Shown: in pieces, positions 1 through 64,000 of the stretch | Layout of the letters: every line of letters begins with the position of its first letter | How positions within the stretch are numbered: position 1 is the first letter of the stretch | Source: Arcuatula senhousia | Taxonomy: Eukaryota > Mollusca > Bivalvia > Mytilida > Mytilidae | Assembly (NCBI GenBank): GCA_963971305.1 | Contig: OZ020304.1 | Coordinates: forward strand, 248,001 to 312,000 | Direction: 5' to 3' | Length of the DNA: 64,000 nt | Position numbers and translations under genes: made by a program | The notes under the pieces: model-generated | Databases searched by the model: none | Seen by the model: the letters and a program-made list of their open reading frames with translations, nothing else | Told to the model about the DNA's origin: nothing

Positions 1-1158
1 ATACACCAATACACATTGAGGTCAGTTACTGTTAATATACACCAATACACATTGAGGTCAGTTGCAATTGATATACACCAATACACATTGAGGTCAGTTG
101 CTATTGATATACACCAATACACATTGAGGTCAGTTACTGTTAATATACACCAATACACATTGAGGTCAGTTGCTATTGATATACACCAATACACATTGAG
201 GTCAGTTACTATTAATATACACCAATACACATTGAGGTCAGTTACTGTTAATATACACCAATACACATTGAGGTCAGTTACTGTTAATATACACCAATAC
301 ACATTGAGGTCAGTTACTGTTAATATACACCAATACACATTGAGGTCAGTTACTATTAATATACACCAATACACATTGAGGTCAGTTACTATTAATATGC
401 ACCAATACACATTGAGGTCAGTTACTGTTAATATACACCAATACACATTGAGGTCAGTTACTGTTAATATACACCAATACACATTGAGGTCAGTTACTAT
501 TAATATACACCAATACACATTGAGGTCAGTTACTGTTAATATGCACCAATACACATTGAGGTCAGTTACTATTAATATTCACCAATACACATTGAGGTCA
601 GTTACTGTTAATATACACCAATACACATTGAGGTCAGTTGCTGTTAATATACACCAATACACATTGAGGTCAGTTGCTATTGATATACACCAATACACAT
701 TGAGGTCAGTTGCTATTAATATACACCAATACACATTGAGGTCAGTTACTGTTAATATACACCAATACACATGGAGGTCAGTTACTATTAATATACACCA
801 ATACACATTGAGGTCAGTTGCTATTGATATACACCAATACACATTGAGGTCAGTTACTATTAATATACACCAATACACATTGAGGTCAGTTACTATTAAT
901 ATACACCAATACACATTGAGGTCAGTTACTATTAATATACACCAATACACATTGAGGTCAGTTACTATTAAACACCAATACACATTGAGGTCAGTTACTA
1001 TTAATATACACCAATACACATTGAGGTCAGTTACTATTAAACACCAATACACATTGAGGTCAGTTACTATTAATATACACCAATACACATTGAGGTCAGT
1101 TACTATTAATATACACCAATACACATTGAGGTCAGTTACTATTAAACACCAATACACA
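1..1158 (+). repeat. Array A: 36 bp minisatellite, about 32 copies, with a donor-like GAG|GTCAGT in each unit
   Basis: Head-to-tail 36 bp units (consensus ACACATTGAGGTCAGTTACT plus a 16 bp TGTTAATATACACCAA-type remainder). Variation is mostly a few A/G and T/C changes. Three late units lack 3 bp (near 970, 1038 and 1144). The array is cut by the left window edge and stops abruptly at about 1158. Each unit holds TTGAG|GTCAGT, which looks like an exon end plus 5' splice site, as in arrays B-D of the same gene. Because 36 is a multiple of 3, the array is open for 382 codons, but that ORF is low-complexity and I do not call it a gene. The parent exon would lie left of the window. Confidence 0.93.
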
Positions 1159-1615
1159 GGCTAGTAATATAAAACTGGGTCTCATCAAATTGTTTAAAGA
1201 GTTTTGGAGCATCATTTGTATTGAAGAAAGTAAAACTGAGTAAAATATTGTAAAAAATAAGATTCTGTCTCTAAAAATAGATGTTACATGATTGGTTCAT
1301 TAAAATTTGATGTCAATCTGCAAATAAAAGTGTAAAAGCATTAAAGAATTAGGAGATTAGGACTTCCATGATAAAACATAATTTATGTACATCTGCTCTG
1401 ATAGATTCCTGCAACTACCCACAATGCAAAAGAAACAGGAAGAAGGGATCTGTATCATCTCATATCACTTGTGGAAAAGAACTTTTTATCTAAGAAAATT
1501 GTTATTTAGTTCTATTTTAATTTGTTTCAACTTTAAAAATTATAATCTTGGAAATTTTAATTAACTTGAATGTTACATTTCTATCTAGCTGAAATGTATA
1601 TGTATGTATATATGG

Positions 1616-1813
1616 GGCTCCCGCAGGGTACCCCCCTCAGGTTGCGAGGTCGCTTTAAAAAAGGGCATGAGGTCGCAAGGTCGCTTTTAAAAGGCATATT
1701 TTGGCGGAGGTCGCAGGTCGTTTTTGGGCTTAGGTCCATTTTATGAAGTGAAGGTCGGAAGTCGCCCTTAAAAAGCCCTCAGGTCGCAGGTCGTTTTTAA
1801 CCCTGCGGGAGCC
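1616..1813. mobile_element. 198 bp MITE-like element with 14 bp terminal inverted repeats
   Basis: The left end GGCTCCCGCAGGGT (1616-1629) is matched by its reverse complement at 1800-1813. The similarity continues outward into ATATATG on both sides with one mismatch. The interior is a degenerate series of AGGTCGC/GAGGTCGC motifs separated by A-runs, much more GC-rich than its surroundings. There is no coding capacity. It lies in the intron before the PKD exon. The rest of 1159-1954 shows nothing recognisable. Confidence 0.7.
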
Positions 1814-1954
1814 ACATATATATCAATTTCATTATTAATAATTACTAGAACATAAAGTCTCTCTTCATTGACCAATTATTTGTCTGTTCCATTCAATCTT
1901 TATTGATGTTTGATTTATTCCACATCTCATTATTTTCTATTGCTCTTATTTCAG

Positions 1955-2081
1955 GGAGAGAGGACACCTTATTTAAAAGTTTCCAATTTGAAGAAAGGAA
2001 TCTTCAGGTTTACATTAAGAGTAGTTGATAAGAAGGGCCAGGCTTCAGAGGATACTGTACAAGTCACAGTACTTAACCATG
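1955..2081 (+). CDS. Gene 1 exon: C-terminal half of a PKD-like domain
   Basis: The acceptor CTTATTTCAG ends at 1954 and the donor is ATG|GTAGTA at 2082. The 127 nt enter in phase 0 and leave in phase 1. The encoded stretch includes LKVSNLKKGIFRFTLRVVD and then DTVQVTVLNH, the 'G.y.F.L.V.D..G..s.dtv.VtV' pattern of the last strands of PKD-type domains, as in KIAA0319-like proteins. The first half of the domain must lie in an upstream exon. There is no start codon or signal peptide here. Confidence 0.75.
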
Positions 2082-2114
2082 GTAGTAACACTATTATACT
2101 TAAAATTAAAATTG

Positions 2115-2785
2115 AAAACAATAGAATATGGAATACGTGCCAGAAAGACACGATCCACATATGGAAATGATTTTGATAAATGTGCAAAAGCTAAATTTCA
2201 CTGCATGTGAAGCACTTTTCTGGATTAACCTTCATTAGACACGCTAGGAGTAAAAAACTTGGAAAACCTGTAGAATATTTGATTTGATAAAACAAAAACA
2301 GATGCCAAAAATATTACAACAATGACCAAACAGTAAATTTATCAATTTTTAAAGAAATAGCCAAACGTTGTCAAATTTTGGAACTATGTAAACTGTGTCT
2401 TTCCAACACATATTCCAGTACTCGAAAATATATAAGAGCATACAACTGAAGCACAGGGAAGCTTTCTACGACCTCCACACGGCACTAAAGCCAAACTTTG
2501 AAATAATATTAAAAACAAAAGAATATGGAATATGTGCCAGAAAGACACGATCCACATATGGAAATGATTTTGATAAATGTTTTACTTCGTGTGAAGCACT
2601 TTTCTGGATTAACCTTCATTAGACACGCTAGGAGTAAAAAACTTGGAAAACGGTAGAATATTAGATTTGATCAAACAAAAACAGAAGCCAAAAATATTAC
2701 AACAATGACCAAACAGTAAATTTATCAGTTTTTAAAGAAATAGCTAAACGTTGTCAAATTTTGTAACTATCTTAACTATTGTCAT
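2115..2785 (+). repeat. Tandem duplication of an intron segment (about 270 bp, offset about 398 bp)
   Basis: The segment around 2123-2397 (GAATATGGAATACGTGCCAG... to AAACGTTGTCAAATTTT) recurs at about 2521-2785 with few changes. About 120 bp of unrelated sequence sits between the copies. It is non-coding and lies between the PKD exon and the first sushi exon. Confidence 0.8.
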
Positions 2786-2896
2786 GATTGTTTTACATCT
2801 ACACAGTTTTATTTAAGAGTTTAGTTTACATCTAGCAGAATCATGCATATGTTTTTGGGTCATCCTATGTTTTTAGCCATATTCCTGTATTTTTAG

Positions 2897-3058
2897 TTGA
2901 TGAGTGTGGTGACCCCCCAAAGATAAACCATGGGACAGCGGTACGAACACTATATAACCAAGTGACGTACAAATGTGATGATGGGTACCACAAGGATAAT
3001 GAAATATCTATACTGATATGTGAAGGGCAAAGATGGCTGGGGAATACCCCTATATGTA
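2897..3058 (+). CDS. Gene 1 exon: sushi domain 1
   Basis: The acceptor GTATTTTTAG ends at 2896. The exon ends in TATATGTA with a perfect GTAAGT donor at 3059. It is a symmetric phase 1-1 module, as usual for sushi exons. The four canonical cysteines are present: DECGDPP, YKCDDGY, LICEGQRW and NTPIC, with the Trp before the last Cys. The last 60 nt or so are the coding part of the 75 bp unit of array B, so the functional donor is the first of nearly forty near-identical donors. Confidence 0.85.
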
Positions 3059-5935
3059 GTAAGTACACCCAGTATGAAATATCTATACTTATATGTGAAG
3101 GGCAGCGATGGCTGGGGAATACCCCTATATGTAGTAAGTACACCCAGTATGAAATATCTACACTGATATGTGAAGGGCTAAGATGGCTGGGGAATACCCC
3201 TATATGTAGTAAGTACACCCAGTATGAAATATCTATACTAATATGTGAAGGGCAGCGATGGCTGGGGAATACCCCTATATGTAGTAAGTACACCCAGTAT
3301 GAAATATCTATACTAATATGTGAAGGGCAGCGATGGCTGGGGAATACCCCTGTATGTAGTAAGTACACCCAGTATGAAATATCTATACTGATATGTGAAG
3401 GGCAAAGATGGCTGGGGAATACCCCTATATGTAGTAAGTACACCCAGTATGAAATATCTACACTGATATGTGAAGGGCAGCGATGGCTGGGAATACCCCT
3501 ATATGTAGTAAGTACACCCAGTATGAAATATCTACACTGATATGTGAAGGGCAGCGATAGCTGGGAATACCCCTATATGTAGTAAGTACACCCAGTATGA
3601 AATATCTATACTAATATGTGAAGGGCAGCGATGGCTGGGGAATACCCCTATATGTAGTAAGTACACCCAGTATGAAATATCTATACTAATATGTGAAGGG
3701 CAGCGATGGCTGGGGAATACCCCTGTATGTAGTAAGTACACCCAGTATGAAATATTTATACTAATATGTGAAGGGCAGCGATAGCTGGGGAATACCCCTA
3801 TATGTAGTAAGTACACCCAGTATGAAATATCTATACTAATATGTGAAGGGCAGCGATGGCTGGGGAATACCCCTATATGTAGTAAGTACACCCAGTATGA
3901 AATATCTATACTAATATGTGAAGGGCAGCGATAGCTGGGGAATACCCCTATATGTAGTAAGTACACCCAGTATGAAATATTTATACTAATATGTGAAGGA
4001 CAAAGATGGCTGGGGAATACCCCTATATGTAGTAAGTGCACCCAGTATGAAATATCTATACTAATATGTGAAGGGCAGCGATGGCTGGGGAATACCCCTA
4101 TATGTCGTAAGTACACCCAGTATGAAATATCTACACTAATATGTGAAGGGCAGAGATGGCTGGGGAATACCCCTATATGTAGTAAGTACACCCAGTATGA
4201 AATATCTATACTAATATGTGAAGGGCTAAGATGGCTGGGGAATACCCCTATATGTAGTAAGTACACCCAGTATGAAATATCTACACTAATATGTGAAGGG
4301 CAGAGATGGCTGGGGAATACCCCTATATGTAGTAAGTACACCCAGTATGAAATATCTATACTAATATGTGAAGGGCTAAGATGGCTGGGGAATACCCCTA
4401 TATGTAGTAAGTACACCCAGTATGAAATATCTACACTGATATGTGAAGGGCAGTGATGGCTGGGGAATACCCCTTTATGTAGTAAGTACATCCAGTATGA
4501 AATATCTATACTAATATGTGAAGGACAAAGATGGCTGGGGAATACCCCTATATGTAGTAAGTACACCCAGTATGAAATATCTACACTGATATGTGAAGGG
4601 CAGCGATAGCTGGGAATACCCCTATATGTAGTAAGTACACCCAGTATGAAATATCTACACTAATATGTGAAGGGCAGCGATGGCTGGGGAATACCCCTAT
4701 ATGTAGTAAGTACACCCAGTATGAAATATCTATACTGATATGTGAAGGGCAGCAATGGCTGGGGAATACCCCTATATGTAGTAAGTACACCCAGTATGAA
4801 ATATCTACACTAATATGTGAAGGGCAGCGATGGCTGGGGAATACCCCTATATGTAGTAAGTACACCCAGTATGAAATATCTATACTAATATGTGAAGGGC
4901 AGCGATAGCTGGGGAATACCCCTATATGTAGTAAGTACACCCAGTATGAAATATTTATACTAATATGTGAAGGACAAAGATGGCTGGGGAATACCCCTAT
5001 ATGTAGTAAGTGCACCCAGTATGAAATATCTATACTAATATGTGAAGGGCTAAGATGGCTGGGGAATACCCCTATATGTAGTAAGTACACCCAGTATGAA
5101 ATATCTACACTGATATGTGAAGGGCAGCGACGGCTGGGGAATTCCCCTATATGTAGTAAGTACACCAAGTATGAAATATCTATACTAATATGTGAAGGGC
5201 AAAGATGGCTGGGAATACCCCTATATGTAGTAAGTACACCCAGTATGAAATATCTACACTGATATGTGAAGGGCAGTGATGGCTGGGGAATACCCCTTTA
5301 TGTAGTAAGTACATCCAGTATGAAATATCTATACTAATATGTGAAGGACAAAGATGGCTGGGGAATACCCCTATATGTAGTAAGTACACCCAGTATGAAA
5401 TATCTACACTGATATGTGAAGGGCAGCGATGGCTGGGGAATACCCCTATATGTAGTAAGTTCACCCAGTATGAAATATCTATACTGATATGTGAAGGGCA
5501 GCGATAGCTGGGGAATACCCCTATATGTAGTAAGTACACCCAGTATGAAATATCTACACTAATATGTGAAGGGCAGTGATGGCTGGGGAATACCCCTATA
5601 TGTAGTAAGTACACCCAGTATGAAATATCTATACTGATATGTGAAGGGCAAAGATGGCTGGGGAATACCCCTATATGTAGTAAGTACACCCAGTATGAAA
5701 TATCTACACTGATATGTGAAGGGCAGTGATGGCTGGGGAATACCCCTATATGTAGTAAGTACACCCAGTATGAAATATCTACACTGATATGTGAAGGACA
5801 AAGATGGCTGGGGAATACCCCTAAATGTAGTAAGTACACCCAGTTAATACCCCTTAATTAAGGATAGGGATTCCCATTTATATGTGAAGGGCAGCGATGG
5901 CTGGGGAATACCCCTATATGTAGTAAGTACACCTT
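2997..5935 (+). repeat. Array B: 75 bp minisatellite of sushi-1 exon end + 5' splice site, about 39 copies
   Basis: Each unit is about 60 nt of exon (TGAAATATC... to ...TATATGTA) followed by GTAAGTACACCCAGTA of intron. The first unit is inside the exon and the rest follow without a break to about 5848. A stray copy at 5881-5932 lies between two TTCCCAT-containing fragments. Nearly all units keep GTAAGT. At 75 bp the reading frame is preserved: the exon frame stays open from the exon through about seven units, until a G is lost near 3489. Each unit would add 25 residues with two cysteines. Some units have a stop from TGGCTGG changing to TAGCTGG. Confidence 0.95.
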
Positions 5936-6265
5936 TATAAGGGATGTGGATTCCCATGGACGACTGGTCAACAAAGATAACAGACAAGTAAATTTGATTG
6001 CCAATGATTTGGAAATTTTGCATTGATCATGTTGATTTCTGTAATGAATTTATACGTCAGTTTATATGCATTTTATTCCAAACTTTATTGCAATAATTTT
6101 ATTCCACATCTACGAAACCCAAATGTTGCAAGATGGGGCATTATGTCTTTTGGACATATTCCTGTTTCATTTATGTTTAAGGTGATAAGAACTCTCATTG
6201 TTTAGTCTGCTGTTTATGTTGAAAGGTCCTTATGAGGTTTAATTGTAATACTTTTATTTATTCAG

Positions 6266-6517
6266 GACCACAAGAACCCCTAGTCATTAAGTCCTGTACA
6301 AAGCCTCATCAGATTCCACATGGAACATGGAAGGCCACAAACTATTTCATCTACAACCTTGGATATCAAGAAAATGTCTTTGAACCAGGAACTCAGGTTA
6401 CGTACAGCTGTGATTCCAGTGATTATGAGTTGCTTGGCAACCCAGTGATAGAATGTCAACAAGATATGAAATGGTCAAGACAGCATCCTGTTTGTATCAA
6501 GAAGTCAGATTTAATTG
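6266..6517 (+). CDS. Gene 1 exon: sushi domain 2
   Basis: The acceptor TTTATTCAG ends at 6265. I place the donor at TTAATTG|GTCAGT (6518) because it gives phase 1, needed by the next exon. It encodes a CCP module with cysteines in IKSCTKPH, YSCDSSD, IECQQD and PVCIKK, and the expected Gly and Trp (KWSRQHPVC). This module is longer than sushi 1. Other GTCAGT donors in the following 39 bp repeats have the same phase and would only lengthen the exon in frame. The exact donor therefore needs RNA evidence. Confidence 0.8.
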
Positions 6518-7192
6518 GTCAGTATATCAACTGTATTAAGAAGTCAGTTTTAATTGGTCAGTATATCAACTGTATTAAGAAGTCAGATTTAAATGGTCAG
6601 TATAATGGCTGTATAAAGAAGTCAGATTTATTTGGTCAGTATACTGACTGTATCAAGAAGTCAGATTTATATGGTCAGTATAATGGCTGTATAAAGAAGT
6701 CAGATTTAAATGGTCAGTATAATGGCTGTATAAAGAAGTCAGATTTAATTGGTCAGTATAATGGCTGTATAAAGAAGTCAGATTTATTTGGTCGGTATAA
6801 TGGCTTTATAAAGAAGTCAGATTTAATTGGTCAGTATATCAACTGTATTAAGAAGTCAGTTTTAAATGGTCAGTATAATGGCTGTATAAAGAAGTCCGAT
6901 TTAAATTATATGGTCAGTATACTTACTGTATCAAGAAGTCAGATTTATTTGGTCAGTTTACTGACTGTATCAAGAAGTCAGTTTTAAATGGTCAGTATTA
7001 ATGGCTGTATAAAGAAGTCAGATTTATTTGGTCAGTATAATGGCTGTATCAAGAAGTCAGATTTATATGGTCAGTATAATGGCTGTATAAAGAAGTCAGA
7101 TTTATTTGGTCAGTATAATGACTGTATAAAGAAGTCAGATTTATATGGTCAGTATAATGACTGTATCAAGAAGTCAGATTTATATTGTCAGT
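6494..7192 (+). repeat. Array C, first block: 39 bp minisatellite of sushi-2 exon end + donor
   Basis: Units of about 39 bp read TGTATCAAGAAGTCAGATTT then AT(T/A)TGGTCAGTATAATGAC. They copy the last 24 nt or so of the sushi-2 exon plus about 15 nt of intron, including GGTCAGTA. The array keeps the frame (13 residues, CIKKSDLxGQYN-like) to about 6985. It is interrupted at 7193 by a MITE and resumes at 7521 and 8275. Confidence 0.93.
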
Positions 7193-7520
7193 CCCTATTT
7201 TTGTATATTGTGAGTTATCTCCCATTTGAAAAGTTATCTTATCTTTTCAGAAGGTATTTTATACTAGTTGCTGTGTGGATAAATAAGTTTTCCTGCAATT
7301 ATCTTTTAGTTTGTCAACAAATGTCCAAATGTAAAATATGATCATTTTGAAAAAGGTTTATAACATGTTTTCATGATTGAAAAGGGTATGCTAAGCCCTC
7401 TGAATAATATTTCGAAAAATTAAAACCTTTTTTTTCCCATTCATTGCAATGTAATATACTTACTGTAATGGAGGACAACTCTTGAAATTGGGAGATAACT
7501 CACTATTTACGTAAAAAGGG
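7193..7520. mobile_element. MITE inserted in array C (copy 1)
   Basis: The ends are inverted: the left end CCCTATTTTTGTATATTGTG, continuing into GAGTTATCTCCCATTTG, is mirrored on the right by GGGAGATAACTCAC and a terminal AAAAAGGG. The 328 bp interior is AT-rich and non-coding. Closely related copies lie at 7950-8274 and at 46928-47270 in a different gene, which supports a transposable family. Confidence 0.8.
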
Positions 7521-7949
7521 AATTAAGAAGTCAAATTTATATGGTCAGTATAATGACTATTAACAGGTCAGATTTATATGGTTAGTATAATGACTATTAA
7601 CAGGTCAGATTTATTTGGTCAGTATAATGACTGTATCAAGAAGTCAGATTTATATGGTCAGTATAATGACTGTATCAAAAAGTCAGATTTATATGGTCAG
7701 TATAATGACTGTATCAAGAAGTCAGATTTATATGGTCAGTATAATGACTGTATCAAGAAGTCAGATTTATATGGTCAGTATAATGACTGTATCAAAAAGT
7801 CAGATTTATATGGTCAGTATAATGACTGTATCAAGAGGTCAGATTTATATTGTCAGTATAATGACTGTATCAAGAAGTAAGATTTATATTGTCAGTATAA
7901 TGACTGTATCAAAAAGTCGGATTTATATGGTCAGTATAATGATTGTATT
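7521..7949 (+). repeat. Array C, second block: 39 bp units
   Basis: Same 39 bp unit as the first block, more uniform here (GATTTATATGGTCAGTATAA throughout). About eleven units run between two MITE copies. Confidence 0.92.
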
Positions 7950-8274
7950 CCCTATTTTTGTATATTGTGAGTTATCTCCCATTTGAAGAGTTATCTTACT
8001 TTTCCAGAAGGTATTTTATACTAGTTGCTGTGTGGATAAATAAATTTTTCTGCACTTATCTTTTAGTTTATCAACAAATGTCCAAATGTAAAATATGATC
8101 ATTTTGAAAAAGGTATATAACATGTTTTCATGATTGAAAAGGGTATGCTAAGCCCTCTGAATAATATTTCGAAAAATTAAAACTTTTTTCCCATTCATTG
8201 CAATGTAATATACTTACTGTAATGGAGGACAACTCTTGAAAATGGGAGATAACTCACTATTTACGAAAATAGGG
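7950..8274. mobile_element. MITE in array C (copy 2), part of a duplicated array + MITE segment
   Basis: Nearly identical to the element at 7193-7520 along its whole length, and flanked by the same array sequence at the same position in the unit. This points to duplication of array and MITE together (offset about 757 bp) rather than a second insertion. Confidence 0.8.
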
Positions 8275-8400
8275 AATTAAGAAGTCAAATTTATATGGTC
8301 AGTATAATGACTATTAACAGGTCAGATTTATATGGTAAGTATAATGACTGTATCAAGAAGTCAGATTTATATGGTCAGTATAACAACTGTATCAAGAAAA
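8275..8400 (+). repeat. Array C, terminal remnant: about three 39 bp units
   Basis: Short continuation of the 39 bp repeat after the second MITE. It ends about 35 bp before the acceptor of sushi exon 3. Confidence 0.85.
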
Positions 8401-8436
8401 AGATTATTGTTACCTAACTTCTTGTTTTAATTGTAG

Positions 8437-8646
8437 ATAAAGATTTCTATTGTCCCTCTGTGCCTCCAATCCCTAATGGCCAGTGCCAGTGTGATCTAAA
8501 CAAGAACATCAGTTTCTGTGAGCCATTCTATCTGACTATGTCTGTTCTTTGCTCATGTAACAAAGGCTACTGGCTGAGAGGAAGTGACCAGATGACATGC
8601 TCTGGGAAAGGAACCTGGAATACTGACCAACCCACCTGTATACCAG
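8437..8646 (+). CDS. Gene 1 exon: sushi domain 3
   Basis: The acceptor TTTTAATTGTAG ends at 8436. The donor CCAG|GTAGGT is at 8647. Phase 1-1, 210 nt. It has a sushi-type layout (FYCPSVPPIPNG, VLCSCNKGYW, MTCSGKG, TWNTDQPTC) but extra cysteines (QCQC, SFC, LCSC), so it may carry a non-standard disulphide. The last 30 nt or so are the coding part of array D. Confidence 0.85.
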
Positions 8647-11600
8647 GTAGGTAATATGGAACACTGACCAACCCACTTGTATACCAGGTAGGTAATATGG
8701 AACACTGACCAACCCACTTGTATACCAGGTAGGTAATATGGAACACTGACCAACCCACTTGTATACCAGGTAGGTAATATGGAACACTGACCAACCCACT
8801 TGTATACCAGTTAGGTAATATGGAACACTGACCAACCCACTTGTATACCAGGTAGGTAATATGGAACACTGACCAATCCACTTGTATACCAGGTAGGTAA
8901 TATGGAACACTGATCAACCCACTTGTATACCAGGTAGGTAATATGGAACACTGACCAACCCACTTGTATACCAGGTAGGTAATATGGAACACTGACCAAC
9001 CCACTTGTATACCAGGTAGGTAATATGGAACACTGACCAGCCCACTTGTATACCAGGTAGGTAATATGGAACACTGACCAACTCACTTGTATACCAGGTA
9101 GGTAATATGGAACACTGACCAACTCACTTGTATACCAGGTAGGTAATATGGAACACTGACCAACCCACTTGTATACCAGGTAGGTAATATGGAACACTGA
9201 TCAACCCACTTGTATACCAAGTAGGTAATATGGAACACTGACCAGCCTACTTGTATACCAGGTAGGTAATATGGAACACTGACCAGCCCACTTGTACACC
9301 AAGTAGGTAATATGGAACACTGACCAACCCACCTGTATACCAGGTAGGTAATATGGTACACTGACCAACCCACTTGTATACCAAGTAGGACATATGGAGC
9401 ACTGACCAACCCACTTGTATACCAGGTAGGTAATATGGAACACTGACCAACCCACTTGTATACCAGGTAGATAATATGGAACACTGACCAACCCACTTGT
9501 ATACCAGGTAGGTAATATGGAACACTGACCAACCCACTTGTATACCAGGTAGGTAATATAGAACACTGACCAGCCCACTTGTATACAGGTAGGTAATATG
9601 GTTCACTGACCAACCCACTTGTATACCAGGTAGGTAATATGGAACACTGACCAGCCCACTTGTATACCAGTTAGGTAATACGGAACACTGACCAGCCCAC
9701 TTGTATACCAGGTAGGTAATATGGAACACTGACAAACCCACTTGTATACCAGTTAGGTAATACGGAACACTGACCAGCCCACTTGTATACCAGGTAGGTA
9801 ATATGGAACACTGACCAGCCCACTTGTATACCAGTTAGGTAATACGGAACACTGACCAGCCCACTTGTATACCAGGTAGGTAATATGGAACACTGACAAA
9901 CCCACTTGTATACCAGGTAGGTAATACGGAACACTGACCAGCCCACTTGTATACCAGGTAGGTAATATGGAATACTGACCAACCCACTTGTATACCAGGT
10001 AGGTAATACGGAACACTGACCAACCCACTTGTATACCAGGTAGGTAATACGGAACACTGACCAACCCACTTGTATACCAGGTAGGTAATATGGAATACTG
10101 ACCAACCCACTTGTATACCAGGTAGGTCATATGGAACACTGACCAACCCACTTGTATACCAGGTAGGTCATATGGAACACTGACCAGCCCACTTGTATAC
10201 CAGGTAGGTAATACGGAACACTTACCAACCCACTTGTATACCAGGTAGGTAATACGGAACACTGACCAACCCACTTGTATACCAGGTAGGTAATATGGAA
10301 TACTGACCAACCCACTTGTATACCAGGTAGGTCATATGGAACACTGACCAACCCACTTGTATACCAGGTAGGTAATATGGAACACTGACCAACCCACTTG
10401 AATACCAGGTAGGTAATATGGAACACTGACCAATCCACTTGTATACCAGGTAGGTAATATGGAACACTGACCAACCCACTTGTATACCAGGTAGGTAATA
10501 TGGAACACTGACCAACCCACTTGAATACGGAACACTGACCAGCCCACTTGTATACCAGGAAGGTAATATGGAACACTGACCAACCCACTTGTATACCAGG
10601 TAGGTTATATGGAACACTGACCAACCCACTTGTATACCAGGTAGGTAATACAGAACACTGACCAACCCACCTGTATACCAGGAAGGTAATATGGAACACT
10701 AACCAACCCACTTGTATACCAGGTAGGTAATACAGAACACTGACCAACCCACCTGTATACCAGGAAGGTAATAAGGAACACTGACCAACCCACTTGTATA
10801 CCAGGTAGGTAAAATGGAACACTGACCAACCCACCTGTATATCAGGTAGGTAATATGGAACACTGACCAGCCCACTTGTATACCAGGTAGATAATATGGA
10901 ACACTGACCAACCCACTTGTATACCAGGTAGGTAATATAGAACACTGACCAGCCCACTTGTATACCAGGTAGGTAATATAGAACACTGACCAGCCCACTT
11001 GTATACCAGGTAGGTAATATGGAACACTGACCAACCCACTTGTATACCAGGTAGGTAATATAGACACTGACCAACCCACTTGTATACCAGATAGGTTATA
11101 TGGAACACTGACCAACCCACTTGTATACCAGGTAGGTAATATAGACACTGACCAACCCACTTGTATACCAGATAGGTAATATGGAACACTGACCAACCCA
11201 CTTGTATACCAGGTAGGTAATATAGACACTGACCAACCCACTTGTATACCAGGTAGGTAATATGGTACACTGACCAACCCACTTGTATACCGGGTAGGTA
11301 ATATGGAACACTGACCAACCCACTTGTATACCAGGTAGGTAATATGGAACACTGACCAACCCACCTGTATACCAAGTAGGTAATATGGAACACTGACCAA
11401 CCCACTTGTATACCAGGTAGGTAATACGGAACACTGACCAACCCACTTGTATACCAGGAAGGTCATATGGAACACTGACCAGCCCACTTGTATACAGGTA
11501 GGTAATATGGAACACTGACCAACCCACTTGTATACCAGGTAGGTAATATGGAACACTGACCAGCCCACTTGTATACCAGGAAGGTAATATGGAACACTGA

Positions 11601-14600
11601 CCAACCCACTTGTATACCAGGTAGATAATATGGAACACTGACCAACCCACTTGTATACCAGTCAGTTATATGGTACACTGACCAATCCACTTGTATACCA
11701 GATGGTTAATATGGAACACTGACCAACCCAGTTGTATACCAGGTAGATAATATGGAACACTGACCAACCCACTTGTATACCAGGTAGATAATGTGGAACA
11801 CTGACCAACCCACTTGTATACCAGGTAGGTAATATGGAACACTGACCAACCCACTTGTATACCAGGTAGGAAATATGGAACACTGACCAACCCACTTGTA
11901 TACCAGGTAGGTAATATGGAACACTGACCAACCCACTTGTATACAGGTAGGTAATACAGAACACTGACCAACCCACTTGTATACCAGGAAGGTAATATGG
12001 TACACTGTCCAACCCACTTGTATACCAGGCAGTTATATGGTACACTGACCAATCCACTTGTATACCAGATGGTTAATATGGAACACTGACCAACCCAGTT
12101 GTATACCAGGTAGATAATATGGAACACTGACCAACATTCTTGTATACCAGATGGTTAATATGGTACACTGACCAACCAACTTGTATACCAGGTAGGTAAT
12201 ATGGAACACTGACCAACCCACTTGTATACCAGGAAGGTAATATGGAACACTGACCAACCCACTTGTATACCAGGTAGGTAATATGGAACACTGACCAGCC
12301 TACTTGTATACCAGGTGGGTAATATGGAACACTGACCAACTCACTTGTATACCAGGTAGGTAATATGGAACACTGACCAACCCACTTGTATACCAGGTAG
12401 GTAATACAGAACACTGACCAACCCACCTGTATACCAGGAAGGTAATAAGGAACACTGACCAACCCACTTGTATACCAGGTAGGTAATACAGAACACTGAC
12501 CAACCCACTTGTATACCAGGAAGGTAATATGGAACACTGACCAACCCACTTGTATACCAGGAAGGTAATAAGGAACACTGACCAACCCACTTGTATACCA
12601 GGTAGGTAATACAGAACACTGACCAACCCACTTGTATACCAGGAAGGTAATATGGAACACTGACCAACCCACTTGTATACCAGGAAGGTAATATGGAACA
12701 CTGACCAACTCACTTGTATACCAGGTAGGTAATATGGAACACTGACCAACCCACTTGTATACCAGGTAGGTAATATGGAACACTGACCAGCCCACTTGTA
12801 TACCAGGTAGGTAATATGGAACACTAACCAACCCACTTGTATACCAGGTAGGTAATACAGAACACTGACCAACCCACTTGTATACCAGGTAGGTAATATG
12901 GAACACTGACCAACCCACCTGTATACCAGGTAGGTAATATGGAACACTGATCAACCCACTTGTATACCAGGTAGGTAATATGGAACACTGACCAACCCAC
13001 TTGTATACCAGGTAGGTAATATGGAACACTGACCAACCCACTTGTATACCAGGTAGGTAATACAGAACACTGACCAACCCACTTGTATACCAGGTAGGTA
13101 ATATGGAACACTGACCAACCCAGTTGTATACCAGGTAGGTAATATGGAACACTGACCAACCCACTTGTATACCAGGTAGGTAATATGGAACACTGACCAA
13201 CCCACCTGTATACCAGGTAGGTAATATGGAACACTGATCAACCCACTTGTATACCAGGTAGGTAATATGGAACACTGACCAACCCACTTGTATACCAGGT
13301 AGGTAATATGGAACACTGACCAACCCACTTGTATACCAGGTAGGTAATACAGAACACTGACCAACCCACTTGTATACCAGGTAGGTAATACAGAACACTG
13401 ACCAACCCACTTGTATACCAGGTAGGTAATACAGAACACTGACCAACCCACTTGTATACCAGGTAGGTAATATGGAACACTGACCAACCCACTTGTATAC
13501 CAGGTAGGTAATATGGTACACTGACCAACCCACTTGTATACCAGGTAGGTAATATGGAACACTGACCAACCCACTTGTATACCAGGTAGGTAATACAGAA
13601 CACTGACCAACCCACTTGTATACCAGGTAGGTTATATGGAACACTGACCAACCCAGTTGTATACCAGGTAGATAATATGGAACACTGACCAACATTCTTG
13701 TATACCAGATGGTTAATATGGTACACTGACCAACCAACTTGTATACCAGGTAGGTAATATGGAACACTGACCAACCCACTTGTATACCAGGAAGGTAATA
13801 TGGAACACTGACCAACCCACTTGTATACCAGGTAGGTAATATGGAACACTGACCAGCCTACTTGTATACCAGGTGGGTAATATGGAACACTGACCAACTC
13901 ACTTGTATACCAGGTAGGTAATATGGAACACTGACCAACCCACTTGTATACCAGGTAGGTAATATGGAACACTGACCAACCCACTTGTATACCAGGAAGG
14001 TAATATGGAACACTGACCAACCCACTTGTAAACCAGGTAGGTAATATGGAACACTGACCAACCCACTTGTATACCAGGTAGGTAATATAGAACACTGACC
14101 AGCCCACTTGTATACCAGGTAGGTAATATGGAACACTGACCAGCCCACTTGTATACCAGGAAGGTAATATGGAACACTGACCAACCCACTTGTATACCAG
14201 GTAGGTAATACAGAACACTGACCAACCCACTTGTATACCAGGTAGGTAATATGGAACACTGACCAACCCACTTCTATACCAGGTAGGTAGTATGGAACAC
14301 TGACCAACCCACTTGTATACCAGGTAGATAATATGGAACACTGACCAACCCACTTGTATACCAGGTAGGTAATGTAGAACACTGACCAACCCACTTGTAT
14401 ACCAGTTAGGTAATATGGAACACTGACCAACCCACTTGTATACCAGGTAGATAATACAGAACACTGACCAACCCACTTGTATACCAGGTAGGTAATATGG
14501 AACACTGACCAACCCACTTGTATACCAAGTAGGTAATATGGAACACTGACCAACCCACTTGTATACCAGGTAGGTAATATGGAACACTGACCAACCCACT

Positions 14601-14667
14601 TGTATACCAGGTAGATAATACAGAACACTGACCAACCCACTTGTATACCAGGTAGATAATATGGAAT
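8606..14667 (+). repeat. Array D: 41 bp minisatellite of sushi-3 exon end + donor, about 148 copies
   Basis: The unit is ATGGAACACTGACCAACCCA + CTTGTATACCAG + GTAGGTAAT, i.e. about 30 nt of exon then the donor and 11 nt of intron. The parent in the exon reads GGAATACTGACC...ACCTGTATACCAG. Changes are scattered (CAACCC/CAGCCC, ATGG/ACGG/ACAG, GGTAGGT/GGAAGGT). A 1558 bp higher-order duplication is visible: the rare CCAACATTCT variant occurs at 12131 and again at 13689 in the same local context. Because 41 is not a multiple of 3, the long minus-strand ORFs here are by-products of the repeat. Confidence 0.96.
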
Positions 14668-15118
14668 TCTATATTCTTTTATTGTGGAACCTTACATTTG
14701 GTTGCAAGGCATTAAAGATCTTTTAACATGATAAATGCTTATAAAACATACTATGCCATACAAGTCCTACCAAGATAAAAAAAAAACAGCAGATAATTGT
14801 TTCAAAGAACACCAAGCATGAGTTAATATTATGTTTTATTTGGTTATGCTGTATAACAATATTTGACCTTTCATTGACAGATTTATCAAAATAGTTGTAT
14901 TTATACCCAAAACATTTAAGAAAGGAAGCCACTTTCAATAGCAAGTTAATGATATTAATCATGTGCCTATCAAGGAAAGAAACTTGAAAAAATTGGTAAG
15001 GTGGAACAGAGACTGTAAATAAAGTATGGAAGTAAAAATCTATTTGTGAGAATATTTTATTCAAGAATTGTCACTGTATCTCAGATGGCTGTTTTATAGT
15101 CCTCATCTTATATTTTAG
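14668..15118 (+). other. Intron tail without recognisable features
   Basis: Unique AT-rich sequence between array D and the transmembrane exon. The minus-strand reading frame at 14723-15064 has no homology that I recognise and no supporting context. Confidence 0.6.
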
Positions 15119-15694
15119 TCATGTCGAGTGAAGTTCATACAGAAGTAGAAAACCATCAGTCTGTCAGAATGAACACTTTAGCTGTTGTCATAGCAACAGC
15201 TTGTAGTGTCCTGGGTGTTCTTCTCCTAATCATGGTGGTGATGGTCATCAGAAGGCGTAAGCCCCGCCCTCGTCAGTATCATCAGATACCCCCTCCCTAT
15301 CAGAGAGTTCATGATGAATTAGATAGAGTGGCATTAATTGGATATGATGCTGCTCGTTTACCAACTTATGAGGAGGCTGTTCGTACAAACTCTCCATCTG
15401 CCAGTGCAATTCCAGTAGCAACAGAATTCAGACCACTACCCAGTATATCAAATGTAGTACGTAATGCTCAGAACTCAGATATTCAGTCCATTAACTCCAG
15501 ACACTCTATAACAAGTACAGTTAATCCAGAAGTCTTTGGATCTATAGACACTGTAAACTATAGCATGAGTGACGCCTCTACCTCAGTAACGGTGGACACA
15601 TTAGATAGTACTACATCACGACCATCGAACTGCTCTGGCAGGACTACAGCAGGAAGTATGAGTGAGTCACAAGAAAATATTGTCATAACTGATG
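15119..15694 (+). CDS. Gene 1 exon: transmembrane segment and cytoplasmic tail with PY motifs
   Basis: The acceptor TATATTTTAG ends at 15118; the donor is ACTGATG|GTGAGT at 15695. Phase 1-1, 576 nt. It encodes a short stalk, a hydrophobic helix (TLAVVIATACSVLGVLLLIM...), the stop-transfer RRRKPRPR, then IPPPYQRVHDELDRVALIGY and RLPTYEEAVRTN. The rest is Ser/Thr/Asn-rich. PPPY and LPTY are 20 residues apart, a spacing suited to two WW domains of one HECT ligase. The ATG at 15121 is internal, not a start: the frame continues from the sushi exon. Confidence 0.88.
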
Positions 15695-16760
15695 GTGAGT
15701 TTATCGTAGTAACTTCAAATCTCAATCATCTATATTTACAGAGAAGAAAATATTAAGAGAAAGAGATCTTCTTTGTAGAGATTCACTAGTCATAAAATTT
15801 CTGTTTTTTTTTTTTCATTTTATTAAAGCTTATTTACATTTTTTTTTTAAAGATTTAAGTGTAGTTGTGACAGGCTGGGAATAAATTTCTGTAATAGTTT
15901 TCTCAGCAACCACTTATTGCAGCTTCAAGTATTTATACATTCACTTAAAAAAAGAGGGGGGGGGGTAAACTGTATTTTCTTTCTTCTGTCCATCCTTTCC
16001 TTTGTACTTCTGTCTGCACCGTAGATTTCATTACAGCTTTCTCAGCAACTGCTGTTATCAAATTAATGCAGTGACTACAAATTTGGTACATGTATATAAC
16101 TGCAGTATAAAGTCTTGTTTTGTACATTAAGGTATTAAATTTAGGTTTGTCAGAAATCTACTTCCTTATTATATAGATGCATAAGAAATACCAATTTTCT
16201 TAGTGAAAAAAAAACCCTGGTAAATTCACAGTGTGAAATTAAAAAAATATTTTTACTCTAGATGTGGTGTCTTTTTTCGCTACACATTTGGGTCAGTTAT
16301 GACGTGGTCAATTGTATTGCATTGTCGACATGATGACTGATGATAAAATTCCTACTACATTAATGAAGTCATTAAAAATGAATAAAAAAGGATAAAATAT
16401 TCATGTTTTATCTATGTAATAATAGAATAAAAAAAATTATTGGCTTAATTAATAACCAAAGTATGATCACTTTGCTGGAATTCAACTCTTTAACTTGTCC
16501 TGAAAAAGTTCTGTCCACTTATTAAATTAAATGCGTTCACCGGCACTCATGATCATACTTTAATTGATCGAATTAATTATCCTACAGTTGTTACCCACTT
16601 TTGGGGTAGCAGGGGAAAACTGAGTGAGTAGTTGCTCAAAAGATACCTTGTTTGGTAATAATGTTAAAATGTTTGACACATAAAACAGATTCCACATTGC
16701 CATTAAATTAATCAGAATAGATAAATTTGTTATCTAACTTGTTCACTTGCTCTATTTCAG
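15695..16760 (+). other. Last intron of gene 1, with remnants of a dispersed repeat
   Basis: 15893-15925 (TTTTCTCAGCAACCACTTAT) and 16600-16665 (GGGGTAGCAGGGG...ACTGAGTGAG) match the two ends of a repeat also seen near 60960-61310. Poly-T and poly-G runs lie at 15807-15850 and 15955-15966. Otherwise I see nothing. Confidence 0.55.
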
Positions 16761-16837
16761 ATGCTCCTTTGCTAATGAGAGAATTTTCAGTAGAAGAGGA
16801 GGAAGACAAAGAAGATAAAGATGAAGATAAAGAATAA
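16761..16837 (+). CDS. Gene 1 terminal exon: acidic C terminus
   Basis: The acceptor TGCTCTATTTCAG ends at 16760. The exon completes the split codon as Asp and reads DAPLLMREFSVEEEEDKEDK and on to the TAA at 16835-16837. Joined to the previous exon it makes DDAPLL, which fits the [DE]xxxL[LI] AP-adaptor sorting signal. Confidence 0.85.
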
Positions 16838-16838
16838 A

Positions 16839-17050
16839 TAGAAAGTGTACAAATAACATCATGTTTTTATGAAAGTGTACAAATATATCATGTATTTATG
16901 AAAATGTACAAGTAACATCATGTATTTATGAAAGTGTACAAATACCATCATGTATTTATAGAAAGTGTACAAATACCATCATGTATTTATAGAAAGTGTA
17001 CAAATGATATCATGTATTTATAGAAAGTGTACAATTAACATTATGGATTT
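16839..17050 (+). repeat. 3' UTR minisatellite: about 31 bp, seven copies
   Basis: Units of AGAAAGTGTACAAATA + CATCATGTATTTAT start directly after the stop codon of gene 1. Copies are 29-32 bp and moderately diverged. If transcribed, the UTR would carry seven UGUACAAAU motifs. Whether any RNA-binding protein reads these is unknown. Confidence 0.85.
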
Positions 17051-17642
17051 TATCAGAGTTAATAGATTTAGAATCAGATAAAAAAGTACATGTAAAATTA
17101 TATCTTTTAATAGGTTGAAATTTGCACCACTTTCATAGTAGTCTAGACATAGGTGAGATTTAAATCACTAGATGGACTGCCAGTCCAAAAATGGTTACTT
17201 TAAACTATAACTGAAGATCTGTTCAAAAAAGAATTTTTTTTTCAAGGCTGATTGTTTTTCAAGTTTTTTTTTTCTTTTTTACATTTAACTTAACACCTTA
17301 CAGCTTAAATAATGAATTTACAATTGCACTAAATTGAGTAATTTTATATCTTATGTAAACTAAAAAGATTCCCACATTTTTATGGAACCTCTAAAAGTTA
17401 TCACTAGTATCAACCAAAACTGTTAACATTACTATCTGCAGTCCCTGTGGGGAACAAATGTCAATCATTATACTCTTACAAATTCCAAAAAAAAGAACAT
17501 TCCCACCAAATATTCCCCTACATCAAGTTTTTCATAGCACAATTCATTAACAGAATCGGCTTCACTATATCAATCATGCTACAAAGTTGTATTGTTACTT
17601 ATTTATCTTAATTATATAAATCTCCTTGGTTTGCACTAGTGC

Positions 17643-17648
17643 AATAAA
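17643..17648 (+). terminator. Candidate poly(A) signal of gene 1
   Basis: AATAAATAAA at 17643-17652, about 800 nt after the stop, followed by AT-rich sequence. An earlier AATAAA overlaps the stop codon (16834-16839) and is less plausible. No transcript evidence. Confidence 0.35.
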
Positions 17649-17650
17649 TA

Positions 17651-18835
17651 AACATTGAATGACATCCACAACATAAAGTTCTTAACTTAGAAACAGAGGG
17701 GTTTTATTAAAAGCAATTTCTTCATATTGTTTCACACCATTGCAATCAAAGAGATAGATTTTTCTTCCTAAAGTAGTCGAGGGTAGGAAAACAACCTACA
17801 CTTATTATAAGGGTTAAACTATCTATTTATGTCTGTCCTGTGACAAGTTGTAAGGGAAGGCCAGACGCAGGTATCACTTTCTGGCAGTGGCACTTGCATT
17901 ATCTCTTTTGCTAGAGTTTTGTGTAAAATGAATTACTCCAATACCTAGGCATGTGGTATTTGGTATATAGACTCTTTGTGAGAGTTTTATGTTTAATGAA
18001 TCCTTGAATGACTTGAATTGATTTATAACTAGGCAATGTGTAATTTGTTTTTAATTACCTCATTATAGATCAACTCTGTAAATATTTAGTTTAAATTCTT
18101 TGTAAAACTCTTTGTATGTAAAATGATTAGCTCCAAATTATTTTAAACTAGGCACAACATTTTAAAGTGTAAAAATAACTAGTAGATAATTTTACCTGGA
18201 CATGGTTTTCTAAGTAATATGATGTAGACGACAGACAGACAAGGCATATATACTTGTAGTGTCCACACTTGTCTTTATGTTAATTCTGCTTACATTATTT
18301 TATCCTTGATTATTGATAGCTGGGTTAGCGACATAGCTCATTGAGTTTAGTTGTTATGTTTTTAAATGCATAATATTGTAATGACTATTTCATGCTTGTC
18401 AAGATGATGAATCTCTAAATGTTACATTTAAGCATTTTATATTTCTCTTAAATTTGTAGTTTACATAAAGGTTGAGTAGGGTTGAAGAAAATGACTAGGT
18501 ACTTAAATCAAATGCATCAGATTTCTTTGATTAGATATAAAATGTATATTTATGGAAACCTTACTGCTTGGTTTTAATCAAAAGTTTCTCTCTATATTAT
18601 GGGTTTCTTCTTTATTTTGTACTTATTCTGGATTTTCTGCAAAGATTCCTTTATTATGTGCACTTCTTATTCTAAATTTAGGTCTTTCAAATATTTTGTG
18701 TTTCCCACAGGTCACCAAACTAAAGGAATAGACATGTGGGGAGCAGGGTTGTTATTTATTGTCTAGTTTTTATCAATTGTATACATGTTTAGTATGTCAC
18801 CATTAAAGTTATTAGTTATATCATAGTTCTTTTAA
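17651..18835. other. Intergenic region with an old repeat remnant
   Basis: 17900-18265 (GTGTAAAATGAATTACTCCA..., ending in GTGTCCACACTTGTC) is a diverged relative of the 180 bp units and right flank of the element at 20687-21821. I see no gene. Confidence 0.5.
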
Positions 18836-19395
18836 CTCACCTGGCCAAAATCTATGCAAGCTTTTGTCATCATTATGCATCTGTCTTAATCCTCTACATG
18901 CTCTAAGCAATTTCAGAAATCTTCTCGAACGAATTTGACTGAAACTTTGCAGGAATGATATATGACATGTTGGCTAAGAGCTATCTACAGTATAATGGAC
19001 TTGATTACAAACATTGATGTTGTTACTAAAAACAGAGCATGGAGTTAGACCACTGAAAATGGCTTTTCAGAATCAAAGATAAAAAAATAGTGTTTTTTAT
19101 GTCCCATCTGTGATTGATCACACAAAAATGGGAGTGTTATACTAAGGTTTACCTACAGGTTGAAGTTACTTTACCATAGAGAAAGTATGGTATCATCTTG
19201 AAACTTTATACACATACATATCAGGATATGATCAAACAAAAATCATCTTAAAATTGAACCCATCTCATGTCTTCATGGTCAGTTATTTACAAAAAATAGT
19301 TTATTCATTGGTATAAGTTACTTTTCTAAGAAAGAGGTATGATGTTATCATACGTCAGGAGATATAAGTATACAAAAGCAATCATAAAACTAGAA
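18836..19395. repeat. Dispersed repeat beginning AACTCACCTGGCC
   Basis: The start AACTCACCTGGCCAAAAT, followed by CTTTTGTCATCATTATGCA, resembles 20570-20620 (GTTCACCTAACC...TTTTTCATCGCTACGC) and the inverted end at 28770-28795 (GGCCAGGTGAACTAA). I recognise this as a recurrent type of mollusc repeat end, from memory only. Non-coding. Confidence 0.5.
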
Positions 19396-20060
19396 AATGT
19401 GTCTATGTGCCACAGATGGCCCTCCTATTCTTAAAATACCATTGACCACCTGCAGCATGTAGTACCTGGGATATGGACCTAAATCAAGTCATTCAGGCTT
19501 AAAATATAGGTCACAGTGACCAACTTTCTAGATGACGAATAGGAAGTACATAAGTCACATCTAGTGGTAAAATATCATTGACCCCCAACATCTAGCATCC
19601 GAGTTATGGACCTCAAACAACGAATTAGCCAAAGTCGTTCATGCATAAAATAAAGGTCACAGTGACCTACTCTCTAGTGGGTGTTGTAACGAGACCCAAG
19701 ACATTTCTAATGGTGAAACCTCCAACATCTAGCATGTGAGTTATGGACCTTGACCAAGAACTTAACCAAAGTCGTTCATGCGTAAAATAAATGTCACAGT
19801 GACCTACTTTCTAGTGGGCGAGTTTATGCTACATAAGACACAACACGTCCGAGTTGTGGACCTTAACCAAGAAATTAACAAAACTCGTTCATGCATAAAA
19901 TATTGGTCACAGTGACCTTAATTCTAGTGGGTGGTGTAGCGCTACCCAAGAAACATCTAGTGGTAAATTATCATTGAACATCCACATATAGTATCCAAGA
20001 ATTTTACTAAAGTGTTACGGAAGGACGGACGGACAAGGGTAAAACTATGTTCGATCTACA
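19396..20060. repeat. Dispersed repeat with 110-145 bp internal units carrying GGTCACAGTGACC (copy 1)
   Basis: Four internal units, each with ...CGTTCATGC(A/G)TAAAATA..GGTCACAGTGACC...CTAGTGGGTG and ...ATCTAGCATCCGAGTTATGGA. The palindrome is perfect at 19509-19521, 19655-19667 and 19905-19917, with one change at 19792-19804. The element ends in AAGTGTTACGGAAGGACGGACGGACAAGGG. A second, longer copy lies at 22016-23045 in the same orientation. Confidence 0.75.
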
Positions 20061-20259
20061 TACGTGGCTGGACGTAATTATTCTCGTGGCGTCAACTTCA
20101 TGGTTCGGTGATTGCGGCGTGGGGATGTTGCATGATATTGTGTATTTGGGACGTGTTCTTGTATTTCATATAGAGTGTAAAGTATTGAAGATACAGAGAG
20201 AACAGCTCCTTGTGAAATCCGAAGCTCAATCAAATTCTCTATTTGGCAGATGAAGATGA

Positions 20260-20600
20260 ACTTTTATAGGGTTTTTTGTCAAAATTGGTGCTTTTTTATG
20301 TTTTTGTCTGGAAAGTAGAGCTGTTGCTTGTATGTACTTTTCGCCCATTAAGCTCCACCTGGCAACTTCAACCCAGTGGTTATGGACTTTAAAGGTAAAC
20401 AATATGTGGGTTTTTTTCATGTGTTTGCCCATTAGAATGAAACTTAAAATGTGGATAGAGAAAAATGGTTGCTTGCTTAAGCTTTCAGTTCATTAAGCTT
20501 TACAGATTTCAAGTCCATTAAGCTGAAGTTGTCATATGACCCATTAAAGCTAACAGAATATCGTGTTTTTGTTCACCTAACCAAAAGGGTCAAAAGTTTT
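20260..20600. repeat. Two diverged units of the 'GTTGCTTGCTTAAAC' repeat
   Basis: Same family as 23070-24940 (GAGCTGTTGCTTG..., CATTAAGCT..., GACCCATTAAAG), ending at the GTTCACCTAACC motif near 20570. Non-coding. Confidence 0.5.
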
Positions 20601-20686
20601 TCATCGCTACGCTATGAACCCGTCGTCTGTCTTGCGTCCGCTTCTTTTTAAAATTTTTTCTCTGAAACCAGCTGATAGGATTTTTT

Positions 20687-21821
20687 GTCTCGCCTGCGAC
20701 GAATAGTTGCTGAAGGCGAGACATAGGTATTACTCTCCGGGGGCGGCGACGGCGGCGGCATAAACTTTTTGTAAGACTTTTGTGGACAATGAATTGCTGG
20801 AAAAGTATAATAGCTAGGCATCTGATATTTGGTATACAGACAGTTCAGATTATGGTCTACGCAACTGTTACCATGCCGTGTGACCCCGACCCCATTTTCA
20901 CGCTTCAGTGACTATGTGAACTTAGGCATTTTTTCAGGCCGTAAACTTTTTTGTAAGACTTTTGTGGACAATGAATTACTGGAAAAGTATAATAGCTAGG
21001 CATCTGATATTTGGTATACAGACAGTTCAGGTTATGGTCTACACAGCTCTTACCATGCCGTGTGACCATGACCCTATGTCCATGCTCCAGTGACTCCATG
21101 AACTTAGGTCTTTTTTCAGGCCGTAAACTTTTTTGTAAGATTTTTGTGGACAATGAATTGCTGGAATAGTATAATAATAGGGTATCTGATATTTAGTATA
21201 CAGACAGTTCAGGTTATGGTCTACACAACTGTCACCATGACGTGTGACCATGACCCCATTTTCACGCCCCAGAGACTCCGTGAATTTAGGTCTTTTTTCA
21301 GGCCGTAAACTTTTTTGTAGGACTTTTGTGGACGATGAATTTCTGGAAAAGTATAATAGCTAGGCATCTGATTTTTGGTATACAGACAGTTCAGGTTATG
21401 GTTTACGAAACTGTTACCATGACGTGTGACCCTCACCCCATTTAATGCTCCAGTGACTCAGTGAACTTAAGTCTTTTTTCAGGCTGTAACCTATTTTGTA
21501 AGACTTTTGTGGACGATGAATTGCTGGAATAGTATAATGATAAGGCATCTCATATTTGGTATACAGACAGTTCAGGTTATGGTCTACGCAACTGGCACCA
21601 TGCCGTGTGACCCTGACCCCATTTTTACGCTCCAGTGATTCTTTGAACTTAGGTCTTTTTTCAGGCCGTAAACTTTTTTGAAAGACTTTTGTGGACAATG
21701 AATTGCTTGAAAAGTATAATAGCTAGGCATCTAATATTAGGTAAACAGACACTTTTTGTATTTATATCATGAAATGAAAGCTTAGGAAACTGATTTTTGT
21801 GATGGTGCCGGCAGGCGAGAC
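20687..21821. mobile_element. Element with 11 bp TIRs and about 5.5 internal 180 bp repeats
   Basis: GTCTCGCCTGC (20687-20697) is inverted as GCAGGCGAGAC (21811-21821). Inside, from about 20758 to 21755, a roughly 180 bp unit repeats (AAACTTTTTTGTAAGACTTT...TATTTGGTATACAGACAG...CCATGCCGTGTGACC). A GGCGGCGACGGCGGCGGC tract follows the left end. The small minus-strand ORFs here repeat with the unit and are not genes. The layout (short inverted ends around tandem core repeats) resembles 'pearl' elements reported in bivalves, as I remember them. Confidence 0.65.
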
Positions 21822-22015
21822 ATACTTTTAGTGGCCACACTTGTTTAAAACTTGGTATAAGTTTTATTATTTGCACGATCTTAAAATATTGTGTACGGCT
21901 TTATAATTTGTCAACAAACATGGCAGCTGTTACTGAACATAGAATATGGGGTAAAATCACGTTTAAAGGCTTATATCTTGAAAACTAAAAGAGATAGTAC
22001 TAGCTAATTAAAAAA

Positions 22016-23045
22016 ATGTGTCTATGAGCCACAAGACGGCCCTCCTTTTCCTGAAATATCACTGACCCTAGAACATGTATTACCTGGGATATTGCCCTAA
22101 ACCTAAGTTGTTTATGCTTAAAATATAGGTTGCAGTGACCTAATTTCTTGGGTGGTGTCTTTGTTACCAAACGCACATCTAGAGGTGAAATATCATTGAC
22201 CCCAAATGTCTAGTGTCTTAAGATATGGACCTTTACAAAGAAATTAATCAAAGCTGTTCATGCGTAAATATAGGTCGCAGTGACATAATTTCTAGTAGGT
22301 AGTGCCATGTTTCCCAAGACACATCGAGTGGTGAAATATCATTGCCCGTAACATGTAGTATCTAAAGTTAAGGACCGTAACCAAAATCCTTCGTGCGTAA
22401 AATATAGGTCGCAGTGACCTTATTTCTAGTGGGTGGTGCCATGTTACCCAAGACATATTTAGTGGTGAAATATCAATGACCTCTAACGTGTTGTATCTAA
22501 AGTATTGGATCTTAACCAAAGTCGTTCATGCGTAAAATAAAGGTTGCATTGACCTTATTTCTAGTAAGTGGTGCCATGTTACCAAAGACACATCTTTTGG
22601 TAAAATATCATCGACCCATAACATGTAGTTTCTAAAGTTATGGACCTTAACCAAAGTCATTCATGCGTAAAATAAAGGTCGCTGTGAACTAATGTCTAGT
22701 GGGTGGTGCAATGTTACCCAAGACACATTTAGTGGTGAAATATTAATGACCCATGTAGATACATGTTATCTAAAGTTATGGACCTTAACCAAAGTCGTTC
22801 ATGCGTAAAATATAGGTCACATGTTATCTAAAGTTATGGACCTTAACCAAAGACGTTCATGCGTAAAATATAGGTCACAGTGACCCAATTTCTAGTGGAT
22901 GTTGTAGCCCTACCACACATCTAATGGTGAAATATAATTGATACCATAAATCTAATATCCGAGTAATGGACCTTAATCGAGAACTTAACCAAGTGTTACG
23001 GACGTACGGACAGGCAAGGGTTAATGTCCGATCAAATACGTAGTC
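22016..23045. repeat. Dispersed repeat with about 137 bp internal units and degenerate GGTCACAGTGACC (copy 2)
   Basis: Starts GTCTATGAGCCACAAGACGG and ends AAGTGTTACGGACGTACGGA, both matching copy 1 at 19396-20060 (offset about 2620 bp). It holds about seven internal units. The palindrome is perfect at 22873-22885 and degenerate in the others (for example GGTCGCAGTGACC near 22406). Confidence 0.72.
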
Positions 23046-23069
23046 GAGCCATAAAAAATGAAAGGATAT

Positions 23070-24940
23070 TAAGTCTTCAGAATCAAAATCTCTACCAAAG
23101 TCTCCATTGGGTCGTAGTTGTAAGATTACCCCTTATAGGGATTGTTGCTCTATAGAATGAAAACTATTGCAGATAGAGAAAAACTGTTGCTTACTTAAAC
23201 CTACAACTCATTGAGCGTTACAAAATTCTCCGCCTGGTCGAAGCTGTCAGATGACCCCTTATAAGTTATAGTGATTATGACCCTTTGAAGGTGAAGATGG
23301 TGGGCTTTTTTTCGCGCATAAGGCCTAAAGAATGAACACTGTTACAGATAGAGAAAAGTTGTTGCTTGCTTAAACCATCAGCTCATTGAGTTATACAAAA
23401 GTCTCCATAAACCCAAAGTTGTCAAATGATCCCTTATAGGGGTTATGACCCTTTAAAGGTGAAACATAAAGTTTTTCGTGTTTTTGGCCTATAGGGAGTA
23501 GGAGAAAAGCTCTTTGCTTGCTTAAACCCACAACCCATTAAGTTTTAAAAGTCTCCATTGGATCGTAGCCCTTATAGAGATTTTGGCCTTTGAAAGGTGA
23601 AAAATAGCGGTTTATTTTTTCGTGTATTTGGTCTATAGAATGAAAGCTATTGCAGGTAGAGAAAAGCTGTTGCTTACTTAATTAAGCCTACAGCTCATTG
23701 AGCTCTACAAAATACTCCATCTGGTCGAAGATGCCAAATGACCCCTTATAGTGGTACTGACCCTTTGAAGGTGAAAAATGGCGTTTATCGCACTTAATGC
23801 CTAAAGAATGAAAACAGTTAAAGATAGAAAACGTTGTTGCTTTCTTAAACTTTCTACAAAAGTCTCCATATTGGATCGAAGTTGTCAAATGACCCCTTAT
23901 AGGGCTTATGGTCCTTCAAAGGTGAAAATAACGTTTTTTTGTGTTTTTGTCCTAAAGAATGGAAACTATTGTAGATAGACCAAAGCTGTTGCTTATATAT
24001 ATTACTAAAATATACAGCTCATTCAGTCCTACAAAATTCTTTATCAGATTACCCTTATAGTGGCTATGAGTCTTTGAATTTGAAAAAAATGACGTTTTCG
24101 CGCTTGAGGCCTAAGAATGAAAACTGTTACAGATAAAGAAAAGTGATTGCTTGGTTAAAACCTTCAGCTCATTGAGCCATTGGATCAAAGTTGTCAGATG
24201 ACTCCTGATAAGGTATGGCCCTTTTGGGCTGATTTTCCCCTTTTAACTCTGTAAAATGAAACCGTTGCAAATGCTTGTTTGAATCTTCAGTTTATTTAGC
24301 TCTTTAATAATATCTATTTGCCTGCTGCTGTCAGATGACTCCTTACAAAAGTTATGGCCCCTAATTATCAAGCTTTGGGTTATTGCCTTGCAAATAAACC
24401 TTTCAAAAATTAAAAAATAACTTATTTGCTTGAATAATTGGCTATATGCGCACTAAAAAAGCCTTCATAGGTGGAAGATGTACTTACTTGATGATCCTTA
24501 ATTGGAATTTTAGCCTTAGATGCCAACAAATATTTTCATTCCATCAGTCATGTGAGCGAATAGGCTCCTGGAAGCCTCATGTCATGTTTCTGGTCAATAG
24601 AAAGGAAACTATTGCAAATATAGAAACTCTCGGCTAATTATAATCTTTTAAAAAGTCTCCATTGTGATGACCTCATATAAGGTTGTGGACTCTTTTACAG
24701 ATAAAGAAAAGTTGTTGTTTGCTTAAACCTTCAGGTCCTTAAGCTTTACAAAAATCTCCATTAGGTAGCAGTTGTCAGATGACCGTAGAAGTTATACCCA
24801 TTAGAAGGTAATAAATAGAAGGAAACCTTTTGCAGATAGGGAAGAGCTGTTGCTTGTTAAAATATATTGCTCATTTAGCTGTCAGATGACCCCTTTAACG
24901 GTTTATTGCCAGAATTTAAATGTTAAAAGATATTTAATGT
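23070..24940. repeat. Tandem array of about ten diverged 150-180 bp units
   Basis: Recurring motifs in order: GAAAACTATTGCAGATAGAG, TGTTGCTTGCTTAAACC, CAGCTCATTGAGC, TACAAAAGTCTCCATTGG, GTCAGATGACCCCTTATAG and CCTTTGAAGGTGAAAA. The array decays to the right. The same units in inverted orientation occupy 27840-28500. No coding capacity. Confidence 0.7.
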
Positions 24941-25111
24941 CTTTTTTTCGTAGTACTATTGCAAGAAAACTATTGCAGAAATGAAAAACTGGTACTTTTA
25001 TCAGTAAATATAAAAATGTCAATATTGGGTTTAAATTGTCACATGAATCCATAAAGAAGATACCTTTATGGCCTTAAAGACAAAGGGACCGATTCAGCCT
25101 CCTGGGAGCCA

Positions 25112-25330
25112 CTTGTTAGACAAAAACACAACCTACATAAAATCAGCGGAAATTGAACATCTACATGACGAATAACAGCCAGCAGCCCAGCGACAAGTGG
25201 TCGTATCTATATGCCTAGATCAGATACATAATGCATATGATTCAAAACTGAGCCTAAATTATCAAGGAAAGATCCTTCTTAGGAATAGAAGTGGAAAAAC
25301 ACGAATACAACCGGAACAAAAAGCTTTGAA
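25112..25330. repeat. Partial copy of a dispersed repeat (family R1)
   Basis: CAACCTACATAAAATCAGCG..., AACAGCCAGCAGCCC, CATATGATTCAAAACTGAGC and CAAGGAAAGATCCTTCTTAG align in order with 36878-37050, 42067-42385 and 51141-51440. It is more diverged than those copies. Confidence 0.45.
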
Positions 25331-25588
25331 ACAAATTCTTGACTCGTATGAAAAGTGTTAATGTCGTCACAGGGTCATACTTATCACATCAGGACCAATT
25401 CGTCGATTTTTTAAGGCAATTTTTGGGGAATAATTTGTTTATTACACAATTGTAAACCTAATTGCAAACGTGTTGCGTTAACGACAAGAAACACAGAATT
25501 CAGCTCAATTAAACTGGTGCTAGGAACCGTCCTTTACTTCCAAGCCGTTGCCCCATGACTTTACGTTGAATATCTGTAATATTAATGC

Positions 25589-26600
25589 ATTGGTTGTCCC
25601 GCCTCAACGCTGAGTGGGACATAAAAATGCTGGTGTCCGTCCGAACCCCGTTACACTTTTTTTAACAGATTTCTCAGCTACTTACACTATTGTGTTTGAG
25701 AACACATCAAAGCTTTAAATTATCTGTTAAAATTTCAAAGTTGACTAAACCCTAAGGTTCTTCCTACCGCAGACATAGGTTGATCATTTTAGTTATAATT
25801 TGGTTGCCAACTTCGGTTTATTTTGGTTTTATTGTTCTTCATAATCATATATTTTTGGGCTTTTTCAACATTTTTGGCAGAGCGCCTCTGATGAGTCTTG
25901 AATAAACGAAACGTGCGTCAGGCGTAGCAAAATCTGGAACTTTGTTGTCATTTTAATTTTATATGGTTTGATATTTGGTACTAGTATGCGGCTTCGGATG
26001 GTCGACTCGTATGGTGGGATGCGCTTTAAGTTATGTTGCTTAACCACCTACTGTTTAACGAACAGACTAACATTTTAAGGGACAAAATGGATTATTTTAC
26101 TAACAGATTTCTCAGCTTTTACTTTATGTAGGCTTTCGATATTTGGTAAGAAGTGTCATATGGTGGGATACGTTTCTATGTCGCTTTTATACCTACTTAC
26201 TGTTTAACGAGCGGGCTTAGAATTTTAAGGGCAAAAATAAAAAATGGAAATTTTTTGTAACAGATTATTCAGCTACTACTATTTGTAGGATTTCGATATT
26301 TGGTACTCAGCTTCAGGTAGGATCTCGAATTGTGGGATGCGTTTTCTAGTATGTCGCTTTATTTCCTACTTACTGTTTAACAAGCGGGCTTAGAATTTTT
26401 TAAAGGTAAAAATGGAAAATGAAAATTTTCGTAACAGATTACTCAGCTACTACTATTTGTAGGATTTCGATATTTGGTACTCAGCTTCAGGTAGAATCTC
26501 AAATTGTGGAATGCGTTAGGTTTTAAGTATGTCGCTTATCTAGTTCCTTTTAAACAAGCGGACTTCGAATTTTCGCCGCTCAGCGTGGGACCAATGAATA
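25589..26600. mobile_element. Element with short inverted ends, about 170 bp internal repeats and a nested insertion
   Basis: The left end TTGTCCCGCCTCAACGCTGA and the right end CCGCTCAGCGTGGGACCAA are imperfectly inverted. Core units repeat AACAGATTTCTCAGCTAC..., GATATTTGGTACTCAGCTTC, GTGGGATGCGTT and CTGTTTAACAAGCGGGCTT. A nested segment (about 25690-25965) interrupts the first unit. It contains GCGCCTCTGATGAGTCTTG and GAAACGTGCGTCAGGCGTAG, which I associate with a ubiquitous mussel repeat. Confidence 0.55.
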
Positions 26601-27012
26601 ATTTCCGTTCTTGTTAAGATTTGATTTTTTCATGCAGTCATACTCCATATCCCTAGTCTATTTCAATTGATATAGGCAAATCAAAAGTTCTGGGGGAATA
26701 CACTTGAAATGACCATGCAGTCAAGTGAATGCAGGTCTTAGTTAAACAGTTAAATCAAAAAAGTTACCTAGCCCATGAAGCCAAGGGGCAGATAATTAAA
26801 AATCCAGTTAAAGAATTGACTTCAATTTTATTGTAATTTTTTAATCAGTGATGTAACACAAAAAAGCCAAAGAAAAAAGACAAATCATGAATGCTTATTA
26901 CGCGCAAGGTTGAAAGTTATTAACACTCACCATAGTTTAGAACTGGTTTAAATCTACTAATTGGTCATATACCTCCCTCATTATTACATAATTTTTGAAC
27001 AATGAAGAAAGT
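26601..27012. other. Region downstream of the tetraspanin gene without recognisable features
   Basis: AT-rich unique-looking sequence between the repeat and the 3' end of gene 2. Confidence 0.5.
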
Positions 27013-27024
27013 TTTATTTTTTTC

Positions 27025-27030
27025 TTTATT
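27025..27030 (-). terminator. Candidate poly(A) signal of the tetraspanin gene
   Basis: AATAAA on the minus strand, about 108 nt past the stop codon at 27138-27140. A second AATAAA lies at 27013-27018. Confidence 0.5.
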
Positions 27031-27137
27031 TATAGCACTATTGTTATCATTATGTTGAGTTTAAGCTGGTTAAATAACCACAGTAACCAACTATAAACCA
27101 AACTTAACAAAGTCATTTGGCTATGAAAGTCATTTAA

Positions 27138-27676
27138 TCAGAAATGAGGTGGAGATGTGGACGGCAATGGTGGGCGTTCTGTGTTGTATATCTCTGAGGG
27201 AGTATCACCAGCCATGTTATAAGGTAGTATACTCGCAGACCCATTAAATGGAGGAGGCATCGCAGTGTAGGATCCCTGAGGTATTCTGCTCATTGAAGGT
27301 GGGGCTGGCGGCAATGTTCCGAAGGACCCATTAGAATATCCTCTCAATGATCTTACGGACGGGGGTGCCGGTGTAAGACCTCCTGGCGGAGCAGGTGCTT
27401 GTGGCAGGCCAGCTAGACTTCCTTGAAATGGCCCAAAATCTTGATCATTAAACGCAGCAACGTTTTCATAGATGGGCTCTTCATTGTCTATATTCACGGT
27501 AGTCATTGTGGGGTCTTTTGAGTAATCATTGGGTTCTGCTTGATCGTCTTCATCAAACGTAGAATCGTCGAAATATTCATCTCCCTCGTCCGGTTTGTCC
27601 GCTGTTGTATCTCCCTCTTGTTCTCCATCAGCTTGTACACCCTCTTGGTTTAACAATGGCTCTTTATCTCCATCAA
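27138..27676 (-). CDS. Tetraspanin exon 4: acidic, proline-rich cytoplasmic tail
   Basis: The acceptor TATTTTATTAG precedes 27676. The exon enters in phase 1 and ends with TGA at 27138-27140. It starts VDGDKEPLLNQEG (a DxxxLL sorting-type motif), continues with an acidic stretch (EYFDDSTFDEDDQAEPNDYS), then EEPIYENVAAF (YxxPhi motif YENV) and a Pro/Gly/Ser-rich end finishing STSPPHF. It is probably disordered and I do not recognise it in other tetraspanins. Confidence 0.88.
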
Positions 27677-27839
27677 CTAATAAAATAGGAATAAATCAGT
27701 TACATATTCATCCACACGATATAGAGTAAGAAAAGAACAATATATAAAACACCATATATGATACAGGAGTCAAAAATACCATTTTAAGTAACAGGAGGCT
27801 CGCTCTCAAGAGCCTGAATCGCTAACTTGGTCCTTAAGC

Positions 27840-28795
27840 CATGAGACTTTCTTCTTTAAGGGGTCATCTGCCAACCTTAACCCAATGGAGACTTTTGTAA
27901 AGCTTTATTAAATGAGCTGTGTGAAGCTCAATGAAGGTTTAAGCAAGCAACAGCTTTTCTCTGTCTGCAAAAGTTTTCATTCTATAAGGCGAACACATGA
28001 AAAAAATGTTATTTTTGACTTCAAAGGGCCATAACCCATTAGGGGTCATCTGAGAACTTTTGTAGATCTGGTTTAATGAGATGAAGGTTAAAGCAAGCAA
28101 CAGCTTTTATCTATCTTCAATAGTTTTCATTCAATAGGGCAAAAACTTGAAAAAAACGCTATTTCTCACCTTTAAAGGTTCATTACCCCTAAAAGGGGTC
28201 ATCTGACATTTTCGACCAAATAAACACTTTGAGGAGCTTAGCTTTGATTTATCTGCAATATTTTTTTTACCTTTAAAGGGTCATAACTCCTATAATGGGT
28301 CATATGACAACTTCGACCTTATAGAGACTTTTGTGGAGCCTAATGAACTGAAGGCTTAAGCAAGCAACAGCTTGTCTGTATCTGCATTAGATTTCATTTA
28401 ATACTAAGTAGTACAAAAACATGAAAAATGCTATTTTGACACTAAAAGGGACCTATATGGCGTCATCTGACGACTTCCACCCAATGGAAACTTGTGTAGA
28501 GCTTTTGGTTGTCCTTTGGATTTGTTCTATCTGTTATAGTTGCTGAGTTATGGGCCATTTTGTGTAATTTTACCATGCGTTCTATTTTTAGTAAGAGCGG
28601 TCATGTTTTTATCGAATCTTTTCAAAATAAGGATCGTTTTTTTTTTGCCAACATGTCATCAATCATTCCTGCAAAGCTTCAGTCAAAATGGTTAAGTGGT
28701 TTCAGAGGGGAAGATTTTTTGAAATTTAAAACGGACGACGACGGACGCAAAGTGATGACATAATCTCACATTGCCTTTGGCCAGGTGAACTAAAA
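27840..28795. repeat. Inverted copy of the 'GTTGCTTGCTTAAAC' repeat, ending GGCCAGGTGAACTAA
   Basis: Four units of AAGCAAGCAACAGCTTTTCT...CAAAGGGCCATAACCC...GGGGTCATCTGAC..., the reverse complement of 23070-24940. They are followed by a non-repeated end ACGGACGACGACGGACGCAA...GCCTTTGGCCAGGTGAACTAA. It lies in tetraspanin intron 3. The ORF at 28509-28763 is inside this repeat and is not a gene. Confidence 0.65.
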
Positions 28796-28916
28796 AATAA
28801 AGAACCATTTTTCCGAAAAGTTTGTTTAAACGTCAGCATTATCGATACTATTTTCTGAATCAACATGGAAACAAGCAGAATCAGATTCTGGATCTATTTT
28901 TCCCTGAAATTAATAC

Positions 28917-29046
28917 CTTCTTTTCCATCGTCTGGCGAAGCTCCAAAAGGCAACAAGAACCCGATGGCAGCCATCTCAGCATCGCCTGACTCCTGTGCTT
29001 TGAATATTGATGTCTGGAGAAATCTTGCTAGGATTACTATTATAAG
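28917..29046 (-). CDS. Tetraspanin exon 3: second half of TM4 and start of the tail
   Basis: The acceptor CTGATATTACAG precedes 29046; the donor is AAGAAG|GTATTA after 28917. Phase 0 in, phase 1 out. It encodes LIIVILARFLQTSIF, completing the fourth helix begun by exon 2 (INLVTSLIQ), then KAQESGDAEMAAIGFLLPFG. The 36 bp array abuts the acceptor. The upstream in-frame ATG codons belong to that array and are not starts. Confidence 0.85.
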
Positions 29047-29049
29047 CTG

Positions 29050-29216
29050 TAATATCAGAGACATACTAGAAATATAACATGTATCATGTATCATAGACAT
29101 ACTAGAAATATAACATGTATCATGTTTCAGAGACATACTAAAAATATATCATGTATCATGCATAAGAGACATACTAGAAATATATTTCATGTATTATGTA
29201 TCAGAGACATACTAGA
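29050..29216 (-). repeat. 36 bp array next to tetraspanin exon 3, block 1
   Basis: Units read AGTATGTCTCTGA + ..CATGATACATGTTATATTTCT on the minus strand, each with a TTATATTTCTAG that resembles a weak acceptor. The last unit runs into the functional acceptor of exon 3. The array continues at 30861-31030 and, as a fragment, at 31775-31810. It is split by two insertions. Confidence 0.85.
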
Positions 29217-29244
29217 ATGAAAGAACCTTAGTGAGCACGCTCAT

Positions 29245-30739
29245 ATACCCCACGCGTCCACATAATGGACAGAGAATATCTATTTCGAGTTAGGAATAAA
29301 AAAGTCAGAGTTGTTGTCTTTCCAAGTCGGTTCGTTAACAGGAAAAAAAATGAGTGACAGACCTGAAAATGTATCCCACCATATGGGATTCCTACCTAAA
29401 GCTACGTTCAAAATATCAAAAGCCTATGATTAACAGTTGCTGAGAAATCTGTGATGAAAATTTTCAACCCTGAAAATTGAGTGAAAAAAATCTAAGTCGG
29501 CTCAAAACAAGAAGTAGCTGATCGACAGACCTGAAAATGTATCCGACCATATGGGACCCTTTCCTGAAGCTACATACCAAATATTAAAAGCCTACAATTA
29601 ATAGTTGCTGATAAATCTGTGATGAAAATTTTCAACCCTGAAAATTAAGTGAAATAAATCCAAGTCGGCTCGTTTAACAGGAAGTAGCTAATCAATGGAC
29701 CTGAAAATGTATCCGACCATATGGGACCCCTACCTGAAGCTACATACCAAATATTAAAAGCCTACAATTAATAGTTGCTGAGATATCTGTGACGAAAATT
29801 TTCAACCCTGAAAATTAAGTGAAAAAAAATCCAAGTCGGCTCGTTTAACAGGAAGTAGCTGATCAACGGATCTTAAAATGCATCCCAACATATGGGACCC
29901 CTACCTAAAGCTACATACCAAATATTAAAAGCCTACAATCAATAGTTGCTGAGAAATCTGTGACGAAAATTTTCAACCCTGAAAATTTAGTGAAAAAGTC
30001 TAAGTCAGCTCTTTAAACAGGAAGTAGATGATTGACAGACCTGAAAATGTATCCCACCATATGGGATTCCTACCTAAAGCTACGTTCAAAATATCAAAAG
30101 CCTATGATTAACAGTTGCTGAGAAATCTGTGATGAAAATTTTCAACCCTGAAAATTGAGTGAAAAAAATCTAAGTCGGCTCCAAACAGGAAGTAGCTGAT
30201 CGACAGACCTGAAAATGTATCCGACCATATGGGACTCTTACTTGAAGCTACATACCAAATATTAAAGTGCTACAATTAATAGTTGCTGAGATATATGTGA
30301 CGAAAATTTTCAACCCTGAAAATTAAGTGAAAAAATCCAAGTCTGCTCGTTAAACAGGAAGTAGCTGATCAACGGACCTTAAAATGTATCCCACCATATG
30401 GGACCCCTACCCAAAGCTATATACCAAATATCAAATACCTACAATTAATAGTTGCTGAGAAATCTGTTACGAAAACTTTCAACCCTGAAAATTTTGTGAA
30501 AAAAGTGTAAGTCGGCTCGTTAAACAGGAAGTAGATGATCGACAGACCTGAAAACGTATCCCACCATAAAGGACCCCACCTGAAGCTACATACCAGATAT
30601 CAAAAGCCTATGATTAATGATAGCTGAGATATCTGTTACGAAAATTTTGATCACGGACAGACGGACTGGCGGACGGACGGACGGACAGACGGACCAGTCA
30701 AAAACATTATACCCTTCGCAACTTCGTTGCGTGGGGTAT
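29245..30739. mobile_element. Element with 11 bp TIRs and about eight 168 bp core repeats, inserted in the 36 bp array
   Basis: ATACCCCACGC (29245-29255) is inverted as GCGTGGGGTAT (30729-30739). The core repeats about every 168 bp (AACAGGAAGTAGCTGATC..., GTATCC(C/G)ACCATATGGGACC, AGTTGCTGAGAAATCTGTGA, TTTTCAACCCTGAAAATT). The right part has a GGACGGACGGACGGAC run. Same architecture as 20687-21821 and 48262-48622. Confidence 0.7.
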
Positions 30740-30860
30740 TACTCTATTTTATTCACAAGGTTGGGCGGAGCTTAAAATTCTCAGTGTTTTAGGCAAGATT
30801 TAAACGAAGAATCCCGAAATAATTGACCCGTGACCAACCCGGTCAATGAAATAGAGTAAT
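30738..30860. mobile_element. Small MITE, 123 bp, with about 16 bp TIRs
   Basis: ATTACTCTATTTTATT at the left end is mirrored by AATGAAATAGAGTAAT at the right with one mismatch. It overlaps the right end of the previous element, so it is either part of it or inserted at its edge. Confidence 0.6.
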
Positions 30861-31030
30861 ATAAATATAACATGTATCATGTATTAGAGACATACTAGAA
30901 ATATAACATGTATCATGTATCAGAGACATAACTAAAAATATAACATGTATCATGCATCAAAGACATACTAGAAATATAACATGTATTATGTATCAGAGAC
31001 ATACCAGAAATATAACATGTATATAATCAT
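30861..31030 (-). repeat. 36 bp array, block 2
   Basis: About five units continuing the array of 29050-29216, with the same unit sequence on the far side of an insertion. Confidence 0.85.
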
Positions 31031-31774
31031 GTACCATAAAATCGGAGAATAACAAAACAGTCGGGCGATAAGGTGTTAATACTGGGAGAATCTTTCCACA
31101 AAGGAATTTTCAAGCACTTTAGGAGGGCGTACATCATTGAAATATAAAAAGTTAAACAAGGCCGGAGATGAACACGACGGGCCTGATAAAATGAACATGA
31201 AATGATGTGAAAAAAAAATACATACAGGTTTTTACTATATAAATCATTCAATTTACTTATTATATATTATCAAATATAGAAGTCAAAAGTCAAAAGTCGA
31301 AAGCAAAGCAAAGTAAAAGTGAGGAGCTACGGCAATTCAGATGCTCCATATGGCCATTTCGAGAATTTATCTCATCTTCAGTGAAGCTAGGATCTAAAGT
31401 GTTGGAAGTCCAAATTGAATTTTGAATAACAAATCAATGACGTACGCCCTCCTTTGATGGACAATGTGCATCTCGCTCGTGCGAGTTTTGATTTTTCCAG
31501 CCACCAAATCTGGCTTCCGCATGAATAGCTCAAGTGATCGTGTGGAAGCCCACAGATGCGACTGGAATAAAAATCAATAAACTAGGGTCTAAAGAAAACC
31601 AGAAAACTCTTACTAAACCGTTGAGAAGCAGACTGGATCGAAAACGATGCAAAGTTATTAAAAAACTGGTACAATAAAATCGGAGAATAACAAAACAGTC
31701 GGGCGATAAGGTGTTAATACTGGGAGAATCTTTCCACAAAGGAATTTTCAAGCACTTTAGGAGGGCGTACATCA
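31031..31774. mobile_element. 744 bp insertion bounded by 105 bp direct repeats
   Basis: 31031-31136 (ATAAAATCGGAGAATAAC... to ...GGAGGGCGTACATCAT) is repeated nearly perfectly at 31669-31774. Array sequence lies on both outer sides. The interior is non-coding and includes a segment (31583-31634) found inverted at 46582-46633. The ends lack TG...CA, so I do not call these LTRs. The repeated short minus ORFs are by-products. Confidence 0.5.
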
Positions 31775-31822
31775 TATGTATCATAGATATACTAGAAATA
31801 TAATATGTATCCTGAATATGTC

Positions 31823-32314
31823 GTGTACAAGTTGCAATATTTTACATGTTGCAACATGTACAAATAAATTGTACAAGTTAAGACAAAATATGGCATGCCA
31901 TGTTGTCTCTCATCAAGTACATGAAATCCCAAAGAACACACATATGAGATTGTAAACTTTTTGTTGAAATTCTGCATGTCATTTGTAAGAAATATTCACC
32001 TTAATGTTTTATCATAGTATTATTGAAGTGCCAAACAAAAACATTTAAAGTGTTGTTGCTTAAATCAAGACATCAAAGTCTGGAAACTAATATCATGAAT
32101 ATTGCCAACATTATGCAATGGAAGTTCGCAAAACTTGTAGTATTTTATAGACTTGATTGTGGACTTCATGATACATTTTTTCTTTCATATTCAAATCAAA
32201 TTTACGACTACAAATAATAAGTCGCTTCTAATAATGTTGAGGGCATTCAATATTTTTCTTAAGTTGTACAATATCTGTTATGTTGCAAGATGTACAAAGT
32301 TGCAACTTGTACAC
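31823..32314. mobile_element. 492 bp MITE with 15 bp TIRs
   Basis: GTGTACAAGTTGCAA (31823-31837) is perfectly inverted at 32300-32314. Beyond this both ends hold subterminal TGTTGCAA.ATGTACA motifs in inverted orientation. AT-rich and non-coding. Confidence 0.7.
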
Positions 32315-32624
32315 AATATATACTAGTTTACAATATGGAAACTAACTGACGTGTTTTTATTTTCTCAGATGGAAAGTAAGGTATAATATGAGATTTACAT
32401 AAACCCTGAATGATTTCAGAGCATATAATTACGTTTCTTTATGATTTTAATGATGAATAATAATACTTTTTCATGCACATTTCTTTCAATAATGAATATT
32501 CATGATATCGGATATCAGTTGACTCATTTATATATCTCTTTATAGTCAAGTTCAAAACCAATTTCCGAGATGCGGAACTTAGAACTCGGTCTGTTGGTGA
32601 GGACAATATGGGAAATGAGTCTGC

Positions 32625-32690
32625 TAATACAATCCCTACAAAGTGCGACACGACAAGAATGTTTTTGCGTGACAACAGTAAGGTTTTTGC
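32625..32690 (+). repeat. Left arm of a long-distance inverted repeat
   Basis: AATCCCTACAAAGTGCGACA...TTTTTGCGTGACAACAGTAA... is matched in inverted orientation at 35845-35910, 3.2 kb away. Between them, GCGACGGTTTTC near 33095 and GAAACCGTCGC near 35408 form a second inverted pair. Confidence 0.6.
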
Positions 32691-33774
32691 GGTGAAAGGT
32701 AAATTTTACATACGACAAAAATGAAAACCTATCAATTATCAGTGTCTTAATGAACGAAATAGGTCTTTAAAAAGTATTGACATTTAACCCTGTATTCTAA
32801 CGAATCGCTAGGTATATATTTTTTAAATAAAAATGTTTAATAGAGAAGAAAAAATATAAGATTTTGATCTTGTAAGCCTTGTTTTTCTACCTTCAGACGA
32901 TTTATGACAAGGAACCTCGCCGTAATGTAAGTTTATATATACCAATATAGACTTTACTTATTTGCCAAAACTCATGACTTGGAATCAGTCTTCTGTCACA
33001 AAGCAAAAGAACAAAAATGCCAACCAAAATATTTTATTTTGGTAAGGTTTTTTAGTGTGTTACCTTTTGCTATATAAGGTTTTTTAGTGTGTAGGCGACG
33101 GTTTTCGATGAACGAAGCAACGGTTTTTTCGGGTTAAATTTGATTATTTGGGGGTTTTAAATTGGACTTGAAAATACAGTTAAAGAGCTTTTGGTTGTTT
33201 TTTTTTTATTAAATAAAGAAACTACAGACTGATAAATGGGTATTTTACTGTTAGTTTTATAACGAAATCGTGCAACAAATATAAAAATATGTACAAGAAT
33301 AGTATTCAAATATTGTACCGTCGATTTATATTAAACTTTAGAAATTACTGTAATAACAATAGAAGCGGAAATACCGAACAATTTTATATAGGAAATCTTA
33401 TTTTACATTTTAATTTCACAACCTCATGCATCTACATATTCAACAATATAAAAGAAGCACGGGTACCAATGGGGAATCCGTATTTATGCATCCTAAATAT
33501 AAATGTATAGACGTTGGGTCACATTGGTACACGTAGGTACATTTAAAATTATAAATAAAACATTAGGTTAGTTTCACAATGAATGTAGTTAATTCGCTAA
33601 TAATAGTTGCTTTACTCCAAATCAACACACAACTTCGGCTATCATGAAGATGAATATAAATCGCGGTGATAAAATGAGCATAAAAGGACAGTGAAGTGGA
33701 GGATCGCAAAAATGCCGGGGAAAAAACCATTCGGGATGAGACTTTTCTCTGTTACTTCAAAAAGTTTAGCATAG

Positions 33775-33932
33775 GCGGATCCATGGGGGTGGGGGGTGGG
33801 GGCGGGCGGGCCCCCCTTTTGGCGGAAAAAGTTGGTTGAATATATAGGAAATCATTGAAGCATGACCAAAGCGGCCCCTCTTAGGCAAGTCAGTAGGCCC
33901 CCTCTTTTCAGAATTTCTGGATCCCAGGGCGG
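33775..33932. mobile_element. G/C-rich short element with GGATCCA ends
   Basis: It begins GGCGGATCCATGGGGGTGGG and ends TTCTGGATCCCAGGGCGG. The interior is purine/pyrimidine-rich (GGGGGCGGGCGGGCCCCCCT). I remember similar 'GGCGGATCCAGGGGG' elements from molluscs. Inverted-end identity is short, so this is tentative. Confidence 0.45.
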
Positions 33933-34091
33933 CCTCTGTTTAGAGATGGATAGGAGCGGCCGGACAATTAACCTCCTGCATGGCGATCCTACGGTTTTTC
34001 TTTTAATGGGACCTTCAGCTGGATTCTTTAACACGGGATATGAATGTGGATTGCGATCAGGATTATCACATAAGATTATGGCGTGACGACC

Positions 34092-34548
34092 CCGGGTCTC
34101 CCGATACAGCGAGTACGGAGGGATATGATTTTCACGGAGCAATCTAAAATTGTCGAACATGATGGTAGATATCAAACTTTTCCTTTATCATTTATTCGTG
34201 ACTGTTTAAAGCAGACATGTATATTGTTGTCTACGGAGTATATATTGGGCCTCATTATCAGCAAATTCGGGCTTTCTAAGTAGTAAAACAAAAAATCTAT
34301 GGACGACTTTTTCAACTTGTTTATTTGGAAGTGATCGTCCACAGATTTTTTGTTTTATTGAATAAAAAGCCAAAATTTGCTGACTCTGTAGCCCAATATA
34401 TATTCAGTTGACAACAACATATATGTCTGCTATAAACTGTTATGAATAAATGATATAAGAAAAGTTTGACATCTACCGTAATTTTGACAATTTTAGATTG
34501 CTCCGTGAAAATTGTATCGCTCCGTACTCGCTGTATCGGGAGACCCGG
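34092..34548. mobile_element. Foldback element: 457 bp near-perfect palindrome
   Basis: CCGGGTCTCCCGATACAGCG (34092-34111) is inverted at the right end (34548). The arms, over 200 bp each, stay complementary almost to the centre (AAAAAATCTATGGACGA... against TCGTCCACAGATTTTTT), with scattered mismatches. The centre is near 34320. Reading frames here are by-products. Confidence 0.8.
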
Positions 34549-34989
34549 TGTGGACCCCGGCTTTCATTATGACAGGGCTGTTCCATTTAACCACCTGAGG
34601 CACACGTCTCAGCCATTTTGAGGGCAAAGCAGACTTCCCACATGTCAGGTTTCTGCGCGCTCATAAGTGGATTTTTCCGCGCTGCTACAGGCCTATTCGC
34701 CACCAGGAACCCGCACGGAGGGATAAATTATTAGTTTAAGATTGAAATTGTTTAAAATTTTAAGATATAAGATATAAGTATTATATTAAGCATAAATTAA
34801 TACAATTTCAATGGCATTCATGGATTTTTTTTAGTGTAAAAGTTAAAGGGCGTACTTTCGATTTTTGTAAAAATTACATTGAGGTCATTGTTGTCCTTAA
34901 TAAAAAAAAATCTAAGAACATTAATTGAATTCTTGGTCAGTAATAAAACAGGTGCTAGCGGTAGGTGTATATTTTTCGTTTTTTTTTAA

Positions 34990-35370
34990 TCGCTTTTTCC
35001 GAAGGAAAAATGTTTGACATGGACATATTTGATTTTTACCCCCTTTTGGCCCCTAATTTCTAAACAAAAAAGAGGGGACACACAAAATCAAGCCTACCCT
35101 TTCTTTTATGGCAAGTGACTTTACTGTAAAGTTTCATAGCATTTGATCAACCACAACAAAAGTAATTGTGGAAACTTATTAATTTTGTCAATTTTGGGCC
35201 CCTTATTTTTAATCGGAATTATGAAATGACCCATAAGGAGAGGTGCACATCTTCAATATATCAGTAATCACTGTGTAATATTTCAAAAAAAGAGACAGTG
35301 TTTAGCTTTGAAATTCTGATTACACAAGACAGGCACTCCTACAGTGCGACGGACGGAGTGACCCGATTAC
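34990..35370. other. Probable dispersed repeat, unclassified
   Basis: Contains ATTTTGGGCCCCTTATTTTTAA, ACAAGACAGGCACTCC and GTGCGACGGACGGAGTGACC, of a type common at mollusc repeat ends. No second copy in the window, so the call is weak. Confidence 0.3.
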
Positions 35371-35844
35371 TCATACGGCGACGCAGGTAAAAACCTAATT
35401 ATAAGGAGGAAACCGTCGCAGTCTTAGGCTGTGTCACTCAAAAACCGTCACAGGTTCCCGAACAAACCTTACAGTATTCACGAAAAAACCGTAACGTGTT
35501 TGGAGGAAAATGTAAATTACTTCACGGTATCTTTTTAACTATTTGTAAGAAAGATGCTAAACGTTTCAGATTTGACAAAAGAGTCACAAAAACTTTTTTT
35601 GTTAATTTTTACAATTGTTTTTTGACGAAATAATGATATTTTTGAAAATGGTAACAATGTTTAATTTTGGCAATTAAATGAATTTGAATTGTGCCAATAT
35701 TCATTAAGTCTATGTTCGGTACATTTTTAAAAACACTTGACATATTTTTTACAAATCAATTAGTCTATAAACTAAACTGACCTTGAAAAAGTCAATATCG
35801 TCTTAATTTTCCTCTGTTTTTCCCACAATGCATTTAGGAGATCA

Positions 35845-35910
35845 GCAAAAACCTTACTGTTGTCACGCAAAAACAAATTTATCGTGTCGCACTTTGTAGG
35901 GATTGTAATA
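35845..35910 (-). repeat. Right arm of the long-distance inverted repeat
   Basis: Reverse complement of 32625-32690 with a few changes (about 65 bp). Confidence 0.6.
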
Positions 35911-36499
35911 GGTTGGCTAAAATGCGATGGTCAATCAATATAGAGAAAAAAACATTGTTAGATCTGCAGTACATTTTATCAAATATTTTTTCTCTTCTTT
36001 TAGTAAAAAGAATGTGAATGTCTAGAAAAACTTAATTGAATGCGGATCGTATTGACCTCCTTCGCAGTAGGCTTATGCCAATGTTAATAGGTCAGGATAA
36101 GTGTACGGACCGTTACGGACGGGAAATGTAAGGAGTTTGACCATTCATATGAGATTTTATCTCCAGCTTAAACGGGTGATAAAATTTTGTGTGGTTTTGT
36201 GTTTCACGCCCCTGCATCACTAAAAAGGTTATAAAGGGGATGAACATGAAAAGTTGATAAATGAATATGATTGTTTTTCTTTGAAAAATGTTAACAAAAC
36301 TACGTTCTATAAGAATACTTAATGAAATGTCCAACTTAACGGGTGCATAATAAAAGTTGTGCAAATATGCATGTGACCGTTTTTTCTGAGATTGATAACC
36401 ATTTTAGGAAGAACACAAATTACTCGTAGTAAAAATTCAACTATAACACAAATCAACTACACGATATGAATTCTAAAGTAAATAAATGCTTTCTTCCTT

Positions 36500-36760
36500 T
36501 TTATCTTAAGACTTTTCGCGGGAACTGGTTAAGGCACTTGTGACCTAACTTAAAATCACGAGGTCGTCACCATTGTAGGTTCGAGCCTCACAAATGACAT
36601 GGTTTACAGGCATCTCGGTGTTTTCGCCGATTTTCAAAGTTAAAGTATGGGACTTTTTTCCGCCTAGCGACCATTCGGTAGTAGTTTAAATGACATGGTT
36701 TTCAGGCACCTATATGCTCGGTGTTTTCGCAGATTTTCAAGCTATTTTGTCAAATGGTCG
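36500..36760. repeat. Degenerate tRNA-like SINE remnant with a partial internal duplication
   Basis: AACTGGTTAAGGCACTTGTG and, about 45 nt on, GTAGGTTCGAGCCTC look like pol III A and B boxes. AAATGACATGGTTT.CAGGCA...CGGTGTTTTCGC occurs twice (about 36590 and 36688). There is no clear tail or target-site duplication. Confidence 0.4.
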
Positions 36761-36877
36761 CTAATCTCGCCGTCGATATTAAAAGCTCACATAGGGTTTT
36801 TGTTGTCTGTTGACCTGTGTTCACATTCGGTTTGTGCCAAAATGTATGTGCACTTTCCTACGTTAATGAAGAAAATG

Positions 36878-37050
36878 AGACGTGGAATAAGTGTACGAGA
36901 CACAACCTACAATATAAACGTAAATTTAAAACATCCACAGTGGAAAACAGCCAGCAGTCTTCAATGTAACCAGCGGTCGCTGCTCGCTGTTTTTCAATTG
37001 GCCCCTAGATTGAAAATAAACTACATATGATTCAAGCCCAAATCCAATTG
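36878..37050. repeat. Dispersed repeat family R1, partial copy
   Basis: GACGTGGAATAAGTGTACGA..., AAAACAGCCAGCAGTCTTCA and AATTGGCCCCTAGA match 42067-42385 and 51141-51440 in order. It is truncated compared with those. Confidence 0.65.
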
Positions 37051-37126
37051 TAAATCTTACCTTTACCTTCACAAAAGAATGATATTAGATATTATAATCA
37101 TGATAGAGCTGGTGATTGCTGAAATA

Positions 37127-37638
37127 TACTAATGGAAAAAAGAAACTGTGCATCACTTTGAAAAATCACAAATTCAAAATTTTATTTCGTATTTTATACA
37201 TTTTATCACAAAAGGATTGCAAAATCATTTTTCTCAAGATCTGGACCAAAAAAAATCGTTTTTGGACCCCTAAAAGATGTGAAATCAGGTAGTGTAAATT
37301 TGAAATTCACAAAATCACACTTTGGAAACAATGCACATTTTTGAAATTAAGTTTTCTCAGCTGATTTTCACCAAAAAAAAGTTTCTCCTTTTAGTGGTTT
37401 AAATTTTGAGTGAAAGTCTTGATTTTTCATTTTTGGGTTAAAAAGTGGTTTTTGGAATCTCAGCAACTGGTATTAAACATTTTTCAGATTTTTACCCAAA
37501 AATGATCTGCATGGTCCACTGGACATTCAGTGAAAATTTCAATTCGATAACTGTATTTTTTACGATTTTCTGATTAAGAGAAATATGGGTACAATTGATT
37601 TCCAATAGACATGCACAGTTTCTTTTTTTCCATGAGTA
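37127..37638. mobile_element. 512 bp mariner/Tc1-like MITE
   Basis: The left end TACTAATGGAAAAAAGAAAC, then TGTGCAT, is inverted at the right end (ATGCACAGTTTC...CATGAGTA) with few mismatches. TA lies at both outer ends, as for TA-targeting elements. The interior is AT-rich without a transposase. Confidence 0.7.
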
Positions 37639-38430
37639 TACATAAAAGTAGTCCTTTGAAATAAAAATTAAAATAAAGATCCAGACAATCAATTTTGCTT
37701 CGCCTGAAGACAATAGCACAATAAAATCATCCTGAAACAGGAGCGACAATAAGGATAAAAATGAACGCCTTTGAATTATTCAGTATGTCTTGCAAGCGGG
37801 CCAGTTCGAAACTAATAGTGTAGAAAATGTATTTAAAATTATGCAATGCATCAAAATGTAGAAAAAAGAAGATAATAATTTATAACCGAAATCTGAACAA
37901 GAATTTGCCTTTACATGTATGTATCTTGTATATATCTACCCCAGTAAAACCCTCCCTTTCTGTATAGGTGCACCCTCAATTGATCTCTTTATTATTGACG
38001 TAAGATGGCGAGAAAAAATGTCAGCAACTTTATCTCTGGGAACTTATGGCTGCATCATATTAAGAAACTGACAAATAATTCTTACCAGTAGAAATATTTT
38101 ATTACAGTATAAAACCAAGTTTGGGTCCTTTCGTTTTTTATCAAAAACTGTTAAAAGAACCAGTCTTAATAGCAAGTGGGAAATATGCATAACTTAATTT
38201 CATTTTGATAGACAGAATTTGTTATTTTGTATTCGGACTTAAATTATTGTAAAAAGTATATTCAACATAATTTTACATTTTTTTTGTGTACTAGTATTTT
38301 GCTCTCAACAGACCTTTAACCGACTTACCAAAGGACCCATTTCCCATATAACCTCCATGTAAAAGTAGATCAACTTACCGAGTTCTCAGTAAGCCGACTA
38401 AGGCGGAGGATAAACTTACTATTGACGAAA

Positions 38431-41400
38431 TAATACCTGTATGAGTGAAATGACCAGATTAATGATCCCGACATCCGTTATGATTTTACCATACACGTTC
38501 ATCAAAGCTTCATACCTGTATGAGTGAAGTCACCAGATTAATGATCCCGACATCCGTTATAATTTGACCATACATGTTCATCAAAGCTTCATACCTGTAT
38601 GAGTGAAGTCACCAGATTAATGATCCCGACATCCATTATGATTTTACCATACACGTTCATCAAAGCTTCATACCTGTATGAGTGAAGTCACCAGATTAAT
38701 GATCCCGACATCCATTATGATTTTACCATACACGTTCATCAAAGCTTCATACCTGTATGAGTGAAGTGACCAGATTAATGATCCCGACATCCATTATGAT
38801 TTTACCATACACGTTCATCAAAGCTTCATACCTGTATGAGTGAAGTCACCAGATTAATGATCCTGACATCCATTATGATTTTACCATGCTTCATACCTGT
38901 ATGAGTGAAGTGACCAGATTAATGATCCCGACATCCATTATGATTTTACCATACACGTTCATCAAAGCTTCATACCTGTATGAGTGAAGTGACCAGATTA
39001 ATGATCCCGACATCCATTATGATTTTACCATACACGTTCATCAAAGCTTCATACCTGTATGATGCAGATTAATGATCCCGACATCCATTATGATTTTACC
39101 ATACACGTTCATCAAAGCTTCATACCTGTATGAGTGAAGTCACCAGATTAATGATCCCGACATCCATTATGATTTTACCATACACGTTCATCAAAGCTTC
39201 ATACCTGTATGAGTGAAGTCACCAGATTAATGATCCCGACATCCATTATGATTTTACCATACACGTTCATCAAAACTTCATACCTGTATGAGTGAAGTCA
39301 CCAGATTAATGATCCCGACATCCATTATGATTTTACCATACACGTTCATCAAAGCTTCATACCTGTATGAGTGAAGTCACCAGATTAATGATCCCGACAT
39401 CCATTATGATTTTACCATACACGTTCATCAAAGCTTCATACCTGTATGAGTGAAGTCACCAGATTAATGATCCCGACATCCGTTATGATTTTACCATACA
39501 CGTTCATCAAAGCTTAATACCTGTATGAGTGAAGTCACCAGATTAATGATCCCGACATCCATTATGATTTTACCATACACGTTCATCAAAGCTTCATACC
39601 TGTATGAGTGAAGTCACCAGATTAATGATCCCGACATCCGTTATGATTTTACCATACACGTTCATCAAAGCTTCATACCTGTATGAGTGAAGTCACCAGA
39701 TTAATGATCCTGACATCCATTATGATTTCACCATACACGTTCATCAAAGCTTCATACCTGTATGAGTGAAGTCACCAGATTAATGATCCCGACATCCGTT
39801 ATGATTTTACCATACACGTTCATCAAAGCTTCATACCTGTATGAGTGAAGTCACCAGATTAATGATCTCGACGTCCATTATGATTTTACCATACACGTTC
39901 ATCAAAGCTTCATACCTGTATGAGTGAAGTCACCAGATTAATGATCCCGACATCCATTATGATTTTACCATACACGTTCATCAAAGCTTCATACCTGTAT
40001 GAGTGAAGTCACCAGATTAATGATCCCGACATCCGTTATGATTTTACCATACACGTTCATCAAAGCTTCATACCTGTATGAGTGAAGTCACCAGATTAAT
40101 GATCCTGACATCCATTATGATTTTACCATACACGTTCATCAAAGCTTCATACCTGTATGAGTGAAGTCACCAGATTAATGATCTCGACATCCATTATGAT
40201 TTTACCATACACGTTCATCAAAGCTTCATACCTGTATGAGTGAAGTCAATGATCCCGACATCCATTATGATTTTACCATACACGTTCATCAAAGCTTCAT
40301 ACCTGTATGAGTGAAGTCACCAGATTAATGATCCCGACATCCGTTATGATTTTACCATACACGTTCATCAAAGCTTCATACCTGTATGAGTGAAGTCACC
40401 AGATTAATGATCCCGACATCCGTTATGATTTTACCATACACGTTCATCAAAGCTTCATACCTGTATGAGTGAAGTCACCAGATTAATGATCCCGACATCC
40501 ATTATGATTTTACCATACACGTTCATCAAAGCTTCATACCTGTATGAGTGAAGTCACCAGATTAGTGATCCCGACATCCATTATGATTTTACCATACACG
40601 TTCATCAAAGCTTCATACCTGTATGAGTGAAGTCACCAGATTACTGATCCCGACATCCGTTATGATTTTACCATACACGTTCATCAAAGCTTCATGCCTG
40701 TATGAGTGAAGTCACCAGATTAATGATCCCGACATCCATTATGATTTTACCATACACGTTCATCAAAGCTTCATACCTGTATGAGTGAAGTCACCAGATT
40801 AATGATCCCGACATCCATTATGATTTTACCATACACGTTCATCAAAGCTTCATACCTGTATGAGTGAAGTCACCAGATTAATGATCCTGACATCCATTAT
40901 GATTTTACCATACACGTTCATCAAAGCTTCATACCTGTATGAGTGAAGTCACCAGATTAATGATCCCGACATCCATTATGATTTTACCATACACGTTCAT
41001 CAAAGCTTCATACCTGTATGAGTGAAGTCACCAGATTAATGATCCCGACATCCGTTATGATTTTACCATACACGTTCATCAAAGCTTAATACCTGTATGA
41101 GTGAAGTCACCAGATTAATGATCCCGACATCCATTATGATTTTACCATAAACATTCATCAAAGCTTTATACCTGTATGAGTGAAGTCACCAGATTAATGA
41201 TCCCGACATCCGTTATGATTTTGCCATACACGTTCATCAAAGCTTCATACCTGTATGAGTGAAGTCACCAGATTAATGATCCCGACATCCATCATGATTT
41301 TACCATACACGTTGATCAAAACTTCATACCTGTATGAGTGAAGTCACCAGATTAATGATACCGACATTTATTATGATTTTACCATACATGTTCGTCAAAG

Positions 41401-41483
41401 CTTAATACCTGTATGAGTGAAGTCACCAGATTAATGATCCCGACATCCATTATGATTTTACCATACACGTTCATCAAAGCTTC
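38431..41483 (-). repeat. Array E: 79 bp minisatellite of tetraspanin exon-2 end + donor, about 38 copies
   Basis: On the minus strand each unit is about 71 nt of exon (CTTTGATGAACGTGTATGG... to ...GACTTCACTCATACAG) followed by the donor GTATGAAG. The exon copy is the first unit and the array then runs away from it for 3 kb into intron 2. Changes are few. A few units carry deletions (near 38886, 39061 and 40248). At 79 bp the unit breaks the frame and GTATGAAG brings an in-frame stop, so use of later donors would be disruptive. Confidence 0.95.
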
Positions 41484-41637
41484 TGTACATCCCCTCCTAT
41501 ACAGGGTAACCTCCGATCTGAAGTCGTAGTTGTAATGTTCGTCATTATCGTGGACGTGGTGGTGAACGCATGGCCGTTCATGGTTAGGATCACAGCAACT
41601 GTACGGAACATCGTCGTTCAAATACTTTTCTTTCTTT
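41409..41637 (-). CDS. Tetraspanin exon 2: second half of the large loop and start of TM4
   Basis: The acceptor ACCATTATTACAG precedes 41637; the donor is ATACAG|GTATTA after 41409. Phase 2 in, phase 0 out. It encodes KKEKYLNDDVPYSCCDPNHE, RPCVHHHVHDNDEHYNYDF, LYRRGCTEALMNVYGK and IIMDVGIINLVTSLIQ. The SCC, RPC and RGC cysteines and the NYD motif are diagnostic of the peripherin/ROM1 branch. Its 3' 71 nt seed array E. Confidence 0.92.
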
Positions 41638-41786
41638 CTGTAATAATGGTTCAAACATAACCAATTAGAATACGAAAGAAAAGCATGGGACATATATGCC
41701 CCGCATAGGACTCCAAACAGAAATGTTAAAAGTCCCTAGGGTATATGATAATGGTGTTGCGTATACAGCTCTGTGTAGTACTAGTA

Positions 41787-41913
41787 ATTGGTATAATATA
41801 GAATGGATGTGGTGAGCTGCAACGGATCTAAAAAGATGATTTTCATCACTGTTGGCACACTGATACACCCTCTTACTATGCAGCTCACCACATCTATTCT
41901 ATATTATACCAAT
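41787..41913. repeat. Perfect-stem hairpin: 35 bp arms, 57 bp loop
   Basis: ATTGGTATAATATAGAATGG... (41787-41821) is inverted at 41879-41913 with only one or two mismatches. It lies in tetraspanin intron 1. It may be a very short foldback MITE; the loop is large for a miRNA precursor. Confidence 0.7.
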
Positions 41914-42066
41914 CCTTAGGGTTTACATAAAGTCAGACTAAACAATCGAAATGAATTTTAAACCATTACCTCTGCGGTTTTGGCAGTAATTTTGTATGGA
42001 CGGACCTTACTTAACTTAACTTAACACATAATGTAATTAATGCCCTATCTCGACATATACGATATT

Positions 42067-42385
42067 GAGATGTGGAATAAGTGTACGCGACACAACAAAC
42101 ATAAACAAACAGCAATTCAAAAAATCACAACGGAAAACAGCAAGCAGTCTTCAACATGACCATAGGTCACTGCTTACCGTCTTGCATTGGCCCAAGACTT
42201 ATAATACAATATAAAAATAAAATATAGTATCAAAACCAATCCCTAAATCATCAACGAAAGACTCAATTCTTGACATAAAACAGTTAACATAGAATGACAA
42301 GGACAAACAAAGGCTTTGGCAAAGTTTCCTGGCTTAGGACAGGCACATATAAAATGTGGCGGGGTTAAACTAGTTTTTTTGGATC
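42067..42385. repeat. Dispersed repeat family R1, copy
   Basis: From GATGTGGAATAAGTGTACGC to TTTCCTGGCTTAGGACAGGC and TGTGGCGGGGTTAAACTAG. It matches 51141-51440 along its length, with indels. Confidence 0.75.
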
Positions 42386-42720
42386 CAACCTTCCCCCTAT
42401 TGATAAACTTGCACAAAGATACATATAAAACACACTGTAAAACTCAATCGACAAAAGTTCAATTCAACAAGAGAGAACCTAAGACATAATACTGTACGAA
42501 AACAACAAGACAAGGAGGAACTCTCTTGAGAACACTCGAAGTTACTGACCACTAGCTAAGAAACATTTATCGATTGATGTAAAAGAATCAAATACATCAG
42601 TTCTAAATCCGACACCCCACGTCAAAACAATGAATGATTAAGAGTTGTATCACCATACAGAACCGACATACTTGATCGCTGTGGTGCTTATAAATAATAC
42701 AGTGGATACAAAGTGAAAAT

Positions 42721-43190
42721 TTAACGTTTTAAAGTTACTATCAAGCTATCAATATTTCTGCCAAAACATACCAAATGTAAAGATTTTACTAAAACATTGA
42801 ATTCGTATCCTTTTTTCAAAAGGTTTTTAAGCCAGTTTTTAATTTCCATAAGGTTGTTTTTGAATTTTTGTGCTTTATAAACTACATTGCTATAAAAGTC
42901 AGGATGAGATATTCCTTTAACAATCAGAAATCTACGTGTACAATCAAATTTTTCGATGAGATGTCCATATTTATGTGCAAATTTTGTAAAAGATTTGACT
43001 AATTTGTGGTAACGGTAACCTTGTTTTAGCAATTTTTCTGTAATAAAACGGTTTTTATCATTAAAATCAGACACATCACTGCAAATGCGAGCATACCTGA
43101 CTAATTGTGAAATGTATACCCCGTAAGCTGGAGCTAATGGTACGTCTCCTTCAAGAAACGGAAAATTAACTATTGGGAATGAAAAGTCAT
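42721..43190 (-). pseudogene. Fragment of a retroelement polyprotein (end of reverse transcriptase region)
   Basis: One open frame of about 155 residues on the minus strand, without a start or upstream domain: FLEGDVPLAPAYGVYISQLV, RYARICSDVSDFNDKN, KLLKQGYRYHKLVKSFTKF and CFGRNIDSLIVTLKR. The 'YGVYISQLVRYAR....F...N.....KLL.QGYRYHKL...F.KF' pattern is what I remember at the C-terminal end of reverse transcriptases in mollusc and coral retroelements. No catalytic YxDD is present in this part. A shorter, decayed copy lies at about 43500-43640. It is a dead insertion in tetraspanin intron 1. Confidence 0.6.
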
Positions 43191-44763
43191 CCCGTTATGT
43201 CGTCGTTGGGACATAAAAACTCACAATTAAAGACAAACCAAAGCACCCCAAGAAATATTTTAAAAAGGTTAAGTACACGGACCAATAAAGTAACAAGTAA
43301 ATGTTTATGTATTTTCTGTCTCTAATCATTAAATAGTTCGTTTTGTAAATTGCACAGGAATTGATAACACTCATTGTCTGTCGTTTAAAAAATGGAGATA
43401 TTTAAAAATTGTGGTGAAATTTAACATATTTGATCATTTTGAAAAGTAGTATAGAATGTAAAGAATATAGAAGCCAGGTATAAAAAGGCAATTAACGTTC
43501 AATTTAAAGTTAAAAGAAGTATCACATCATCAATATTTGTACCAAAAACGACTAAATTCAAATTTTTACCAAAGTTCATCTCATATCTTTTACTTTTAAG
43601 TTTAAAGCCAGTTTTTTTTCATTTAAGTTGCTTTCAATACTGAATCCATCCCGAAAATATTTATATGGATAATTTCAAGAGCTTAGGAGCTGGAAATAAA
43701 TAAAAGTATTATTGGATACTAGCTTTAAATATTTCATTTCATAAGAAAACGCGCATAAATCTGATTTCAGCTACACTTTTCATAAAAAATCACAGACTGG
43801 TAAAAATATATCAACAGAAAAGCTAAAACATGTAGGTAGGTAGGTAGTCATTATTTTATTTTAACATTTTTTTTTACCTTGAGTATATGAAGAGTGGAAT
43901 TAAAGTTAAACGGTACTTAAGCAAAAATGGCAATATAAATGTTAGGGAAGGCATGAAAAAAGTATAGGGTAGTGGAAACACCCGTCTCAGTTTTTTTTTT
44001 TTTTTTGCTTTGGCCTTATACAAACCCCATACTATTTCATCTAAACTTAACAAATTTATACTTTAGAAACTTTTTTATTGAAATGTGGTCAAAACAGAGA
44101 TAAAATGTTATTGGAAGATGGCAAGCTTAGAGTTTATCTAAAATTTAGATTAACATTCAAAATTGAACATTATTAGAAATTGAAGAAGACTTTACAAAAA
44201 GAAAAACATTTACTAAATTTAGAATAAGCAATCATAAATACGAAGATAGAATTTGTAATAAATGCTTTTCAGACGAAGTCGAAAATGAAGAACACTTTAC
44301 TTGAATGTGCATATTATAATAATGATAGAAATAAGTTTATTAACTCTGTCACAACTACTTGCCCATCTTTTACAATTTATCTATTCTTAACGTGGTGATG
44401 GTGATGGAAAATCATAATATTACTTTACAAATCAGTGAATTTATAAATAAAAATCTCCTGGGGCAACATAATAATGATATAATTTAAACACATGATATAA
44501 TGATATAACCATATGTTCATGTCTTAGGCTATGTTATGTTCTGTTCTGTAATAATACTTGATTTAACAACCTTGTCTTGATGTTTATTTATAAATCACTG
44601 AAATTCTGAATTTAGAACCCAGTTCTACACCTCTATAAAGCCTGAAAAAAGACCCTATTTTGTGTCACACTCATACTAGCCTTCCACACTTGTGAACTGC
44701 AGGTGAATTATGCAAATTAAATATTGAGAGAACCAAGTTAACTTTTGGAACTGAGTCACTTAC
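43191..44763. other. Tetraspanin intron 1, proximal part
   Basis: Apart from the decayed retroelement fragment (43500-43640) and a TAGGTAGGTAGGTAG run at 43831-43847, I see no features. Confidence 0.5.
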
Positions 44764-45332
44764 TTGTATAAAAGATCTTTTTTGGCCGGACCAATATAAT
44801 CTTCCAAAATCCAGGACACATGAAACCAGTCAGTGTAAGCTTTGCTCCCACAACAACTTTCTTCGATTTGTAACAAATCAATTTCTGACTTCTTGCCGAC
44901 GTCCATTGAATAGACTTCCATCGAGGATTTAATGCCAGTGGAAAATGCATTTTCAAGCTGACCAACAATACCAAAACAGACAATACTTCCTATTAAAACG
45001 CACAAAAATAAGACAAGACTTACAATGGCATAACCAAGCAGGAAAACGCTCCACTTTTCTCTTTTGTCTGGATTTCCGTTTGCTAGACAAGTTTTTGATC
45101 CTACAATATTAAGCAGTATCCCAACTCCTCCTGTAATCAACATGTATATTGGTAGGGACTTTGCATTGTATCCCTCTATAAGATGAATCTTTTTCTGGAT
45201 AGCCACAAAGACAAATACACCTGCCGAGAACACAATCAGAAAAAGGAGCACTTCGATTATGGCTAGAATCCCAGAAATCTTTGACAGGCGACATCTTGCC
45301 GGTTCGGTGATCAATAAGTTCGGCCAACCCAT
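44764..45332 (-). CDS. Tetraspanin exon 1: start, TM1-TM3 and first half of the large loop
   Basis: The ATG at 45332 has A at -3 and G at +4. The donor is TATACAA|GTAAGT after 44764, phase 2. It encodes a short cytoplasmic N terminus (MGWPNLLITEPARCRLSK), three hydrophobic helices, and the loop with EIDLLQIEESCCGSKAYTDW and FHVSWI. This contains the universal tetraspanin CCG. The overlapping frame at 45109-45327 is a shadow. Confidence 0.9.
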
Positions 45333-45674
45333 TATTCAGATTCAGGTTTAACCCATTTTTCTCGAAACTTGAGTTGAAAATAAAAACACCATCTGTTTTC
45401 CTATATTTACAAATTGTAATATGTCAATGACGTCATCAAAACTTGACGTCAATTACTTGCCTATGAAATTCATTGAAATTAAAGGTATTTTGGTATAAAA
45501 AAGGCCCATTGACACTTATGCAAATAATCTAAAATCTGCGTTTCATTATTGACCATTGTTTGAACGTTAGATTGATATGCTAAAAGATTTAATTTAAAAT
45601 TCGCGGTTTAAAAAAGTTCAAACTCCAATGTAACTCTTTTGTGTCGGAGGTCAGTTTAATCTATTTTAGGTGAC
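45333..45674. promoter_or_regulatory. 342 bp bidirectional promoter with two perfect CRE palindromes
   Basis: It separates the ATGs of the tetraspanin (minus) and TTC13-like (plus) genes. TGACGTCA occurs perfectly at 45428-45435 and 45444-45451, 16 bp apart, the consensus for CREB/ATF bZIP dimers. TATAAAA at 45494-45500 is in plus orientation, about 175 bp before the TTC13-like ATG. No transcription start is known, so use by either gene is an inference. Confidence 0.6.
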
Positions 45675-45939
45675 ATGGAAAAGAAAGTTATATTTGTTTT
45701 ACAACTTTTGCTAACATTTTGTGCCTTTAAGGTGCAGTTAGGACAGATGTGCGATGTGGCAAATATTCAAGTAGAAAATGAAGATGGGGTCATTCAGGTT
45801 TTTGAGGTCAAGCGGCTTGAACCAGTGAAAGGGGATAGTTGTGGATCGTGCGGTCAGCAAGCTGTAAACTCTGGACCCCGTCCGTCAGGACTTGGTTCTA
45901 GCGTTTTCCTGACAATAGGAGAAGCCTCACCGCAGTGTG
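45675..45939 (+). CDS. TTC13-like exon 1: signal peptide and Cys-rich start
   Basis: The ATG has a good context (GACATGG). MEKKVIFVLQLLLTFCAFKV followed by QLGQ is a typical signal peptide. The chain continues with MCDVANIQ, LEPVKGDSCGSCGQQA, SGLGSSVFLTIGEASPQC. I end the exon at TGTG|GTCAGT (45940), phase 1, because the next exon needs one base. The frame runs on to a stop at 45996-45998 if unspliced. Confidence 0.8.
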
Positions 45940-46581
45940 GTCAGTTGATTCAAAGCACAGAAATTGGTTATATAAACAACAGGCAAATGTTGAATTAAAA
46001 AAAAGGCAGTGGCTCCGAATACACGTGTGTACATGAAGCCTGTCATGCCTGTAGGCTACAGATACACTAGCTACAATAATGTAGCTCCTGCAACATCTTT
46101 GGTTAGGGGGAGCTACAATGCGGTCCCATTGCTTGTAACGGAGCAACGCTGAAACTGAAACCGAAATCACAACGGGCGCAATCAATCAATCTCCATTAGA
46201 CATCAAATATCGCTTATAGTATTTTAATGACGAATTCAGTTTAAATTTTCCGACATTTAGCGCAGTTTAAAAGATTTTCGTGAAATTGTCAATTTTGAAG
46301 GATCTTGATCCTGAATTTTATAATGAAGGGTGGTGACTTAAAAACGAGTACCCCGGGCCCGAGCCCCGGCCAACATCCGCTAACCCAAATATTTCAAAAT
46401 GCTTTAAAATCTTTATTTCTGAATATTTTTCGATGAAATTTGAAATTAATGTGTAAAAGTATAATATCTTATTATTTATTTTCCATTTTCTAAATAAAAA
46501 TTAAAACATTTTAATTTCGAGACAATTTTCGATTTTTAGGTGACTAATTTTCTATTTAATAACTGCATCTGTTTTAAAATC

Positions 46582-46633
46582 CAGTCTGCTTCTCGATGGT
46601 TTAGTAAGATTTTTATGGTTTTCTTTAGACCCT
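46582..46633. repeat. Short dispersed repeat, inverted relative to 31583-31634
   Basis: CAGTCTGCTTCTCGATGGTT...TTTCTTTAGACCCTCA is the reverse complement, with a few changes, of part of the insertion at 31031-31774. It ends about 28 bp before the acceptor of exon 2. Confidence 0.6.
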
Positions 46634-46661
46634 CATTTACAATGAATTAATACATTTGTAG

Positions 46662-46762
46662 ATGATCCTACATTGGATCCTCCAGTTGGGCTGTGTTCAT
46701 CCTTGAGAGATGCTGGATATTGTGTAAAGGAGGAAACCAAATCTTGTCAACACAGCCTCAAG
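46662..46762 (+). CDS. TTC13-like exon 2: Cys-rich segment
   Basis: The acceptor ATACATTTGTAG ends at 46661; the donor is CTCAAG|GTAAAA at 46763. Phase 1 in, phase 0 out. It encodes DPTLDPPVGLCSSLRDAGYC and then VKEETKSCQHSLK. The last 15 nt seed array F. Confidence 0.8.
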
Positions 46763-46910
46763 GTAAAAATCGAATAGACAACACAGCCTATAGGTAAAAA
46801 CATAATAGGCAAAACAGCCTTAAGGTAAAAATCCAATAGGCAAAACAGCTTAAAGGTAAAAATCCAATAGGCAAAACAGCCTTTAGGTAAAAATCCAATA
46901 GGCAATAATG
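46743..46910 (+). repeat. Array F: 31 bp repeat of exon-2 end + donor, about five copies
   Basis: Unit CAACACAGCCTCAAG + GTAAAAATCGAATAGA. The first copy is the exon end itself; the next four lie in the intron and retain GGTAAAAA. They share changes (GGCAAAACAGC, ATCCAATAG) that the exon copy lacks. The shortest and simplest case of the splice-junction arrays. Confidence 0.88.
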
Positions 46911-46927
46911 TTTTTGACCTGTCCATT

Positions 46928-47270
46928 CTCTATTTTTGTAATTAGTGAGTTACAATGTATCTCTCATTTGCAAGAATTATCCTCCATTATGGTAGGTATA
47001 TTACCTTGCAATGAATGGGAAAAAATAGGTTTTTATTTTTTTTAAATTATTTAACATGTTTAAAGGAGTTATTGGACCTAGTTAGGTTAGAAAAACATGT
47101 TAAATACATTTTTGAAGATAACTATAATAAACTTTTGGAATTTTTTTGACCAACTAAAAAATAAATGCAGATATAAAACTTAAATTTTCCCACTGTAACT
47201 AGTATATACCTTGTTGAAAGAGAAGATAAATCTGCAAATGGGAGATAACTCACTATATACTAAAAGAGGG
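46928..47270. mobile_element. MITE of the family seen at 7193-7520
   Basis: CTCTATTTTTGTAATTAGTG...TCTCATTTGCAAG at the left and CTGCAAATGGGAGATAACTC...AAAAGAGGG at the right. The interior shares TTGCAATGAATGGGAAAAA (inverted) with the copies in array C. Confidence 0.72.
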
Positions 47271-48261
47271 AATTGCAACATTCTCTTGTTCTTTTTAGGG
47301 TTTGCCCCATCTTCTTTATATCAGTGTCTATGTTCCTCCTCCATGTCTCTCTCAGTCTTCCTCTGCTTCTTTTCCCTTCTACTGGTGTCCACTTGAGGGC
47401 TAATATTTTGATGGTGTTTTGATCCCTCCTTATTACAACTACATGTAGAGGTTTTCAATGCTCATGAAAATTGCATTTCAATGTCAATTGTGGGCAATAG
47501 CGTGTGCTAAATACAATTATGGCAATAATCATGATAATCCTTATATTAACACCTTTACCTGTTAAATTAAAGTCTGCCTAATTGATAAACCCCTGAAAAC
47601 CCAGAAATGTGTTATGACTGAACAATAAAAATGTCTATAAAACTAAAATTTTGTCATGTTTTGAAAAACTGGGAGATTACACAAAAAGTCAGGAGAACGG
47701 GCATCATTAGAGATGGGTCAAAAAGTCTGGAGATTTTGTCACCCAGCGGGGGAATCACATGTATGTTGCATGTCCTAACCTTTACAAAAAATTATATTTT
47801 GTACTTTTGATTATATAAGAGTATAAAATATTTTAGAATTTTATTGGCCTTAGTTGACAGAGTGGAAACTCTGGGTTTTTAACTGGTGAATCAGAATGGC
47901 GGGCAAGGAAGGGCGAGGAAATTTTTTTGTATCCGTTTCTCAGCAACTACTTATCATAGCCCTTGATATTTGGTATCAATTATCAGAATGGGGTCCCCTA
48001 AGGTGGGATTCAATTTCAGGTCTGCCTTCACCTACTTCCTGCTTAACAAAATCTGGCAATTTTTTTATCCTGACAGATTTGTTATCTAATTTTGATGTTC
48101 TATTCAATTGTTCATAGCATTATTTATATGAATTTTCAATAAAAATTGTTAATTTGCAACATGCTAATGCCTAATGGCCGAATTATTCACAACTACATGT
48201 TATTGGTAAGAATAATAACATCATGTTTTAACTGACTGGTAAAATGCTGTGTACATTTTTA
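47271..48261 (+). other. TTC13-like intron 2, middle part
   Basis: 47920-48070 has a diverged unit of the 'TTCTCAGCAACTA...GATATTTGGTAT' repeat. Nothing else recognised; the ORFs at 47211-47396 and 47896-48117 are unsupported. Confidence 0.5.
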
Positions 48262-48622
48262 TACCCCCACTATATATAGGGGCTATATTGCAATCACCTT
48301 GTCTGTCCGTCCATCCGTAACAAACTTCGTAACAGATTTCTCAGTTTCTACTGAAGGGATTAATTCCAAATTTGGTATACAGCTTTGTCATGATGGGTTG
48401 TACAGTGCCTCCCCTTTCCAGGTCAGTCGCACATCCACTTCCTGTTTTATGAGCCAATTTAGACTTTTTAAAGGGTCAAAAATAGATAATTTTTCGTAAC
48501 AGATTTTTAGGCTTCTACTGAAGGGATTGATTTCAAATTTGGTATACAGCTTCAGCATGATGAGTTGTATTGTGCCTCCCCTTTCAAGATTTTCATGTTT
48601 TCTGAGTGGTAGAGTGGGGGTA
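48262..48622. mobile_element. Element with 10 bp TIRs and two core repeats
   Basis: TACCCCCACT (48262-48271) is inverted as AGTGGGGGTA (48613-48622). Inside, CGTAACAGATTT.TCAG.TTCTACTGAAGGGATT and TTTGGTATACAGC occur twice, about 180 bp apart. Small version of the 20687-21821 and 29245-30739 architecture. Confidence 0.65.
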
Positions 48623-48776
48623 TCCTTGGCAGGACTAAGTGCAACCCCTTGTTAGACCTTGTAAAAGTTATTTTTTTATATACATTAGTAATTACATACA
48701 AGTACATGCCATTAAAACACATTACAATCATGTAAATAAATGAAAGTGTTATACTTTAAGTTTCATTTTCTTCTAG

Positions 48777-48852
48777 GAATTAGCCAAAGATATTGTTGAT
48801 AGAGAATTAGTGCCTTTAGCTTCAAACAATGCTCAAACCGACCACAATCTAG
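48777..48852 (+). CDS. TTC13-like exon 3
   Basis: The acceptor TTTTCTTCTAG ends at 48776; the donor is CTAG|GTAGGT at 48853. Phase 0 in, phase 1 out. It encodes ELAKDIVDRELVPLASNNAQ and TDHNL. Linker before the first TPR. Confidence 0.8.
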
Positions 48853-49300
48853 GTAGGTCAGAGTATGAATAATCATTAAAATATTTCATTGTCATTAAGA
48901 GTTATTGCCCCTTGAACAGTTCTCTACATTTATCAAATCATCTTGCACCAGTTTTAGGATATTTATTTACATGTACATACAATTGTTGTTATTATAGTAT
49001 ATGTATATCTAGTTTGACGAATGTACAAATCTACCAAGATATTAATAGTAAAAGATTCTATATGATCTGAATAATTTATTAGATAAAAAAGACAGAAGTG
49101 TTGTTTTCATATCTCCTAATAAACAAAATCCTGCTATAGAATTACAGTGTGTTAAATGTTTTGTTTTTCATTGGTCTGCTATTATTGATAATTGAATAGT
49201 TATATACAGAATTTCTGAAACAGATATATACAGGGTTTCTGATACTTCATAAAGAAAGGTTTCAGTATAGCTATGGTCAAACATCAGATTTATTTTTCAG

Positions 49301-49371
49301 CCTTAGGATTTGTTCTTTTGAATCTTGGTAGCTATGAAGAAGCTATGGAAACATTTAATAAAGTTTTATCT
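49301..49371 (+). CDS. TTC13-like exon 4: TPR helix pair
   Basis: The acceptor TTATTTTTCAG ends at 49300; the donor is TTATCT|GTAAGT at 49372. Phase 1 in, phase 0 out. ALGFVLLNLGSYEEAMETFN then KVLS has the TPR pattern (Gly8, Tyr11, Ala20). Confidence 0.85.
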
Positions 49372-50269
49372 GTAAGTATCATTAAACCTTTATCAATATC
49401 TACACCAAACTTGTTCACTGGAATGTAATAAATGATAAGCTATTGCTGGATAAGCTCTTATCTTGCTATGGGACCCGCCTTCGCTTGCCATATTGTGACA
49501 GGTGCGGCAAACCTGTATTGGATAGTAAAATTTGTAAATGACAATGAGAATAAGATAATATTTTTGAGGATTTTGATATTCAGAATATATGTATATTATA
49601 TCATTACAGCGAGCACAGCTAGCCAACAGAGAGCTCTATGGTGTTATTCCTGAAAAGCATCTTGTTCAAAATTAAACATTCTAGAAAATGCATGAACATA
49701 ATTACATTAACTACAATGACTTAAGATCTTATTTGACTGCATCAATTCATATCATTATCAAACCTTTTTGTTCTTCCATGAAAAAATTATGTTAACATTG
49801 TCAACAATGACATGAATGATGTTAAACACTTTAAAACATTAATGTCTTCAGTTCACAACAATCAAAACATTTCATTCGGGTGACTTGCAACAAAGTTTGT
49901 ATTAAAAGTGTCCACATCTCTTCGGGCATGATGTTTTTTAGATCCTATATTTTGAATTCTAAACAATTTTATTACTCAACTGTCATATGAGGGCAGAAAA
50001 GAGGGCCCATCTTTGATGTTTCATGTTGTATGTCAAAAGTCATTTTCAGCTCAAAAGCTAGGTATGTAAATGAAGTTTGTGTATTTGAAAAACAAAAATA
50101 TTGGTCAACTTATATTGCTGTGCTTGCCTAAAGACAATGCCTATATGATATTTTGTTGGATAAATACATGTAAAAATAAAATAAGATAATCATAATAATA
50201 TTGGTTCATATAAATCTATTTGTAATAAGGTGTCTTATGGTGATTTCTATGTATTATTTTTTATCCTAG
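49372..50269 (+). other. TTC13-like intron 4
   Basis: No features recognised. The two overlapping ORFs at 49393-49653 have no support. Confidence 0.5.
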
Positions 50270-50335
50270 GATGGAACTGACACCAAGGGAGCCTATTATG
50301 GGAGAGGAATGGTGTATGCCAGGCAAGGTCTTCAG
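50270..50335 (+). CDS. TTC13-like exon 5: TPR helix A
   Basis: The acceptor TTTTTATCCTAG ends at 50269; the donor is CTTCAG|GTACAC at 50336. Phase 0-0. It encodes DGTDTKGAYYGRGMVYARQG plus LQ. Confidence 0.83.
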
Positions 50336-51140
50336 GTACACTCATTTAAATTTAAACCAATAATTTATAGCTTTGATATGTTCGTCAACACAATAGTGTT
50401 GATAAAATTTATATTTCTGATGTGTCAGTAGGCAAGACATACTAAAGTGTTAACTCATGCTTTATTTCCTGCAGGAATAATTATGAATAACCTTTAAAAA
50501 TATGCAATGTTGGAATGTCATGCTTTTGTGATGTAGATATAACCCAAACAACAAATTAACATTGAATATCCCAAAATGATGATGAATAAAAAAAGCTGTT
50601 CTCTTAAAATCTAAATTATTGAGTAAAATGAATACACAGTTACAGGGCACATAGACAACCAATAAATATTGTTGAAATTGAACATTTTCCAGGAATATCT
50701 CTTTTTATCTATTATGGTATGCTAAAAGTCTCATCAATTGGGAAAGAATATTGTTGTAAAACAGTAAGCTACAGTATAGCGTGCAGAAATGACTGTATAA
50801 CGAAGCATTTTGTCATGTTCAGATTTTCTGTTCTTATCCTACAGTAATACATGTATATTTGTTTAAACCCTGTATGTCACTTATGTTGAAGAATAAAATT
50901 TCCTTTACCATGTCAAAATTTGTGGTTTATTCACCCACATGGTGAAGAAGGCCGCTCATAAGTTTAGTGGTTGTTCAATGCACAGTTATTTTACATTGTC
51001 ATCAGCAAAGTTGTAAAATTTTGTTAAAAGGTTAAAAAGTTTATTTCTTACAATAACAGAATAACATGAACAAAGAATTACACCAACAATGAATAGCTTT
51101 GTAGATAAATGTTGTATTTGAATACCATGTAATAGAAAAT

Positions 51141-51440
51141 AATGAGCTGTGGAATAAGTGTACGCGACACAGCCCACAATCAAACGGCAATTTAGAAAAA
51201 TCACAGGGGACAACCGCCAGCAGCCTTCAACGAGGCAATTTGGCACTGCTTGCAGTTCTGCAATTGGCCCATGGTCTAAATAAAATGCATATAATTCAAA
51301 TCCAGCCCTGAAATAGTCACGGATAGACCCCCTTCTTAAACAAGGAACAGAAAACATCAAAAAGACAAGTACAAACGAAAGCTTTGTCAAAGATTCCTGG
51401 CTTGGGACAGGCACATGTAATATGTGGTGGGGTTAAACTA
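51141..51440. repeat. Dispersed repeat family R1, copy in TTC13-like intron 5
   Basis: From GCTGTGGAATAAGTGTACGC to GATTCCTGGCTTGGGACAGG and TGTGGTGGGGTTAAACTA. It matches 42067-42385. The minus-strand ORF of 142 codons across it (50986-51414) is a by-product. The rest of 50336-51540 shows nothing. Confidence 0.72.
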
Positions 51441-51540
51441 AAAAAATTTGCAGGGTAAATTTAAGTAGTCTTACAATTATACAATAAAAAAGCATGACCT
51501 CTTTCTAATTGTGTCATACATGTGTACTCCTTTATTCTAG

Positions 51541-51633
51541 GACAATGCTAATGCTGCCAAATCTATCAGAGAATTTACAGAGTCAATTCATAGAACAGAA
51601 GCCTATCATGAACCTTATGCAAGGAGAGCGGAG
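51541..51633 (+). CDS. TTC13-like exon 6: end of one TPR, start of the next
   Basis: The acceptor CTTTATTCTAG ends at 51540; the donor is GCGGAG|GTATAA at 51634. Phase 0-0. It encodes DNANAAKSIREFTESIHRTE and AYHEPYARRAE. The next residues (AYMAI) come from exon 7, over 8.7 kb away. Confidence 0.83.
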
Positions 51634-52273
51634 GTATAATATTCTAACATTAGAATCTGAATAATGTTATCTGCAATTCAATGCAATGTTATTATAATAT
51701 AAGCATGATAATAGAAAACTACTGTATAAAATAATAAGCTAAAGCAATCATTAACTACCATACACTTAATTCCATGCAACTTGGTGTCCGTCAACTGTTA
51801 TCCTTCCGCTAACTTTTTCAAATGTTAATTCCTCTGACACCAAAAGTCCAATATATTATATTCCTAACTACAGTTGTTTATTGGCATGAGTGGCACAAAA
51901 TGTTTTTGGAGTTTTTATCCATTAAAGCATGCTGGCCATGGCTAAAAATAGAACATAGGGGTATATTGCAGTTTTTTTGCAAATAATTAAAAAAGTTTAT
52001 AGTAATCAAAATTTTTGCAGGGTAAATTTAATCAGTACCTCAAGATCCTTCCTTGACATTTTTACGAAGATCCAACAGCCCATGTAGAGTTATTGCCTTT
52101 CTTGATTTTTTTCAAATTTTGCATTTTTTTAGCTCAATATTATGATATTTGAGAAACATAAATTGCATACTGTTTAGGACTTAAAGATCTACGAACTACA
52201 AAGTTGTAGCCAGGTCTATTTCTTTCAGGAGTTAATTCCATTTAACATCAAAATTGACCATTTTCACAGTATT
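51634..52273 (+). other. Unique 5' part of TTC13-like intron 6
   Basis: No features recognised apart from AT-rich sequence. Any branch point used for the first copies of array G would be here. Confidence 0.5.
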
Positions 52274-55200
52274 GCAAACACTATCCTGATGCACATTGTA
52301 TTCTTGTGCTTTCTTTTTTCAGGCATACATGGCCATTCGACACTATCCTGATGCACATTATATTCTTGTGTTTTCTTTTTTCAGGCATACATGGCCATTC
52401 GACACTATCCTGATGCACATTGTATTCTTGTGCTTTCTTTTTTCAGGCATACATGGCCATTCAACACTATCCTGATGAACATTATATTCTTGTGTTTTTT
52501 TTTTTCAGGCATACATGGCCATTCAACACTATCCTGATGCACATTGTATTCTAGAGTTTTCTTTTTTCAGGCATACATGGCCATTCAACACTATCCTGAT
52601 GCACATTATATTCTAGAGTTTTCTTTTTTCAGGCATACATGGCCATTCGACACTATTCTGATGCACATTATATTCTTGTGTTTTCTTTTTTCAGGCATAC
52701 ATGGCCATTCGACACTATCCTGATGCACATTATATTCTTGTGCTTTCTTTTTTCAGGCATACATGGCCATTCAACACTATCCTGATGAACATTATATTCT
52801 TGTGGTTTTCTTTTTTCAGGCATACATGGCCATTCAACACTATCCTGATGCACATTGTATTCTAGAGTTTTCTTTTTTCAGGCATACATGGCCATTCAAC
52901 ACTATCCTGATGCGCATTGTATTCTTGTGTTGTTTTTTTTCAGGCATATATGTCCATTCAACATTCTCCTGATGCACATTATATTCTTGTGCTTTCTTTT
53001 CTCAGGCATACATGGCCATTCAACACTATCCTGATGCACATTATATTCTAGAGTTTTCTTTTTTCAGGCATACATGGCCATTCAACACTATCCTGATGCG
53101 CATTGTATTCTTGTGTTGTTTTTTTTCAGGCATATATGTCCATTCAACATTCTCCTGATGCACATTATATTCTTGTGCTTTCTTTTCTCAGGCATACATG
53201 GCCATTCAACACTATCCTGATGCACATTATATTCTTGAGCTTTCTTTTTTCAGGCATACATGGCCATTCAACACTATCCTGACGCACATTATATTCTTGT
53301 GTTTTCTTTTTTCAGGCATACATGGCCATTCAACACTATCCTGATGCACATTGTATTCTAGAGTTTTCTTTTTTCAGGCATACATGGCCATTCAACACTA
53401 TCCTGATGCACATTATATTCTTGTGGGGTTTTTTTTCAGGCATATATGTCCATTCAACATTCTCCTGATGCACATTATATTCTTGTGCTTTCTTTTCTCA
53501 GGCATACATGGCCATTCAACACTATCCTGATGCACATTATATTCTAGAGTTTTCTTTTTTCAGGCATACATGGCCATTCAACACTATCCTGATGCACATT
53601 ATATTCTAGAGTTTTCTTTTTTCAGGCATACATGGCCATTCAACACTATCCTGATGCACATTATATTCTTGAGCTTTCTTTTTTCAGGCATACATGGCCA
53701 TTCAACACTATCCTGACGCACATTATATTCTTGTGTTTTCTTTTTTCAGGCATACATGGCCATTCAACACTATCCTGATGCACATTGTATTCTAGAGTTT
53801 TCTTTTTTCAGGCATACATGGCCATTCAACACTATCCTGATGCACATTGTATTCTAGAGTTTTCTTTTTTCAGGCATACATGGCCATTCAACACTATCCT
53901 GATGCACATTATATTCTAGAGTTTTCTTTTTTCAGGCATACATGGCCATTCGACACTATTCTGATGCACATTATATTCTTGTGTTTTCTTTTTTCAGGCA
54001 TACATGGCCATTCGACACTATCCTGATGCACATTGTATTCTTGTGCTTTCTTTTTTCAGGCATACATGGCCATTCAACACTATCCTGATGAACATTATAT
54101 TCTTGTGGTTTTTTTTTCAGGCATACATGGCCATTCAACACTATCCTGATGCACATTGTATTCTAGAGTTTTCTTTTTTCAGGCATACATGGCCATTCAA
54201 CACTATCCTGATGCGCATTGTATTCTTGTGTTGTTTTTTTTCAGGCATATATGTCCATTCAACATTCTCCTGATGCACATTATATTCTTGTGCTTTCTTT
54301 TCTCAGGCATACATGGCCATTCAACACTATCCTGATGCACATTATATTCTTGTGTTTTCTTTTTTCAGGCATACATGGCCATTCAACACTATCCTGATGC
54401 GCATTGTATTCTTGTGTTGTTTTTTTTCAGGCATATATGTCCATTCAACATTCTCCTGATGCACATTATATTCTTGTGCTTTCTTTTCTCAGGCATACAT
54501 GGCCATTCAACACTATCCTGATGCACATTATATTCTTGAGCTTTCTTTTTTCAGGCATACATGGCCATTCAACACTATCCTGACGCACATTATATTCTTG
54601 TGTTTTCTTTTTTCAGGCATACATGGCCATTCAACACTATCCTGATGCACATTGTATTCTAGAGTTTTCTTTTTTCAGGCATACATGGCCATTCAACACT
54701 ATCCTGATGCGCATTGTATTCTTGTGGGGTTTTTTTTCAGGCATATATGTCCATTCAACATTCTCCTGATGCACATTATATTCTTGTGCTTTCTTTTCTC
54801 AGGCATACATGGCCATTCAACACTATCCTGATGCACATTATATTCTAGAGTTTTCTTTTTTCAGGCATACATGGCCATTCAACACTGTCCTGATGCACAT
54901 TATATTCTAGAGTTTTCTTTTTTCAGGCATACATGGCCATTCAACACTATCCTGATGCACATTATATTCTTGAGCTTTCCTTTTTCAGGCATACATGGCC
55001 ATTCAACACTATACTGACGCACTTTATATTCTTGTGTTTTCTTTTTTCAGGCATACATGGCCATTCAACACTATCCTGATGCACATTGTATTCTAGAGTT
55101 TTCTTTTTTCAGGCATACATGGCCATTCAACACTATCCTGATGCGCATTGTATTCTTGTGTTGTTTTTTTTTTCAGGCATATATGTCCATTCAACATTCT

Positions 55201-58200
55201 CCTGATGCACATTATATTCTTGTGCTTTCTTTTCTCAGGCATACATGGCCATTCAACACTATCCTGATGCACATTATATTCTAGAGTTTTCTTTTTTCAG
55301 GCATACATGGCCATTCAACACTATCCTGATGCACATTATATTCTTGAGCTTTCTTTTTTCAGGCATACATGGCCATTCAACACTATCCTGATGCACATTA
55401 TATTCTTGTGTTTTCTTTTTTCAGGCAAACATGGCCATTCGACACTATCCTGATGCACATTATATTCTTGAGCTTTCTTTTTTCAGGCATACATGGCCAT
55501 TCAACACTATCCTGACGCACAATATTATTCTTGAGTTTTCTTTTTTCAGGCATACATGGCCATTTGACACTATCCTGATGCACATTATATTCTTGAGTTT
55601 TCTTTTTTTCAGGCATACATGGCCATTTGACACTATCCTGATGCACATTGTATTCTTGTGCTTTCTTTTTTCAGGCATACATGGCCATTCAACACTATCC
55701 TGATGCACATTATATTCTTGTGTTTTCTTTTTTCAGGCATACATGGCCATTCGACACTATCCTGATGCACATTATATTCTTGAGATATCTTTTTTCAGGC
55801 ATACATGGCCATTCAACACTATCCTGATGCACATTGTATTCTTGAGTTTTCTATTTTCAGGCATACATGGCCATTCAACACTATCCTGATGCACATTATA
55901 TTCTTGAGTTTTCTTTTTTTCAGGCATACATGGCCATTCAACACTATCCTGATGAACATTATATTCTTGAGTTTTCTTTTTTCAGGCATACATGGCCATT
56001 CAACACTATTCTGATGCACATTATATTCTTGTGTTTTCTTTTTTCAGGCATACATGGCCATTTGACACTATCCTGATGCACATTATATTCTTGAGTTTTC
56101 TTTTTTTCAGGCATACATGGCCATTTGACACTATCCTGATGCACATTATATTCTTGAGTTTTCTTTTTTTCAGGCATACATGGCCATTCAACACTATCCT
56201 GATGCACATTATATTCTTGTGTTTTCTTTTTTCAGGCATACATGGCCATTTAACACTATCCTGATGCACAATATATTCTTGAGTTTTCTTTTTTTCAGGC
56301 ATACATGGCCATTCAACACTATCCTGATGCACATTATATTCTTGAGTTTTCTTTTTTTCCAGGCATACATGGCCATTCGACACTATCCTGATGCACATTG
56401 TATTCTTGAGTTTTCTTTTTTTCAGGCATACATGGCCATTCAACACTATCCTGATGCACATTATATTCTGGAGTTTTCTATTTTCAGGCATACATGGCCA
56501 TTCGACACTATCCTGATGCACATTATATTCTTGAGTTTTCTTTTTTTCAGGCATACATGGCCATTCAACACTATCCTGATGCACATTATATTCTTGAGTT
56601 TTCTTTTTTCAGGCATACATGGCCATTCAACACTATCCTGATGCACATTATATTCTTGTGTTTTCTTTTTTCAGGCATACATGGCCATTTGACACTATCC
56701 TGATGCACAATATATTCTTGAGTTTTCTTTTTTTCAGGCATACATGGCCATTCAACACTATCCTGATGCACATTATATTCTTGAGTTTTCTATTTTCAGG
56801 CATACATGGCCATTCAACACTATCCTGATGCACATTATATTCTTGTGTTTTCTTTTTTCAGGCGTACATGGCCATTCAACACTATCCTGATGCACATTAT
56901 ATTCTTGTGTTTTCTTTTTTCAGGCATACATGGCCATTCAACACTATCCTGATGCACATTATATTCTTGTGTTTTCTTTTTTCAGGCATACATGGCCATT
57001 CAACACTATCCTGATGCACATTATGTTCTTGAGCTTTCTTTTTTCAGGCATACATGGCCATTCAACACTATTCTGATGCACATTATATTCTTGTGTTTTC
57101 TTTTTTCAGGCATACATGGCCATTCAACACTATCCTGATGCACATTATATTCTTGTGTTTTCTTTTTTCAGGCATACATGGCCATTCAACACTATCCTGA
57201 TGCACATTATATTCTTGTGTTTTCTTTTTTCAGGCAAACATGGCCATTCGACACTATCCTGATGCACATTATATTCTTGAGCTTTCTTTTTTCAGGCATA
57301 CATGGCCATTCAACACTATACTGATGCACATTATATTCTTGAGCTTTCTTTTTTCAGGCATACATGGCCATTCAACACTATCCTGACGCACATTATATTC
57401 TTGTGTTTTCTTTTTTCAGGCATACATGGCCATTCAACACTATCCTGATGCACATTGTATTCTAGAGTTTTCTTTTTTCAGGCATACATGGCCATTCAAC
57501 ACTATCCTGATGCGCATTGTATTCTTGTGGTTTTTTTTTCAGGCATATATGTCCATTCAACATTCTCCTGATGCACATTATATTCTTGTGCTTTCTTTTC
57601 TCAGGCATACATGGCCATTCAACACTATCCTGATGCACATTATATTCTAGAGTTTTCTTTTTTCAGGCATACATGGCCATTCAACACTGTCCTGATGCAC
57701 ATTATATTCTAGAGTTTTCTTTTTTCAGGCATACATGGCCATTCAACACTATCCTGATGCACATTATATTCTTGAGCTTTCCTTTTTCAGGCATACATGG
57801 CCATTCAACACTATACTGACGCACTTTATATTCTTGTGTTTTCTTTTTTCAGGCATACATGGCCATTCAACACTATCCTGATGCACATTGTATTCTAGAG
57901 TTTTCTTTTTTCAGGCATACATGGCCATTCAACACTATCCTGATGCGCATTGTATTCTTGTGTTGTTTTTTTTTTCAGGCATATATGTCCATTCAACATT
58001 CTCCTGATGCACATTATATTCTTGTGCTTTCTTTTCTCAGGCATACATGGCCATTCAACACTATCCTGATGCACATTATATTCTAGAGTTTTCTTTTTTC
58101 AGGCATACATGGCCATTCAACACTATCCTGATGCACATTATATTCTTGAGCTTTCTTTTTTCAGGCATACATGGCCATTCAACACTATCCTGATGCACAT

Positions 58201-60444
58201 TATATTCTTGTGTTTTCTTTTTTCAGGCAAACATGGCCATTCGACACTATCCTGATGCACATTATATTCTTGAGCTTTCTTTTTTCAGGCATACATGGCC
58301 ATTCAACACTATCCTGACGCACAATATTATTCTTGAGTTTTCTTTTTTCAGGCATACATGGCCATTTGACACTATCCTGATGCACATTATATTCTTGAGT
58401 TTTCTTTTTTTCAGGCATACATGGCCATTTGACACTATCCTGATGCACATTGTATTCTTGTGCTTTCTTTTTTCAGGCATACATGGCCATTCAACACTAT
58501 CCTGATGCACATTATATTCTTGTGTTTTCTTTTTTCAGGCATACATGGCCATTCGACACTATCCTGATGCACATTATATTCTTGAGATATCTTTTTTCAG
58601 GCATACATGGCCATTCAACACTATCCTGATGCACATTGTATTCTTGAGTTTTCTATTTTCAGGCATACATGGCCATTCAACACTATCCTGATGCACATTA
58701 TATTCTTGAGTTTTCTTTTTTTCAGGCATACATGGCCATTCAACACTATCCTGATGAACATTATATTCTTGAGTTTTCTTTTTTCAGGCATACATGGCCA
58801 TTCAACACTATTCTGATGCACATTATATTCTTGTGTTTTCTTTTTTCAGGCATACATGGCCATTTGACACTATCCTGATGCACATTATATTCTTGAGTTT
58901 TCTTTTTTTCAGGCATACATGGCCATTTGACACTATCCTGATGCACATTATATTCTTGAGTTTTCTTTTTTTCAGGCATACATGGCCATTCAACACTATC
59001 CTGATGCACATTATATTCTTGTGTTTTCTTTTTTCAGGCATACATGGCCATTTAACACTATCCTGATGCACAATATATTCTTGAGTTTTCTTTTTTTCAG
59101 GCATACATGGCCATTCAACACTATCCTGATGCACATTATATTCTTGAGTTTTCTTTTTTCCAGGCATACATGGCCATTCGACACTATCCTGATGCACATT
59201 GTATTCTTGAGTTTTCTTTTTTTCAGGCATACATGGCCATTCAACACTATCCTGATGCACATTATATTCTGGAGTTTTCTATTTTCAGGCATACATGGCC
59301 ATTCGACACTATCCTGATGCACATTATATTCTTGAGTTTTCTTTTTTTCAGGCATACATGGCCATTCAACACTATCCTGATGCACATTATATTCTTGAGT
59401 TTTCTTTTTTCAGGCATACATGGCCATTCAACACTATCCTGATGCACATTATATTCTTGTGTTTTCTTTTTTCAGGCATACATGGCCATTTGACACTTTC
59501 CTGATGCACAATATATTCTTGAGTTTTCTTTTTTTCAGGCATACATGGCCATTCAACACTATCCTGATGCACATTATATTCTTGAGTTTTCTATTTTCAG
59601 GCATACATGGCCATTCAACACTATACTGATGCACATTATATTCTTGTGTTTTCTTTTTTCAGGCATACATGGCCATTCAACACTATCCTGATGCACATTA
59701 TATTCTAGAGTTTTCTTTTTTTCAGGCATACATGGCCATTCAACACTATCCTGATGCACATTATATTCTTGAGTTTCCTTTTTTCAGGCATACATGGCCA
59801 TTCAACACTATCCTGATGCACATTATATTCTTGTGTTTTCTTTTTTCAGGCATACATGGCCATTTGACACTATCCTGATGCACAATATATTCTTGAGTTT
59901 TCTTTTTTTCAGGCATACATGGCCATTCAACACTATCCTGATGCACATTATATTCTTGTGTTTTCTTTTTTCAGGCATACATGGCCATTTGACACTATCC
60001 TGATGCACAATATATTCTTGAGTTTTCTTTTTTTCAGGCATACATGGCCATTCAACACTATCCTGATGCACATTATATTCTTGAGTTTTCTTTTTTCAGG
60101 CATACATGGCCATTCAACACTATACTGATGCACATTATATTCTTGTGTTTTCTTTTTTCAGGCATACATGGCCATTCAACACTATCCTGATGCACATTAT
60201 ATTCTAGAGTTTTCTTTTTTCAGGCATATATGTCCATTCAACACTATCCTGATGCACATTATATTCTTGTGTTTTCTTTTTTCAGGCGTACATGGCCATT
60301 CAACACTATCCTGATGCACATTATATTCTTGTGTTTTCTTTTTTCAGGCATACATGGCCATTCAACACTATCCTGATGCACATTATATTCTTGTGTTTTC
60401 TTTTTTCAGGCATACATGGCCATTCGACACTATCCTGATGCACT
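52274..60444 (+). repeat. Array G: about 62 bp minisatellite of 3' splice site + exon-7 start, about 130 copies
   Basis: Each unit is CATTATATTCTTGTGTTTTC + TTTTTTCAG (pyrimidine tract and AG), then GCATACATGGCCATTCAACA + CTATCCTGATGCA, the first 33 nt of exon 7. The functional exon is the last unit (60410), where CTTAAAG replaces CATTATA. T-run length varies, so units are 60-64 bp. Minor forms (GCATATATGTCC, GCAAACATGG, GCGTACATGG, ATTCGACAC) mark higher-order structure: 54,620-56,830 recurs at 57,420-59,630 with an offset of about 2802 bp. The exon itself has the ATTCGACAC form, also present in scattered copies. The many short ORFs on both strands are by-products. Confidence 0.97.
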
Positions 60445-60526
60445 TAAAGATTTCAATAAAGCTATTGAGCTGAATGCACCCATTAAGACCCACTTCCTAA
60501 GAGGAGTTGTCCATTTACTGTTAGAA
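60410..60526 (+). CDS. TTC13-like exon 7: TPR
   Basis: The acceptor TTTTCTTTTTTCAG ends at 60409; the donor is TTAGAA|GTAAGT at 60527. Phase 0-0, 39 codons: AYMAIRHYPDALKDFNKAIE, LNAPIKTHFLRGVVHLLLE. It is preceded by about 130 copies of its own acceptor and first 33 nt. Confidence 0.9.
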
Positions 60527-61317
60527 GTAAGTTTTGTTAAATACATTTAAGAAGTACAACATCTACATCATTATCAGATGAATATCCAATGTTAATTAGT
60601 CTGAGGGGTTTAAAATACAAGAATTCATTAAATGAAATAAAAGCAGTAGAAAAAGAAAATGTAAGAAATATATGTCAACTTTGGTAATCTTTCCCAATTA
60701 ATGTAATGCTGTTGACTTTTGCTTGGTATCTTCTGATACAAGAGGTTGAATAAAGTTGTAAATGCATGTAAAACAAAATGAAATAGTTGACTTTGATCAA
60801 TGCTTTGTTGAAAATTGATCATTTATTTTAATTGAAAAAATGAAAATAATTTTTCTTAAGTTTACATAATTATACACCTGCTTTGAAGACGAGTGGAGTA
60901 TACTGGTAAACTGATTTAGTTCTGTCCTTCTTTCTGTCTGCCTGCAACATACCTTTCATAACAGATTTCTCAGCAACTTAAATTCACAAGGACTTGATAT
61001 TTAGTATGAGGTCCTTTATAAGAGTGTAAAGAGTCTAGGTCTGTCGGACATTTCTACACCCTGTTTACAGACTTAGTCAAATTTCAACATTACTGGTCAA
61101 TTATTGAAAAGTTTTGTAACATTTTCTTAGCAACTATTCCTAACAGGGACTTTGGAATATGACTTTAGTATATATACATGTATGAGGTCCTTTGTGGCGA
61201 GTACCCAAATTAGGTCTGTCACATATATTCTTTCTGTTTACCCACTTAGTTGGTTTGGGGATAGCAGGATAGTATACTGAGTGAGCAGTGGCTTACTGAT
61301 TCCTTGTTTTTTTTCAG
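60527..61317 (+). other. TTC13-like intron 7 with a degenerate core-repeat element
   Basis: 60940-61290 has two diverged units (ATAACAGATTTCTCAGCAAC, ...GACTTGATATTTAGTATGAG) and the tail GGGGATAGCAGGATAG...ACTGAGTGAGCAG, related to the remnant in gene 1's last intron. Confidence 0.55.
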
Positions 61318-61431
61318 AATTTTGCAGATGCAGAACGAGATTTTAAAACAACATTAGATAAAGAAAGTTCTACATACATCACAAATTTGTTTCATCTGGG
61401 TATAGCACAGTATTACAGAGGAAGAATAAGG
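61318..61431 (+). CDS. TTC13-like exon 8: TPR
   Basis: The acceptor TTTTTTTTCAG ends at 61317; the donor is ATAAGG|GTAAAA at 61432. Phase 0-0. It encodes NFADAERDFKTTLDKESSTY and ITNLFHLGIAQYYRGRIR. Confidence 0.88.
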
Positions 61432-62353
61432 GTAAAACAGCACACATTCTTATGACCTTATAACTTCATTTTAAGGTATATACATTTGTACAAATGACAC
61501 TGTCTCACATTCATAGCAACCAAAACCAAGTACATGCATGTGAAAATCTAATCACCAATCAGTAGTTGAAATTTCTACACAAGTTCTCTGGCCTTTTCAT
61601 GTTTTAGGATACTGTATAATCATTTATTTTCGTGGGGATGCATTTTGTGGTTCAGAGCTAAAAACTGAATTGGAGGGGACAAATTTTCTTGAATACCTAA
61701 TTTTGTTATATGCTTATCACCTACATATTCTAAATTACGGGGATTGAATTTTGTGGATTTTTTACCAACAAAATAAATGAAATTAAATCCCCCACAAATA
61801 TTTCTCCTTCTACCGTATTTCTTTATATTTTTATGTCCTTTTGACAGAAAATGTTGTGATGACAGCTATCTTGGGATGGAGAAAGCCTTTAATCCACTCC
61901 TGACTGTGGCAGAACTTTTATGTTCCTCTGTCTAAAATTTGTTATTCCACATCCTCATGAATAGTTCTCTTGGTTTTTATAAAACTTGACGTGAAGCTAG
62001 TACATGAAGATTTGCATAGGAAATTTCATATTGTTCTCAGATATTGAAGGGAGATAATTTGACTAAAATTGAGATTTGCAGAGCATAATTCTCCTTTGTC
62101 TGATTTTGATGAAACTTAATATTAGGGAGATGTGTGTACAGAACATTCAGAATTATATATCATCATTCAGGGGTGATAACTGATCTTTAATTTTTACAAT
62201 TAAGAATCCAATATGGAACAGATGGTATCCCCAGTAAAGCTCTGATGCTGATTGGGACATGATTTGAAGTCCAATCTTCCTTTTTGTTCGAAAGATTTGT
62301 ATTGATTTCACTGTTTTGTTGTAAATCTGTCATTTAATCAACATGTTTTACAG
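61432..62353 (+). other. TTC13-like intron 8
   Basis: No gene or clear element seen in this stretch. Confidence 0.5.
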
Positions 62354-62436
62354 AATGCTATAGAAGTGTTCAAGGAAGTGTTAAAGGCCCAGCCTGATCA
62401 TATTGATGCATGTACCAGCGCTGGGCAGGCTTATAA
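62354..62436 (+). CDS. TTC13-like exon 9: TPR
   Basis: The acceptor TGTTTTACAG ends at 62353; the donor is CTTATAA|GTAAGT at 62437. Phase 0 in, phase 2 out. It encodes NAIEVFKEVLKAQPDHIDAC and TSAGQAYK. Confidence 0.88.
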
Positions 62437-62457
62437 GTAAGTATAAAACAAACAAGT

Positions 62458-62753
62458 ATAGTAGTGTAGGGAAGCCTGGGTTGCCAAGTGGTCTAAGGCA
62501 CTGGTTTAAATACCCCACTATTGACCACTAGACCAATCACCTCTCTAGTGGTGTTTGAGTCCTGTTTGTATTGAACAAAAAAGGGACTTCCCGAAATGTA
62601 TGTGATTAGGTTTGTCAGTTACTTGCTAAAGGTCGGTGGTTTCCTCCAGGTACTCCAGTTTCCTTAACCAATAAAACTGATGGCCCTACATGGCCTAGGT
62701 GCGTCATTAAAGGACATTTAATACCAACACACACACACACATAGTAGTGTAGG
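62458..62753 (+). mobile_element. tRNA-derived SINE with a perfect 13 bp target-site duplication
   Basis: The body is 62471-62740. The head TTGCCAAGTGGTCTAAGGCA is an A box of Leu-tRNA type, and GTGTTTGAGTCC is a B box about 55 nt on. A conserved-looking core follows (GGTGGTTTCCTCCAGGTACT, CCAATAAAACTGATGG), then an (AC)n tail. ATAGTAGTGTAGG flanks both sides (62458-62470 and 62741-62753) without a mismatch, showing a recent retrotransposed insertion in sense orientation, 21 bp after the exon 9 donor. The core resembles what I remember of widespread mollusc V-SINE/Meta-type elements. Confidence 0.85.
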
Positions 62754-63040
62754 CTGACTTATATGTAAGACATAACAACCTCTTGGACTTGTCTGTTACT
62801 AAGTGCTGTTCCATAAACAATTACATTGTCCAAGATCCCCCAACCAATATAAAAAATCATCACACACTCATAGCAAAATGCATTTTAACCCCCACCACCA
62901 GCATAAAAATATAAAAATGGCATCCTAACTTTCCAATGTGGCTTTAATTAGGACAACCCTAACAGAAATTATCTTTTACTGAAACTTAAGCCTTTAATGC
63001 TAGAACATTCAAACTTTGAAAAAGAAAAAATACATCTAAA

Positions 63041-63410
63041 GAGAGTGAAGTTTAATATTGATTTTCTTATTTGAGAGAGGTTGGAAATCTACATGCACAG
63101 AAAGGAAAGTTTAACACTGATTTTGTTATTTTATTGAGCTTGGAGATCTAGTTCAAGGAATGAGATGTTAGATGTTGTTTTTTGTTTTTTTACAGAGCTC
63201 GTACCCCTACATGCTGTGTGAGGGACATTTAACATTGTTTTTGTTATTTTAGAGAGCTTGGAAATCTACGTGCTGCAACGGGGAAGTTTAACATTGTTTT
63301 TGTTATTTAAGAGAGCTTGGAAATCTACGTGCTGCACGAGGGAAGTTTAACATTGTTTTTGTTATTTTAGAGAGCTTGGAAATCTACGTGCTGCACGAGG
63401 GAAGTTTAAC
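63041..63410 (+). repeat. Array H: 59 bp repeat of 3' splice site + exon-10 start, about six copies, decaying away from the exon
   Basis: Unit CATTGTTTTTGTTATTTTAG + AGAGCTTGGAAATCTACGTG + CTGCACGAGGGAAGTTTAA. The functional acceptor is the last (63371). The copies at 63312 and 63253 are nearly identical to it, 63196 is diverged, and 63134 and 63074 are heavily diverged with lost AGs. One near copy has TTTAAG in place of TTTTAG. Confidence 0.88.
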
Positions 63411-63512
63411 AGATCTCTAGAGATTAATCCGAACCATACCCTTACTCTACTACTCAGGGGAAATATGCATTACTACAGCGGGGATCCAGTCAGTGCCTTA
63501 GAAGATCACCAA
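63371..63512 (+). CDS. TTC13-like exon 10: TPR
   Basis: The acceptor GTTATTTTAG ends at 63370; the donor is CACCAA|GTAAGT at 63513. Phase 2 in, phase 0 out. It encodes ELGNLRAARGKFNRSLEINP, NHTLTLLLRGNMHYYSGDPV and SALEDHQ. It is flanked by arrays on both sides. The gene continues beyond the window. Confidence 0.88.
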
Positions 63513-64000
63513 GTAAGTGGCTACATTCCACTAGTGGGTGGCACAAATTACCAAGTAAGTGGCTACATTCCACCAGTGGGTGGCACAAATTACCAAGTAA
63601 GTGGCTACATTCCACCAGTGGGTGGCACAAATTACCAAGTACCAGTAAGTGGCTACATTCCACCAGTGGGTGGCACAAATTACCAAGTAAGTGGCTACAT
63701 TCCACCAGTGGGTGGCACAAATTACCAAGTAAGTGGCTACATTCCACCAGTGGGTGGCACAAATTACCAAGTAAGTGGCTACATTCCACCAGTGGGTGGC
63801 ACAAATTACCAAGTAAGTGGCTACATTCCACCAGTGGGTGGCACAAATTACCAAGTAAGTGGCTACATTCCACCAGTGGGTGGCACAAATTACCAAGTTA
63901 GTGGCTACATTCCACCAGTGGGTGGCACAAATTACCAAGTAAGTGGCTACATTCCACCAGTGGGTGGCACAAATTACCAAGTAAGTGGCTACATTCCACC
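63505..64000 (+). repeat. Array I: 42 bp repeat of exon-10 end + donor, at least 12 copies, cut by the window edge
   Basis: Unit TTACCAA + GTAAGTGGCTACATTCCACC + AGTGGGTGGCACAAA. The exon contributes only about 7 nt (TCACCAA in the parent) and the intron about 35. One unit has a 6 bp insertion (near 63640) and one has the donor changed to GTTAGT (63894). The units are otherwise almost identical. Because 42 is a multiple of 3, the two long minus-strand ORFs here are by-products. Confidence 0.95.

Follow-up and report, generated by a model that had tools for sequence, protein, structure and literature searches.

Eight tandem arrays in three adjacent genes of the mussel Arcuatula senhousia each copy, head to tail, the edge of an exon together with its splice site and the adjoining intron. 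These arrays are the same kind of structure as the "mirages" of amphioxus, in a mollusc, at a higher density and with far more copies. We believe, with a probability of roughly 0.62, that each arose by tandem duplication at an exon-intron border, grew by unequal exchange or slippage, and has been tolerated since the exon-proximal site remains. The work covers one haplotype of a single stretch of 64,000 nt (the window; GCA_963971305.1, OZ020304.1:248,001-312,000). Arrays were detected with TRF, which recovers every array named in an earlier note on this DNA. Its eight junction coordinates also match our gene models, and TRF and the models agree with its account of what is copied.

The eight junction arrays have units of 31-79 bp in 5 to 148 copies and sit at 8 of the 33 modelled junctions (6 donors and 2 acceptors). 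The models hold 17 donors and 16 acceptors, with GT or AG present in all 33. Table 1 gives the coordinates. From the junction, donor arrays extend downstream and acceptor arrays reach upstream; the splice site beside the unique exon is therefore always retained. All eight begin inside an exon edge, as had been claimed, but the exon overlap is small in A6 (15 bp) and A9, where just 5 bp of exon are copied. The earlier note also counted it in favour of the pattern that the minus-strand array runs in the direction of its gene. It does, but this follows from the definition and adds no evidence.

Table 1. Arrays and host genes in the window (coordinates are window positions)
Feature	Position	Strand	Details	Basis
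A1	1..1158	+	36 bp x32, donor-like GAG/GTCAGT; exon upstream of window	TRF
A2	2999..5844	+	75 bp x38 (60 bp exon + 15 bp intron), donor 3059	TRF
A3	6493..7192	+	39 bp x18, donor 6518	TRF
A4	8616..14666	+	41 bp x148 (31 bp exon + 10 bp intron), donor 8647	TRF
A5	38433..41483	-	79 bp x ~39 (75 bp exon + 4 bp intron), donor 41408	TRF
A6	46748..46905	+	31 bp x5, donor 46763	TRF
A7	52277..60443	+	62 bp x131, acceptor; authentic acceptor end 60409	TRF
A8	63040..63411	+	59 bp x6, acceptor; authentic acceptor end 63370	TRF
A9	63508..64000	+	42 bp x12, clipped by window end, donor 63513	TRF
Stop-codon array	16838..17050	+	31 bp x7; starts one base past gene 1 stop TAA 16835-16837	
Gene 1	1955..16837	+	exons 1955-2081, 2897-3058, 6266-6517, 8437-8646, 15119-15694, 16761-16837	one open frame, six exons
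Gene 2	41409..45332	-	exons 45332-44764, 41637-41409; 3' part outside model	one open frame
Gene 3	45675..63512	+	exons 45675-45939, 46662-46762, 48777-48852, 49301-49371, 50270-50335, 51541-51633, 60410-60526, 61318-61431, 62354-62436, 63371-63512; 3' end outside window	TTC13 orthologue

The claim that the arrays are independent holds up well. Their units are unrelated, donors and acceptors are both hit, and they lie on both strands in three unrelated genes, as expected of mirages. Mean column divergence runs from 0.4% in A9, whose copies are near-identical, to 12% in A8, which is old and degenerate (76% matches). Distinct sequences number 66 among 148 full copies in A4, 46 among 131 in A7 and 3 among 11 in A9. 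Such differing divergence and heterogeneous copies fit independent events of different age. A3 resumes at 7525-7948 and 8279-8398, beyond two MITE-like inserts, and A2 has an extra partial copy at ~5878-5930. A7 occupies 8,133 of the 8,776 bp of its intron; the introns of A4 and A7 are 93% array.

A ninth array, A1, had been called donor-like. Its unit is, with AGGTCAGT retained in 32/32 copies, but the exon lies outside the window and so A1 is only probably of the same kind. By eye the short unit reads in phase 0 as T-P-I-H-I-E up to the junction. This reading agrees with the acceptor before 1955, also phase 0, and with the homologues, which have ...VDMK or ...LDLR and then G across that border.

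Gene 1, whose 5' end is outside the window, encodes a membrane protein with a PKD-like stretch, three sushi domains (Pfam), a TM segment and a PPPY tail; its best named match is complement factor H-like of Mytilus edulis (58%). Gene 2 is a peripherin-2-like tetraspanin (match to Peripherin-2, E 3.6e-43), and gene 3 matches TTC13 of Mizuhopecten yessoensis (53%). The exons join in frame, and animal homologues align across the arrays with small gaps at most. Alignments cross the joins at A2, A3, A4, A6, A7 and A8 (6 of 8 arrays), as would be expected if the exon-proximal splice site is the one used. The gaps near A2 lie in a linker (1 residue against homologue P0001, 5 against P0002), and upstream of A6 there is one of 2 residues. 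The models stop at the exon that carries A5 and at the one that carries A9, so there the comparison is limited to the exon end. A search for TTC13 relatives in viral contigs gave 6 stretches that fit a pattern and 0 confirmed, and Rfam gave 0 matches in the window at the gathering score.

From the DNA we infer the mutational steps, that RNA splicing uses the exon-proximal site, and that the arrays are neutral. Each array would have started as a short tandem duplication across one exon-intron border and then, through unequal exchange or slippage, expanded into the intron. Splicing at the exon-proximal site would give a normal mRNA, with the remaining array removed, and the array would evolve nearly neutrally. 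Duplications wholly within coding sequence would be purged by selection. Direct repeats at the array ends fit slippage in A4 (TGGAAT, 6 bp, an exon motif that reappears where the array ends in the intron) and in A6 (CAA, 3 bp). By eye, A2 and A5 have 0-1 bp of end homology, and A3 (11 bp) and A7 (~18 bp) end in partial copies that are ambiguous and may reflect later trimming, so the evidence for slippage is weak. One possibility is that the GC-richer exon DNA (0.414, versus 0.317 in introns) seeds arrays better and only exon-edge seeds survive. Unit GC exceeds that of most intron windows in some arrays only (the fraction of windows at least as GC-rich is 0.07-0.57 across the nine arrays), and GC as a seed bias is suggestive only.

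The placement of the arrays is not random. We stripped the array copies from the introns and asked how often a random unit, neither wholly exonic nor spanning a whole exon or intron, would hit a junction; the probability is 0.058-0.143, with a mean of 0.099. Finding 8 of 8 at junctions then has P = 6.5e-9. Counting the stop-codon array as a miss gives 7.7e-8 (8/9), adding the two A3 fragments as misses gives 1.2e-6 (8/11), and adding seven intergenic arrays gives 1.6e-4 (8/18). If just 5 of 11 junction placements held, P would still be 2.7e-3. It is important to realize that this test is post hoc, framed in one window once the pattern was known. The earlier note was right that chance placement is unlikely. 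Its remark that few other minisatellites exist needs qualification: apart from the A3 pieces, the modelled introns contain no intron-only array at a TRF score of at least 100, but there are the stop-codon array and, between 19.7 and 31.0 kb, seven intergenic arrays with periods of 36-363 bp that look like transposons or satellites. Plain tolerance predicts that intron-only arrays should be commoner than this.

This placement could also be explained if some mutational process raises the rate of duplication at splice junctions, such as transcription stalling, R-loops, repair templated by pre-mRNA, or chromatin at exon edges. The 8/11 count and, A3 fragments apart, the lack of arrays scoring 100 or more in intron interiors speak for it, as does the fact that donors and acceptors with unrelated units are affected on both strands. 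However, the stop-codon array starts at a coding edge without any splice site. The copies carry intron sequence, which excludes spliced RNA as a template, though pre-mRNA could have served. The earlier note had raised a special splicing- or RNA-coupled process as one option; nothing here points to one, and we consider junction-directed mutation unlikely.

Do the copies themselves do anything? One might argue that extra sites strengthen exon definition, or that splicing from distal in-frame donors brings variable peptide repeats into the protein. Six arrays have GT or AG in every copy (A1 32/32, A2 38/38, A3 18/18, A6 5/5, A7 131/131, A9 12/12). The units of A2, A3 and A9 are multiples of three, and read-through beyond their donors stays open for 160, 156 and 162 codons (A9 to the window end). 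However, read-through stops after 2 codons in A4, and in A2 it stops at 3538, only ~7 of 38 copies in. The units of A4, A5, A6, A7 and A8 break the frame; 4 of 9 arrays have a unit length that is a multiple of three, against ~3 expected. The exon parts show no surplus of changes at third codon positions in the five arrays compared (permutation P: A2 0.34, A3 0.41, A4 0.47, A5 0.70, A7 0.50). The hallmarks of a coding tandem repeat, a multiple of three together with coding constraint, are not found in combination, and coding repeats are ruled out by unit length for A4-A8 and by the lack of third-position excess for A2-A5 and A7. Past the A9 exon, scallop TTC13 continues as KCTEIDPEN, unlike the A9 repeat.

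Nor is selection on each splice-site copy supported. The core dinucleotide ranks 0.32-0.95 in conservation among adjacent column pairs across the nine arrays, with many ties, and is never among the most conserved tenth. In the arrays where GT or AG is invariant or nearly so (A1, A2, A3, A5, A6, A7, A9), many other columns are just as invariant. In A4, the largest donor array, the GT columns are among the more variable ones (rank 0.95). There 120/148 copies keep GT, 28/148 do not, and the exact AGGTAGGT is missing from 49/148 full copies; A5 keeps GT in 38/39 and A8 keeps AG in 4/6. A selected function for the copies seems to us quite improbable. The earlier note also suggested that only copies with a usable site are tolerated. 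Of the other eight arrays, seven do have at most one copy without GT or AG, but A4 contradicts the suggestion. A looser tolerance, which needs only one authentic site to persist, is compatible with the data. Globin mirages are likewise reported to keep the splice dinucleotide in many of their copies but not in all.

That an assembler inflated or invented the arrays is hardly credible: long arrays are difficult to assemble, and the amphioxus globin paper mentions an aberrantly assembled mirage, but here the copies are heterogeneous, MITE-like inserts split A3, and the units of the nine arrays are unrelated. The true copy numbers may still differ, and A9 is nearly uniform.

Mirages are minisatellite-like repeats across exon-intron boundaries. 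The amphioxus papers (PMC3087553, PMC3902484) place them in Adh3, the globins BflGb6 and BflGb9, troponin C and PGBD5, report RT-PCR suggesting normal splicing, and give unstable allele length, even somatically, as a trait. We count the shared anatomy at 5' and 3' boundaries, together with this normal splicing, in favour of the mirage reading. In the passages on globins and PGBD5 the cephalochordate arrays have 2-7 copies, whereas the molluscan ones reach 148 copies and 8 kb; they are also denser in the mussel, where three neighbouring genes have arrays at 8 of their 33 modelled junctions. Units of Adh3, as cited, are 10-72 bp, like those of the mussel, and globin units are longer (~150-160 bp).

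The idea that this is a new, unnamed structure, of which the earlier note knew no description, is therefore rejected, since amphioxus mirages are in print, as is, by its title, a human minisatellite supplying multiple splice donor sites. The human donors would lie inside the copies, as in the mussel, but at one locus. That gene is reportedly 6-16/IFI6. Genes in human segmental duplications (PMC2812944) show tandem expansion at exon-intron boundaries with ~30-bp units, as in the mussel, but with ~4 copies on average, novel introns, and alternative transcripts that retain the repeat in an exon. In the Rogers model of intron gain by tandem genomic duplication (as cited in the amphioxus globin paper; see also PMC4974935), the duplicated DNA also holds splice signals, but a new intron arises; in the mussel existing introns appear to be lengthened. 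Among the matches listed from open-licence titles and abstract beginnings, the bivalve and mollusc literature has no splice-junction arrays, which leaves absence unproven.

It is tempting to go further and suppose that amplification directed to junctions or exon edges operates genome-wide in mytilids, so that a large share of borders carry or carried mirages and much intron length consists of copied splice sites. We hold this only tentatively and would sooner bet against it. If true, mirages would recur in several animal phyla and share one cause. Bivalves would then be a system for studying how one site is chosen among a hundred near-identical ones, and for testing whether tandem duplication, from which new introns have been proposed to arise, has hotspots at exon edges. 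The window already extends the amphioxus structure to a protostome, and its arrays have the length and number that statistics require. Gene finders could also be misled by such runs of donors and acceptors that look real.

These arrays are mirages in a bivalve, the name published for minisatellite-like repeats across exon-intron boundaries in amphioxus. Three genes are encoded here. On the plus strand, gene 1 has six visible exons that give a single open frame ending in a stop codon; Pfam identifies three sushi domains and a PKD-like stretch in its product, which also has a membrane segment and a PPPY tail. Among named proteins, the closest to it is complement factor H-like of Mytilus edulis (58% identity, 90% covered). 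Gene 2, on the minus strand, matches Peripherin-2 at E 3.6e-43 and codes for a peripherin-like tetraspanin; the highest-scoring of the 8 relatives found is an unnamed protein at 49%, and the best named one is peripherin-2-like of Pecten maximus at 46%. Gene 3 (plus strand) is TTC13, at 53% to the scallop TTC13 over 353 aligned positions. Together these relatives point very probably to a bivalve close to the mussels.

In these genes TRF detects nine arrays (unit lengths 31, 36, 39, 41, 42, 59, 62, 75 and 79 bp), and 8 of the nine straddle a splice site fixed by the gene models, which confirms for these eight the earlier note's claim of arrays at exon-intron boundaries. GT or AG is present at all 33 modelled junctions. 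Homologue alignments cross the exon joins at A2, A3, A4, A6, A7 and A8, although the linker has small gaps at A2 and two residues are gapped upstream of A6. The A3 exon edge was checked by aligning PVCIKKSDLI|DKDFYC with PICLKRTELDGKDFYC. The exons at A5 and A9 are the last modelled, so comparison with homologues is limited to the exon end, where identity is low for A5. The ninth array, A1, does have the donor-like form claimed for it, but its membership is only probable: its unit, read by eye in phase 0, gives TPIHIE, which would sit before GERTPYL of the next exon just as VDMK or LDLR comes before the G in homologues.

Arrays and other elements in the window, with the splice sites covered
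Feature	Position	Splice site
A1, donor-like array	1-1158	
A2, donor array	2999-5844	3059 (+)
Partial copy behind A2, with flanking intron copies	5838-5935	
A3, donor array	6493-7192; fragments 7525-7948, 8279-8398	6518 (+)
MITE-like elements in A3	7192-7523; 7947-8277	
A4, donor array	8616-14666	8647 (+)
Stop-codon array	16838-17050	
Intergenic arrays	19738-31022	
A5, donor array	38433-41483	41408 (-)
A6, donor array	46748-46905	46763 (+)
MITE-like relative	46925-47273	
A7, acceptor array	52277-60443	60409 (end)
10-bp near-duplicate	61310-61328	
A8, acceptor array	63040-63411	63370 (end)
A9, donor array	63508-64000	63513 (+)

Chance placement is unlikely, as had been argued. Our model comprises the introns minus array copies (15,479 bp) and the exons (3,330 bp) with the 33 modelled junctions, and excludes a random unit that is wholly exonic or spans a whole exon or intron; a random unit touches a junction with probability 0.058-0.143, by unit length. 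In this post hoc test of a single window, P is 6.5e-9 for 8 of 8 arrays at junctions, 7.7e-8 with the stop-codon array scored as a miss, 1.2e-6 with the two A3 fragments also misses (8 of 11), 1.6e-4 with the seven intergenic arrays added (8 of 18) and 2.7e-3 for a hypothetical 5 of 11 real. Using full introns lowers these values at least a hundredfold. Arrays occur at 6 of 17 donors versus 2 of 16 acceptors, numbers too small to claim a donor bias.

The earlier interpretation is partly supported: placement is non-random, but the structure, of which it knew no description, is already published in amphioxus (PMC3087553, PMC3902484). According to these papers, the term was coined for Adh3 repeats with units of 10-72 bp (as cited in PMC3087553), Adh3 data and globin RT-PCR suggest undisturbed splicing (PMC3087553), many, though not all, globin repeat copies have AG/GT signals, and haplotypes differ in copy number, 6 versus 3 (PMC3087553); the PGBD5 paper has 60- and 108-bp repeats and also mentions troponin C (PMC3902484). 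Relative to the amphioxus cases compared, our arrays are denser and have far more copies. Our literature search, within the text it could reach, found no mollusc report of splice-junction arrays. This is a known kind of structure, in a phylum that is new as far as searches show, at unusual density.

The copies are under no visible coding constraint: 5 of the 9 units would break the reading frame, and in the five tested arrays the exon-derived columns had no surplus of third-position changes (permutation P 0.34-0.70). Nor are they demonstrably maintained individually as splice sites. In A4 the GT is absent from 28 of 148 copies, and its columns fall toward the variable end of the array (rank 0.95); AG is intact in 131 of 131 copies of A7, and GT in all copies of A1, A2, A3, A6 and A9, but in these arrays many further columns are equally invariant (ranks 0.32-0.90). 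Mean column divergence is 0.4% in A9, 2.5-3.9% in A1, A2, A4, A5 and A7, and 7.7-12% in A3, A6 and A8, so the arrays differ in age. Most are heterogeneous (distinct among full copies: A2 24/38, A4 66/148, A5 21/38, A7 46/131; A9 3/11), which counts against a simple assembly artefact. Arrays fill 2,786 of 3,207 bp of the host intron at A2, 6,020 of 6,472 at A4 and 8,133 of 8,776 at A7, and a smaller share at A6 (143 of 2,014) and A8 (331 of 934).

The simplest account is that tandem duplication of DNA and then unequal exchange would produce the arrays, which would survive where an authentic splice site adjoining unique exon remains. At the transition to unique intron, exon TGGAAT is repeated in A4 and CAA in A6; homology is only 0-1 bp in A2 and A5. 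By itself this account does not explain the missing intron-only arrays, none of which scored 100 or more (TRF) in these genes, A3 fragments aside. Exon DNA could seed arrays better, with selection sparing only those at exon edges. GC content (0.414 in exons versus 0.317 in introns) is suggestive of this, as is a tenth array (31 bp, seven copies) that begins one base past the stop codon of gene 1, at a coding boundary where no splice site lies. Alternatively, the process could be tied to junctions.

The seven intergenic arrays (periods 113, 182/363, 135, 174, 36, 169/337 and 36) look transposon- or satellite-derived. Two MITE-like elements, cut at 332 and 331 bp and identical at 319 positions, interrupt A3; their terminal inverted repeats of 36-38 nt are 83-92% complementary. 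Directly behind A6 is a diverged relative whose inverted repeat is 28 nt long. Behind A2 is an extra partial copy flanked by diverged copies of intron sequence, GGGATTCCCAT and GTGGATTCCCAT, which by eye suggests a longer, earlier duplication of ~97 bp. By eye, the A7 unit also has an exon-derived CTGAT, a branch-point-like match, ahead of the pyrimidine tract in the copy that follows; a single unit could therefore be a complete acceptor. The acceptor of the TTC13 exon at 61318-61431 is overlapped by a 10-bp near-duplicate, TTTTGCAGAA (x1.9, score 31), which is possibly a minimal or decayed splice-acceptor duplication, or chance.
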